Shown piece by piece: positions 1 through 64,000 of a stretch of 64,000 nt of DNA (position 1 is its first letter; every line of letters starts with the position of its first letter). A model generated the notes under the pieces. The model searched no databases, was not told the origin of the DNA, and worked only from the letters and a program-made list of their open reading frames with translations. The position numbers and the translations under genes were made by a program. This DNA comes from Branchiostoma floridae (taxonomy: Eukaryota; Chordata; Leptocardii; Amphioxiformes; Branchiostomatidae): the NCBI RefSeq assembly GCF_000003815.2, contig NC_049993.1, forward strand, positions 20,849,326-20,913,325, written 5' to 3'.

Positions 1-253
1 ATGGAACGCATTGCTTTTCTATCGGTTCCTTGCAGGAACAATAGATATAAGCACATTAGTGGCAAAAATTGTCCTTAATCAGGCCAATCAGGGAATGAGG
101 CTGTTCTAACAGCTTTGATCTGGATGTTTCTACTGGTTACAGACCGGGCTAAACTAAAGGTCTTACTTTACACAACTACACTTTACTGTCTATAATATAA
201 CATGAGAAGATTTCTACATGTATTATCTGATAATGCACAGAGCAAAGCTGACA

Positions 254-3200
254 CTAGTGTTGACCTGATATCATGGAAGCAATATTACATTCTATCGTTT
301 CTATCAATGGATGGCTTCTGTGTTGAGGGTAAATTTGCCTCACCATATCCAAGGCTTCTTGGCAGAAGCTGATAGCTTTCCTGTGTTCACCCAGATGGCC
401 CCAGGCCACCCCCAGGTTCTGAAGTAATGTGACAATGTGTGAATGGTCTGTGGTCTGACCATAGATAGTCCTGAACATTTGCAGGGCCTGTTCAAGGTAG
501 CTGATTGCTTTCCTGTGATCACCCAGGTGTTGCCAGGCTCCCCCCAGGTTGTTGAGTGAGAGGGCAATGTGAAGATGTGCTGTACTCTCACCATAGATAT
601 TCCTGTACATTTGCAGTACCTGTTCATGGTAGCTGATTGCTTTCCTATGATCACCCAGATGGCCCCAGGCTCCCCCCAGGTTGTTGAGTGATCCCGCAAT
701 GTGTGGATGGTCTGTGGTCTGACCATAGATAGTCCTGAACATTTGCAGTGCCTGTTCAAAGTAGCAGATTGCTTTTTGGCAATCACCCAGGCGGTACCAG
801 GCTCCACCCAGGTTGTTTAGTGAGTTGGCAATGTCACGATGTTCTGTACTCTGGCCATAGATACTGATTCGCATCTGCAGTGCCTGTTCATGGTAGCTGG
901 CTGATTTTCTGTAATCACCCAGATTGTCCCAAGCTCCACCTAGGCTGTTGAGTGACAAGGCAATGTGAGGATGTGGTATACCATGACCATAGATACTGAT
1001 TCGCATTTTTAGTGCCTGTTCATGGTAGCTGATTGCTTTTCTGTTATCACCCAGATTATACCAGGCTGCCCCCAGGTTGTTGAGTGAGTTGGCAATCTCA
1101 GGATGTGCTGTAGTCTGACCATAGATACTGATTCGCATCTGCAGTGCCTGTTCATGGTAGCCGAGTGCTTTCCTAGGATCACCCAGATCAATCCAGGCTG
1201 TCCCCAGGTTGTTGAGTGAGGTGGCAATTTTGCGATGTGCTGTAGTCTGACCATAGATAATCCTGTACATCTGCAGTGCCTGTTCATGGTAGCTGATAGC
1301 TTTATTGTAATCAGCAAGGTTTTGCCAGGACATCCCAAGGTTGTTGAGTGAGGTGGCAATGTCAGGATGTGCTGTAGTCTGACCAAAGATACTCCTGTCC
1401 GTCTGCAGTTCCTGTTCATAGTAGCTGATGGCTTTCCTGTCATGACCTAGGTCTCGCCAGACTTCTCCCAGATTGTTGATTGACTTGGTTGCATCCATCT
1501 GCACTGCCTGTTCATAATAGCTGATTGCTTTTTGGCAGTCTCCTGCCATGTGCCAAGCATCTCCAAGATTAATGAACAATTCCGCAGTCTTACTGTCTGA
1601 ATCTCCATTTTCTTTCAAGGCCTTATAAAAGTGGCTGATAGCCAACTTATATCTACATAGCTGAAAATACATCATTCCGCATACTTTTGATGATTTCTCA
1701 TAGAGTTTCGAAGATGATGCGCTTGTTTTCTTTCCAGGTTCTTCAGACATAATTCGCTTCAAAGGGACTGACGTATAGTAATATCTGAAAAGCTGCTTTT
1801 CATTTGGCAAATAGAAGACTGGTTTCAGCGTACTTGTCACTACTTGATCATTGGTCTGTATTGATGATTCCTGTCCATACAGCATTGTTTCTATTGAGGC
1901 CAAAGCTGACAGGTTTTCCTTCTGTCCACCATTTGCAATGTAGGTTCTGAGCCTGAGTTCTGCTGAGATGCTGGTAAGCACTGTCAGGTGGTGTGCATTG
2001 TTGGGACTGATCACTTGTTGGTTTTCCATTTCTTCTATTGTCTCCCAAACTGTGGTAGGTATGATGCCTGAAGACAGTGCCAAGCAGTCCACTGCTACAG
2101 CTGGGAAGCGATAGAGTTCTTTCTTCACATCAATCAGCCTTTCTGTGATTGTTTCATTATCGTTTTTAATATTGTCCCTCAGTATCTCCTGTGCCAGTTG
2201 TTGAGCCATTTTACCTCCATCAGCTTGCAGTATCTCCCCAGTGATGGCCATGTATGTGTCAATCAAACCCTGGTCCCCTGCTATCAGGCATGGGTTTCTC
2301 AGGATAGTAGCAAGGTGATAGCCTTCCTTCAGGTACAGTGTAACATCTTGTTGTAGTATTGAAACCATGTTTTCTGGGGTGCAGATGAGTTCACTGGGTG
2401 GTTCGTTCTTTGTTTCCTGCCTGCCCAGTGGAGTCTTGCTTGCCTTTGGCATGGAGCCATCAAATGCAAACCCACGAGGTGTAACAGAGTCATAGTACCA
2501 GTTGTCAAGTGGATCTTTGGAGTAGAAGTCATTGAGAGATTTTATTCCCAGTGCTGGCAGGATGGTTTCTCCCAGGTTGACCACTTTGAGATGTAGATAG
2601 TGGGTGAGGTTGTGAAAATACACAAGACATTCTTCACTTTCTTCTTCTACCAAGATGGCAAACTCCAGGTCTGAGTATGGAGTTACCAGTCCTGTGGCCT
2701 GTGAACCCAAACCTATCAGGGCATACTTACAGGGAGAGGTACCCATCAACCCAATACACTCTTTTACAAGCTGGCTGATGAACTCCTTCCTTTGTTGAGC
2801 AATGTTCTCAAACAACTGCCTGACAGCCTGAGCTCGTTTTGCCTCTATCTCTTTGACACTTTTGTCATCCTCATCATGTACATAGGGATCCAGCTGCTGG
2901 TCAATGGTTTCCATCTCCAGCATGATCTGGTCCCGCATCTCCTTCAGCTGTTTCTTGTGGTATACTGTGTTGTCTTGGCTCGCACTGCATTGAATGCCTA
3001 AGATACATTTGAGAAACGCCTTCTCTAAATCTTCTATAGCTGTTTCTATGTTACCATTGAGGACTTGATCCTCTGACCTGGCTATTGCAGCATTGTAGAG
3101 TGCTGCTGCTTTGACAAAGTCTCCCCCGTCTCCTGTCTGCTGACCTCGCTTACTGTAGACATCCCCCAACTTACACAGGGGCTTCACCTCTCTCTGGTAC

Positions 3201-3289
3201 TGCTGGGCTGTGGGGTCTGGGGAGACACAGTCGTTTGCATTTACAGTGTTGCTGGTTATGCTTATATTATAGTCTGTAAATGTACACAT
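254..3289 (-). CDS. Nucleotidyltransferase-like domain plus TPR-array protein, main 3' exon
   Basis: The open frame gives 1011 residues from the ATG at 3289 to the TAG at 254. Residues 191-210 contain a G-L-G-S start followed by Y-S-D-L-E-F, with D207 and E209 in the DxE arrangement of nucleotidyltransferase folds (DUF294/GlnD-like). A helical region follows to about residue 500. From about 560 to 1000 there are roughly ten 42-residue TPRs of kinesin-light-chain or nephrocystin-3 type, with cores like SLNNLG, [14 protein letters not shown] and IYGQTTAH. At DNA level these form a 126-bp tandem repeat at about 340-1500. Residues 35-95 resemble the two repeats encoded by the upstream exon at 4785-5429, so the ATG at 3289 may not be the true start. 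An in-frame TAA lies just upstream of that ATG, so the acceptor must lie inside the frame; TCTCCCCAG near residue 25 is a good candidate. The family is probably a scaffold with a possibly degenerate NTase; the function is unknown. Confidence 0.85.
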
Positions 3290-4784
3290 AATTTATACTG
3301 GCTTCTGTTTATCCTGAAAGAAAGAAATTAGTCAATGTGAAGCAGACAAAGTTGTGTGATGTTTACATACTCATACAGAGAAGAAGCCTCACAGAAATAA
3401 GATCTGTTTTTGATGACTAAGTCTTAACAAATATTCATTTTTATGAATCCATGACAACTTCACATCTGCAAGGTCCCGGCAACAGGATTGTTGTGGTTCC
3501 TATTCAGAGCTGGCACAAGTATCATCTTTTCCACAAATTTACAATTATTACAATAATATTAGTAGTAAAGGTTTATGGGGATCTGTCCAAGGAGGAAAAA
3601 GATAGGTAGGCAATGGAAAGAAGGGAGAATGGACAGGTATGACGCTAATAAGTGAAACATTTAAAAGAACAGATCTTCTGTCACAGTGGTACACTCCAAC
3701 TACATTGAAATCATTGATAGATGAGATACAATGTGGATGAGATGAAAGTTCATTGTCTCCATTCACTTTGCTGCTCCTTTACTGCATGGACTTGAAACAA
3801 ACACCGAATATGGTTATCATTTTCCCTAATGATTACTAATATTCTAAACTACATGTACATGCAATGGCTGTGTAACTGTTCTAACATGTTCCATTGCAAG
3901 AAGTTTATGTCCAGTACAAATTAGTGTACCAGGTTCTGCATTTTCACTTACTTCTTACATGTACTTTCTTGAGTGCAGCTGCAAAATGCTTCTCTGCTAA
4001 TTGTGATGTTAGCTGTATCAAGAAAATAATCTACATGTCAGCATCACTTAGCCTTTGCTGCCCAACTTACTTGGGAAATACACTATAGACTCAGGGCTCG
4101 AAATACCACACCATATGCAGATAAGTGCAGGTAAAATTGGAGCTGTGCAGGTATTTCTGGTGTCTACCTGCACCTAACCTGCACTGGTCCATGTACTGAA
4201 TTTTATACATAATGTCCTATCATCTAGGTGTGTATGGATTGTTATTAGCTGCATTGACTGTTACCACCTATAGAGTATAAAAGACAAAATAGCAATGGTT
4301 CCTGAACAATTTTAGTATGATCCATACTTCCTGAATTCAAATTCTGGTACAGGTAGTTTTCGATGTTTCTTGCACCAGTGCAGGTATGCAGAAAAAAGTA
4401 TTTCGAGCCCTGAGACTAGATAAAGACAAATGCAAGTGTACAAATTTATTGACATAGTGCACTGCTCATTTCATTCAGGATACATCATGCACATTTTGGT
4501 ATTTGGGAGGAAGCATGATATATTACTTTCAGCTCTGCTGCATTGGAGAAGTTACAAATCATGCCATAAAACAGTTTTTTTAAATCATCGTCAATATAAT
4601 AACTGGAGGTTCTTAAAAGAGCCTCTTGAAGTGTGTATCTGACAATTAGATATACATCACAATGTCATTTTACATTTTCTCAACTTGCTGCATATGTGAA
4701 AGGAAATATGCACATGCTTGCTTCTTTTTCTTTTATTAGAGAGGGATTTATTGTCCCAATAACAATCTACCAGGAGTCACTCAC
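3290..4784 (-). other. Presumed intron of the NTase-TPR gene
   Basis: No convincing coding exon was found between the two coding blocks, although the splice phases suggest one could be hidden here. The stretch holds the MITE at 4092-4412. The remainder is AT-rich and unremarkable. Confidence 0.45.
4092..4412. mobile_element. 321-bp MITE with CAGGGCTCGAAATA terminal inverted repeats
   Basis: The left end reads CAGGGCTCGAAATA and the right end TATTTCGAGCCCTG, a perfect 14-bp terminal inverted repeat. AGACT is present directly outside both ends (4087-4091 and 4413-4417), consistent with a 5-bp target duplication. The inside has several GTGCAGGTA-type motifs in both orientations, typical of foldback-rich non-autonomous elements. 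No transposase is encoded. The CAGGG ends suggest the hAT group, but hAT elements normally leave 8-bp duplications, so the superfamily is left open. Confidence 0.8.
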
Positions 4785-5429
4785 CCTCATGCGATGTTGC
4801 AGAGTCAGTTCTGTCTCAGGATCCCCACATCTTGTCAGGGCCTTGTTGTACAAGGCAGATGCCTTGGAGAACTTACAGTTGCCTTTCTTGAGGTAGAAAT
4901 CACCAAGCGATTTTAGAACCTCAGTCTCAAAGAACACGTCCCTATTTATAATTGCTGTTACCAATGCTTCTGTGTAAACATTCTCCACAGAGCACTGGGA
5001 TTTCTGAATGTCTTTGTCCAATTTGTCACAGATTTCTGCCACCCGTAAGACATTATTAGCAACTTGCATGTTGTTTGACAACTGGTACTGTGGACTGTAC
5101 CCCTGCAGCAGTTGTCTGGACAGTTTCTCCATGTAGCCGATACGATGTTCCAGTGTTTGTCCCATGTCTGGATCTGTGCAGCGCAGTAGAGCGGCAGCAT
5201 ACAGGGCAGCAGCCTTGTCAAACTCTGCTGAATCTTTACTGAGCTTGGCTTTCTGAAGATGCAGGTCTCCAAGACTTTTCAGGACTTCTACCTCCATGAA
5301 AGGGTCATCACCAAGAATAGCTTCTCTCAGAGCCCGTCCATACCCGACCTCTTGTCTATGGTGACTCTTGAGGCACAGCTCCAAGTTCTGTAACTTGTTT
5401 CCCAGGCTAGCCATGTTCAGGTCACCCAT
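4785..5429 (-). CDS. Upstream coding exon of the NTase-TPR gene
   Basis: An open frame runs from ATG 5429 (MGDLNMASLG) to an AGG/GTGAGT donor at 4785/4784. It encodes two copies of a roughly 60-residue helical repeat containing EVLKSLGD, KAAALYxAAL, RCxDP and LxHRM. The start of the 254-3289 frame holds a third, related copy ([21 protein letters not shown]), which is why both are placed in one gene. The donor is in phase 0, while the best acceptor in the downstream exon is in phase 1, so a small exon between them or a different junction (for example CAGCCCAG/CAG) is needed. An ATG at 5629 opens a short frame ending at an AAAG/GTGAGG donor at 5560. Spliced to the AAAG acceptor near 5442 it would stop at once, so 5560-5640 is more likely a 5' UTR exon. 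Confidence 0.7.
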
Positions 5430-5640
5430 TTTCTTACCCTCCTTTAACAAAAGGAGAGAACATTTTGTTCATTAAAAGACAAGTGTTTGTTGACTATTAG
5501 GTGACATACTGCCCAGGTCAAGTAAGTCCCCAGGCAGACTGAAAGCCACAAAACCTCACCTTTCTTGCTAGAATCTTGTCTGTTTCTCCCTGTGCTGCTG
5601 AAAGTCCTGGATTTTTTCCCCCGACTCATGCAGAACTACT

Positions 5641-7344
5641 GCCGGGACTTTCCATGATGTCATGATCATACCTTTGTCTCATGATCTAGTAATTATTAAC
5701 TTACATGTTACACCTTTGACCACTTGGTCCTGTGGCAAGCACGTATACAGCATGCATTGTAGTGCACAACTAAAAATTGATTAGCAGTACCTGTAATATG
5801 TGGAAGATGTGAAGTCTGTGCTTACCACTTGATAAATTTAAAAGTTCCATGATTCTCACTGGGTCATCTTCAATGTTGGTTCAAATAAACATATTTGGAA
5901 AGACCAGCTGTAGACCTCACTTGACAGGGCCTGAAGAGGAAAATCCCTGTACTGTATCTCCATGTACCAGTGAGAGTGCTGGGTTTTTCCTGGCTCTCAC
6001 TCAGGCAAGACATTTGTTGTACCACTGTTGGGACATGTCATACCTGCATCACATGTCTGTCTTATGTCCTGGTTACTTATTAACTTCTACGTTACACACA
6101 TGTGGCTACTGGGTCCTGTGGCAATAAGGCATACAGCATATGCATGTATTATAAGTGCTCAACTAAGGCTACTTACCTGTAATGTGTGGAAGATGTGTAA
6201 GACTGTGTGATCATTTGATGACTGAAATTCGATGCCATCTCTTGGACTGTCATTTGCTTGAACTACGAATGTGAGTTTTGTCGATTTTTAGATACATTGT
6301 GTGACACATTGTGGCTGGTTGACTACAGGCCACAGGAACACTTCCAGTACTTTTGATTGAGTCATGCCTATGCCAACATGCTTTTGATTTCTATTCGCAC
6401 ATGATGTCCTCCTCACACCTTGGGTAACTGCACACTGTTACAGTCACATGCATACTGTATGGTTCCTAGCACATATTATAACAGAAGTAAGCTAAACAAA
6501 TATTTGTATATAAGAAGAACTTTATTGCGCAACGATCGTACACGGTACAATGTATGGCAAAAAAAAGAAGAGACAAACGTATCATCCTAATTACTAAAAC
6601 AAGTATCAAACTTAGTACATATGCAGATTATGGAAATAATGTTCACAACTGTTTCAGGGCTCTCACCTTGCACTTGAATGCTCAAAAGAAAGGAAAAGGA
6701 ACTACTGATAATCTTGTTGGGCCAGTCACTCTTGGCTGGCCCCAAAAGCTCTGATGTGTGTACATAAACAAACAAACAAAGAAAAATGTTTATATTAACA
6801 TTACGACAAGGAAACACTGGTAGCCAGTCAAGCTGATCATTGTGTGACACAACTTAACAACACAGACAAAACAAAATAAGGATAATATCACAAATTAATT
6901 TCTCTAAGCTATAAGGACCTATACATGAATAATATCATGAAGACCCATCAACAATGTCTCTAGTTAAGCTGTTTATATTTAAATTAAACACATTTGTTTA
7001 GTACAATATCTATCCATCTATCCACTTGTAGTCAGGAGTAGGTTAGTACAAACTTTACTCCACAGAGCCCTAGACTTTTTAAGCATTACTTTTCCCAGGT
7101 TCTTATACTCAGTTCCAGTATCTCTAATTAGAGTGTCATTAAAAGTCAAACTTTATAAAGCACTCGGCCACTATTTCCTGCCTGGCTCAACAAATTTTAC
7201 TCAATGCTGGGTGAGCTTCTGAGACAGCCATGCGAGACTTTCACAGATTCTTCTTAGTGTCCAAGGTATGTTCTGTGCACTGTGTATAGTAACTACAGTA
7301 ATATTAGGAGAAGAAAATCTCATGTTTGTTTACTGTTCCCCCAG
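5641..7344. other. Spacer between NTase-TPR gene and TRAPPC13 exons, with a duplicated segment
   Basis: Two diverged direct copies of about 190 bp lie at roughly 5650-5835 and 6030-6225. Both contain the order TTACTTATTAACTT-like, GGTCCTGTGGCAA, ATACAGCAT and TGTGGAAGATGTG. The left copy sits directly upstream of the probable first exon of the minus-strand gene. Around 6510-6560 the plus strand reads ACTTTATTGCGCAACGATCG, which on the minus strand resembles the 3' end of a LINE or SINE with an AATAAA-type tail. No earlier TRAPPC13 exon was recognised here. Confidence 0.4.
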
Positions 7345-9641
7345 GCCCCTGGCTATGGAGACATCAGACTGACAGTAGAACAGATCCCAGACGGAGTTCC
7401 CATGGAGAAACCCTTCAACTTCAAGTGCAGGGTCACCAACTGTTGGTAAGTTCAACTTCAAGTGCAGGGTCACCAACTGTTGGTAAGTTCAACTTCAAGT
7501 GCAGGGTCACCAACTGTTGGTAAGTTCAACTTCAAGTGCAGGGTCACCAACTGTTGGTAAGTACAACTTCAAGTGCAGGGTCACCAACTGTTGGTAAGTT
7601 CAACTTCAAGTGCAGGGTCACCAACTGTTGGTAAGTTCAACTTCAAGTGCAGGGTCACCAACTGTTGGTAAGTTCAACTTCAAGTGCAGGGTCACCAACT
7701 GCTGGTAAGTTCAACTTCAAGTGCAGGGTCACCAACTGTTGGTAAGTTCAACTTCAAGTGCAGGGTCACCAACTGTTGGTAAGTTCAACTTCAAGTGCAG
7801 GGTCACCAACTGTTGGTAAGAACCAACTTCAAGTGCAGGGTCACCAACTGTTGGTAAGAACCAACTTCAAGTGCAGGGTCACTAATTGCTGGTATGTAAG
7901 CAGGCTTCTTCCTTCGAAAATAGCATGTGTTGTGTAGAGGAAAGTGTGACTGGCTTAAATCAAATCCTGACTTAGCCAACTTGCAAGGATTGAGGGAAAG
8001 GAGTGATGTCCAAGACGTGGGTGCAAGTAAAGCAAGGGTTGTGAAAAATGAGTTTCTTTATTCAGAAGAAATGTTAAGAGAGGAAATTGTTTTTGACACA
8101 TGTTTTCCCAATGGTTTCCCTATAAGGAGAAAACATATTGTTTCTGCTGTTTGTTCTTTTCCTTTCTTCCTCCTACCAGAAAGGGTTTACAGAAAAGACT
8201 GGGTTGTGCACCTGGCCTTGCTACCTGGGCTGGCTATCACATTATGCTACTCAGATACCCCCATTCATAGCCCCAATTCTTTTTTTCACTCGCACACAAT
8301 ACTTTGGGGTGAGCCTAATGGTAATAGTATTGTATGCAAGTAGCTTGATTCAATACTAGGCGGAAAACATTCTGCTTTTTTGCAACAACAAAAAAAGACT
8401 TTTCAAGTTTTGTTTGTTTTTGTCCTGCCCAGTGAGAGAACGATGGACCTGTTACTGCTGCTACAGAACAGTGGAACCAGCGGGCTGTACTGGTGCGGGG
8501 TGTCAGGCAAACAGCTGGGCAAACTGGGCCCCAACACTCACATGGAACTCAACCTGACATTACTGGCCTCAGTACCAGGACTACAGGTCAGTACATATAC
8601 AGTAATGTGCAGCAATGTGCAGTAATGTTACAGTAATGTACAGTAATGTGCAGTGGGTTGTAGTGGGGTGTCAGGCAAACAGCTGGGCAAGCTGGGCCCC
8701 AACACTCACATGGGACTCAACCTGACTCTACTGGCCTCAGTACCAGGGCTACAGGTCAGTACAGTAATGTGCAGTAATGTTACAGTAATGTGCAGTAATG
8801 TACAGTAATGTACAGTGGGTTATAGTGGGGTGTCAGGGAAACAGCTGGGCAAACTGGGCCCCTACAGTTATGTACAGTAATGAACAGTCATGTACAGGTT
8901 AGCACAGGATTACAGGTCAGTATAGTAATGTACAGTAATGTTACAGTAATGTATGTACAGTGATGTTACAGTAATGTACAGTGGGTTATAGTGGGGTGTC
9001 AGGGAAACAGCTGGGCAAGCTGGGCCCCAACACTAACATGGAACTCAACCTGACTCTACTGGCCTCAGTACCAGGGCTACAGGTCAGTACAGTAATGTTA
9101 CAGTAATGTGCAGTTATGTACAGGTCAGTACAGTAATGTACAGTAATGTTACAGTAATGTACAGTAATATACAGTGGGTTATAGTGGGGTGTCAGGGAAA
9201 CAAGCTTGGGAAGCAAGCTGGGCCCCAACACCAACATGGAACTCAACCTGACTCTACTGGCTTGGATTTACAGGTTAGTAACTTAATAAAGGGTTACCGG
9301 TAATGCTCTGCATGCAAGTTAGCAAGCATTTTCCCCTTGAATCTGCTACGATATTCAAGACTACGATATTCAAGACTATTCAAACTGACATTTAAGTGCC
9401 CTGTGAAGCCAACATTTGAATGTTTAAGATCTTTCAGTTACATGTATTTCATGTCAGCAGTGGTTGAAGAAAAAGTCTGACTAATGTTGAGTTTTTTTTT
9501 TAATATCTTTATTTTGTCATATCTCACCTGTTCCAGAGCATCTCGGGTCTGCGGCTGACAGACACGTACCTGAAGCGGACGTACGAACACGACGACATCG
9601 CGCAGGTGTTTGTCTACTCAGACCAGGAGGAGCCGGCTTAG
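7345..9641 (+). CDS. TRAPPC13: TRAPPC13, last three coding exons
   Basis: Three exons splice in frame. Exon 7345-7445 follows a TGTTCCCCCAG acceptor and encodes [17 protein letters not shown] through FKCRVTNC, ending in phase 2 at a TTG/GTAAGT donor. Exon 8433-8586 (154 nt) encodes [24 protein letters not shown] and [11 protein letters not shown]. Exon 9537-9641 encodes [20 protein letters not shown], then [14 protein letters not shown] and TAG. These match the C-terminus of vertebrate TRAPPC13 from memory of the family ([46 protein letters not shown]). TRAPPC13 is a subunit of the metazoan TRAPPIII complex, a Rab1 exchange factor acting in ER-Golgi traffic and autophagy. Earlier exons were not found in the window. 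AATAAA occurs at 10053-10058. Both internal exon ends are embedded in tandem repeats. Confidence 0.93.
7417..7897 (+). repeat. TRAPPC13: 37-bp minisatellite of the TRAPPC13 exon end and 5' splice site, 13 copies
   Basis: Each unit holds the last 29 coding bases of the first recognised TRAPPC13 exon (reading FKCRVTNC) plus the donor start GGTAAGTTC. Copy 1 is the real exon end. Copies start every 37 bp to 7787; copies 11 and 12 are 38 bp and read GTAAGAACC. Copy 13, from 7863, is diverged with a GGTATGT donor. Copy 8 has GCTGG in place of GTTGG. Continuing past the first donor gives TGT TGG TAA, so only the first donor keeps the frame open. Confidence 0.95.
8587..9290 (+). repeat. TRAPPC13: Tandem duplications of the second TRAPPC13 exon tail with CAGTAATGT microsatellite
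   Basis: The last ~90 bp of exon 8433-8586 (from GGGGTGTCAGG to CTACAG/GTCAGTA) recur downstream at about 8665-8756, 8825-8860 (cut short after GGGCCCC), 8993-9082 and 9185-9275. Arrays of CAGTAATGT and CAGTAATGTTA separate them. Three of the extra copies keep a donor (CTACAG/GTCAGT twice, then TTACAG/GTTAGT). None keeps the real acceptor TGCCCAG. Confidence 0.9.
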
Positions 9642-11263
9642 GTCTGCAACCTTCTCAGCAAGGAAACTACACAGGGCACTTATGATGAAGGAAGAACTGG
9701 GAAGTCAGTGGCAAGACATTTTCTGAAGCTCAGTTGTTCAGTTGCAAATTTTCATCATAGCAAACTACGAAGTACATGTAATACAGGGTGATTCAAATTT
9801 GGGAACTTTGAGAGAATCAAAAACATTTCTCCCAATTTCAAAAGTCCAAAATTGTGAGTGCCCTTCAAAAGTTTAAAGTGACTGATGTTCAGTGCAATTT
9901 ATATACTGTAAAGCCTGAAGTATTCACACAGTTTCCACAGGGCGAAATCATGATGGCAGAAATAAATGTTTTTTGCGGTATAATTGTATCTACCATCCTG
10001 AAAACAAATTAATGCTTTTATGTAATCTGTTCTTAAAGTTATACTTCTGGGAAATAAATTATCTATGACCAATGTTTATTTATGGGTTTTGTCGCTTATT
10101 TTATTTTGGGGCACACAGACCAGACCAATGTCCATGTGTGGATGGCATTCAGCACCAGGGACAGGTATGTGTGTGTGGATGGTGTTCGGTACCAGGGACA
10201 GGTGTGTGTGTGTGGATGGTGTTCAGCACCAGGGACAGGCCTGTGTGTGGATGGTGTTATCATTAGGGACAGGTGTGTTTACAGGTTTGTGGATGGTGTT
10301 CAGCACCAAGGGCAGGTGTGTATCTGACCANNNNNNNNNNNNNNNNNNNNNNNNNNNNNNNNNNNNNNNNNNNNNNNNNNNNNNNNNNNNNNNNNNNNNN
10401 NNNNNNNNNNNNNNNNNNNNNNNNNNNNNNTTTCCATAACTAACCTATAGAGTAACACACCAGCTCCACAGGCGCACACAGAGGCTAGAGACCAATTGAG
10501 TTCCCCTCATTATTCAGCATTTATTCAAAATGCGATGGAATATATTTACATGATACAGCCAGGCTTATGGTGGTTGTCCACTGAGATACAACAACACATA
10601 CAACAACTTATCAAACAATATGAGTACATGTGCTACATACAGTACAAACATGCTCAAGTACATTGTACAGTATATCATGAAAGTCCAACTGGAAAATGTC
10701 GGGCGCTTTACTCTTTTGCTACAGTTTGTACATTGTAAGATGTCAGTCTTATGTCTAATATACTATTAGGCAATTTTACACCTAACTTTTACCTGGAATA
10801 TACACGTAGTTTAAAACTAGTTTTTCATACAGTTGTAACACACATGTTGTAATACACATGTGTATATACATGTTAAAAAAGTAAATCAGTTTATTTATTT
10901 TACCAGCAGTAACACTCAGGTAAGTCCTGTCACCCTTAAAAGTTTCCTGAAAGCTGTAATATTCATCAATTCCACACCGCAGTTTGTAACATTTTTTGCT
11001 TCATTTATGTACATACAATAACAACTATAGCTAGTTTACAAGAAAATGATCCATTTTAAAATGATAGGCCACCTTTGGCCACGTTGCTTGGTCTTAGTTC
11101 TGTTTTTGCCTGAAATATTTTTCTCTGTATCATTCTTTCCATAAATGTATAATTAGCAGTCATATATTTAGTATTTAGATAGGTCGAGGATTCTAAGCCT
11201 GTCCTCAAGAGCATTCCTTTAGCCTAGTGACTTTTGTGGTTCAGTTTGTGTCTTTATCTCTAT
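9642..11263. other. TRAPPC13 3' UTR, minisatellite, gap, LRR gene 3' UTR
   Basis: TRAPPC13 3' UTR extends to about 10058 (AATAAA at 10053). About six copies of a roughly 30-bp GTGTGGATGGTGTTC-type repeat follow at 10133-10325. A 100-N scaffold gap occupies 10331-10430. The rest is AT-rich and probably holds the 3' UTR of the minus-strand LRR gene; no gene was seen in it. Confidence 0.6.
10133..10325. repeat. About 30-bp minisatellite ending near a scaffold gap
   Basis: Repeated units contain GTGGATGGTGTTCAGCACCA followed by GGGACAGG. The array ends just before the N run at 10331, so its true length is probably longer and its collapse may have caused the gap. Confidence 0.8.
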
Positions 11264-13807
11264 TCAAACAAAGTCACAAGGCAGCAGGGATGTGTAGGTG
11301 TGCTGCTGCTGTCCACTGGGGTTCGTCAGGGGTTCATAGTGGTTTGGGCTATCAGCACCAGCAGCTGCTTTCTGGGATTGGTTATCAACTGACTCATCAT
11401 CATTCTCATACACAATAACCCGTGGACTAGCTGCAGTATGTTTAGCAACTTCTACTATCACCTGGTTGTTCTCATATTTGTGGAACGGTGATTGTATCCC
11501 ATCATCATTCTCATACACAATGCTCTGTGGACTAGCTACAGTATCCTTAGCAGCTGCTGTTATCACCTGGCTATTCTCATATTTGTGGGGCAGTGAACCT
11601 TCTCTTGTAAATTCTATCTCATCGTCATTCTCATATTCTATAACCTGCGGACCAGATGCAGCATCTTTAGCAGCTGCTGCTATCACCCGACTGTTCTCAT
11701 ATCTGTGGGACTTTGGGCCTTCTTTTGCATACTCCATAGGAGTAATGACGTCCTCATACTCTTCCTCATCTGCCAACATGTCTTGACGCAGATCTGTGAT
11801 TGTGCCAGGATTTGTTACAGCAGCTAAGTTGCCGCCATGATGCATCTGGCGTAGGGAGGGAGATGGAACCTTGTAGCCGTCGTTAAGGCTCTGGAGATGC
11901 TGCATTTGTCCAGAGCCTTGCTCTGAGCTTCCTGGCGGTTTCACGATGTTGTCGTACTCTGTGTTACAACCACCGACTGTACGAGCAGCTGCATCTTCTG
12001 ATGTACTATGGGCCTCATCATCATACTCTGCTTCATCTGTCCATGTGGCATTTGTTAAAGCAGTTACAGCTGCTGATTTACTATGGGCTTCAGCCTGAGG
12101 GCCAGTTGGATTTTCAGGGGGAAAGGGAGGGGGCAAAACAAAATAGCCAAAGTTGTCAAGACCCTGTGAGTTGCCTGCGCCTTGGTGTAGACTTTCTGTT
12201 CGGTTGATTTTGGGTACGGTGTCATACTCTGCAGTAAATGTGTCATCATCATCGGCTGGAACATCATAGATGTGCCAACTGTCATCTGTACCTAGATGCG
12301 ACGTTTCGGGTCGAATGGTTATGTCTGCGCGCTGCCTTATCCGCGGCGGGCCACTGAATGTGCCTGTCCGGGTAGAGTCACTAAAACCAACACTGGAGTC
12401 TGATGCAGAAGGAAAATCCCTTCTCTTCCACTTACATATGTACCTTACTNNNNNNNNNNNNNNNNNNNNNNNNNNNNNNNNNNNNNNNNNNNNNNNNNNN
12501 NNNNNNNNNNNNNNNNNNNNNNNNNNNNNNNNNNNNNNNNNNNNNNNNNTAGACAAGCTAAGGGTAGAGTCAACAAGTTTTGTGCTCGAATCGTAGTAGA
12601 CTGGTGTCGTCTCCTCACAGATAAGGTGTTCAGGACTTATGTCCCGTAGGAAATGTCCTGTAAGGTTACCAGGTCCAGCACATATGATCTGGTCTTCAAA
12701 TGGGTAGGACCCGTTCATCCTCAGTCTAAAGGCAAGCATCCTACAGTCACACTGCCAAGGGTTGTTACCAATGTTGGCAGTTGCAATTGAGGCTAGTATA
12801 CCATAAGCCTTAACTGGTAGTGTCTGAAACTGGTTATGATCTAACCTAAGCTCTGATAGCACTGAGATATTCAGATTGGACTCTAGTATGTCAGCGTGAC
12901 TGTTCAGTTTGTTTAGATAAAGATGCAAGCTCTGAAGCTTACCAATCCCCACAAATATGTCAGCTGGGAGAGTTCGTATCTGATTTTGGTGAAGATACAA
13001 GTACTGAAGGCTGTCAAGTCCCATAAATATGCCTGCTGGCAGACTAGTTATTTTATTCTCGGAAAGGTACAAGGTCTGCAGGTTGCCTAATCCCTCAAAT
13101 ATTGCGGCTGGAAGAGTGCTTAAGTGGTTCTGGGAAAGATACAAGTGCCTAAGGTTACGAAGTCCCACAAATATGTCATCTGGGAGAGTTTTTAAATGGT
13201 TTTGAGAAACAGACAATGAATGCAAGTTACCAAGTCCCACAAATATGCCCGCTGTTAAACTAGTTAACTGATTCTTGGAAAGATACAAAGACTGTAGGCT
13301 ACCAAGTCCTACAAATATGCTAGCTGGCAGAGTAGTTAACTGATTGCCAGTGAGCCATAAGCGCCATAGTTGGTCAAGCCCCGCAAATATTCCACCTGGA
13401 AGACCAGTTAAATGGTTTTGATACAGAAACAAGGTCTGAAGTCTACCCAGTCCCGCAAACATGTCAGATGTGAGGCTGGTCAAACGATTATCATGAAGGT
13501 ACAGTTGCGTTAGGCTGGTTAGATTGTGGAATGTTTTGTTATGGATCATGGAGATCTGATTGTAATGAAGTTCTAATGTTGTTAAGCTCCTGTACCTTGA
13601 GAAATCAGACCGACTTAAGTTCGTGATGTCATTGCCATGCAAGTAAAGCTGAGTCATCGTTGTAGGCAGGTCCTGAGGAACACTGGTGAGGCCTCTGCTG
13701 CTGCAGTCACAGTCTGATGAACAGCTGCTGCTGCAGGCTGCCGTCGGTCCAGCTTCCTTCAGGATGATCAGCAGAAGAACCAGCATCCTTTTTGTTTTGT
13801 TGGGCAT
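11264..13807 (-). CDS. Single-pass LRR receptor with multi-tyrosine YEN cytoplasmic tail
   Basis: The frame runs from ATG 13807 to the stop at 11264 across a 100-N gap, so the nominal 847 residues are not exact. It starts with a signal peptide (MLVLLLIILK core). An LRRNT cap with CSSSCSSDCDCSSRGL comes next, then about twelve 24-residue typical LRRs (LxxLYLxxNxLTSLPAGIFxGL). An LRRCT cap follows with NPWQCDC and later ICAGPG and LICEE. The gap covers the expected membrane segment; the sequence resumes at RYICKWKRR, a stop-transfer-like stretch. The tail of about 400 residues is acidic and tyrosine-rich: YDVP, YDTV, YDNI, YKVP, YEDV and three tandem 35-40-residue repeats each with two YEN motifs. 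YxN is the Grb2 SH2 docking consensus and YxxP suits Crk-type SH2 domains. It is probably a surface adhesion or innate signalling receptor; the ligand is unknown. No intron is visible, but one could hide in the gap. Confidence 0.9.
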   Translation of the reverse strand: MPNKTKRMLVLLLIILKEAGPTAACSSSCSSDCDCSSRGLTSVPQDLPTTMTQLYLHGNDITNLSRSDFSRYRSLTTLELHYNQISMIHNKTFHNLTSLTQLYLHDNRLTSLTSDMFAGLGRLQTLFLYQNHLTGLPGGIFAGLDQLWRLWLTGNQLTTLPASIFVGLGSLQSLYLSKNQLTSLTAGIFVGLGNLHSLSVSQNHLKTLPDDIFVGLRNLRHLYLSQNHLSTLPAAIFEGLGNLQTLYLSENKITSLPAGIFMGLDSLQYLYLHQNQIRTLPADIFVGIGKLQSLHLYLNKLNSHADILESNLNISVLSELRLDHNQFQTLPVKAYGILASIATANIGNNPWQCDCRMLAFRLRMNGSYPFEDQIICAGPGNLTGHFLRDISPEHLICEETTPVYYDSSTKLVDSTLSLSXXXXXXXXXXXXXXXXXXXXXXXXXXXXXXXXXXVRYICKWKRRDFPSASDSSVGFSDSTRTGTFSGPPRIRQRADITIRPETSHLGTDDSWHIYDVPADDDDTFTAEYDTVPKINRTESLHQGAGNSQGLDNFGYFVLPPPFPPENPTGPQAEAHSKSAAVTALTNATWTDEAEYDDEAHSTSEDAAARTVGGCNTEYDNIVKPPGSSEQGSGQMQHLQSLNDGYKVPSPSLRQMHHGGNLAAVTNPGTITDLRQDMLADEEEYEDVITPMEYAKEGPKSHRYENSRVIAAAAKDAASGPQVIEYENDDEIEFTREGSLPHKYENSQVITAAAKDTVASPQSIVYENDDGIQSPFHKYENNQVIVEVAKHTAASPRVIVYENDDESVDNQSQKAAAGADSPNHYEPLTNPSGQQQHTYTSLLPCDFV
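11400..11720 (-). repeat. Tandem YEN-containing repeats in the LRR receptor tail
   Basis: Three in-frame units, each with H-(R/K)-YEN at one end and EYEND or VYEND about 20 residues later, separated by an alanine-rich AAAKD segment. The first unit is 40 residues and the second 35. Six YEN motifs in all, plus the YDN motif further upstream in the tail. Confidence 0.9.
12450..12549. other. Scaffold gap (100 N) inside the LRR receptor
   Basis: A run of exactly 100 N, the usual placeholder for a gap of unknown length. It removes the end of the ectodomain and the transmembrane segment. Similar placeholders lie at 10331-10430 and 61555-61654; the 302-N run at 57494-57795 looks like an estimated size. 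Confidence 0.99.
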
Positions 13808-16159
13808 ACTGGGATGTAGCCTGTACAGCAGGGATTAGATATATTATCAAGAAGATGCATCTGTGTCGGCAGAATTTGATAACTTTTTCCTAATATATAT
13901 ATATAACACTGAGAAAAACAATTTCATGCGCCTGAAACATTCTACTGAGTTCTAAATAACACTATCTAATAACTTTTCTAGAGCTATCTGCCACCTTCAA
14001 AACATGATAATGTGTCCAGAACATGATATATCAAAACCGTTAATTTTCTACATTTTGCAGTGTACCATTAAAAACCACTAGAGGCTCAAAATTGCATTTG
14101 CCCTTTGTGTTGATGACACAAACCAACATACCAAATATCATACAGATCCATTCATATGTTGTTGAGTTATCGAGGTATAAAACGGAATTCCCTTTAGGGG
14201 ATGCATTCCTGCCATGTTGTAATGCTGCAATATCCAAAAACCAAGGAATGAAGTTGGTAAGGCCTAATGTGACTAACACGCCTTAGAATGGAAACTAGCC
14301 TGGACTGAGTTCCCTTACAATGATACTGCTCTGCTCCTTACAGGGAACTATGAGGCTCCACGACAAGGAAGCGGTGTCTACAATAATACAAAAACGCTTG
14401 TAACTCAATTTCCGTCGCAGTTCAAAGAACCATTAAACATATCATTCATGGTTATCATTCATCATGCATCAGTAAGATGCTGAGGACACAAAAGTAAGAA
14501 GAAAAATTCAAGTTTGGGGAAAATTCAGAAATATGAAGGATTCGAGGATCCCCTTAGCTGACAGCACATGTGAGGAATGTGTTGAGTGTTTCCTCAATTT
14601 TAATGTTCAAAAGAGTATTGGTATATCTTGAAATCTTCCTATCACCCTTATATGAGTGTCTAAGATTAGTGCAAATTCGAGAATAATTCTTAGACTCCTA
14701 ACATAGAAAATGGCTACCTTCATTGTCCATGTTGTCAAGTACTGACAGTGTCCTGTTTCCTTGTCGCCATTTTGTTATGACGTAACCAAACATTTCATCG
14801 GGCAATCGTTCCAATATTTTACTTCTTATATACAAAAAATACGTCAGGTATTATTTAGATAACAGGGAAGAAGCTGATTGACTATCCTTAAGTTGTCTTC
14901 AGTCTTCAAGCTCCTTAAAGACGTAGGGAGTCTGTCTTACCTGTGTCTTCCAGTGTGTCCTTCAACTCAGCACTGAGGTCGTGAGGCTACCTGTTTTATC
15001 TATTTTTAGCATAGTTGATATCCCGCCGATTTTGTGGAATCTAAGGAAGGGCATATAACTTGACTTTCCCCACTTCACTCAGTTCCAAATGAGTATCTAG
15101 TACTAGCTCAGGTTAGGGCCGTCCCTCGGATAGGGCGTCAAATGGAGGTATTTTTTGCCCCTGTTTCCTTGTCGCCATTTTGTTATCATTAAGGACGTAT
15201 GAACCAAATATTTGATCAGACAATCGTTCGAACCGTTTTACTTCTCATGGACATACATACATCAGGTACAATGTACGGGGCACAGAGAAGAAGCTGTTCG
15301 ACTAACCTCAGTACGGAAGGAAGGTGTTTTCAGTCTGACTCCTTAAAGTCTCGGAGAGTGAGTGTCTCAAATGTGGCTTTCCGTGTGCCTTTAAACTCAG
15401 CACTGAGGAGGCTGTGCTACCTGTATATAATAGGCTTAGGATTTAGACGACCCTGCCTATTGTGTTCAATGCCCACAGGCGATAGTGTGGTAGTTATATG
15501 TGCCAGCCGTCTGAACATAATGAGCTCTTTGTGATGCTCTACCAACTGCTATCAGGGCTCCAAATCGCCCTATTTTATCTTCTGCACCGCTATTTACCTG
15601 ATAGATAATTAGTAATACCTATCCTAATTTTGGAAACTCGGACGCTAATTATCAATCATAGATATGTTGCTGCCCTAGCAGGACTCATATGCGCGTCTTG
15701 ACAACCTCAATAGAGATCTATTGTGTTGTTCTTCACGTGTAAGCCAGGGGGTGTGTATGTGAACTAAGGTCATCTGAGGTTATCTAGACTTTACAGCATG
15801 TGACTGGAACTACGTCACTAAAGATCACTTAAGGCAAACATGAGAATACATGAACAGATACTACCCTGCACGAAGCAGCACTGCATTACTTAAAGCCAGA
15901 CGAGGACAATGTGGCATTGCACTAAAGTTGGTAACATGTGTTAACGGTGCCCATACAAAGGGCAGGTAGACGGTAAAGGCGGTACGCGGTCCCATAGCCT
16001 TTTTGAGGCAACTCTACTTTGTTAATTCTCTTTTTCATATGTACTTAATTAGGCGAATTGGTACTACTGTATGTCTTTGGTTGGTGGGACATGGCGCACT
16101 GATATGTTGACCTTATAAGTTACCAAAGTTCATTAATTCATTTGTATTTTGTTATGTGG

Positions 16160-16484
16160 CACTGTTAAAATAAGTTGTTAAACTTGAGTGCAGCACCACA
16201 TTGTCCTTGTTATGTGTTTTTGAATAAAGAAAAAAATAGGGATAGTGAGTTGTTATCCACTGTCTCTAGGGCACGGTATCGGGAGGAACCAAGCACAGCC
16301 CTAACCTTCCTCTGCCTTTTACCTCGAGCTCCCAGACCAACAAGTCAGGTTTTTACACCTGGGTGGAGTGAGGAAGGTCGTTCAAAATGCCTCTCCCAAG
16401 CGCACAATATCGGTAACAGGACAGGATTCGAACCCGGAACCACTTCGTTCTGAGGCAAACACCGCCGTTATGCCTCTTGGCCCC
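16160..16484 (-). mobile_element. tRNA-derived SINE in the class A flank (T1)
   Basis: Read on the minus strand, the head GGGGCCAAGAGGCATAACGG resembles the first part of a tRNA. An exact B-box-like GGGTTCGAATCC lies at 16435-16424. The body then runs to an A-rich tail seen on the plus strand as TTGAATAAAGAAAAAAA. The ends were set by eye. The same element sits at the same place upstream of T2, T3, T4 and T8, so it was copied with the TRIM units and not inserted five times. Confidence 0.75.
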
Positions 16485-16529
16485 ACTTCAGACCGTTAAT
16501 AAATAACCTCAAAATGACCATACGTTGTA

Positions 16530-16787
16530 CCGCGCTGTTCACGTGGACGCCAGGTGGGGAACATGTGAGCTAAGGTGCAAAGGACGGGTTCACCTGAGGT
16601 TATCTTGACTTTATGTAGCATGTGATGGAAACTACGTCATTGGAGGCAATCACGAGATTACGTGAGCAAACACAACCCTGTACTGGGCAGCACAACACTA
16701 GTAAGCTTACGCAGTTTGTGTGAGCGAGGCCGAGGAAGGGAGACTTCGCATTGCCGCAAAAGTCTTTCTGACGACGCATTGAACAAG
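16530..16787 (+). promoter_or_regulatory. Class A TRIM promoter module, T1
   Basis: It starts near an E-box CACGTG (16540-16545) directly followed by GACGCCAGGTGGGG, a CTCF-like core. A CRE-like TACGTCA lies at 16633-16639, 155 bp before the ATG. The start context is AACAAGATGG (A at -3, G at +4). The module is homologous to the upstream element around 15730-16020. Confidence 0.5.
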
Positions 16788-18998
16788 ATGGCGAGTAAGA
16801 TTCCGGATTCTCACAACTTCGATGAGCAGTTCCTGACGTGCCCGGTCTGCATGCTGCACTTCCGGGACCCCAGAGTCCTGCCATGTCTGCACACATTCTG
16901 TAGGGACTGTCTGCAAGAATGGGCCACCAAACAACAGCCGCTGGAGTGTCCAACCTGCCGCACACAGGTCAGTCTACCAGACCAAGGTGTGGACGGACTC
17001 AGGACCAACTTCTACGTCAGCAACCTGCTGGACTTCGCGGCCGTGAAGAAAGGGGCGGGGCCAGGTGTGCCGTGCCAGGTGTGTGAAGGGAAGGGGGAAG
17101 GGGCGCGGTCATGGTGCGTACAGTGTGCCGTTCTGCTTTGTGAGTCCTGTACAAGCACACACCGCAGGTTTCCAACCATGAAAGGGCATCAGATCGTGAC
17201 CCAAGAGAACCTGGAGGCCTCTGAAGGTGTGCCCAGCAGCTTTCAGCGCAAAGCCTTCTGCCCAGAGCACGAAGACCAAGTCTTAACCTTCTACTGTGAA
17301 CCTTGTCAGACTTTGGTCTGTGTCGCCTGTACGGTTGTCGACCATCGGCCGGGTGATCAACACAATCCTGTAAAAATCGGCTCCGTCGCTGAGAGGAAGA
17401 AACGAGACCTACAAAAACTGATAGGAAATGTCGAGTCTAGAGAAAAATTTGCGCGGGGTACCCTGAACGAAGTTGAGAGAGAATTATCCGAGTTACCAAC
17501 ATCGGCAGACGCAGCGATTGAACAGGCCACAATATATTTTGATCAGCTGATGGCCTTGCTTCAAGACAGAAAAGAAGAAGTCGTCACAGAAATCAGCTCA
17601 CGCCGCCAGGAGGTTGGAAAATGTCTTGACACACAGAAAGAAGCGATGGAGTTTGAGTTGGCCGGACTGACGAGCGCGTCTGAGTTCTGTAAACAAGCCT
17701 TGGAACATGGCAGTGACGTGCACGTCATTGAGGTCGAGGGTCAAGCACAACAGAGAGTTGAAGAACTGCTGAGAAGTCCAAGCGACCTGACAGCCCGACC
17801 GAGTCAAGTCGTGTTCTCGGAGGGGACGGCTGTGGCGGAGTTCAGAGATGACGTGGCCAGGGCAGGGTGCGTACACGTCAAAGTTGATGCATCGAAATGC
17901 TTAGTTGAAATTAAGGCTGCTGTTGTAAAGTTTTCAAATGTCTGTCTCCTCAGCATAGTTGACCAAAACAGGCAACTTTGTTCTGTGCTTAAAGATGACG
18001 TCACAGCCACCCTGACGGACCCCTCGGGCCAGGTGGTACCAACACAGCTGCAGGAGAAGGGCAGGGGATTGTGGGAAATCTCCTATACACCTGAGGTCAC
18101 GGGAAACCATAGGTTAGAGGTCAATGTGAACGGCGGGTCTGTGGCGGGAAGTCCGTTTGAGGTTAGAGTGCAAAGTAGGGACACCCCAGTCCTAACCATT
18201 GGGAGATGGGGACTTGGGGAGGGAGAACTTTCCTTCCCAACAGATGTAGCTGTGGACATGGACGGTAACATCGCAGTGGTGGAGTTGGGGAACAAACGGG
18301 TTCAGATATTCGATGCCAAGACTGGTCAGTCACTTCGGAGTTTCCCGGTGGATGGTGAGTGTGCACGAGGCATTGACATGGACTCCAATGGACAGTTTAT
18401 TGTGACGTTCGAAAACAGGTACTACGGAACCACTGGCAACCCAGCAATCCGGGTGTACTCACAGGAAGGAAAACTTACAAAGACCCTAAAACATGACTGT
18501 TTACGAGATCCAATTGGAGTTGCAGTTCTGCAGGACGGCCGCATGGTGGTGGCGGACAGCATACGGAAGTCCTGTCTCCTCCTGCATCCTGACGGGAGCC
18601 TCATCCGGGACATCGGCAAGGGGCAGTTACAGAACCCATGGTTCATAGCGGTGGACGAGTCACGTGATCTGTTCTTTGTCACTGATATAGATGCTCATAA
18701 AGTGTTTGTGTTCGACCTTGAGGGGAAGCTGAAGTTCGGCTTTGGTGAACCGGGGGAAGATGAGGGAGAGCTCTTTTGGCCATCAGGGATAACAGTAGAC
18801 CCGGCAGGTAACATTATTGTAGTGAACCGTGATAACGGCCGTCTGCAGGTGTTCGGGCCAGACGGGACGTACCTGAGAACTGTGGCCACAGTGAAGGGAG
18901 GAGACCCCGAGGGAATCGCGCTGACACCGGATAACCACATAGCTGTGGCGTGTTTTCAGTATCGAGGACATTGTGTCGAGTTGTACAGGTACGAGTAG
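16788..18998 (+). CDS. T1: TRIM-NHL protein (RING, two B-boxes, coiled coil, filamin, NHL)
   Basis: 736 residues in a single exon, from ATG 16788 (MASKIPDSHNF) to TAG. A longer frame to 16662 exists but would begin at GTG, so ATG 16788 was chosen. RING C3HC4: C18, C21, C33, H35, C38, C41, C54, C57. B-box 1 about 96-137, B-box 2 about 158-192, coiled coil about 198-330, filamin-type Ig about 370-465, six NHL blades to the C-terminus (VELYRYE). This is the class VII TRIM layout of TRIM71/LIN-41; TRIM2 and TRIM3 have only one B-box. Expected role: E3 ubiquitin ligase whose propeller binds RNA or protein. Copy-specific NHL features are ECARG, a long ENRYYGTTGN loop shared with T6, and an extended FQYRGHC in the last blade. 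Its 3' flank is class alpha, with AATAAA at 19479-19484. Confidence 0.95.
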   Translation: MASKIPDSHNFDEQFLTCPVCMLHFRDPRVLPCLHTFCRDCLQEWATKQQPLECPTCRTQVSLPDQGVDGLRTNFYVSNLLDFAAVKKGAGPGVPCQVCEGKGEGARSWCVQCAVLLCESCTSTHRRFPTMKGHQIVTQENLEASEGVPSSFQRKAFCPEHEDQVLTFYCEPCQTLVCVACTVVDHRPGDQHNPVKIGSVAERKKRDLQKLIGNVESREKFARGTLNEVERELSELPTSADAAIEQATIYFDQLMALLQDRKEEVVTEISSRRQEVGKCLDTQKEAMEFELAGLTSASEFCKQALEHGSDVHVIEVEGQAQQRVEELLRSPSDLTARPSQVVFSEGTAVAEFRDDVARAGCVHVKVDASKCLVEIKAAVVKFSNVCLLSIVDQNRQLCSVLKDDVTATLTDPSGQVVPTQLQEKGRGLWEISYTPEVTGNHRLEVNVNGGSVAGSPFEVRVQSRDTPVLTIGRWGLGEGELSFPTDVAVDMDGNIAVVELGNKRVQIFDAKTGQSLRSFPVDGECARGIDMDSNGQFIVTFENRYYGTTGNPAIRVYSQEGKLTKTLKHDCLRDPIGVAVLQDGRMVVADSIRKSCLLLHPDGSLIRDIGKGQLQNPWFIAVDESRDLFFVTDIDAHKVFVFDLEGKLKFGFGEPGEDEGELFWPSGITVDPAGNIIVVNRDNGRLQVFGPDGTYLRTVATVKGGDPEGIALTPDNHIAVACFQYRGHCVELYRYE

Positions 18999-20386
18999 CC
19001 TCATCAAGACTTCTTGTCTATGCCCTCTCAGCTATCAATGTATGACAGAACAGATGTTATAAGACTTTTTTTTGCATCCTATCCCTTCTATAGGGGCTGA
19101 ACTTGAGCAAGCACTATTTGAATGAACATATATAGCTGTAGCGTGTCATAGTGGAAATTGTGCCTGGTTTACGGATAGAATTAGCTTAGAGTACCTCTCA
19201 TCTTGGTCATGCTTGAAGGTATCGACAAATAGCAGAACGCTTTTTAAGTTGTCTGTCTACAGACATAGACTATGTTTAACTTGCAATTTGTACGTATTTC
19301 GTAGGGAAATTTTGTAATGAGTATTGTAAAAATGACTAGCGAATACTGTAAAAGAGTACTTTAAAATCCTCATACCTTACCACATTAGCAATTTACATAT
19401 TCACATATTCAGTATCAACTAGGCATGTTAACGTTAGTATGTATGAAAACACCTGTTTCTGGTGGAATATGTGTACCGAATAAAGATCAATACTGGGAAA
19501 AGTGCTGTGTCATATTCTCGTTGTTTGTCCCGAGAATAAAGCAATTTTTGTTCAAGGAATCAAGTGTATTTTCTTTTTCAAATTGAACAAGCGAAAACTC
19601 ATCCCCTATCACACACCCCTTTCGGAGCTCCCGTTCCAAAAAGGTCCGTAACTCACTAACGAGCGTCTCTCATTCTCAGATTTGGCTGTTTCGCTACTTG
19701 AGAAACGAGATGGGCTCTTCTGGGGGTTTAAGGTTCCCTTCTTTCATGCGCTTATCTACTTGACCCTGAGGCTTGTCCTGACTAATTTAAGTTAGTAATC
19801 ACCAGGTGCCCACCAAGGGTAAATCAGTAAGTTCTTTAGTTGGCCATTCTGAAATTTGTATTGAAAGAAAAGCTCGTACGAGGCTGCTATTTTCTGCTCT
19901 TAGTTCGATCGCCTTTTCAAGTCTCCCCACACCCTGACGCCTTCTGGAGGGCGGCTTGCCAAGTTATCAACCTATTTATTAACTCTGTCCAATATGTTCT
20001 TTCCTCGGCTATTTTCAGGAACTAAAACATGGTTTAAAGATAACAACGACCTGAACATTCATTGACGGTCTCACAGCGACTCCTATCTTCACTCATCATA
20101 ATTGCAGCGCAGTTGTCACTTTTAGCATAGCGCACTAACCACAAGCACTAACATTTCTCCACTGTTCTGGATGCGCTACTTCGATTGTTTCCTTGAAAAT
20201 TAGGTTCTTCTGTAATTTGAAGATTGGACACTATCTTTTGAAGACAGGAACTAAAACATTGTGTAAAGATAACAACTACCTGAACATTACATATTCCAAT
20301 AGTAGGAATGAAATTAACAACAGTTGAGAAAAATTCCCGCAGGTGATTGCTATCCTATCAATACTTCCGCACAGGTGAGGAATAAC

Positions 20387-20459
20387 ATGGCGGCGACGCT
20401 TCAGTTGAACCTGGGGATGTTTAGGGAGTTCGGAAGGACGCCATCCAGCCTTTCACCCG
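20387..20459 (+). other. Candidate orphan first coding exon (MAATLQLNLG)
   Basis: ATG at 20387 in a good context (AACATGG) opens 24 codons, MAATLQLNLGMFREFGRTPS and on to LSP, ending at a CCG/GTAAGT donor. A paralogous segment at 48092-48181 keeps the ATG and donor but is stopped by a TGA after MAAAPQLRRGEP. The combination of start, short frame and strong donor looks like a first exon of an unidentified gene. No downstream exon was recognised, so it may be a duplicated relic. Confidence 0.35.
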
Positions 20460-20599
20460 GTAAGTACACTTTGAGGTGGCATTAAAAGAGCTTAATGCAA
20501 CTTAGTATTTATGCCGCTTTCTTGCCTTTAAACCTTTTCTTCCTTTGTTCTTGTTCTTGTTCTTGTTCTTGTGTAAATACTGAGTAACACCCCTTAGTG

Positions 20600-20985
20600 T
20601 TGGGGCAATCCACCCAGGGCGCAGTACTATTGTTCAGGGCCCAGTACTATACAGGCCGTTCCTCAGGTGTTGTAACACCTCTTCCTTGAACCTAACAGGA
20701 TTAGCTTGAAGGGTGGTTGAATATGGTAGTTTATTCCAGTCGAGAATGGTTCTTGGGAAATATGAGTATTTAAGACAATCATTATTAGTCTTGATGAGTT
20801 TGTTTGAGTTTAGGTGATTATGTCGAGATTGCCTTGGGTTCAGCTGCAGATAGGAATCAACCGGCAGGGCTAGGAGACTATGTCTAGATTTCTGAAGAAT
20901 TGTAAGTCTGTTGGCTGCTCTTCTATTTTTGAGTGTATCCCATCCCATGTCCCAGACTAGTTTAGTGGCGCTTGACTGAGAATTT
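20600..20985 (-). mobile_element. 5'-truncated LINE, reverse-transcriptase C-terminal remnant
   Basis: The minus-strand frame 20948-20634 (104 residues) starts MGWDTLKNRRAANRLTILQK and contains YFPRTILDWNKLPYS and RFKEEVLQHL. This is the common C-terminal signature of LINE ORFs (L..RR...RL..L.K, then FPRTI.DWN.LP and FK..L). It is absent from the homologous segment at 48190-48300, so it inserted after that duplication. Boundaries are approximate. Confidence 0.85.
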
Positions 20986-21309
20986 GTCTGTTAGGTACAT
21001 TTAAAACACATCTGGCTTGTTCCTTGCACACGTAGTCTGACCGTTCTCGCATGACGTTTCGATCATGAGTTTCAGTAGACTGTTGATCCCCAACCTTTCT
21101 AATATCTTAATGTCAGGCAACCATCTGATGGAAATATTTCAGTGAATGATTGAGTATTGAAAACCAAATCTGCGTCTGTGAGCGCAGCTTGACTTGCATA
21201 TTTACTAAACGTCTTCTCTTTGTTGTACTTGCACCCCTCCCCTGTTTCTACAGTACCGGTTTTTCAGGTGAACCCAGATGAACCCTGGGCTGACTTCCCT
21301 CTAATGTTA

Positions 21310-21338
21310 GGGGTGGGGGTGGGGGTGGGGGTGGGGGG
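21310..21338 (+). repeat. G-rich simple repeat, (GGGGGT)n
   Basis: Five runs of four to six G separated by single T. It fits the G-quadruplex-forming pattern on the plus strand. Confidence 0.85.
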
Positions 21339-21959
21339 TCGATCCAAAAGTTCAAGGGAACGCCTGCTGAGGGACCGGTGCAGAAGTTCAATATAACTTT
21401 ACAGTTCATGGTAAAACATTAATCTATCGGGGACACAGACAGAATTCCGAGGGCAGTGGGGCATTCTTTAGTCCCTATTATCCGCTTGGAGATTAGTAAA
21501 ACATAGAAAATACAAGTGGTAGTCAGTTGTTCTTCACCTGTACGCCAGGGGGTGCCTATGTTTACTACGGTCATTTGAGGTCATCTTGACTTTACAGTAT
21601 GTAACTGGAACTACGCCACCGAAGGCAAACATGAAAATATGTGAGCTAACACAACTCTGTACTGAGTAGCACTGCAATGCTTTATAAGACAGACGAGGAC
21701 AATGTGGCATTGCACTGAAGTTGGTAACATGTTTAACGGTGCCCATACAAAGGGAAGGTAGAAGGTAAAGGCGGTCCCATAGCCTTTTTGAGGCAACTCT
21801 ACTTTGTTAATTCTCTTTTTCATATGTACTTAATTAGGCTAATTGGTACAACTGTATGTCTTTGGGTGGTGGACATGGCGCACTGATATGTTGACCTAAG
21901 TTACCAAAGTTCATTAATTCATTTGTATTTTGTTATGTGGCGCTGTTGAAATAAGTTGT

Positions 21960-22242
21960 TAAACTTGAGTGCAGCATCACATCGTCCTTGTTATGTGTTT
22001 TTGAATAAAGAAAAAAAATAGGGATAGTGAGTTGTTAATCACCGTGTCTAGAGCACGGTATCGGGGGGAACCAAGCACAGCCCTCTCCTTCCATTCCCTT
22101 TACCTACCCGACAAGTCAGGTTTGACACCTGAGTAAAGTGATGAAGTGCCTCTCCCAAGCGCACAATATCGGTAACATGACGGATTCGAACCCAGAACCA
22201 CTTGGTTCTGAGACAAACACCGCCGTTATACCTCGTGGCCGC
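21960..22242 (-). mobile_element. tRNA-derived SINE in the class A flank (T2)
   Basis: The B-box lies at 22182-22193 (plus-strand GGATTCGAACCC). The head end at about 22242 is changed to CTCGTGGCCGC. Same position and orientation as the T1 copy. Confidence 0.75.
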
Positions 22243-22284
22243 ACTACAGACCGGTAATAAATAACCTCAAAATGACCATACGTT

Positions 22285-22534
22285 GTACCGCGCCGTTCAC
22301 GTGTTCGCCAGGTGGGGAACATGTGAGCTAAGGTGCAAAGGACGGGTTCAACTGAGGTTATCTTGACTTTATACAGCATGTGATGGAAACTACGTCACTG
22401 AAGGCAATCACGAGATTTCGTAAACTAACACAACACTGTACTGGGCAGCACAACACATTCTACGCAGTTTGTGTGAGGGAGGAGGACATACATTGCATTG
22501 CCGCAAAAGTCTTTCTGACGACGCATCTAACAAG
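22285..22534 (+). promoter_or_regulatory. Class A TRIM promoter module, T2
   Basis: E-box CACGTG at 22298-22303, adjacent TTCGCCAGGTGGGG, and CRE-like TACGTCA at 22391-22397, 144 bp before the ATG. Confidence 0.5.
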
Positions 22535-24748
22535 ATGGCGAGTAAGATTCCGGATTCTCACAACTTCGATGAGCAGTTCTTGACGTGCCCGGTCTGTATG
22601 CTGCACTTCCGGGACCCCAGAGTCCTGCCATGTCTGCACACATTCTGTAGGGAGTGTCTGCAAGAATGGGCCACCAAACAACAGCCGCTGGAGTGTCCAA
22701 CCTGCCGCACACAGGTCAGTCTACCAGACAAAGGTGTGGACGGACTCAGGACCAACTTCTACGTCAACAACCTGCTGGACTTCGCGGCCGTGAAGAAAGG
22801 GGCGGGGCCAGGTGTGGCGTGCCAGGTGTGTGAGGGGAAGGAGGAAGGGGCGCGGTCATGGTGCGTACAGTGTGCCGTTCTGCTTTGTGAGTCCTGTACA
22901 AACACACATCGAAGGTTTCCAGCCATGAAAGGGCATCAGATCGTGACCCAAGAGAACCTGGAGGCCTCTGAAGGTGTGCCTGGCAGCTTTCAGCGCAAAG
23001 CCTTCTGCCCAAAGCACGAAGACCAAGTCTTAACTTTCTACTGTGAACCTTGTCAGACTTTGGTCTGTGTCGCCTGTACGGTTGTCAATCATTCACGGGG
23101 TGATAAACGCAATCCTGTAGAAATCGGCTCCGTCGCTGAGAGAAAGAAACGAGACCTACAAAAATTGTTAGCGAAAGTTGAGCCTCGAGAAAAAGACGTG
23201 CGGGATACGCTGAACGAAGTTGACAGAGAATCATCTCAGTTACCAACATCGGCAGACGCTGCGATTGAACAGGCCACAGGATATTTTGATCAGCTGATAG
23301 CCTTGCTTCAAGACAGAAAAAAAGAAGTCGTCCAAGAGATCGTCTCACGCCGCCAGGAGGTTGGAAAATGTCTGGAAACCCAGAAAGAAGCGATGGAGTT
23401 TGAGTTGGCCGGACTGACGAGCGCGTCTGAGTTCTGTAAACAAGCCTTGGAACACGGCAGTGACGTGCACGTTATCGAGGTCGAAGGTCAAGCACGACAG
23501 AGAGTGGACGAACTACTGACCACTCCAAGCGACCTGAGAGCCCGACCGAGTCAAGTCGTGTTCTCGGAGGGGACGGCCGTGGCGGAGTTCAGAGATGGCG
23601 TGGCCAGGGCAGGGCGCGTACAAGTGCGAAACACAGGGAAAGTGGACGTGTTTAAATGTTCAGTTGAAGTTAAACCTGCCGTTGTAGATTTTTCAAATGT
23701 CTCGCTGCTAAGGACAATAGACGAAATGGGACGTCTGTGTGCTGTGGCTAAAGATGACGTCACAGCCACCCTGACGGACCCCTCGGGCCAGGCGGTACCA
23801 ACACAGCTGCAGGAGAAGGGCAGGGGATTGTGGGAAATCTCCTACTCACCTGAGGTCACGGGCAACCATGGGTTAGAGGTCAAGGTGAACGGCGGTTCTG
23901 TGGCGGGAAGTCCGTTTGAGGTCAGAGTGCAAAGTAGGGACACGCCAGTCTTAACCATTGGGAGAGAAGGAAGTGGGGAGGGAGAACTTGTCTGCCCGGC
24001 AGATGTAGCAGTGGACATGGACGGTAACATTGCAGTGGTGGATAATGGGAACAATCGGGTTCAGATATTCGATGCCAAGACTGGTCAGTCACTTCGGTCT
24101 TTCCCGGTGGATGGCGAGAGTCCATGGGGCATTGACTTGGACTCCAATGGACAGTTTATTGTGACTTTTGATAACAACCTCTTCTCCACTGGCAACCAAG
24201 CAATCCGGGTGTACTCACGGGAAGGAAAACTTACAAAGACCCTAAAACCTGACTGTTTGTGGAATCCATGTGGAGTTGCAGTTCTGCAGGACGGCCGCAT
24301 AGTGGTGACGGACTACACACAGCAGTGCTGTTTCCTCCTGCAGCCTGACGGGAGCCTCATCCGGGACATCGGCAAGGGGCAGTTACAGCATCCACAGTTC
24401 ATAGCGGTGGACAAGTCACGTGATATGCTCTTCGTCACTGATTACTTGGCTCATAAAGTGTTTGTGTTTGACCTTGAGGGGAAGCTGAAGTTCAGCTTTG
24501 GTAAACTGGGGCAGGATGAGGGACAACTCTACCATCCAACAGGGATAACAGTAGACCCGGCAGGTAACATCGTTGTAGTGAACGAACGTGACCGCCGTCT
24601 GCAGGTGTTCGGGCCAGACGGGACGTACCTGAGAACTGTGACCACAGTGAAGGGACGATGCCCCCAGAGAATCGCGCTGACACCGGATAACCACATAGCT
24701 GTAGCGTGTTATATGGGAGATTGTGTTGAGTTGTACAGGTACAAGTAG
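22535..24748 (+). CDS. T2: TRIM-NHL protein
   Basis: 737 residues, one exon, ATG 22535 (MASKIPDSHNF) to TAG after VELYRYK. The domain order is as in T1 and all RING and B-box ligands are kept. From the end of B-box 2 into the coiled coil it carries VVNHSRGDK and KVEPREKDVRDTLNEVDRE, a block otherwise found only in T5, which suggests gene conversion between them. The NHL surface positions differ from T1 (DNGNNRV, ESPWG, LWNPCG, DYTQQC, LQHPQF, NERDRRL). The segment KLGQDEGQLYHPTG is identical in T7. The 3' flank is class beta with only a short gene-end echo at 24865-24887. No AATAAA was found close downstream. Confidence 0.95.
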   Translation: MASKIPDSHNFDEQFLTCPVCMLHFRDPRVLPCLHTFCRECLQEWATKQQPLECPTCRTQVSLPDKGVDGLRTNFYVNNLLDFAAVKKGAGPGVACQVCEGKEEGARSWCVQCAVLLCESCTNTHRRFPAMKGHQIVTQENLEASEGVPGSFQRKAFCPKHEDQVLTFYCEPCQTLVCVACTVVNHSRGDKRNPVEIGSVAERKKRDLQKLLAKVEPREKDVRDTLNEVDRESSQLPTSADAAIEQATGYFDQLIALLQDRKKEVVQEIVSRRQEVGKCLETQKEAMEFELAGLTSASEFCKQALEHGSDVHVIEVEGQARQRVDELLTTPSDLRARPSQVVFSEGTAVAEFRDGVARAGRVQVRNTGKVDVFKCSVEVKPAVVDFSNVSLLRTIDEMGRLCAVAKDDVTATLTDPSGQAVPTQLQEKGRGLWEISYSPEVTGNHGLEVKVNGGSVAGSPFEVRVQSRDTPVLTIGREGSGEGELVCPADVAVDMDGNIAVVDNGNNRVQIFDAKTGQSLRSFPVDGESPWGIDLDSNGQFIVTFDNNLFSTGNQAIRVYSREGKLTKTLKPDCLWNPCGVAVLQDGRIVVTDYTQQCCFLLQPDGSLIRDIGKGQLQHPQFIAVDKSRDMLFVTDYLAHKVFVFDLEGKLKFSFGKLGQDEGQLYHPTGITVDPAGNIVVVNERDRRLQVFGPDGTYLRTVTTVKGRCPQRIALTPDNHIAVACYMGDCVELYRYK

Positions 24749-27384
24749 CCTGACAATTGCTTCTGATCTTGTCCATGTTCAAAGATATTGACAGGTAACA
24801 GAAGAGATGCCACATTTTTTCCGTATCCAATCCCTACGCACTTAAAATAAGCAAGCACTTTATAGATGACCACATAGCTGTAGCGTTTTGAGCCTTGTAT
24901 GCTTGAATTTTACATTCAATTCAGCAATAAGAACTCGATGTTATACAATGTGAGACGGTTCACCTCCAGGTATGATAATATTTTGATACACTTTTATGAC
25001 TTGATGTCTCAGCTATGGTTCCACCCACTTGTTGGTTTCAGGCGAACTATTCGACTTTTCCTGAACTTACACATACCTCCTGCCTCCCTCTGCCCAGTCT
25101 TATTCTAGTGCATGGATCGGCCTGTTTCCTTATCTTACACATCCTTGAAAACGTATATAAAATTCACTGTAAGATGCATACCTTAGTAAGCCTTTTCGTT
25201 GTTCTTAAAACGGCACAAAAGTTGAAGTCCTCTTCCCTCTTCAAGGCAGCGTCTTGAAGCGCGCCATTCAGGTAGCGCTGTGCATTCTGGGATTGTTTTA
25301 GAGGGCACTTATAGTTTTTTTTCCTTAGATCCGATGAATTTCAGACTTGGCGCATAATAGATCTATTTTTCACTTCCTAAAATCAGTACTTGTCGGAAAA
25401 TAGCACTCCCATCCCCACTTTAGGACTCATTTAAGTGTTTTATCATATATCACTGTCTCCAATAGTGTTATATAACTTTTACACTACTCTGTCTAGAGCC
25501 CGCTTACAATTTGCAATCAAATGACCCCGCACCCTTCCGCGTAACACACCAGCTTCATAACGCTCGAAGTGCTGTTTAGAGCAATGACATGCTGTGTTCA
25601 TTTGAAAGGAAATTGATTCTATTTAATATCAATAAACGGATAATAACACTATTGCACTTGCTCAACGTCTACTTCCTCTTTATATTACGGTTAAAATTAT
25701 GATATGGCCGCTTTTCATAAAACAATTGACAGAATATATATATATGCGAAATGTCTTTAAATATTGTTATGAGTAGCTTTAAATTGTCATAGTTTCGAAT
25801 TCATGGTAAAATAAGCCTCAGAACTTTAAACCCCTTTGCGAGTTTCTCACCATTTCCCCATTCCCGAAAAGACCGAAATTTGCCAATTTGACGGTCTCCT
25901 TTTGTAATAGTGGAAAATGAAGTGGTAGCCTGTTGTTCTTTACCTGTACGCCAGGGGGTGCGTATGTTAACTACGGTCATCGGAGGTTATGTCGACTTTG
26001 AAGGATGTGACTGGAACTACGTCAATGAAGGCAAACGTGAGAATAACAAAACCCTGCACTGAGAAACACTGCATAATCTTAAGACAAACGAGGACAATGT
26101 GGCATTGCACTAAAGTTGCTAACATGTTTTAACGGTGCCCATACAAAGACCAGGTAGAAGGTAAAGGCGGTCACATAGCCTTTTTAGGGAAATATTTATC
26201 TATTTATTTATTTGGATTCTCCACATACAGTGACAATGGGAGTATGGCGGAACAGATGTCAAAGGACACCTTTTCAAAGCAGCAATAGACAGAATCCCGT
26301 GGGCAGTTGGACATTCTTTAGCCCTTATGATCCGCTTGGAGATTAGTAAAGCATAGAAAATACAAGTGGTAGCCTGTAATTCTTCACCTGTACGCCAGGG
26401 GGTGCGTATGTTAACTACGTTCATCTGAGGTATATCGACTTTACGGGATGTGACGAAAACTACGCCACCGAAGGCAAACATGAGAATATGTGAGCTAACG
26501 CAACCCTGTACTGAGCAGCACTGCATTACTATACGACAGACGAGGACAATGTGACATTGCACTAAAGTTGGTAACATGTTTTACCGGAGCCCGTACAAAG
26601 GGCAGGTAGAAGGTAAAGGCGGTCCAATAGCCTTGTCGTGTTTGTTTGTTTGAACCTTTATTTATTCATGAAAGCTCAAATTGGCCTGGAGGCAGCTTTT
26701 CATTGCGGTCACCAGGGAAGAGGCAAGGGTCAGGCAAAGTACATGACAGAGATACAGTTTACATCGTGTACATCGCAAAGCCTTTTTGAGGCAATAGGGA
26801 CGGTATTGCAGTGAAGTTGGTAACATGTTTTACCGGAGCCCATACAAAGGGCAGGTAGAAGATAAAGGCGGTTCCATAGCCTTTCTGAGGCAACTCTACT
26901 TTGTTTATTCTCTTTTTCATATGTACTTAATTAGGCTAATTGGTACAACTGTATGTCTTGGGGTGGTGGGACATGGCGCACTGATATGTTGACCTAAGTT
27001 ACCAAAGTTCATTAATTCATGTGTATTTTTTTATGTGGCGCTGTTAAAATAAGTTGTTAAACTTGAGTGCAGCGCCACACTGTCCTTGTTATGTGTTTTT
27101 GAATAAAGAAAAAAGATAGGGATAGTGAGTTGTTAACCACCGTGTCTAGAGCACGTTATCGGGGGGAACCAAGCACAGCCCTCTCCTTCCATTGCCTTTA
27201 CCTACCCGACAAAAAGTCAGGTTTGACACCTAGGTAAAGTGATGAAGTGCCTCTCCCAAGCGCACAATATCGGTAACATGACGGATTCGAACCCAGAACC
27301 ACTTGGTTCTGAGACAAACACCGCCGTTATGCGTCTTGTCCCCACTACAGACCGTTAATGATTAACCTCAAAATGTCTGTACTT
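24749..27384. repeat. T2-T3 spacer (beta flank), duplication partner of 58420-61104
   Basis: The whole spacer aligns with 58420-61104: the TTGTATGCTTGAATTTTACA segment, the CAGGTAGCGCTGTGCATTCT segment, two full promoter-like modules (from about 25930 and 26380), a third partial copy near 26810, and a SINE. Within the second module, 26636-26772 is a short insert beginning TGTTTGTTTGAACC and containing a TTTATTTATTCATG run, flanked by AGCCTT; it looks like a LINE 3' fragment and is present in both partners. No gene was seen. Confidence 0.85.
27060..27343 (-). mobile_element. tRNA-derived SINE in the class A flank (T3)
   Basis: B-box at 27283-27294 (plus-strand GGATTCGAACCC); A-rich tail on the left. 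Copied together with the T3 unit. Confidence 0.75.
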
Positions 27385-27614
27385 TGTACGGCGCCGCTCA
27401 CGTGTACACCAGGTGGGCAACATGTGAGCTTAAGGTCAAAGGGCGGGTTCACCTGAGGTTATCTTGACTTTATGTAGCATGTGATGGAAACTATGTCATT
27501 GGAGACAAACACGAGATGACGTGAGCAAACACAACCCTTTATTGATGAGCAGCACAACACAGTAAGCATACGCAGTTTGTGTGAACGAGGAGGAGAGACT
27601 ACGCATCTAACAAG
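27385..27614 (+). promoter_or_regulatory. Class A TRIM promoter module, T3
   Basis: E-box CACGTG at 27399-27404 and ACACCAGGTGGGC next to it. The CRE-like site is mutated to TATGTCA near 27492. The segment before the ATG has lost about 25 bp compared with T1 and T2. Confidence 0.45.
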
Positions 27615-29807
27615 ATGGCAAGTAAGATTCCGGATTCTCACAACTTCGACGAGCAGTTCCTGACGTGCCCTGTCTGTATGCTGCACTTCCGGGACCCCAG
27701 AGTCCTGCCATGTCTGCACACATTCTGTAGGGAGTGTCTGCAAGAATGGGCCACCAAACAACAGCCGCTGGAGTGTCCAACCTGCCGCACACAGGTCAGT
27801 CTACCAGACCAAGGTGTGGACGGACTCAGGACCAACTTCTACGTCAACAACCTGCTGGACTTCGCGGCCGTGAAGAAAGGTGCGGGGCCAGGTGTGCCGT
27901 GCCAGGTGTGTGAGGGGAAGGCGGAAGGGGCGCGGTCATGGTGCGTACAGTGTGCCGTTCTACTTTGTGAGTCCTGTACAAACACACATCGCAAGTTTCC
28001 AGCCATGAAAGGGCATCAGATCGTGACCCAAGAGAACCTGGAGGCCTCTGAAGGTGTGCCCAGCAGCTTTCAGCGCAAAGCCTTCTGCCCAAAGCACGAA
28101 GACCAAGTCTTAACTTTCTACTGTGAACCTTGTCAGACTTTGGTCTGTGTCGCCTGTACGGTTGTCGATCATCGGCCGGGCGATAAACACAATCCTGTAG
28201 AAATCGGCTCCGTCGCTGAGAGGAAGAAACGAGACCTACAGAAACTGTTAGCAAACATCGAGCCTCGAGAAAAAGACGTGCGGGCTTCGCTGAAAGAAAT
28301 CGAGGGTGAAATATCTGAGTTACCAACATCGGCAGACGCTGCCGTTGAACAGGCAACAGGATATTTCGATCAGCTGATGGCCTTTCTTCAAGACAGAAAA
28401 AAGGAAGTCGTCACAGAAATCGTCTCACGCCGCCAGGAGGTTGAAAAGTGTCTGGAAACCCAGAAAGAAGCGATGGAGTTTGAGTTGGCCGGACTGACGA
28501 GCGCGTCTGAGTTCTGTAAACAAGCCTTGGAACACGGCAGTGACGTGCACGTCATCGGGGTCGAGGGTCAAGCACGACAGAGAGTGGACGAACTGATGAC
28601 AACTCCAAGCGACCTGACAGCCCGACCGAGTCAAGTCGTGTTCTCGGAGGGGACGGCTGTGGCGGAGTTCAGAGATGACGTGGCCAGGGCAGGGAGTATA
28701 CAAGTAAAAGTTAAGGCAAAGGTATCAGTTGAAATCAAACCAGCCGTTGTAGAGTTTTCAAATATCGCTCTCCTCAGCACTGTTGACAAAAACGGGCAAC
28801 CTTGTTCTGTGCTGAAAGATGACGTCACAGCCACCCTGACGGACCCATCGGGCCAGGCGGTACCAACACAGCTGCAGGAGAAGGACAGGGGATTGTGGGA
28901 AATCTCCTACACACCTGAGGTCACGGGCAACCATAGGTTAGAGGTCAAGGTGAACGGCGGTGCTGTGGCGGGAAGTCCGTTTGACGTCAAAGTGCAAAGT
29001 AGGGACACCCCGGTTTTAACCATTGGGAGAGAAGGAAGTGAAGAGGGAAAACTTTCCTGCCCATCAGATGTAGCAGTGGACATGGACGGTAACATTGCAG
29101 TGGTGGATAATGGGAAAAAACGGGTTCAGATATTCGATGCCAAGACTGGTCAGTCACTTCGGTCTTTCCCGGTGGATGGTGAGAGTCCATGGGGCATTGA
29201 CATGGACTCTAATGGACAGTTTGTTCTGACTTTTGGTAATTATCCCACTGGCAACCAAGCAATCCGGGTGTACTCACGGGAAGGAAAACTCACAAAGACC
29301 CTAAAACCTGACTGTTTACGAGATCCATTTGGAGTTGCAGTTCTGCAGGGCGGCCGCATGGTGGTGGTGGACTGGGGACAGCAGTCCTGTCTCCTCCTGC
29401 AGCCTGACGGGAGCCTCATCCGGGACATCGGCAAGGGACAGTTACAGGACCCATGGTTCATAGCGGTGGACGAGTCACGTGATCTGTTCTTTGTCACTGA
29501 TTTCTCTGCTCATAGAGTGTTTGTGTTCGACCTTGAGGGGAAGCTGAAGTTCATATTTGGTGAACAGGGGTGGAATGAGGGAGAACTCTACAATCCAACA
29601 GGGATAACAGTAGACCCGGCAGGTAACATCGTTGTAGTGAACTGTGGTAACGGCCGTCTGCAGGTGTTCGGGCCAGACGGGACGTACCTGAGAACTGTGG
29701 CCACAGTGAAGGGAAGAGGCCCCCGGGGAATCGCGCTGACACCGGATAACCACATAGCTGTAGCGTGTATTGATGGACGTTGTGTCGAATTGTACAGGTA
29801 CAAGTAG
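27615..29807 (+). CDS. T3: TRIM-NHL protein
   Basis: 730 residues, the shortest intact copy; one exon, ATG 27615 to TAG 29807. RING 18-58, B-box 1 96-137, B-box 2 158-192, coiled coil about 198-330, filamin 370-462 ending GSPFDVKV, NHL 464-730. The linker between coiled coil and filamin is shorter than in the others (QVKVKAKVSVEIKP, lacking the HTGKVDASKC stretch). The loop FGNYPTGNQ and the pattern FGEQGxNEG are shared with T5, which has the same gamma 3' flank. Blade surface residues specific to this copy include DWGQQSC, DFSAHRV, NCGNGRL and IDGRC. AATAAA at 30040-30045. Confidence 0.95.
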   Translation: MASKIPDSHNFDEQFLTCPVCMLHFRDPRVLPCLHTFCRECLQEWATKQQPLECPTCRTQVSLPDQGVDGLRTNFYVNNLLDFAAVKKGAGPGVPCQVCEGKAEGARSWCVQCAVLLCESCTNTHRKFPAMKGHQIVTQENLEASEGVPSSFQRKAFCPKHEDQVLTFYCEPCQTLVCVACTVVDHRPGDKHNPVEIGSVAERKKRDLQKLLANIEPREKDVRASLKEIEGEISELPTSADAAVEQATGYFDQLMAFLQDRKKEVVTEIVSRRQEVEKCLETQKEAMEFELAGLTSASEFCKQALEHGSDVHVIGVEGQARQRVDELMTTPSDLTARPSQVVFSEGTAVAEFRDDVARAGSIQVKVKAKVSVEIKPAVVEFSNIALLSTVDKNGQPCSVLKDDVTATLTDPSGQAVPTQLQEKDRGLWEISYTPEVTGNHRLEVKVNGGAVAGSPFDVKVQSRDTPVLTIGREGSEEGKLSCPSDVAVDMDGNIAVVDNGKKRVQIFDAKTGQSLRSFPVDGESPWGIDMDSNGQFVLTFGNYPTGNQAIRVYSREGKLTKTLKPDCLRDPFGVAVLQGGRMVVVDWGQQSCLLLQPDGSLIRDIGKGQLQDPWFIAVDESRDLFFVTDFSAHRVFVFDLEGKLKFIFGEQGWNEGELYNPTGITVDPAGNIVVVNCGNGRLQVFGPDGTYLRTVATVKGRGPRGIALTPDNHIAVACIDGRCVELYRYK

Positions 29808-31432
29808 CCTCATCAAGTACCTCTGATATTTTCCATGTTCAAAGATATCAACAGATAGCAGAAATATATCATAAGGATTTTTCCGCATCCTATCACTTTA
29901 AAATCCCTTTAGTTAACCACATTTAAGCAATTGACATATTCAGTATCAACTAAACATGTTAGTATGTATGCAAATACCTTTTTTCTGTCAACCTTGCGAT
30001 TATTGGTCATATGTCTGCATCCGGTGGGATATGAGAACTGAATAAAGATCAATGCTCTAAAACGTGCTGTAATATTACCATCGGAAATGTACCAGCTTTT
30101 GCTCATGGAATAAGTAGGAGTATACATGAGATCATAAGGAATGTATTGTGGCAACAATGAAGTAAAATGATGTCATAAGTGTTCTTTTTTTCTGAAACGA
30201 AAGTCCATCCCCAATCGCCTTTCCCTGGACTCAAACCTGGATCTCCGAGTTACCAACTAACTGGAACCAGGAGCTCAACTTTTACGTTACCACCGATTGA
30301 GCTACAGGGCCATCCCATACAGAAGAGCTGATAAGAATCTTCATAATATATTATTCATATTTTGAACTGCCATATGTGGAAGAGTTGACGGACAGAAAAA
30401 AACTACAATATCATGAATATGTCATGAGTTGCATATCATGAATATTTTCAAATCAAATGAACAAAAGATGTCAAAAGTTACTGGTTGTGTTTTCATTGCA
30501 CCCTCCTTTAAGTTAACTGTATCCCAAAGGCGTCTGCATCGGCCTTTACTTTATCCTGGCCAATCCTCTCAGTTTACTTTTAGTTCATGCTTTGATCAAA
30601 TTTATGGTCTAATGACGCGATATGCAGTGCTACGTTACAGTCCTATGGGATTTTGCATTCGCTTAATGAAAGCGACGCCTGGCGGCCGTTGTAATAAAGG
30701 TCACGTAACAACACGTATTGCTGACCCGGAGGTAGGCTTTTACTTTGCTGGTTACCTTCCTATGTTATGTGCTGACATCACTAAGTCTTTACTGTGTGAC
30801 AAATACGTTACGCAGACTCTCAGGCAGCGTTGGTTATATTGGAGTCTATAAGCAGAGACAGACAAATACACAGGAATGGTTAAGTCGTTACAAGTCACTG
30901 GCATTATCAAGAGCTCTACAACATATCTGACAAATTAATCTAAAATCATATCAAAGTCATATCCAGATGTCTAAATCACGTCAAAACCATATCCAGTTTC
31001 TTGAGTAACTGCTTTTTGGCATATCTTATTACCTGGATGTCTAATCTTCATCGACGTAATCTAAAGTCTATACTGTAACAACCAATGATCGTCGATTCAA
31101 TCGAAACTATAAAACAAAGAAACAAACATCAAACAAATAAACCTGACCACTAGAGCAGCATCCCGTTGGAATTATCTGAAGTACTCTTGTATTCGTGAAT
31201 TTGTGTAATATAGAATAAATTTATGACCCGTTTCTTATAGTTTCGCATTTTGGATGTGGTACCTTCACTCGTCACTAGGGGGCATTGTTTTACAGTCTAC
31301 TGCACCCATCCGAAATAGTGAATTGCCATTGCTTATGTAATAGATAGATGATGGGCGTGGCTTGATTATGTGAAAATATGGGTTGCCCCACCCACAAGGG
31401 GGTTCCTTTAATACCCGAGGCGAAGCATTTTC
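29808..31432. repeat. Gamma flank, copy 1 (partner 43046-46640)
   Basis: It matches the downstream region of T5 up to the TAGTTTCGCxTTTTGGATGT segment near 31240/46540. The partner has two extra insertions (43364-44813 and 44859-45391), for which this copy preserves the empty sites at about 30131 and 30163-30175. It contains a tRNA-like element at 30195-30320. The frame at 30429-30851 is conserved in the partner but has no coding signature that I recognise. A CTCF-like TCACTAGGGGGC occurs at about 31271. Confidence 0.8.
30195..30320 (-). repeat. tRNA-like (SINE head or tRNA pseudogene) element
   Basis: On the minus strand, TAGCTCAATCGG at about 30304-30293 is a good A-box and GGTTTGAGTCC at 30237-30227 is a B-box with one mismatch. 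They are about 53 bp apart, long for a tRNA without an intron. A second copy sits at 45427-45542 as part of the gamma-flank duplication. Confidence 0.55.
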
Positions 31433-34189
31433 CCTTTGTTTTGATGACACGAACCAACATGCCAGATATCATACAGATCCATTCATATCTTGTTGAGTTA
31501 TCGAGGCTTCAAAAAGCGATTCCCGTTAGAGGATGCATTCCTGACATTTTGTAATGCTGCAATATCCAAAAACCAAGGAATGAACCTGGAAAGGCCTAAT
31601 CTGACTAATACGTACGTCCTAGAATTTGGACTGAAACTAACCTGGACTGAGTTCCCTTATAATGACACTGCTCTGATCCTTGCAGGGAAGACTGAGAGAG
31701 TCCACGACAAGGAAGTGGTGTCTACAAAAATACAACAAAGGCTCGGAACTCAATTTCCTTTGCAGCTCAAAGAACCATTAAACATATCATTTATGGTTAT
31801 CATGCATCAGTAAGATGCTGAGGACACAAAAGTAAGAAGAAGAATTAAAGTTTGGGAAAATTCAGAAATATGAAGGATTCGAGGATCCCCTTAGCTGACA
31901 GCACATGTGAGGAATGTGTTGAGTGTTTCCTCAATTTTAATGTTCAAAAGAGTATTGTTATATTTTGAAATCTTCCTATCACCATTATATGAGTGTTTAA
32001 GATTAGTGCAAATTCGAGAATAATTCTTAGACTCCTAACATAGAAAATGGCTACATTAATTGTCCATGTTGTCAAGTACTGACAGTGTTCCTGTTTCCTT
32101 GTCGCCATTTTGTTATGACGTAACCAAACATTTCATCGGGCAATCGTTCCAATATTTTTACTTCTTATATACAAAAAATACGTCAGGTATTATTTAGATA
32201 ACAGGGAAGAAGCTGATTGACTATCCTTAAGTTGTCTTCAGTCTTCAAGCTCCTTAAAGACGTAGGGAGTCTGTCTTACCTGTGTCTTCCAGTGTGTCCT
32301 TCAACTCAGCACTGAGGTCATTGGCTACCTGTTTTATCTATTTTTCGCTTAGTTGATATCCCGCCGATTTTGTGGAATCTAAGGAAGGGCATTTAACTTG
32401 ACTTTCCCCACTTCACTCAGTTCCAAATGAGTATCTAGTACTAGCTCAGGTTAGGGCCGTCCCTCGGATAGGGCGTCAAATGGAGGTATTTTTTGCCCCT
32501 GTTTCCTTGTCGCCATTTTGTTATCATTAATGACGTATGAACCAAATATTTGATCAGACAATCGTTCGAACCGTTTTACTTCTCATGGACATACATACAT
32601 TAGGTACCACGTAAGGTCACAGAGAAGAAGCTGTTCGACTAACCTCAGTACGGAAGGAAGGTGTCTTCAGTCTGACTCCTTAAAGTCTCGGAGAGTCTGT
32701 CTCCACTGTACCTTTCTGTTTGTCCTTCAACCCAGCACTGAGAAGGTTGTACTACCTGTGTATTATAGGCTTAGGGTTCAGCCGACCCTGCCTAATGTGT
32801 AACTTGGCCACAGGCGATAATGTGGTAGTTATATGTGCCAGTGGCCTGAACATAATGAGCTCTTTGTGATGCTCTGCTAACTGCTATGAGGGCTCCAAAT
32901 CGCCCTATCTTATCTTCTGCACCGCTATTCACCTGACAGGTAATAAGTAATACCTGTCCTAATTTTGGAAACTCGGACGCTAATTATCAATCATAGATAT
33001 GTTGCTGCCCTAGCAGGACTCATTTGCGCGTCTTGACAACCTCAATAGAGATCTATTGTGTTGTTCTTCACGTGTACGCCAGGGGGTGTGTATGTGAACT
33101 AAGGTCATCTGAGGTTATCACGACTTTACAGCATGTGACTGGAACTACGTCACTAAAGATCACTTAAGGCAAACATGAGAATACATGAACAGATACTACC
33201 CTGCACGGAGCAGCACTGCATTACTTAAAGCCAGACGAGGACAATGTGGCATTGCACTAAAGTTGGTAACATGTTTAACGGTGCCCATACAAAGGGCAGG
33301 TAGAATGTTAAGGCGGTCCCATAACTTTTTTGAGGCAATAGACAGAATCCCGTGGGTAGTTGGACATTCTTTAGCCCTTATGATCCGCTTGGAGATTAGT
33401 AGTAGTAGCCTGTAGTTTTTCACCTGTACGCCAGAGGGTGCGTATGTTAACTACGTTCATCTGAGGTCACCTCGACTTTACAGGATGTGTCTGGAACTAC
33501 GTCACGGAAGGCAAACGTGAGATTACGCGAGCAAAAACAAGCCTGCACTGAGCAGTACTGTATTACTTTAAGACAGACGAGAACAATGTGGCATTGCACT
33601 TAAGTTGGTGACATGTTTTGACGGTGCCCATACAAAGGGCAGGTAGAAGGTAAAGACGGTCCCATAGCCTTTCTCAGGCAACTCTACTTTGTTAATTCTC
33701 TTTTTCATATGTACTTAATTAGGCTAATTGGTACTACTGTATGTCTTTGGGTGGTGGGACATGGCGCACTGATATGTTGACCTAAGTTACCAAAGTTCAT
33801 TAATTCATTTGTATTTTTTTATGTGGCGCTGTTAAAATAAGTTGTTAAACTTGAGTGCAGCGCCACAGTGTCCTTGTCATGTGTTTTTGAATAAAGAAAA
33901 AAAAATAGGGATAGTGAGTTGTTAACCACCGTGTCTAGAGCACGGTATCGGGGGGAACCAAGCACAGCCCTCTCCTTCCACTGCCTTTACATACCCTACC
34001 AACAAGTCAGATTTTTACACCTGGGTGGAGTGAGGAAGGTCGTTCAAAATGCCCCTCCCAAGCGCCCAATATCGGTAACATGGCAGGATTCGAACCCAGA
34101 ACCGCTTGGTTCCGAGCCGAACACCTCCGTTACGTCTCTTGACCCCTGCTATACAGACCGTTAATAAATAACCTCAAAATGTCTGTCCT
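31433..34189. repeat. T3-T4 spacer, duplication partner of 14096-16529
   Basis: It aligns with the block upstream of T1 for most of its length. It differs by an additional promoter-like module: one starts near 33070 and another near 33420, where the T1 side has one. A SINE lies at about 33840-34146. No gene was seen in the remainder. Confidence 0.85.
33840..34146 (-). mobile_element. tRNA-derived SINE in the class A flank (T4)
   Basis: B-box at 34086-34097; the plus strand shows TTGAATAAAGAAAAAAAAA at the tail. Same position relative to T4 as in the other class A units. Confidence 0.75.
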
Positions 34190-34430
34190 TTGTACCGCGC
34201 CGTTCACGTGTTCGCCAGGTGGGGAACATGTGAGCTAAGGTGCAAAGGACGGGTTCACCTGAGGTTATCTTGACTTTATGTAGCATGTGATGGAAACTAC
34301 GTCATCGAAGGCAAACACGAGATGACGTGAGCAAACGCAACCCTATACTGGGCAGTACAACACAGTAAGCTTACGAGGAAGAGAGACATCGCATTGCCAC
34401 GAAAATCTTTCTGACGACGCATCAAACAAG
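34190..34430 (+). promoter_or_regulatory. Class A TRIM promoter module, T4
   Basis: E-box CACGTG at 34205-34210, TTCGCCAGGTGGGG directly after it, and TACGTCA at 34298-34304, 133 bp before the ATG. Confidence 0.5.
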
Positions 34431-36639
34431 ATGGCGAGTAAGATTCCGGATTCTCACAACTTCGACGAGCAGTTCCTGACGTGCCCGGTCTGTATGCTGC
34501 ACTTCCGGGACCCCAGAGTCCTGCCATGTCTGCACACATTCTGTAAGGAGTGTCTGCAAGAATGGGCCGCCAAACAACAGCCGCTGGAGTGTCCAACCTG
34601 CCGCACACGGGTCAGTCTACCAGACCAAGGTGTGGACAGACTCAGGACCAACTTCTACGTCAACAACCTGCTGGACTTCGCGGCCGTGAAGGAAGGTGTG
34701 GGGCCAGGTGTGCCGTGTCAGGTGTGTGAGGGGACGAAGAAAGGGGCGCGGTCATGGTGCGTACAGTGTGCCGTTCTGCTTTGTGAGTCCTGTACAAACA
34801 CACATCGCAGGTTTCCAACCCTGAAAGGGCATCAGATCGTGACCCAAGAGAACCTAGAGGCCTCTGAAGGTGTGCCTGGCACCTTCCAGCGCAAAGCCTT
34901 CTGCCCAAAGCACGAAGACCAAGTCTTAACTTTCTACTGTGAACCTTGTCAGACTTTGGTCTGTGTCGCCTGTACGGTTGTCGATCATCGGCCGGGTGAT
35001 AAACACAATCCTGTAGAAATCGGCTCCGTCGCTGAGAGGAAGAAACGAGACCTACGAAAACTGATGAATAATGTCGAGCCTCGAGAAAAAGACGTGCAGG
35101 CTACTCTAAAACAACTCGAGAGGGAATTATCTGAGTTCCCAACATCGGCAGACGCAGCGATTGAACAGGCAACAGCCTATTTTGATCAGCTGATGGCCTT
35201 GCTTCAAGACAGAAAAGAAGAAGTCGTGTCAGAAATCGAATCACGCCGCCAGGAGGTGGGGAAAGGTTTGGAAGCCCAGAAAGAAGCGATAGAGTTTGAG
35301 TTGGCCGGACTGACGAGCGCGTCTGAGTTCTGTAAAAAAAAAGCCTTGGAACATGGCAGTGACGTGCACGTCATCGAGGTCGAAGGTCAAGCACGACAGA
35401 GGGTGGAAGAACTGATGACAACTCCAAGCGACCTGACAGCCCGACCGAGTCAAGTCGTGTTCTCGGAGGGGACGGCTGTGGCGGAGTTCAGAGATGACGT
35501 GGCCAGGGCAGGGTGCGTACAAGTACGACACACAGGGAAGGTTGACGCATCCAAATGTACAGTTGATATAAAACCTGCCGTTTTAGAGTTTCCAAATGTC
35601 TGTCTCCTCAGCACAGTTGACAAAAACGGGCAACCTTGTTCTGTGCTTAAAGATGACGTCACCGCCACCCTGATGGACCCCTCGGGCCAGGCGGTACCAA
35701 CACAGCTGCAGGAGAAGGGCAGGGGATTGTGGGAAATCTCCTACTCACCTGAGGTCATCGCCAAAGGTCACGGGCAACCATAGGTTAGAGGTCAGGGTGA
35801 ACGGTAGGTCTGTGGCGGGAAGTCCGTTTGACGTCAGAGTGCAAAGTAGGGACTCGCCAGTCTTAACCATTGGGAGAAGAGGAGAACTTTCCTTCCCAAC
35901 AGATGTAGCAGTGGACATGGACGGTAACATTGCAGTGGTGGAGCGGGGGAACAAACGGGTTCAGATATTCGATGCCAGGACTGGTCAGTCACTTCGGTGT
36001 TTCCCGGTGGATGGTGGGCGTCCATGGGGCATGGACATGGACTGTAATGGACAGTTTGCTGTGACTTTTCATGACGACGTCTTCTCCACTGGCAACCGAG
36101 CAATCAGTGTGTACTCACAGGAAGGAAAACTCACAAAGACCCTAAAACCTGACTGTTTACGAGATCCATGTGGAGTTGCAGTTCTGCAGGACGGCCGCAT
36201 GGTGGTGGTGGACCGCGCACAGCAGTCCTGTCTCCTCCTGCAGCCTGACGGGAGCCTCATCCGGGACATCGGCAGGGGCCTGTTACAGAACCCATGGTTC
36301 ATAGCGGTAGACGAGTCACGTGGTCTGTTCCTTGTCACTGATATCTCTGCTGATCAAGTGTTTGTGTTTGACCTTGAGGGGAGGCTGAAGTTCAGCTTTG
36401 GTAAGACAGAGGGAGAGCTCATTGGACCAATAGGGATAACAGTAGACCCGGCAGGTAACATCATTGTAGTGAACGGTGATAACTGCCGTCTGCAGGTGTT
36501 CGGGCCAGACGGGACGTACCTGAGAACTGTGGCCACAGTGAAGGGAGACAGCCCCCACGGAATCGCGCTGACACCGGATAACCACATAGCTGTAGCGTGT
36601 TTTAGTGGACATTGTGTCGAGTTGTACAGGTACAAGTAG
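34431..36639 (+). pseudogene. T4: TRIM-NHL copy broken by a 13-bp insertion
   Basis: The first frame (34431-35783) encodes 450 residues covering RING, both B-boxes, coiled coil and most of the filamin domain. It then turns into EVIAKGHGQP and stops. Relative to the other copies, 13 bp (TCGCCAAAGGTCA) are inserted after GAGGTCA near 35759; the insert ends in GGTCA, so it resembles a local duplication. The second frame (35797-36639) resumes the filamin end and the complete NHL propeller. Other oddities: a nine-A run gives FCKKKALEHG in place of FCKQALEHG, and blade 1 lacks about five residues (GRRGELSF). The zinc ligands are intact. If transcribed, it would give a TRIM without a propeller. A polymorphic or assembly-derived lesion cannot be excluded. 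Confidence 0.85.
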
Positions 36640-36749
36640 CCTCATCAAGTACTTCTGATCTTGTCCATGTTCAACGATATCAACCAGCAGAACAGATGTC
36701 ACATCAATACTTCCGCATCCTATATCTAGACACTGACGCAAGCACTATT

Positions 36750-37035
36750 GATAACCACATAGCTGTGGCGTGTTATTGTGGATATTGTGTCGAGTTGTAC
36801 AGGTACAAGTAGCCTCATCAAGTACTTCTGATCTTGTCAGTGCTTTAAACTATCTACAAATAACAGAACAGATATCATGAGAACTTTCCGCATTCTATCC
36901 CCACGTTTTATTGGCACTGAACTTCAGCAAGAACTATTTGAATGACACATAGCTGTATCGTGGGCATTTCGTCCAGTTTTACAGATACAAGATGACGTAG
37001 CCATAAGAGTACCTCTGATCTTGGTCATACGCCAA
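36750..37035 (+). repeat. Two tandem echoes of the TRIM gene end
   Basis: 36750-36812 encodes DNHIAVACYCGYCVELYRYK and TAG, a further copy of the last 20 codons, followed by the same CCTCATCAAGTACTTCTGAT 3' UTR. A second, decayed copy starts near 36943 (ACACATAGCTGTATCG). Spacing is about 180-195 bp. Comparable echoes follow T6 (52573 and 52774), T1 (about 19128) and, very short, T2 (24865). Confidence 0.85.
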
Positions 37036-38791
37036 GGTATCAACAAATATCAGAACACCTTCTACTCTTTCCAAATTGTCTTTCAAAAGACAAAAACTTT
37101 GTTTTTTGTTTGCAATCAGTAGTTATTTTGTATGGAAACTTGGAAATGAGTATTGTGAACATGACTAGTTAATACTGTAAAAGAGTACTGTACAATCCCA
37201 ATAGATGACCACATTAGCAATTGACATATTCAGTATTAACTAGCGTTAAGCATTTATATGTATTAAGCATGTATGAAAATGCTTGTTTTCTGTCAACCTT
37301 GCGAATACTGGTTATATATATCTGTGACTGGTGGAATATGCGTACTGAAAAAAAGATCAATACTGGAAAACGTGCTATGATTATGTTTGTCAATCGAGAA
37401 TGAAGCATCTTTTGTTCAAGGAATAGAACGGAGATCATAAGTGTCTTTTTTTCTGATTGAACAAGCGGAAACTAATTCCCTATCACACCCCCTTTTGGAG
37501 CTCTCGTTCCGAAAAGGCCCGCAACTCGCTAACGAAGCGTCTCCCATTCCCAGATTTGGCCGTTTCGCGACTTAAGAAATGAGATGGGCTCTTATGGGGT
37601 TTTAGGTTCCCTTCTTCCATGCGATCATCTACTTGACCATAAGGCTTGTCCAGACTACCTAGCCAGCAGGGTTCCACCAAGGGTGAATCAGTAATTTCTT
37701 TTTTTGTTGGTCGATCTGAGGCATGCAGTGCTAGAGGGGATCGTGCGAGACCGGCTTTTTTTCCGCTATGAATTCGATCACACTTCAAATTTAAAAAAAA
37801 TGCCTTTAGTCCCGGTCTTCTAGCCCCTCTCTCACACTGGCGCATTTAGGCCAGCGACCTGCAAGCTGTCAGCCTCTTTGTGAAATCTCTGCACTCTGTT
37901 CTAATCTCAGCTATATTATCTTTACCGCTTGGTTCCCTCAATAAAGGTTGATATTGAATGGAAATCTGAATACATTCATCACTAGTTACAGGAAACTGAG
38001 AGTCAGCCAGTCTGAACAGACTAGGAGCCTTGGGTGTCAGGTGATGCAAGGTTTTATGTTTTAACAATGAGAAAAGCTAATAAAAGAGATCTTTCTTGCA
38101 CATAAACTACCGGTAGTGATATTTTCCTTGCAAAGGAATGGGATGGGTCCCACACTCTAACTGAAACATACGTGAAAACAGGTAGAAGAATTGAAAGCAG
38201 CAATGTAGTTGTATCTTATTCTGTTTGTACAGAACTTTCACAGATCGTATAAAGGCTATACAGCTTCACGTTTTCGAGTTGACTCGGAGTACACTCCGCC
38301 GAAGTCCGACTCAGGAGCGATCTGTTTCCACAGGGGCCGTCAAGGGACTTGGAACACCCAGCTGCACAAGGTTAGCGGCGTGACGACCACAGCAGTGCCT
38401 CCTTTTGAATCATGACCAACTGTTCCTTGATTCGTCACGTGAGTGGCACCTGTTCCCTGATTGGTGAAGTGAGCACAGGACAAGGAAACGGCGTCAACAA
38501 AATCAAAGCAAAGGCGTGTAACTCAATTCGCATTACAGGAAATCGATAAACATATTATTCATGGTTTCTATAAGATACTTGAGGACCCCTCAGTTAGAAA
38601 GACGGAAAGTCTGTGGAAAATTAAGAGACATGAAGCATTTCAGGATCTGCTATAACATAGCTGATGGGTAATGTGTTAATTGTTTCCTCTTTGTAAATAT
38701 TAAAACGTGTACATTTGTCACCTAGAAATCTTCCTATTATTAATATATGATTGTCTTAAGATAATAAGTGGAAATTGGAGAAAGTTTCTTA

Positions 38792-39309
38792 GGCCATAGC
38801 AAGTAAATTTTATGGATGACATCCTCTGCAGACTGCAAAAATAATGAGATAGGGCGAAAAAAAAACAAGATGGGTAAAAAAAACAAGATGGCGAGATTTC
38901 CAAAATAGACACCATAAATGTTAAAACAAGAGTTGAAGTGACAAAACAAGGTAGCACTGACAACAAGCCATTCATTCCTGTATTCAAGACGTGAACTAGT
39001 GTAAGTGACACTAGTGTAGTAGACTGGTATCACTTACCAACATGACCACTACGCTCATGACTTCCATAGTGGTGCCACTTTTACAACTATCCAGCTGGTT
39101 TCACTTCTATAACTACAGTCATGGCTACCTGGCTAGTGTCACCTCTACAAGTACAATCATTAGGCTCCAACACAACATACTTTCCCATTTTGGTACTTTC
39201 TCTTTTTGCCCATCTCTGAAGAAGAAAAAGAAATCTTGTTTTTTTTCTGAAATCAGGCGAAAATTAATGAGCGCGCGGATGTCATCCATAACATTTACTT
39301 GCTGTGGCC
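38792..39309. mobile_element. 518-bp Harbinger-like MITE with TTA target duplication
   Basis: Ends are GGCCATAGCAAGTAAA and TTTACTTGCTGTGGCC; the inverted repeats continue to GGATGACATCC with only two mismatches in about 33 bp. TTA flanks both sides (38789-38791 and 39310-39312). The sister segment at 54595-54610 reads straight through (TTTCTTAGGTATAG) with one TTA, an empty site. A 3-bp TTA duplication fits PIF/Harbinger. No transposase is encoded. Confidence 0.88.
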
Positions 39310-40427
39310 TTAGGTATAGAAAATTGCTGTTTCAATTGACTCGATTATGAATCACTAGCTGTGTTCCTTTTTCGTTGTCGCCATTTTGTTATAACGTAGC
39401 CAAACATTCGACCGGGCAATCATCATCATCACAGTGCAACAGTGCCAACAATTTTACTCCTCGTGGACAAAAATACGCCAGGTACCATCTATGTAAAAGA
39501 TAAGAAGTAGATTGTCTATCCTCAAGTTGTCTCCAGTCTTCAAAACCCTTTAAAGACTTACAAAATATTTTTAGTGTGTCTTTCACCTTTCACGTGTGTC
39601 CTTCAACTCTGCACTGAGGCGGTTGGGCTACCTGTGGATTATAGACTTCGGGTTTAGCCAACACTGCCTATTGTGTAACACGCACACAGGTCATACCTTT
39701 TATAGTTAGATGTATCAGGCACATGAACGTAATGGGTTGCTTGTGAAGTCTGTACATGTATCGGCATTATTCATTGACATTGCTTATGAGAGAAAGGAAA
39801 TATAAACTCAACGTGGCAAGCAAAAGTAAATATCTGTCGGTTGGCGACGTCTTACAATCACCCCTATGTTCATGGTACAGTCCACCCACCTGTTGGCATC
39901 TTGCCAAAGCTGGACACAACGTTAACACTGTAGGGAGCAGAACTACCTTTGCACTGAGTATATGTGATTATTATAGATCGAATTGCGACCTTCCACCAGA
40001 TTCTCCGACTTGAAAATGAAAAATCGTCGTTAGCAGCTCATAAAATAACGTAATGTAGGCTGGGGTTCAAAGGTCAACGCCGTTCATCGTCGCTCGACGT
40101 TACGTGACGTCAGCCTTATGAAACTGAGTTCCCAGAATCTGTTGTGCTCATTTCAAGACGAGACATCTTTATTCTTAATGTATAGAAAAAGACACTGACA
40201 ACCTCCGGTGTGTCTGTTCACAAAGATCAACATATCATTTTGTTGGCAAAAGAGTTGAAGACATAGTCCTTGTACTTGGCAACATATTGTCACCTACGAC
40301 ACTGTCGATAGCTTTGGTAATTTTCTATTTTAATTTTAACTTTCATACCAATAATGACATATACAACACTGAAGAACGTTTGTAATTTTTAATTCTATAT
40401 CTATGATGACCTCACGCTTCTTCTCCG

Positions 40428-40456
40428 GTGCCCGGTCTGTGTGCTGCACTTCCGGA
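40428..40456 (+). repeat. RING-exon relic in the T5 upstream flank
   Basis: GTGCCCGGTCTGTGTGCTGC and the following ACTTCCGG match the TRIM RING codons for CPVCMLHFR. The same relic stands at 49828-49855 and 55801-55828, the latter identical over 28 bp to the T2 coding sequence. Homology to the gene ends on both sides. Confidence 0.8.
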
Positions 40457-40659
40457 TGTTTCACGAACACCCCTATCTTCTTGGTACAGTCCTCCCACCT
40501 GTTGGCATCTTGCCAAACTGGAGGCGCCATGGGCTGATGCAAACAGACAAAACATTGAATGGAACAGAACTACGTCTCCACTGAGTTTGGTCACAATTCT
40601 ATCTATCATATCGTACTCCACAAATCTCTAAATAAATGAAATACAAAGTTTTCGAATTC

Positions 40660-40840
40660 GTTAACAGCCAGCACGAAACACGTAACTGCAGTTCAGAGGT
40701 CAACGTGACGTGACGTCAGCCTCCTGAAACTGAGTTCCGAGAAACTGCTGTGCCCAGTTTCACATCCACCAGGCGAGTTTTCTACAGAGCAAGACGCGCT
40801 GTGTTTACATCTCAATCTAACCAGCAATCCTCTGGAAACA
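40660..40840 (+). promoter_or_regulatory. Class B TRIM promoter, T5
   Basis: A full palindromic CRE, TGACGTCA, at 40711-40718 lies exactly 130 bp before the ATG. GAAACTGAGTTCC (40726), GAAACTG (40741) and AGTTTCAC (40756) follow, reminiscent of half-sites of interferon-regulatory-factor elements. The start context is AAACAATGGC. Confidence 0.5.
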
Positions 40841-43045
40841 ATGGCGAGTAAAATTCAAGGATCTGCCGACTTCGACGAGCAGTTCCTGACGTGCCCGGTC
40901 TGCATGCTGCACTTCCGGGATCCCAGAGTCCTGCCATGTCTGCACACATTCTGTAGGGAGTGTCTGCAAGAATGGGCCACTAAACAACAGCCGCTGGAGT
41001 GTCCAACCTGCCGCACACAGGTCAGTCTACCAGACCAAGGTGTGGACGGACTCAGGACCAACTTCTACGTGAACAACCTGCTGGACTTCGCGGCCGTGAA
41101 GGAAGGTGTGGGGCCAGGTGTGCCGTGCCAGGTGTGTGAGGGGACGAAGAAAGGGGCGCGGTCATGGTGCGTACAGTGTGCCGTTCTGCTTTGTGAGTCC
41201 TGTACAAACACACATCGCAGGTTTCCAGCTATGAAAGGGCATCAGATCGTGACCCAAGAGAACCTGGAGGCCTCTGAAGGTGTGCCAAGCAGCTTCCAGC
41301 GCAAAGCCTTCTGCCCAAAGCACGAAGACCAAGTCTTAACTTTCTACTGTGAGCCTTGTCAGACTTTGGTCTGTGTCGCCTGTACGGTTGTCAATCATTC
41401 ACGGGGTGATAAACACAATCCTGTAGAAATCGGCTCCGTCGCTGAGAGAAAGAAACGAGACCTACAAAAATTGTTAGCGAAAGTTGAGCCTCGAGAAAAA
41501 GACGTGCGGGATACGCTGAACGAAGTTGACAGAGAATTATCTCAGTTACCAACATCGGCAGACGCTGCGATTGAACAGGCCACAGGATATTTTGATCAGC
41601 TGATGGCCTTGCTTCAAGACAGAAAAAAAGAAGTCGTCCAACAAATCGATTCAAACCGCCAGGAGGCTGGAAAATGTCTGGAAACCCAGAAAGAAGCGAT
41701 AGAGTTTGAGTTGACCGGACTGACGAGCGCGTCTGAGTTCTGTAAACAAGCCTTGAAACACGGCAGTGACGTGCACGTCATCGAGGTCGAAGGTCAAGCA
41801 CGACAGAGAGTGGAAGAACTGATGACAACTCCAAGCGACCTGACAGCCCGACCGAGTCAAGTCGTGTTCTCGGAGGGGACGGCTGTGGCGGAGTTCAGAG
41901 ATGACGTGGCCAGGGCAGGGTGTGTGCACGTCAAAGTAAAGGTTGACGCATCCAAATGTTCAGTTGAAATTAAACCTGCCGTTGAAGGGTTTTCAAACGT
42001 TTCTCTCCTCAGCACAGTTGACAAAAACGGGCACCTTTGTTCTGTGCTGAAAGATGACGTCACAGACACCCTGACGAACCCCTCGGGCCAGGCGGTACCA
42101 ACACAGCTGCAGGAGAAGGGCAGGGGATTGTGGGAAATCTCCTACACACCTGAGGTCACGGGCAACCATAGGTTAGAGGTCAAAGTGAACGGCGGTTCTG
42201 TGGCGGGAAGTCCGTTTGACGTCAGAGTGCAAAGTAGGGTCACCCCAGTCTTAACCATTGGGAGAGAAGGAGATGAGGAGGGAGAACTTAACTTACCAAG
42301 AGATGTAGCAGTGGACATGGACGGTAACATTGCAGTGGTGGAGTGGGGGAACAAACGGGTTCAGATATTCGATGCCAGGACTGGTCAGTCACTTCGGTGT
42401 TTCCCGGTGGATGGTTGGAGTCCATGGGGCATTGACATGGACTCCAATGGACAGTTTGTTCTGACTTTTGGTAATTATCCCACTGGCAACCAAGCAATCC
42501 GGGTGTACTCACGGGAAGGAAAGCTTATAAAGACCCTAAAACCCGACTGTTTATGGAACCCACGCGGAGTTGCAGTTCTGCAGGACGGCCGCATGGTGGT
42601 GGCAGACATCAGGCAGCATTCCTGTCTCCTCCTGCAGCCTGACGGGAGCCTCATCCGGGACATCGGCAAGGAGCAGTTACGGGACCCAAGGTTCATAGCA
42701 GTGGACGAATCACTTGATCTGCTCTTTGTCACTGATTGTGAGGCTCATAGAGTGTTTGTGTTCGACCTTGAGGGGCAGCTGAAGTTCATGTTTGGTGAAC
42801 AGGGGCGGAATGAGGGAAAACTCTACTATCCATCAGGGATAACAGTAGACCCGGCAGGTAACATCATTGTAGTGAACTGGTTTAACCGCCGCCTTCTGCA
42901 GGTGTTCGGGCCAGACGGGACGTACCTGAGAACTGTGGCCACAGTGACGGGAGGAGACCCCCGGGGAATCGCGCTGACACCGGATAACCACATAGCTGTA
43001 ACGTGTGATCGTGGATGTTGTGTCGAGTTGTACAGGTACAAGTAG
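40841..43045 (+). CDS. T5: TRIM-NHL protein, class B start
   Basis: 734 residues, one exon. The N-terminus is MASKIQGSADF where class A copies have MASKIPDSHNF. It carries the KEGVGPG and EGTKKG variants at B-box 1 (as T4) and the NHSRGDKH and DVRDTLNEVDREL block (as T2). Blade surface residues are its own (LNLPRD, EWGNKR, WSPWG, LWNPRG, DIRQHS, LRDPRF, DCEAHR, DRGCC). The fifth-blade loop has one extra residue (NWFNRRLLQVF), a 3-bp insertion. RVTPVLTIG replaces RDTPVLTIG. The 3' flank is gamma with AATAAA at 43271-43276. Confidence 0.95.
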   Translation: MASKIQGSADFDEQFLTCPVCMLHFRDPRVLPCLHTFCRECLQEWATKQQPLECPTCRTQVSLPDQGVDGLRTNFYVNNLLDFAAVKEGVGPGVPCQVCEGTKKGARSWCVQCAVLLCESCTNTHRRFPAMKGHQIVTQENLEASEGVPSSFQRKAFCPKHEDQVLTFYCEPCQTLVCVACTVVNHSRGDKHNPVEIGSVAERKKRDLQKLLAKVEPREKDVRDTLNEVDRELSQLPTSADAAIEQATGYFDQLMALLQDRKKEVVQQIDSNRQEAGKCLETQKEAIEFELTGLTSASEFCKQALKHGSDVHVIEVEGQARQRVEELMTTPSDLTARPSQVVFSEGTAVAEFRDDVARAGCVHVKVKVDASKCSVEIKPAVEGFSNVSLLSTVDKNGHLCSVLKDDVTDTLTNPSGQAVPTQLQEKGRGLWEISYTPEVTGNHRLEVKVNGGSVAGSPFDVRVQSRVTPVLTIGREGDEEGELNLPRDVAVDMDGNIAVVEWGNKRVQIFDARTGQSLRCFPVDGWSPWGIDMDSNGQFVLTFGNYPTGNQAIRVYSREGKLIKTLKPDCLWNPRGVAVLQDGRMVVADIRQHSCLLLQPDGSLIRDIGKEQLRDPRFIAVDESLDLLFVTDCEAHRVFVFDLEGQLKFMFGEQGRNEGKLYYPSGITVDPAGNIIVVNWFNRRLLQVFGPDGTYLRTVATVTGGDPRGIALTPDNHIAVTCDRGCCVELYRYK

Positions 43046-43363
43046 CCTCATCAAATACTTCTGATATTTCCTTGTTCAAAGATATCAACAGAAATGTATC
43101 ATAAGAATTTTTCCGTACCTATCACTTTAAAATTCCTTTAGTTAACCACATTTAAGCAATTGACAGATTCAGTATTAACTAAACATGTTAGTATGTATGC
43201 AAATACCTTTTTTCTGTCAACCTTGCGATTATTGGTCATATGTCCTGTATCCGGTGGAATATGAATACTGAATAAAGATCAATGCTCTAAAACGTGCTGT
43301 AATATTACCATCGGAAATGTACCAGCTTTTACTCTTGGAATTAGTAGGAATATACATGAGATC

Positions 43364-44813
43364 ACTAGAAAGGCCGACATTTGCTTGGGTGCAAATACAG
43401 CATATTTCAGCCATACCCATTCCCATGCAATATTGAACTGTTCCAAGTCACCCCTGTGCAAAAATGGAACATTTTAACAGTAACTTATCCCCAAAAGGAA
43501 ACTAATATTGTAAATTGATTCCAGGTCAAAACGGAGCCAATATGCCCCGGGCCAATGTGGAAGAATATACACTTTCACAGGAGCCCCTATGCATAACGAA
43601 TTAGTTATTAGAATCGCGGCAGCTTCAATTTTTCCAAAAGTGAAAAAAAACATCGCACCTTCCATTCAGAAAATATTCATCATGAAATTACATGAAGCCA
43701 TTCAACAATTTCCACTACAACAACTAGGTCTAAGTACCGTTATAAGCTTCTTGTGAACTAGAAGTACCTACATTTGCTCTTTCCAGTACAGCGAGAGAAA
43801 TGTTGCCACTATAGACATATGGCCACTATAGAAAAAATGCTGATCTATTGACGAAGAGCAATAAATTACACATAATTTAAGTACTGATCTTTATTAATTT
43901 AAAAATTGCGCACATAAACCAATTGTTTAGATTTACAGTTTAAATAATTATGACGAGAAATATTGATGAGAAAATAATCATTTTCGCCACTGTCAAACCT
44001 ACGTATCAAAACTAAACGCAAATTTTCCCGCGTTTTCCGCCAAGTTACATTTTCTCGATTGCCTCAACTAACCCAAGGACTAACCCCTTCCAAAGTCAAC
44101 TCTGTCAAAATGATGGATATCGCCATGCGGAATGTTGGTTAATTCAACGTCAAAGACTTGTATTCTAACGTTCAATGCATGCGTACCGTCCGCTACCGCT
44201 CAAATGACCCTGTCTGAACTCCAAATCCTGGCAAACTACAGTTTTAAACCGGGCACAGGGTGACATATGGCCACTGTAAGGCTGTAATTGTGCATGTGTT
44301 TCTGTCAGCTTCTGAATATAAATTAGCATTCGCCTTCTCAGCGCTGATTGGTTGGCTCTTTAAATTCAATCAACTCTTCCAAAGCCCAGGCTGCCGAAGG
44401 TGCGTGGGGTCACTGGAGTTCAAGGCAGGAGGCCGAAAGAAAACCAATTTCTCCTCAAAAAAGTGCTGAAATTAAGCATTTTAAAGTAGTTTATGCCAAA
44501 ACTTTTACATGGATCATTTTACCAACTATCTAATGCCTATCTATACCAAATTTCAGGCCATTCCATTGTAAGACCAGGGTACAGGGGGCCAAAATATACC
44601 GTTTTGGTCAAAACGTGACCTTTAAATCACAATAAAATCATTTAGAAGGCAGATATGAAAAAAATGAGAAAGACGCATTAAGGTATTAGCCCACTCTACC
44701 CTTGTGCCAAATTTCAGAGATGAATCACTTTGAAGATTTGACAGGAGAAAGAAAGAAAGAAAGAAACATTACGAATACAATATATTTCACCATACTATGT
44801 ATGGCTGAAATAT
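43364..44813 (-). mobile_element. About 1.45-kb insertion in the gamma flank, class uncertain
   Basis: The empty site at about 30131 reads GAGATCATAAGGAATG; here the sequence between GAGATCA and TAAGGAATG is about 1450 bp long. The left part contains ATATTTCAGCCATAC (about 43400) and the right end its inverse GTATGGCTGAAATAT, next to a GAAAGAAAGAAAGAAA run. On the minus strand it would end in CTAG before a T, between A and T of the target, which recalls Helitrons; the other end does not show the standard TC start. No protein-coding frame of note. Confidence 0.6.
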
Positions 44814-44858
44814 AATAAGGAATGTATTGTGGCAACAAGGAAGCAAAATGATGTCATA

Positions 44859-45391
44859 CTTACTTGATACTTGGTTAGGTCTCCTCAGCTTGGTGAGTGG
44901 CCTGCACCAAGGCGTTGACGTCTCTTTCGCACCATTCTGCGCCACTCCGGGTGGTCCTGGGCCATTGCTTCAGCCTCGCGCACCCTCAGTCTGTTATTCC
45001 CTGTGATCAACTTCAAGTCTTCCATCACGCTGTTCAACCACGTCTGTCTGGGCCTTCCCCTTGACCTTTTGCCGTGATTCGGTGTCCACTCCAACAGCAG
45101 TCTTGGGAGCCTCTCCCTGGTCATTCTAAGGATATGCCCCAACCATCTAAGCTTGCTGGCAGCCACAATCGCTTCAACACTTGTAGTCTTTGCTTGTTGC
45201 AGTATGTGTAAGTTGGTAACACGGTGGTACCATCTGATGCGAAGAATTCTTCTAAGGCACCTCTGGTGGAATACTTCCAGTCTTCTGCTCTGTGTCTTGG
45301 TGGTTACCCAGACTTCACTCCCATATGTAAGGATTGTGATGACTGCTGCTTCGTAGATACGGATCTTAGTTGACAGAAGAATGTTACTGTT
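44859..45391 (-). mobile_element. 5'-truncated LINE with 13-bp target-site duplication
   Basis: AAATGATGTCATA stands at both ends (44846-44858 and 45392-45404). The sister copy at 30163-30175 has it once, an exact empty site. The minus-strand frame encodes the C-terminal part of a LINE endonuclease/reverse-transcriptase ORF: ILTYGSEVWVTTKTQSRRLE, CLRRILRIRWYHRV, KLRWLGHILRM, RSRGRPRQTW. The apparent start codon (ATG ACA TCA TTT) is supplied by the target duplication, not the element. The 3' UTR is very short. Confidence 0.93.
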
Positions 45392-46640
45392 AAATGATGT
45401 CATACGTGTCCTTTTTTTCTGAAACGAAAGTCCATCCCCAATCGCCTTTCCCTGGACTCAAACCTGGATCTCCCAGTTACCAACTGATTGGAACAGGAGC
45501 TCAACTGTGAAGCTACCACCGATTGAGCTACTGGGACATCCATGTTATGTCTTACTTCACATCCAATAGCCATCAAATCAGATGGGTGAAGCCTAACATT
45601 AACAAAAATACGATGTAACATGCAGCAGAGTTGATAGTAATCGGACTTCATATTGATGTTTTGTGCTGCAATATGTCGAAGAGTTGACGGACAAAAAGAA
45701 AACTACAATATGTCATGAGTTGCATATCATGAATGTTTTCAAATGAAATAACCAAACGTTACTGGTTGTGTCTTCCTTGCGCCCTTATTTAAGTTAACTG
45801 TATTCCATATGTAAGTGTCTACACTGGCCTTTAATTTATCCTGGCCAATCCTCTCAGTTTACTTTTAGTTCATGCTTTGATCAAATTTATGGTCTTATGA
45901 CGCCACCTAGCGGAATAGATGTGGTATGCAGTGTTACGTTACAGTCCTATGGGATTTTGCATTCGCTTAATGAAAGCGACGTCTGGCGGACGTAGTAATA
46001 AACGTCACGTAACAACACGTATTGCCGACCCGGAGGTAGGCTTTCACTTTGCTGGTTACCTTCCTATGTTATGTGCTGACATCACTAAGTCTTTACTGTG
46101 TGACAAATACGTTACACAGACTCTCAGGCAGCGTTGGTAATATTGGAGTCTATAAGCAGAGACAGACAAATACACAGGAATGGTTAAGTCGTTACAAATC
46201 ACTGGCATTATCAAGAGCTCTATAACATATCTGACAAATTAATCTAAAATCATAACAAAGTCATATCCAGATGTCTAAATCACATCAAAATCATATCCAG
46301 TTGCTTGAGTAACTGCTTTTTGGCATACCTGGATGTCTAATCTTCATCGACGTAATCTAAAGTCTATACTGTAACAACCAATGATCGTCGATTCAATCGA
46401 AACTATAAAACAAAGAAACAAACATCAAACAAAGAAACCTGACAACTAGAGAAGCATCACGTTGGAATTATCTGAAGTACTCTTGTGTTTGTGAATTTGT
46501 GTAATACAGAATAAATTTATGACCCGTTTCTTATAGTTTCGCGTTTTGGATGTGGTACCTTCACTCGTCACTAGGGGGCGTTGTTTTACAGTCTACTGCA
46601 CCCCATCCGAAATATTGAATTGCCATTGCTTATTTGTATG

Positions 46641-49600
46641 GAAATGTATAGACATATGGATGTTATCATATGAATGCAGAATTAACGTGCGATTGAACAC
46701 TATAATTTCGATTTTCTTGTTCTAGTTCTTTTTAATGTATCAAAGAAACATAGTCTGATACAGGGAACATGGTAAATGTATGTAAAAAATTCGCTATCAT
46801 TCGAGTGAGGTGTCACTAACTCAGAGAGGCAAGAAATTTAGTTTCCGCACCTATCTGAGACTGCTTCTAGCCATAAACAGAACTGCTCACTGACAGAACT
46901 GCGCTTTACAGACAGTTTTTCAACCTTACACACACACACCCCTCCCTCCCCTGTTATTTCCCAACCATGTGGCTAAGTTCGCTCGGTGCTATTTGTGTTT
47001 ATGAATACCCGAGTGATCGGCTGGCATGGTGGATGTGCTGAGGACGGCTTGGCCGGTGACTTGTGACTTGGCCTGTCCGTTGATAGCAGAATCCCCGTGC
47101 GCTGGTTGGAAGCGGAAAAGAAATGCAAATGTCTGTCTTTCTGTTTATCGCTTACGTTCACGCACAAACTAACACCAGCACACTAACACTAACAAGGGGA
47201 GCAGGTAGCAAACCTTCACGTGGTGCTCTCTGTTAATTCCTTACGGGAGACCAATTGCTACATAACATGCCATATACCTTAGTTCCACTGGAAGGATTTG
47301 ACAGGGCGCTCAAGGAATTTTTTAACGCTTTCTGTGTTTTGTTTTGTTGCCTTTTCAGCCAAGATTTTACTTTTTATACAATATATTTCAATTATGGAGT
47401 AATGGGATACACAAATTAAGTTCAGGTCCAAGCGCGATTGTGGTCTGGTGGAATGGGGGCCTAAATATGATGTCTAGGGGAATGAAGATCAAAGCACAAG
47501 CTTTCGGCTACGAAGATGTCTTTCGATGGAACTACAGACGCAGAGTCTGTCTTGCTTTTTCCTGTTCATTTTATTCTTAAGCTTCTCAAAAGCAGTGATT
47601 GACGTACAGATGGGTGAGTATGCAGCAACAGCAGTATTTGCACTTTATGTCTCTCTATTTCTACTAGATTCCATTGTCGTTATGAAGATTGTACATTGAA
47701 ACTTTTGAACTAAAACTTGGCACCGGAACACCGGCTACGTATTCCAATAGTTGATATGAAATTTACAGCAGTAAAATAAAATTCCACAGGTGATTCTATT
47801 AATATCAATGAATGAAGAAGACCTCAATCACAGTAGTAGTATAGTTTATTCTGGATAGTTCTAATTTATTTAAGTACAAGTATTAGTGCTAGTGGAATAA
47901 GAGTATGTTATCTTACTACATGCAACTACAAGTCTATTGTATGCTTATATGTACAGGTTCGACTTCATCTCGCTTCTTTAAGATGTAAATTGCAGGACAG
48001 ATGGAGCTTAGATACATAGTTTATCTAATTGCATAATCAATGTAAATTTGTCTATGCTATTTACATACTTCCCGCACAGGTGATGCATAACATGGCGGCG
48101 GCGCCTCAGTTGCGACGTGGTGAACCTTGAACGTTTAAGGAGTTAAGGAGTTCAGAAAGACGCCATCCAGCCTTTCGCCCGGTAAGTTCTCTTTGAGATA
48201 GTATTAAAAGTATGTAACTACATCCACAGTATTCAGTTATACCACGTTCCTGATTTTATCCTTGCTCAGACTTACTGCTCTCACATGACTCGAAAAGGGA
48301 AGATTCGATCATGAGTTTCAGTATACTGTTGATTCACAACATTTCTAATATTTTCATGTCATGCAATCGACTGATAAGAATTCTTCAGTGGAGTCTCGAG
48401 CATTGAAAACCAAATCTGTGTCTGTGAGCGCAGCTTGACTTGGATATTTACTAAACGTCTTCTCTTTGTGCTCATCGATGGGAGGAATTTACAATCTCTG
48501 AGCTCAGCTTGACAGGCGTATTTTCTACTATATAGGTACGTAAAGGTAAAGATACAGCAGCTAATGTCAGAACTGTCTGTAACTCCTTTTGTTATGATTT
48601 AACCCCATGAAGTGATCTAGACGATATTGAATTTTAACCTATGAGATAATTTCAAATAAGGAAACTGAGATTCAGTCAGTATAAACACAGTAAAGACTAG
48701 GGTCCTGGGTGTTGTCAGGTGATGCAATTGCAATGTTCATGTTTTAACAATGGAAAAGCTAAAAGCATCTTGTTATGGCGTAGCCAAACGTTTGACCGGG
48801 CAATCGTTTCAACATTTTTAATTTTCTTGGACAAAAATAAGTCAGGTACCATCTAGGTAATAGATAAGAAGTGGATAATCTGGATTGTCTATTATCAAGT
48901 TGTCTCCAGTCTTCAGACCCCTTAAAGACTTACAAAATATTTTTAGTGTGTCTTTCACCTTTCACGTGTGTCCTTCAACTTTGCACTGAGACGGTTAGAC
49001 TGCCTGTGGATTATAGGCTTCGGGTTTAGCCAACACTGCCTATTATGTAACGTGCTCACAGGTAATACCTTTTATAGTTAGATGTATCAGGCACATGAAC
49101 ATAATGAGTTGCTTGTGAAGTTTGTACATATATCGGCATTATTCATTGACATTGCTTATGAGAGAAAGGAAATATAAACTCAATAAGCTCAATTTGGCAA
49201 GCAAAAGTAAATATCTGTCGGTTGGCGACGTCTTACAATCACCCCTATGTTCATGGTACAGTCCACCCACCTGTTGGCATCTTGCCAAAGCTGGACACAA
49301 CACTGTAGGGAGCAGAACTACCTTTGCACTGAGTATATGTGATTATTATAGATCATTTTGCGACCTTCCACCAGATTCTCTGACTTGAAAATGAAAAATC
49401 GACGTTAGCACCTCATGAAATAACGTAATGTAGGCTGGGGTTCAAAGGCCAACGCTGTTCATCGTCGCTCGACGGTACGTGACGTCAGCCTTCTGAAACT
49501 GAGTTCCCAGAATCTGTTGTGCTCATTTCAAGACGAGACATATTTATTCTTAATGTATAGAAAAAGACACTGACAACCTTCGGTGTGTCTGTTCACAAAT

Positions 49601-50079
49601 ATCAACATATCATTTTGTAGGCATAAGTATTGAAGACATAATCATTGTACTTGGCAACATATTGTCCCCTACAACACTGTCGATAACGTTTGTTATTTTC
49701 TATCTTTAATTCTAACTCTCATATCAATAATGACATTATGTTCTTCATATAACACTGAAGAACGTTTGTAATTTTTAAATCATTCTTTAAATTCTATATC
49801 TATGATGACCTCACGCTTCTTCTCCGGTGCCCGGTCAGTATGCTGCACTTCCGGACGTTTCATGAACACCCCTATCTTCTTGGTACAGTCCACCCACCTG
49901 TTGGCACCTTGCCAAACTGGAGGCGCCATGGGCTGATGCAAACAGACAAAACATTGAATGGAACAGAACTACGTGTCCACTGAGTTTGATCACAATTCTA
50001 CCCGCCATTGTACTGACCACAAATCTCTAAATAAATGAATTGCAATTTAGTATTTGAATTCGTTAGCAGTCAACACGAA
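46641..50079. other. T5-T6 spacer, distal part
   Basis: 46640-47700 shows no gene and no partner that I could find; it includes an AC-rich stretch near 46926. 47730-48480 matches 20280-21230 without the LINE and includes the decayed first-exon copy at 48092-48181. From about 48775 the class B flank begins (partners 39390 and 54670), with two tandem modules and the RING relic at 49828-49855. Confidence 0.5.
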
Positions 50080-50243
50080 ACACGTAGGCTTGAGTTCAGA
50101 GGTCAACATGACATGACGTCAGCCTCCCGAAACTGAGTTCTGAGAAACCGCTGTGCTCAGTTTCACATCCACCAGGCGAGTTTTCTACAGAGCAAGACGC
50201 GCTGTGTTTACACCTCAATCTAACCAGCAATCCTCTTGACACA
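50080..50243 (+). promoter_or_regulatory. Class B TRIM promoter, T6
   Basis: TGACGTCA at 50114-50121, again exactly 130 bp before the ATG. GAAACTGAGTTC and AGTTTCAC motifs are kept. The start context is GACACAATGGC. Confidence 0.5.
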
Positions 50244-52466
50244 ATGGCGAGTAAAATTCAAGGATCGGCCGATTTTGACGAGCAATTCCTGACGTGCTCC
50301 GTCTGTATGCTGCACTTCCGGGATCCCAGAGTCCTGCCATGTCTGCACACATTCTGTAGGGAGTGTCTGCAAGAATGGGCCACCAAACAACCGCCGCTGG
50401 AGTGTCCAACCTGCCTCACACAGGTCAGTTTACCGGACCAAGGTGTGGACGGACTCAGGACCAACTTCTACGTCAACAACCTGCTGGACTTCGCGGCCGT
50501 GAAGAAAGGGGCGGGGCCAGGTGTGCCGTGCCAGGTGTGTGAGGGGATGGAGGAAGGGGCGCGGTCATGGTGCGTACAGTGTGCCGTTCTGCTTTGTGAG
50601 TCCTGTACAAACACACATCGCAGGTTTCCAGCCATGAAAGGGCATCAGATCGTGACCCAAGAGAACCTGGAGGCCTCTGAAGGTGTGCCCAGCAGCTTTC
50701 AGCGCAAAGCCTTCTGCCCAAAGCACGAAGACCAAGTCTTAACTTTCTACTGTGAACCTTGTCAGACTTTGGTCTGTGTCGCCTGTACGGTTGTCGATCA
50801 TCGGCCGGGCGATAAACACAATCCTGTAGAAATCGGCTCCGTCGCTGAGAGGAAGAAACGAGACCTACAGAAACTGATAGGAAACGTCGAGCCTCGAGAA
50901 AAAGTCGTGCGGACTACACTGAAGGAAGTCGAGAGGGAATTATCTACGTTACCAACATCGGCAGACGCAGCGATTGAACAGGCCATAGCCTATTTTGATC
51001 AGTTGATGTCCTTGCTTCAAGACAGAAAAAAAGAAGTCGTCCAAGAAATCGGCTCACGCCGCCAGGAGGTTGGAAAATGTCTGGAAACCCAGAAAGAAGC
51101 GATAGAGTTTGAGTTGGCCGGACTGACGAGCGCATCTGAGTTCTGTAAACAAGCCTTGGAACACGGCAGTGACGTGCACGTCATCGAGGTCGAAGGTCAA
51201 GCACGACAGAGGGTGGAAGAACTGATGACAACTCCAAGCGACCTGACAGCCCGACCGAGTCAAGTCGTGTTCTCGGAGGGGACGGCTGTGGCGGAGTTCA
51301 GAGATGACATGGCCAGGGCAGGGCGCGTACAAGTACGACACACAGGGAAGGTGGACGCATCTAAATGTTCCGTTGAAATAAAACCTGCCGTTGTAGGGTT
51401 TTCAAATGACTTTCTCCTCACCACAGTTGACAAGAACGGCCAACTTTGTTCTGTGCTTAAAGATGACGTCACAGCCACCCTGACGGACCCCTCGGGCCAG
51501 GCGGTACCAACACAGCTGCAGGAGAAGGGCAGGGGATTGTGGGAAATCTCCTACACACCTGAGGTCAAGGGTATCCATAGGTTAGAGGTCAAAGTGAACG
51601 ACATGTCTCTGGCGGGAAGTCCGTTTGACGTCAGAGTGAAAAGTAGGGACACCCCGGTATTAACCATTGGGAGAGCAGGACGTGGGGAGGGAGAATTTTC
51701 CTTCCCATCAGATGTAGCAGTGGACATGGACGGTAACATTGCAGTGTCGGAGTGGGGGAACAAACGGGTTCAGATGTTCGATGCCAGGACTGGTCAGTCA
51801 CTTCGGTGTTTCCCGGTGGATTGCGAGTGTGCACGAGGCATTGACATGGACTCTAATGGACAGTTTATTTTGACGTTCGAAAACAGGTACTACGGAACCA
51901 CTGGCAACCAAGCAATCCAGGTGTACTCACGGAAAGGAAAACTTACAAAGACCCTAAAACATGACTGTTTACGAGATCCAATTGGAGTTGCAGTTCTGCA
52001 GGACGGCCGCATGGTGGTGACGGATTACACACAGAAATCCTGTCTCCTCCTGCAGCCTGACGGGAGCCTCATCCGGGACATCGGCAAGGGGCAGTTGCAG
52101 AACCCACTGTTCATAGCGGTGGACGAGTCACGTGATCTGTTCTTTGTCACTGATTGCTGGGCTCATAAAGTGTTTGTGTTTGACCTTGAGGGGAAGCTGA
52201 AGTTCAGCTTCGGTAAAACGGGGTTTAATGACGGAGAGCTCGAATACCCAACAGGGATAACAGTAGACCCGGCAGGTAACATCATTGTAGTGAACCGTGA
52301 TAACCGCCGTCTGCAGGTGTTCGGACCAGACGGGACGTACCTGAGAACTGTGGCCACAGTGAAGGGAGGATACCCGCTGGTCGTGGGAATCGCGCTGACA
52401 CCGGATAACCACATAGCTGTAGCGTGTTATATGGGAAATTGTGTCGAGTTGTACAGGTACAAGTAG
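50244..52466 (+). CDS. T6: TRIM-NHL protein, class B start
   Basis: 740 residues, the longest copy, in one exon. The RING reads CSVCMLHF and CPTCLTQ: all zinc ligands are present, but residues near them are changed (P19 to S, R58 to L). The class B N-terminus is joined to an alpha-type propeller: the CARGIDMDSNGQFI segment, ENRYYGTTGN and KHDCLRDPIG are shared with T1. AVSEWGNKRVQMF replaces AVVEWGNKRVQIF in blade 1. The last blade has an insertion, GGYPLVVGIALTP, where others have GG(D/F)P(E/H)GIALTP. Two gene-end echoes follow (52573 and 52774). The downstream poly(A) site is altered to GAAAAAAAGATC at about 53185. Confidence 0.95.
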   Translation: MASKIQGSADFDEQFLTCSVCMLHFRDPRVLPCLHTFCRECLQEWATKQPPLECPTCLTQVSLPDQGVDGLRTNFYVNNLLDFAAVKKGAGPGVPCQVCEGMEEGARSWCVQCAVLLCESCTNTHRRFPAMKGHQIVTQENLEASEGVPSSFQRKAFCPKHEDQVLTFYCEPCQTLVCVACTVVDHRPGDKHNPVEIGSVAERKKRDLQKLIGNVEPREKVVRTTLKEVERELSTLPTSADAAIEQAIAYFDQLMSLLQDRKKEVVQEIGSRRQEVGKCLETQKEAIEFELAGLTSASEFCKQALEHGSDVHVIEVEGQARQRVEELMTTPSDLTARPSQVVFSEGTAVAEFRDDMARAGRVQVRHTGKVDASKCSVEIKPAVVGFSNDFLLTTVDKNGQLCSVLKDDVTATLTDPSGQAVPTQLQEKGRGLWEISYTPEVKGIHRLEVKVNDMSLAGSPFDVRVKSRDTPVLTIGRAGRGEGEFSFPSDVAVDMDGNIAVSEWGNKRVQMFDARTGQSLRCFPVDCECARGIDMDSNGQFILTFENRYYGTTGNQAIQVYSRKGKLTKTLKHDCLRDPIGVAVLQDGRMVVTDYTQKSCLLLQPDGSLIRDIGKGQLQNPLFIAVDESRDLFFVTDCWAHKVFVFDLEGKLKFSFGKTGFNDGELEYPTGITVDPAGNIIVVNRDNRRLQVFGPDGTYLRTVATVKGGYPLVVGIALTPDNHIAVACYMGNCVELYRYK

Positions 52467-55400
52467 CCTCATCAAGTACTTCTGATCTTGTCCATGTTCA
52501 ACGATATCAACTAGCAGAACAGATGTCATATCAATACTTCCGCATCCTATATCTAGACACTGAACTTCAGCAAGCACTATTGATAACCACATAGTTGTGG
52601 CGTGTTATTGTGGATATTGTGTCGAGTTGTACAGGCACAAGTAACCTCATCAAGTACTTCTGATCTTGTCAGTGCTCTAAGCTATCTACAAATAACAGAA
52701 CAGATATCATGAGAACTTTCCGCATTCTATCCCCACTTTTTATTGGCACTGAACTTCAGCAAGAATTATTTGAATGACACATAGCTGTATCGTATTGTGT
52801 CGAGTTTTACAGATACAAGATGACGTAGCCATAAGAGTACCTCCGATCTTGGTCATACGCGAAGGTATCAACAAATATCAGAACACCTTATGCTCTTTCC
52901 AAGTTGTCTTTCAACAGACACAAACTTTGTTTAGTTTGCAATCAGTAGTTAGTTCGTATGGAAACTTGGAAATGAGTATTGTGAACATGACTAGTTAATA
53001 CATAACTGTAAACGAGTACTGTACAATCCCAATAGCTGACCACATTAGCAATTGACATATTCAGTATTAACTAACGTTAAGCATTTATATATATATATAT
53101 ATTAAGCATGTATGAAAATGCTTCTTTTCTGTCAACCTTGCGAATACTGGTCATATATATCTGTGACTGGTGGAATATGCGTACTGAAAAAAAGATCAAT
53201 ACTGGAAAACGTGCTATGATTATGTTTGTCAATCGAGAATGAAGCATCTTTTGTTCAAGGAATAGAACGGAGATCATGAGTGTCTTTTTTTTCTGATTGA
53301 ACAAGCGGAAACAAATTCCCCATCACACCCCCTTTTGGAGCTCTCGTTCCCAAAATGCCCGCAACTCGCTAACGAAGCGTCTCCCATTCCCAGATTTGGC
53401 CGTTTCGCGACTTAAGAAATGAGATGGGCTCTTATGGGGTTTTAGCTATAGGTTCCCTTCTTCCATGCGCTTATCTACTTGACCCTTAGGCTTGTCCTGA
53501 CTACCTAGCCAGCAGGGTTCCACCAATGGTGAATCAGTAATTTCTTTTTTTGTTGGTCGATCTGAGGCATGCAGTGCTAGAGGGAATCGTGCGAGACCGG
53601 CCTTTTTCCCGCTATGAATTCGATCACACTTCAAATATTAAAAAATGCTTTTAGTCTTCCAGCCCCTCTCTCACACTGGCGCATTTAGGCCAGCGACCTG
53701 CAAGCTGTCAGCCTCTTTGTGAAATCTCTGCACTCTGTTCTAATCTCAGCTATTATCTTTACCGCTTGGTTCCCTCAATAAGGTTTGATATTGAATGGAA
53801 ATCTGAATACATTCATCACTAGCTACAGGAAACTGAGAGTCAGCCAGTCTAAAAAGACTAGGAGCCTTGGGTGTCAGGTGATGCAAGGTTTTATGTTTTA
53901 ACAATGAGAAAAGCTCATAAAAGAGATATTTCTTTCACATGAAATACTGGTAGTGATCTTTTCTTTGTTAAGGAATCGTGTGAGTTTGATACTCTAAATG
54001 AAACATACATGAAAACAGGTAGAAGAATTGAAAGCAGCAAAGTAGTTGTATCTTATACTGTTTGTACAGAACTTTCACAGATCGTATAAAGGCTATACAG
54101 CTTCACGTTTTCGAGTTGTCCGAAGTCCGAATAGATCTGTTTCCACAGGGGCCGTCAAGGGACTTGGAACACCCAGCTGCGCTAGCGGCGTGACGACCAC
54201 AGTAGTGCCTCCTTTTTAATCATGACCAACTGTTCCTTGATTGGTCACGTGAGTGGCACCTGTTCCTTGATAGGTCAAGTGAGCACAGGACAAGGAAACG
54301 GCGTCAACAAAATCAAAGCAAAGACGTGTAACTCAATTCGCATTACAGGAAATCGATAAACATATTATTCATGGTTTCTATAAGATACTTGAGGACCCCT
54401 CAGTTAGAAAGACGGAAAGTCTGTGGAAAATTCAGAGACATGAAGCATTTTAGGATCTGCTATAACATAGCTGATGGGTAATGTGTTAATTGTTTCCTCT
54501 TTGTAAATGTTAAAAAGTGTACATTTGTCACCTTGAAATCTTCCTACTATTAATATATGATTGTCTTAAGATAATAAGTGGAAATCGGAGAAAGTTTCTT
54601 AGGTATAGAAAATGGCTGTTTCAGTTGACTCGATTATGAATCACTTGCTGTGTTCCTTTTTCGGGTATCGCCATTTTGTTATAACGTAGCCAAACATTCG
54701 ACCGGGCAATCATCATCATCACAGTGCAATAGTGCCAACAATTTTACTCCTCATGGATAGAAATACGCCAGGTACCATCTAGGTAAAAGATAAGACGTAG
54801 ATAGTCTATCCTCAAGTTGTCTCCAGTCTTCAAAACCCTTTAAAGACTTACAAAATATTTTGAGTGTGTCTTTCACCTTTCACCTTTTACGTGTTCTTCA
54901 ACTTTGCACTGAGGCGGTTGGACTACCTGTAGATTATAGACTTCGGGTTTAGCCAACACTGCCTATTGTGTAACATGCACACAGGTAATACCTTTTATAG
55001 TTAGATGTGTCAGGCATGGGAACATAATGAGTTGCTTCTGAAGTCTGTACATGTATCGGCATTATTCATTGACATTGCTTATGAGAGAAAGGAAATATGA
55101 ACTCAATAAACTCGATGTGGCAAGCAAAAGTAAATATCTGTCGGTTGGCGACGTTTCACGAACACCCCTATGTTCTTGGGACAGTCCACCCACCTGTTGA
55201 CAACTTGCCAAACTGGAAGGACGTCGACTGCAGGGCCATGACGTACCTGATGTAAACAGACACAACATTGTAGGGAGCAGAACTACCTTTGCACTGAGTA
55301 TATGTGATTATCATAGTCACATTGGATAATTATGCCGTGATCACATTAACACCTTACACTAGACTCTGCGACTTTCCCAAAGAAACATACAAAGTCGTCT

Positions 55401-56049
55401 TTAGCAGCTCATAAAAAGCGTTACGTAGGCTGGGGTTCAAAGGTCAACGCCGTTCATCTTCGCTCGACGTTACATGACGTCAGCCTTCTGAAACTGAGTT
55501 CCCAGAATCTGCTGTGCCCATTCCACGACGCGACATCTTCATAAGCAAGGTATAGAAAAAGACGCATTGAGAACAGACGGTGTGTCTGTTCACAAATATC
55601 AATACATGTATATCATTTTGTAGGCATAAGAATTGAAGACATAATTATTGTATTTGGCAACATATTGTCACCTACGACACTGTCAATAACGTTTGTAATT
55701 TTCTATAATGACATATATAACACTGAAGAACGTTTGTAATTTTTTAAAATCATTTTTGTTTTAAATTCTATATCTATGATGACCTCACGCTTCTTCTCCG
55801 GTGCCCGGTCTGTATGCTGCACTTCCGGATGTTTCACGATCACCCCTATCTTTTTGGTACAGTCCACCCAGCTCTTGGCATCTTGCCAAACTGTAGGCGC
55901 CATGGCCTGATGCAAACAGACAATACATCGACTGGAACAGAACTACGTGTCCATTGAGTTAGATCACAATTCTATCTGCCATTGTACTGACCACAAGTCT
56001 CTAAATAAATGAAATGCAATTTAGTATTTGAATTCGCTAGCAGTCAACG
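52467..56049. repeat. T6-T7 spacer: alpha flank plus class B flank (partner 36813-40659)
   Basis: Same order as the T4-T5 spacer, lacking the 518-bp MITE (empty TTA site at 54599-54601). Gene-end echoes lie at 52573-52665 and 52774-52860. The RING relic at 55801-55828 is the best preserved. A short TA run stands at about 53088-53102. Confidence 0.8.
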
Positions 56050-56217
56050 CGAAACACGTAGGCTCGAGTGCAGAGGTCAACGTGACGTGACGTCAGCCTC
56101 CCGAAACTGAGTTCCGAGAAACCGCTGTGCTCAGTTCCGCATCCACCAGGCGAGTTTTCTACAGAGCAAGACGCGCTGTGTTTACATCTCGATCTAACCA
56201 GTAATCCTCTAGACACA
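56050..56217 (+). promoter_or_regulatory. Class B TRIM promoter, T7
   Basis: TGACGTCA at 56088-56095, exactly 130 bp before the ATG. GAAACTGAGTTCC is kept, but the downstream AGTTTCAC has become AGTTCCGC. Confidence 0.5.
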
Positions 56218-58419
56218 ATGGCGAGTAAAATTCAAGGATCGGCCGACTTTGACGAGCAGTTTCTGACGTGCCCGGTCTGCATGCTGCACTTCCGGGACCC
56301 CAGAGTCCTGCCATGTCTGCACACATTCTGTAGGGAGTGTCTGCAAGAATGGGCCACCAAACAACAGCCGCTGGAGTGTCCAACCTGCCGCACACAGGTC
56401 AGTCTACCAGACCAAGGTGTGGACGGACTCAGGACCAACTTCTACGTCAACAACCTGCTGGACTTCGCGGCCGTGAAGAAAGGTGCAGGGCCAGGTGTGG
56501 CGTGCCAGGTGTGTGAGGGGAAGGAGGAAGGGGCGCGGTCATGGTGCGTACAGTGTGCCGTTCTGCTTTGTGAGTCCTGTACAAACACACATCGCAAGTT
56601 TCCAGGCATGAAAGGGCATCAGATCGTGACCCAAGAGAACCTGGAGGCCTCTGAAGGTGTGCCCAGCAGCTTTCAGCGCAAAGCTTTCTGCCCGAAGCAC
56701 GAAGACCAAGTCTTAACTTTCTACTGTGAACCTTGTCAGACTTTGGTCTGTGTCGCCTGTACGGTTGTCGATCATCGGCCGGGCGATAAACACAACCCTG
56801 TAGAAATCGGCTCCGTCGCTGAGAGGAAGAAACGAGACCTACAGAAACTGATAGCAAATCTCGAGCCTCGAGAAAAAGACGTGCGGGGTACCCTGAAAGA
56901 AGTTGAGAGGGAATTATCTGAGTTACCAACATCGGCAGACGCAGCGATTGAACAGGCCACAGCCTATTTTGATCAGTTGATATCCTTGCTTCAAGACAGA
57001 AAAGAAGAAGTCGTGTCAGAAATCGGCTCACGCCGCCAGGAGGTTGGAAAATGTCTGGAAACCCAGAAAGAAGCGATAGAGTTTGAGTTGGCCGGACTGA
57101 CGAGCGCGTCTGAGTTCTGTAAACAAGCCTTGGAACACGGCAGTGACGTGCACGTCATCGAGGTCGAAGGTCAAGCACGACAGAGGGTTAAAGAACTGCT
57201 GAAAGCTCCAAGCGACCTGACAGCCCGACCGAGTCAAGTCATGTTCTCGGAGGGGACGGCTGTGGCGGAGTTCAGAGATGACGTGGCCAGGGCAGGGCGC
57301 GTACATGTACGACACACAGGGAAGATGGACGCATCTAAATGTTCCGTTGAAATAAAACCTGCCGTTGTAGGGTTTTCAAATTTCTTTCTCCTCACCACTG
57401 TCGACCAAAACGGGCAACTTTGTTCTGTGCTGAAATATGACGTCACAGCCACCCCTGACGACCCCCTCGGCCAGGCGGTACCAACACAGCTGCNNNNNNN
57501 NNNNNNNNNNNNNNNNNNNNNNNNNNNNNNNNNNNNNNNNNNNNNNNNNNNNNNNNNNNNNNNNNNNNNNNNNNNNNNNNNNNNNNNNNNNNNNNNNNNN
57601 NNNNNNNNNNNNNNNNNNNNNNNNNNNNNNNNNNNNNNNNNNNNNNNNNNNNNNNNNNNNNNNNNNNNNNNNNNNNNNNNNNNNNNNNNNNNNNNNNNNN
57701 NNNNNNNNNNNNNNNNNNNNNNNNNNNNNNNNNNNNNNNNNNNNNNNNNNNNNNNNNNNNNNNNNNNNNNNNNNNNNNNNNNNNNNNNNNNNNNNCGGGG
57801 CATTGACATGGACTCCAATGGACAGTTTGTTCTGACATTAATTAACGACTTCTTCACCACTGGCAACCAAGCAATCCAGGTGTACTCACGGGAAGGAAAA
57901 CTCACAAAGACCCTAAAACCTGACTGTTTACGAGATCCATTTGGAGTTGCAGTTCTGCAGGACGGCCGCATGGTGGTGGCGGACATCACACAGAAGTCCT
58001 GTCTCCTCCTGCAGCCTGACGGGAGCCTCATCCGGGACATCGGCAAGGGGCAGTTACTGTACCCACAGTTCATAGCGGTGAACGAGTCACGTGATCTGCT
58101 CTTTGTCACTGATTGGGAGGCTCATAGAGTGTTTGTGTTTGACCTTGAGGGGAAGCTGAAGTTCAGTTTTGGTAAACTGGGGCAGGATGAGGGACAACTC
58201 TACCATCCAACAGGGATAACAGTAGACCCGGCAGGTAACATTATTGTAGTGAACCGTGATAACGGCCGTCTGCAGGTGTTCGGGCCAGACGGGACGTACC
58301 TGAGAACTGTGGCCACAGTGAAGGGAGGGTTCCCCCACGGAATCGCGCTGACACCGGATAACCACATAGCTGTGGCGTGTTTTTATGGACAGTGTGTCGA
58401 GTTGTACAGGTACGAGTAA
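56218..58419 (+). CDS. T7: TRIM-NHL protein, class B start, with internal gap
   Basis: The frame is open on both sides of a 302-N gap (57494-57795) that removes the end of the filamin domain and NHL blade 1; 733 residues if the gap size is right. Just before the gap ATLTDPSGQ is replaced by ATPDDPLGQ through several compensating one-base indels, which looks like poor read quality. The coiled coil (ANLEPREKDVRGTLKEVERE, LISLLQDRKEEVVSEIGS) is shared with T8. The fifth-blade segment KLGQDEGQLYHPTG and the 3' flank (beta) are those of T2, so the gene joins a class B head to a T2-like tail. The final residue is E, as in T1. Confidence 0.88.
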   Translation: MASKIQGSADFDEQFLTCPVCMLHFRDPRVLPCLHTFCRECLQEWATKQQPLECPTCRTQVSLPDQGVDGLRTNFYVNNLLDFAAVKKGAGPGVACQVCEGKEEGARSWCVQCAVLLCESCTNTHRKFPGMKGHQIVTQENLEASEGVPSSFQRKAFCPKHEDQVLTFYCEPCQTLVCVACTVVDHRPGDKHNPVEIGSVAERKKRDLQKLIANLEPREKDVRGTLKEVERELSELPTSADAAIEQATAYFDQLISLLQDRKEEVVSEIGSRRQEVGKCLETQKEAIEFELAGLTSASEFCKQALEHGSDVHVIEVEGQARQRVKELLKAPSDLTARPSQVMFSEGTAVAEFRDDVARAGRVHVRHTGKMDASKCSVEIKPAVVGFSNFFLLTTVDQNGQLCSVLKYDVTATPDDPLGQAVPTQLXXXXXXXXXXXXXXXXXXXXXXXXXXXXXXXXXXXXXXXXXXXXXXXXXXXXXXXXXXXXXXXXXXXXXXXXXXXXXXXXXXXXXXXXXXXXXXXXXXXXXRGIDMDSNGQFVLTLINDFFTTGNQAIQVYSREGKLTKTLKPDCLRDPFGVAVLQDGRMVVADITQKSCLLLQPDGSLIRDIGKGQLLYPQFIAVNESRDLLFVTDWEAHRVFVFDLEGKLKFSFGKLGQDEGQLYHPTGITVDPAGNIIVVNRDNGRLQVFGPDGTYLRTVATVKGGFPHGIALTPDNHIAVACFYGQCVELYRYE

Positions 58420-59378
58420 CCTCATCAGATACTTCTTATCTTGTCCATGTTCAAAGATATCGACAGGCAACAGAAGAGATGTCGCATTATTTTCTGTATC
58501 CAATCCCTACGCACTTAAAATAAGCAAGCACTTTATAGGCGTTTTGAGCCTTGTATGCTTGAATTTTACATTCCATTCAGAACTCGATATTATACAGTGT
58601 GAGACTTCCAGATATGATAATATTTTGATACACTTTTATGACTTGATGTCTCAGCTATGGTTCCATCCACCTGTTGGTTTCAGGCGAACTATTCGACTTT
58701 TCCTGAACTTACACATGGCCATCCCTCCTGCCTCCCTCTGCCCAGTCTTCTTGTAATGCATGAATCGGCCTGTTTCTTTAGCTTACACATCCTTGAAAAC
58801 GTATATAAAATCCACTGTAAGATGCATACCTTAGCAAGCCTTTTTGTTGTTCTTAAAACGGCACAAAAGTTGGAGTCCTCTTCCCTCTTCAAGGCAGCGT
58901 CTTGAAGCGCGCCATTCAGGTAGCGCTGTGCATTCTGGGATTGTTTAAAGAGCACTTATAGGGGATTTTTTCCTTAGATCGACGAATTTCAGACTTGGCG
59001 CATAATAGGTCTATTTTTCACTTCCTAAAATCAGTACTTGTCGGAAAATAGCACTCCCATCCCCACTTTAGGACTCATTTAAGTGTTTTATCATATATCA
59101 CTGTCTCCAATAGTGTTATATAACTTTTACACCACTCTGTCTAGAGCCCGCTTACAATCAAATGACCCCGCCCCCTTCCGCGTAACACACCAGCTTCATA
59201 ATGCTCGAAGTGCTGTTTAGAGCTATGACATGCTGTGTTCATTTGAAAGGAAATTGATTCTATCTAATATCAATAAACAGACATTTTCACTATTGCATTT
59301 GCTCAACGTCTAACTCTTCTTTATATTACGGTTGAAATTATGATATGGCCGCTTTTTATAAAACAATTGACATGATAA

Positions 59379-59383
59379 ATATA

Positions 59384-59430
<47 letters not shown>
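59379..59430. repeat. (TA)n microsatellite
   Basis: About 50 bp of TA with one G interruption. The paralogous site near 25737 has about four repeats. Confidence 0.95.
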
Positions 59431-59433
<3 letters not shown>

Positions 59434-60769
59434 AGAGAAACATGTGAAATATAACCTAATGTTTAAGCGAAATGTCTTTAAATATTGTTATAAGTAGCTT
59501 TAAATTGTCACAGTTTCGAGTTCATGGTAAAAATAAGCCTCAGGACTTTAAACCCCTTTGCGAGTTTCTCACCATTTCCCCATACCCGAAAAGACCGAAA
59601 TTTGACAATTTGACGGTCTCCTTTTGTAATAGCTATATAGTGGAAAATACAAGTGGTAGCCTGTTGTTCTTCACCTGTACGCCAGGGGGTGCGTATGTTA
59701 ACTACGGTCATCGGAGGTTATGTCGACTTTGAAGGATGTGACTGGAACTACGTCACTGAAGGCAAACGTGAGAATAACAAAACCCTGCACTGAGAAACAC
59801 TGCATAACCTTAAGACAAACGAGGACAATGTGACATTGCACTTAAGTTTGTAACATGTTTTAACGGTGCCCGTACAAAGGGCAGGTAGAAGGTAAAGCCG
59901 GTCCCATAACCTTTTTAGGGCGATATTTGTCTATTTATTTATTTGGATTCTCCATATACAGTGACAATGGGAGTATGGTGGAACAGATGTCAAAGGACAC
60001 CTTTTCAAAGCAGCAATAGACAGAATCCCGTGGGCAGTTGGACATTCTTTAGCCCTTATGATCCGCTTGGAAATTAGTAAATCATAGTAAATACAAGTGG
60101 TAGTCTGTAGTTCTTCACCTGTACGCCAGGGGGTGCGTATGTTAACTAAGGTTCATCTGAGGTTACATCGACTTTACAGGATGTGACGTCACTGAAGGCC
60201 AATATGAGAATATGTGAGCAAACACGACCCTGCACTGAGCAGCACTGCATTACTTTAAGACAGACGAGGACAATGTGGCATTGCACTAAAGTCAGTAACA
60301 TGTTTTACCGGAGCCCATACAAAGGGCAGGTAGAAGGTAAAGGCGGTCCCATAGCCTTGTTGTGTTTGTTTGAACCTTTATTTATTCATGAAAGCTCAAA
60401 TTGGCCTGCAGGCAGCTTTTCATTAAGGTCATCTGGGAAGAGGCAAGGGTCAGGCAAAGTACATGACAGAGATACAGTTTACATCGTGTACATCGCAAAG
60501 CCTTTTTGAGGCAATAGGGACGGTATTGCAGTAAAGTTGCTAACATGTTTTACCGGTGCCCATACAAAGGGCCGGTAGAAGGTAAAGGCGGTTCCATAGC
60601 CTTTCTCAGGCAACTCTACTTTGTTAATTCTCTTTTTCATATGTACTTAATTAGGCTAATTGGTACTACTATGTGTCTTGGTGTGGTGGGACATGGCGCA
60701 CTGATATGTTGAGCTAAGTTACCAAAGTTCATTAATTCATTTGTATTTTGTTATGTGGCGCTGTTAAAA

Positions 60770-61063
60770 TAAGTTGTTAAACTTGAGTGCAGCACCACAT
60801 CGTCCTTGTTATGTGTTTTTGAATAAAGAAAAAAATAGGGATAGTGAGTTGTTATCCATCGTGTCAAGGGCACGGTATCGGGGGGAACCAAGCACAGCCC
60901 TCTCCTTCCATTGCCTTTACCTACCCGACAAAAAGTCAGGTTTGACACCTGGGTAAAGTGATGAAGTGCCTCTCCCAAGCGCACAATATCGGTAACATGG
61001 CAGGATTCGAACCCAGAACCGCTTAGTTCTGAGACAAACACCGCCGTTATACCTCTTGTCCCC
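60770..61063 (-). mobile_element. tRNA-derived SINE in the class A flank (T8)
   Basis: B-box at 61003-61014 (plus-strand GGATTCGAACCC); same position and orientation as in the T1 to T4 units. Confidence 0.75.
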
Positions 61064-61104
61064 ACTACAGACCGTTAATGATTAACCTCAAAATGTCTGT
61101 ACTT

Positions 61105-61356
61105 TGTACGGCGCCGCTCACGTGTACACCAGGTAGGGAACATGTGAGCTAAAGTGCAAAGGGCGGGTTCACCTGAGGTTATCTTGACTTTATGTAGCAT
61201 GTGATGGAAACTACGTCATTGGAGGCAATCAGAGATTACGTGAGCAAACACAACCCTGTACTGGGCAGCACAATACTGGTAAGCTTACGCAGTTTGTGTG
61301 AGCGAGCCGAGAGGGGACTGCATGCCGCAAATCTTTCGACGACGCATTGAACAAAT
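61105..61356 (+). promoter_or_regulatory. Class A TRIM promoter module, T8 (damaged)
   Basis: E-box CACGTG at about 61119-61124, ACACCAGGTAGGG, and TACGTCA near 61213. The last 60 bp before the ATG lack at least six single bases or doublets relative to T1, which suggests low-quality sequence as much as real decay. Confidence 0.4.
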
Positions 61357-62374
61357 GGCGAGTAAATTCAAGGATCGGCCGACTTTGACGAGCAGTTTCT
61401 GACGTGCCCGGTCTGTATGCTGCACTTCCGGGACCCCAGAGTCCTGCCATGTCTGCACACATTCTGTAGGGAGTGTCTGCAAGAATGGGCCTCCAAACAA
61501 CAGCCGCTGGAGTGTCCAACCTGCCGCACACAGGTCAGTCTACCAGACCCAGGTNNNNNNNNNNNNNNNNNNNNNNNNNNNNNNNNNNNNNNNNNNNNNN
61601 NNNNNNNNNNNNNNNNNNNNNNNNNNNNNNNNNNNNNNNNNNNNNNNNNNNNNNGAAGGAAGGTTTGGGGCCAGGTTTGGCGTGCCAGGTGTGTGAGGGG
61701 ACGAAGAAAGGGGCGCGGTCATGGTGCGTACAGTGTGCCGTTCTGCTTTGTGAGTCCTGTACAAACACACATCGCAGGTTTCCAGCCATGAAAGGGCATC
61801 AGATCGTGACCAAAGAGAACCTGGAGGCCTCTGAAGATGTCCCCAGCAGCTTTCAGCGCAAAGCCTTCTGCCCAAAGCACGCAGACCAAGTCTTAACTTT
61901 CTACTGTGAGCCTTGTCAGACTTTGGTCTGTGTCGCCTGTACGGTTGTCGATCATCGGCCGGGCGATAAACACAATCCTGTAGAAATCGGCTCCGTCGCT
62001 GAGGGGAAGAAACGAGACCTACAGAAACTGATAGCAAATCTCGAGCCTCGAGAAAAAGACGTGCGGGGTACCCTGAAAGAAGTTGAGAGGGAATTATCTG
62101 AGTTACCAACATCGGCAGACGCTGCGATTGAACAGGCAACAGCCTATTTTGATCAGTTGATATCCTTGCTTCAAGACAGAAAAGAAGAAGTCGTGTCAGA
62201 AATCGGCTCACGCCGCCAGGAGGTTGGAAAATGTCTGGAAACCCAGAAAGAAGCGATAGAGTTGGAGTTGGCTGGACTGACGAGCGCGTCTGAGTTCTGT
62301 AAACAAGCCTTGGAACACGGCAGTGACGTGCACGTCATCGAGGTCGAGGGTCAAGCACGACAGAGGGTAGAAGA
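61357..62374 (+). pseudogene. T8: 5' fragment of a TRIM-NHL gene, chimeric and truncated
   Basis: The 5' UTR is class A (GCATTGAACAA before the ATG), but the coding start is class B (AAATTCAAGGATCGGCCGAC, matching T5-T7 apart from one missing A). The missing A shifts the frame after three codons. The correct RING frame is read from MLHFRDPRVLP onward. A 100-N gap (61555-61654) covers the stretch after the RING. Both B-boxes and the coiled coil continue to RQRVEDP, where homology to the other copies stops at about 62374 and LINE-associated sequence begins. Filamin and NHL parts are absent. Either a rearrangement or insertion removed them, or two unrelated contigs were joined. Confidence 0.85.
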
Positions 62375-64000
62375 CCCGTTTTTAATGGGGGTATAACAAA
62401 ATCAAAAAAGAAAGAAAACTAGACAAGAGAGACAAGACGTTTTTTCACTGTTTTCATTTTTTTTTTTACATCATTTCAAAGAACATACAAGAGAAGAAGG
62501 AAAGAAAAAGGGATGTGTCAAGCTACCCACAACAGGTTACTTGTCCGCCGAGCTCCCACCAACCCACTCCTGCCAACTTGACACATCCAAATAAAAAAGA
62601 CATACGAAACGTACAAGACAGACAGTTCATACCAGACTGATACGACTACAGGGGGGAAGCAGGGGATTAAAAGCGTAGTCGCAGTTTTCCCCCGTCGACC
62701 CTCGCCCACTGCACTGAGCACCACAGAGACATAAACGTTGTTTCGTTCAGACGTACAAAGTCAAGCTTTATTCTTGAGCGGAGGCACTCCTTGATGTATG
62801 GGACCATTTCGACATGAGTCGAAAAGGTCTTGTCAAAGAGTGCTTCACAACGTGAGGACCATATGCGTTTCCTCGCGACGGCCAGGGTGTAGGTGATAGC
62901 ATCTATCTTGCATTTTTTCCATGAGGGTGGCAGGATGCCATAGATAACCATCTGTTTATTTATTCGGAAGTCTGACATGACCCACCTCCTGAGAAAACCC
63001 TCCACCCAAGTCCATGTTAGCAGCACTTCGCTGCAGTACCACATGGCGTGCTCTACAGTTTCGTGGCCTTTACAATTCTGCCTTGGACAAGTTCCCGAGC
63101 GAATGTAACCCCAGTTCGAGCAGAGCAGGGCATTCGTTTTGAGGGCGTGGTGTGCAACCAGCCATGCAGTGTCCTTCAGTCTGTTCTCCAGGAGTGGGTG
63201 TTGAACAGATTGGAAGGTTAATGGCCAGGGAACAGAACGCTTGTTAAGACAGACGCTTGGAACGTGAGCATCCTTCTTCAGAAGGCTGTCGTATAGAGAC
63301 CGCGTAGTGCACCCGGGGTCCCACTTTTTAGAGGGGGATGCCTCTACGAGTTCAGATACCAGGGACTGTAGAGCTTTGTAGTGGGGAGGGGCATTCGGGG
63401 AGTGGGGCATGTTATTGGACCATGTTGACGGGTCGAAACGTCTAATGAAAATACCGAGCCAGTACCTGGCGAGCTGCACCCAAGGTAAGTCTTCCTGGGA
63501 CATGATGTCCGAGAAAGGCCGACTGTACAGACATTTTGCCTTCTTTGCTATGTCGATTAGGCCCCAGCCGCCCTTCTCAGGAGGAAGGTAGATGGTATTT
63601 CGGCTGATCATCTCACGCTTTTTGTCCCAGAAAAAGGCGAACAGTGCGGTATTGATTTCCTTCATGACCGAATCAGGAGGGGTGAACACCGACGCCAGGT
63701 ACCACAGTTTGGCTGTGGCTAGAGAGTTTGCCACTGTCACTTTGCCTGTAAAGGAGAGGGATCTGGCTCCCCATCCTTGTAAGGTTTCAACAAATTTGCG
63801 TTTACCTTCCTTCCAGTTGGTTAGGGGCATGTCAATGTTGCCAAAGACCCCACCAAGCAGACGGATGGACCCAGATGTCCATTTTATTTGTACAGGGGTG
63901 TCTGGTCTATTTCTCCATTTCCCCAGCCATAACCCCTCACACTTGTCTAGGTTCAACATTGAGCCTGAGCCTCTGTTGTAAGCTGTGAAACACATCTGCA
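62375..64000 (-). mobile_element. LINE, 3' half, running past the window end
   Basis: Minus-strand ORF 63995-62667 (442 residues, open at its 5' end). It begins within the reverse transcriptase after the catalytic motif (SGSMLNLDKCEG) and continues with IRLLGGVFGN, WGARSLSFTGKVTVANSLAT, KLWYLASVF and FFWDKKREMISRNTIYLPP. It then enters a zinc-ribbon-like region, TCPRQNCKGHETVEHAMWYC, typical of the zf-RVT domain of L1/Tx1-type elements. A 3' UTR of about 270 bp follows to the junction with T8. No clear poly(A) tail or target duplication was found at that junction. Confidence 0.88.

Follow-up and report, generated by a model that had tools for sequence, protein, structure and literature searches.

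TRIM2, TRIM3 and TRIM71/LIN-41, among the closest known TRIM-NHL proteins, are single conserved genes in human. TRIM-NHL proteins fall within a TRIM group that is described as strongly conserved in vertebrates, whereas the SPRY group comprises species-own gene sets (PMC2533329) and evolves fast, frequently under positive selection (PMC3137616). The fish fintrim, btr and trim35 (hltr) families and primate TRIM5-alpha are expanding TRIM ligases whose C-terminal recognition domain is under positive selection, and in TRIM5-alpha the loops of this domain form the ligand surface (PMC3137616). Among NHL proteins, diversity of the top opening was described by Chaikuad et al. between different human TRIM-NHL proteins (PMC9634614), and evolutionary plasticity between NHL subfamilies by Kumari et al. 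(PMC5908797). The filamin-related TRIM genes of worm and fly were the only invertebrate TRIM expansion then seen; the accessible text describes them by gene number, with no diversifying NHL face (PMC2533329). Furthermore, a table of the top 20 fast-evolving genes between Branchiostoma floridae and B. belcheri lists a TRIM71-annotated gene with a value of 1.41 (PMC5787515). Concerning targets of microbial origin, the NHL domain of TRIM32 is needed for binding of the Salmonella effector SseK3, a ubiquitination target of TRIM32 (PMC10989757), the binding of influenza PB1 by TRIM32 was not mapped to NHL in the accessible sections of the report (PMC4461266), and the antiviral action of TRIM2 maps mainly to filamin (PMC6380604).

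The window (the whole 64-kb stretch of DNA analysed here) differs from the TRIM-NHL proteins TRIM2, TRIM3, TRIM71/LIN-41 and fly Brat and Thin in containing a tandem array of TRIM-NHL genes in which the top face of the propeller is diversifying. While fintrim and TRIM5-alpha use a B30.2 domain, the array uses an NHL propeller and has no SPRY hit; positive selection in ligand-facing C-terminal loops, as found in the TRIM-B30.2 restriction factors, is here borne by another fold. What is new is a top-face contrast inside one young array, with measured selection. The amphioxus TRIM71-annotated gene may be of the same kind as the array genes, but it is an entry in a genome-wide list for which the accessible text gives no sites, domain or array (PMC5787515). 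Searches of open-licence PMC papers turned up no description of an array whose NHL face diversifies, which is no proof that none exists. A TRIM-NHL array with one face repeatedly rewritten would make the propeller, besides B30.2, a diversifying sensor of TRIM ligases.

Layout and domain architecture of the array

Positions 16788..58419 contain seven TRIM-NHL copies (five intact, one frame-broken, one gapped), all arranged head to tail on the plus strand with approximately 2.2 kb of coding sequence each and no visible intron. An eighth, partial copy follows. The copies and associated features are as follows.

T1, 16788..18998, plus strand: intact, a single open frame with RING, two B-boxes, coiled-coil region, filamin and six-bladed NHL, with Pfam hits
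T2, 22535..24748, plus strand: intact, the structural reference, with NHL at residues 467-737
NHL propeller of T2, 23927..24745, plus strand: 24 predicted strands, selected sites in the d-a and b-c loops
T3, 27615..29807, plus strand: intact
T4, 34431..36639, plus strand: frame broken where the filamin part ends, by 13 extra bases (35757-35769) that separate two open stretches
NHL C-terminus relic behind T4, 36738..36809, plus strand: 24 codons
T5, 40841..43045, plus strand: intact
T6, 50244..52466, plus strand: intact
NHL C-terminus relic behind T6, 52570..52641, plus strand: 24 codons
T7, 56218..58419, plus strand: a 302-base N run (assembly gap, 57494-57795) covers late filamin and NHL as far as the blade 2 entry
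T8, ~61366..62375, plus strand: partial copy, RING to coiled-coil region, with an N run at 61555-61654

The T8 copy stops in the coiled-coil region, and no filamin or NHL was found for it within the 64-kb window. The domain comparisons cover the seven copies T1-T7, all from one assembly. Along its length, the 3' flank of T1 can be aligned (~70%) with the relic end of T4/T6. A search for related loci by pattern yielded 0 matches in viral contigs and four pattern matches in genome contigs, none of them a relative.

The two copies scanned with Pfam, T1 and T2, scored above cut-off for RING, B-box1 (PF22586), B-box2 (PF00643), filamin (PF00630) and NHL (PF01436), and no SPRY family was among their hits. 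The C3HC4 pattern of the N-terminal RING was present in all seven copies T1-T7 and the B-box2 zinc pattern in six of seven, the exception being T2, in which the last His is replaced by Arg. The coiled-coil model PF25600 reached 24.8 bits in T2 and 19.1 bits in T1, both below the cut-off of 30. Long helices at 198-234 and 240-306 were seen in a low-confidence full-length model (pLDDT 55) that is useful for NHL alone and poor elsewhere. The NHL model had a TM-score of 0.91 to TRIM2. RING, B-boxes, filamin and a six-bladed NHL are features of class VII TRIM-NHL E3 ligases, and ubiquitin ligase activity is predicted for the copies. Around the filamin start (alignment columns 361-400) the copies have indels and are strongly diverged at silent sites, dS reaching 0.52 in a 40-codon window.

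Comparison of the flanks by their closest stretches yielded two groups at the 5' side, {T1, T2, T3, T4, T8} and {T5, T6, T7}, and a different arrangement at the 3' side, {T2, T7}, {T3, T5}, {T4, T6} and T1; weaker or shorter flank matches also run across groups. Since the 5' and 3' groupings differ, the genes look like mosaics in which exchange inside the gene joins different RING and NHL ends. By a run test with Bonferroni correction, 2 of 21 pairs have an excess of shared tracts, at codons 193-233 and 130-211, corresponding to the B-box to coiled-coil part.

A constant RING end and a diversified propeller face

The earlier note on this DNA had described the RING and B-boxes as almost identical in all copies, and the low protein change agrees with this at a silent divergence similar to that of NHL. 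Pooled dN was 0.034 for RING and 0.033 for each of B-box1 and B-box2, versus 0.121 for NHL, and dN/dS was 0.24, 0.50, 0.30 and 0.98, respectively. Values of dS were 0.14 (RING), 0.07 (B-box1), 0.11 (B-box2) and 0.12 (NHL); because these are alike, the contrast lies in amino-acid change and not in age. Likeness of the RING end merely through youth or conversion was ruled out, as dS from RING to coiled coil (0.07-0.17) is close to that of NHL. All NHL loop motifs quoted in the earlier note were found in the copies. A small correction concerns its conserved proline at the blade entry, which is not invariant in blade 2 (ECARG in T1 and T6).

In beta-propeller topology the d-a and b-c loops form one face (here the top) and the a-b and c-d loops the opposite face. 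AlphaFold2 was run on the seven NHL domains with T2 as structural reference, and the resulting model (pLDDT 92.9, pTM 0.90) has 24 strands of at least 3 residues, laid out as six blades of four strands with the first strand closing blade six. With loop limits taken from this model, at least 3 different residues occurred at 33 of the 79 top-loop (d-a and b-c) sites, at 1 of the 53 bottom-loop (a-b and c-d) sites and at 10 of the 131 strand sites (top versus bottom loops, Fisher 3e-8), so that variability lies on one NHL face, as previously proposed, and is not scattered over both. Variable sites of any kind numbered 54 in top loops, 10 in bottom loops and 32 in strands. When the labels were shifted circularly, 1 of 263 shifts attained the observed sum, the zero shift being counted among the 263. 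Under hand-drawn limits, which were set with the sequence in view, 38 of 44 sites with at least 3 residues fall in top loops. The five intact copies by themselves gave 24/79 (top), 0/53 (bottom) and 6/131 (strands), and across the 21 copy pairs differences ranged from 21 to 38 top-loop sites and from 1 to 6 bottom-loop sites.

The one-face pattern is not a general NHL property, as judged by a human TRIM2/TRIM3 control. The two human proteins are 82% identical (PMC9634614), and the array copies, at 76-82% relative to T2, are of about the same divergence. TRIM2 and TRIM3 differ from each other at 13 of the 82 sites in top loops, 15 of the 51 in bottom loops and 21 of the 135 in strands (top versus bottom p 0.08; loop labels transferred by sequence alignment and approximate in places). 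Thus differences are not enriched on the top face of TRIM2/TRIM3, in contrast to the diversifying top face of the array copies.

Codon and site models came from a purpose-written script of GY94 type, with F3x4 and naive empirical Bayes, and not from PAML. For NHL, comparison of M8 with M8a gave an LRT of 220.7, with omega 12.2 at 15.6% of sites. Of the 25 NHL sites that exceeded 0.95, b-c loops contain 13 and d-a loops 8, and the remaining 4 come immediately after the blade-entry proline (489, 579, 621 and 711, assigned by DSSP to strand a). A partition model with a free silent rate and hand limits gave omega_top 2.49-2.67 and omega_rest 0.62-0.67, a result that holds on five topologies including a star (p 9e-8 to 1.6e-6). 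When the loop limits came from AF2 and strands served as the sole background, omega was 2.41 for d-a plus b-c loops (p 1.3e-5), 5.93 for b-c alone (p 3.5e-6), 1.56 for d-a alone, which falls short of significance (p 0.07), and 0.84 for bottom loops (p 0.73). Strand omega was ~1.0 in this setting because the four post-proline selected sites are assigned to strands a.

Counting dN/dS under hand limits gave a weaker estimate for top loops, 1.38 (0.94-2.11, an interval that spans 1), with 2.34 (1.15-5.24) for b-c and 1.00 (0.64-1.64) for d-a loops. When only codons with single-base differences were counted (AF2 limits), values were 1.55 (top), 2.67 (b-c), 1.11 (d-a), 0.79 (bottom loops), 0.54 (strands) and 0.31 (RING to coiled coil). 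The expectation that dN/dS exceeds 1 at the loops is borne out by the partition and site models, and less strongly by counting. Dependence on broken or gapped copies was ruled out, since the five intact copies keep an LRT of 154.7 with 18 sites, all in the same places (top loops or post-proline), and omega_top 2.32 (p 0.0003).

Outside NHL, a weaker positive signal was obtained for RING to coiled coil (M8 versus M8a, LRT 16.8), with three sites above 0.95 in the coiled-coil region (alignment columns 213, 267 and 270 of T1-T7); as a guess, these may perhaps prevent mixing of copies in oligomers. For filamin the comparison was not significant (LRT 1.5), yet eight sites exceeded 0.95 at omega 1.6. 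The coiled-coil and filamin sites indicate that diversification is not wholly confined to NHL. Nevertheless, the dN contrast, the loop distribution and the codon models support the division, put forward in the earlier note, into a constant effector end and a recognition end diversified on one face, and there is good support for an unvarying ligase whose recognition surface diversifies on one face. The array probably encodes tandem TRIM-NHL E3 ligases with a catalytic end under purifying selection and a propeller top face (the d-a/b-c mouth) under strong diversifying selection.

Alternative sources of the diversity and candidate ligands

Sequence diversity of this kind might be functionless, arising from relaxed constraint, local hypermutation, conversion between divergent paralogues, or alleles assembled as a false array, and several observations lend this some weight: T4 is frame-broken, T7 and T8 are gapped, the exchange tracts noted above are present, and by the model estimate the loops exceed the rest 2.2-2.4-fold in silent rate. 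However, silent divergence at residue-conserved codons is not raised in the top loops, where it was 0.031 (25 codons, 2 of them silently polymorphic) or, with hand limits, 0.061 (23 codons), while bottom loops had 0.020, strands 0.081 and the RING-to-coiled-coil part 0.103, and a mutational hot spot was ruled out on this basis. Relaxed constraint alone would bring omega to at most 1. In the pairs with common 3' flanks (T2/T7, T3/T5 and T4/T6), nucleotide divergence was 0.20-0.26 in top loops, 0.04-0.05 in flanks and 0.05-0.07 in the rest of NHL, i.e. loop divergence is ~4-6 times that of linked flanks, while the rest of NHL compared with the flank gave p 0.49, 1 and 0.013 for the three pairs. 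Flank divergence is given here as mismatches divided by the length of the BLAST alignment, for chosen rows: two for T2/T7, one of which runs on into the 5' flank of the gene that follows, a further two for T3/T5, and one for T4/T6. A second I4/I6 row (131/1648) was excluded because it represents the 5' flank of T5/T7. Nine of the 25 selected codons retain a single third base across all readable copies while encoding 3-6 residues, against a mean of 0.73 and a maximum of 4 such sites in 2000 draws of random synonymous codons. This null draws synonymous codons independently, an assumption broken by recent common descent, and its sole use here is to indicate that the selected codons were not imported whole. 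Pair differences at these codons were 0.62 at the first, 0.58 at the second and 0.32 at the third position. The higher silent rate in the loops could have signified a hot spot or imported blocks; neither of these, nor relaxed constraint, holds up against the silent divergence at conserved codons, the third-base constancy and the excess over flanks. Tree errors from gene conversion were ruled out as the whole cause by the five topologies and by null simulations with a separate tree for each half (n=40), in which the LRT reached at most 7.87, far short of the 219.9 given by the data under equal settings. The amino-acid excess would also persist even if some copies were alleles, and functionless diversity is considered very improbable.

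Binding of various RNAs, viral or transposon-derived, in the manner of LIN-41, Brat and TRIM56, which use NHL or NHL-like domains, would be another source of diversification. The 14 residues named as RNA contacts of LIN-41 (PMC5908797) were mapped onto the copies via blade register and the TRIM71 sequence, with blade 2 least certain. Of these equivalents, 13 vary, 11 have at least 3 residues and 9 are selected, compared with 16 selected among 249 other sites (p 2e-7); within the top face alone, the comparison is 9/14 versus 14/67 (p 0.002). This enrichment indicates that selection acts on known ligand positions, and the coincidence with RNA contacts is what speaks for RNA, as do the mixed hydrophobic and basic RNA surface of Brat, the evolutionary plasticity of NHL RNA recognition (PMC5908797) and the binding of Zika RNA by the NHL-like region of TRIM56 (PMC6623546). 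Set against this is the chemistry of the face. Net charge at the 14 equivalents is +7 in LIN-41 and -3, 0, -1, -1, +3, -3 and -2 in T1-T7 (T7 readable at 9 of 14), so that the copies are without the LIN-41-type basic contacts; top-loop charge ranges from -6 to +1, and the 25 selected sites, with 166 residues in all, include no lysine. RNA as the preferred ligand is consequently not supported, although the earlier note had raised foreign RNA or proteins as possible targets, and we regard RNA-driven diversification as unlikely.

Residues enriched at selected sites are Trp (6.6% vs 0.5%), Tyr (7.8% vs 1.7%) and Arg (12.7% vs 5.7%), and Asp makes up 10.2%. A composition rich in Trp, Tyr, Arg and Asp recalls protein-binding interfaces more than a phosphate-binding patch. 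The missing basic patch and the Trp/Tyr/Arg enrichment favour varied, probably foreign, proteins over RNA, and judging by residue makeup a protein ligand is more likely. That the ligands are foreign is suggested by the selection pattern and the parallel with TRIM-B30.2 (PMC3137616). The same selection signature would, however, be left by any coevolving ligand, including an internal antagonist or a partner in self-recognition such as transposon proteins or gamete or tissue-compatibility ligands, and a mobile-looking open frame with no Pfam hit adjoins T8. Evidence for such a ligand is lacking, and the authors of the fish TRIM-B30.2 work think that virus sensing or restriction may drive comparable selection (PMC3137616); diversification against internal rather than pathogen ligands is quite unlikely.

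Under the preferred reading of foreign protein ligands, new variants would come from gene duplication, from inter-copy exchange that reshuffles the 5' and 3' parts of the genes, and from recurrent point substitution at ~25 surface positions. Each propeller would have a separate ligand, most likely a pathogen protein or other antagonist, the coiled coil would render the ligase multimeric, and the RING would ubiquitinate the target held in the propeller mouth. TRIM32 and SseK3 provide a precedent for capture by the propeller followed by ubiquitination (PMC10989757), while the antiviral action of TRIM2, mainly via filamin, counts against such a mechanism (PMC6380604). An immune function of the array is plausible. 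More tentatively, and with somewhat less than an even chance of being correct, the NHL propeller may represent a germline-diversified, paratope-like intracellular scaffold, i.e. an innate invertebrate repertoire of ubiquitin ligases that point selection and 5'/3' exchange renew, with an individual binding mouth in each copy built from six Trp-, Tyr- and Arg-rich loop pairs. By analogy, one propeller face would be diversified in the way that immune receptors vary recognition. The array offers ~25 candidate ligand-binding residues, and in it one ligase is found naturally joined to a series of differing recognition ends.

Other features of the window

No tRNA was found in a search of the 64-kb window. 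Beyond T8, a long open frame on the minus strand (62670-63998) appears mobile-element-like by eye, and no Pfam match was obtained for this frame or for that at 44888-45457. Upstream of the array, also on the minus strand, 11264-13834 encodes an LRR protein with a long tail carrying repeated KYEN/YENDD motifs, which we take to be possible tyrosine signalling motifs, and 254-3292 encodes a protein that combines a DUF294 nucleotidyltransferase-like part with numerous TPR repeats, the coding sequence consisting in part of a 132-base tandem repeat. LRR and TPR genes next to a TRIM-NHL array would point to a lancelet. A minisatellite with a 37-base unit (12.9 copies, 97% matches) occupies positions 7414-7894.
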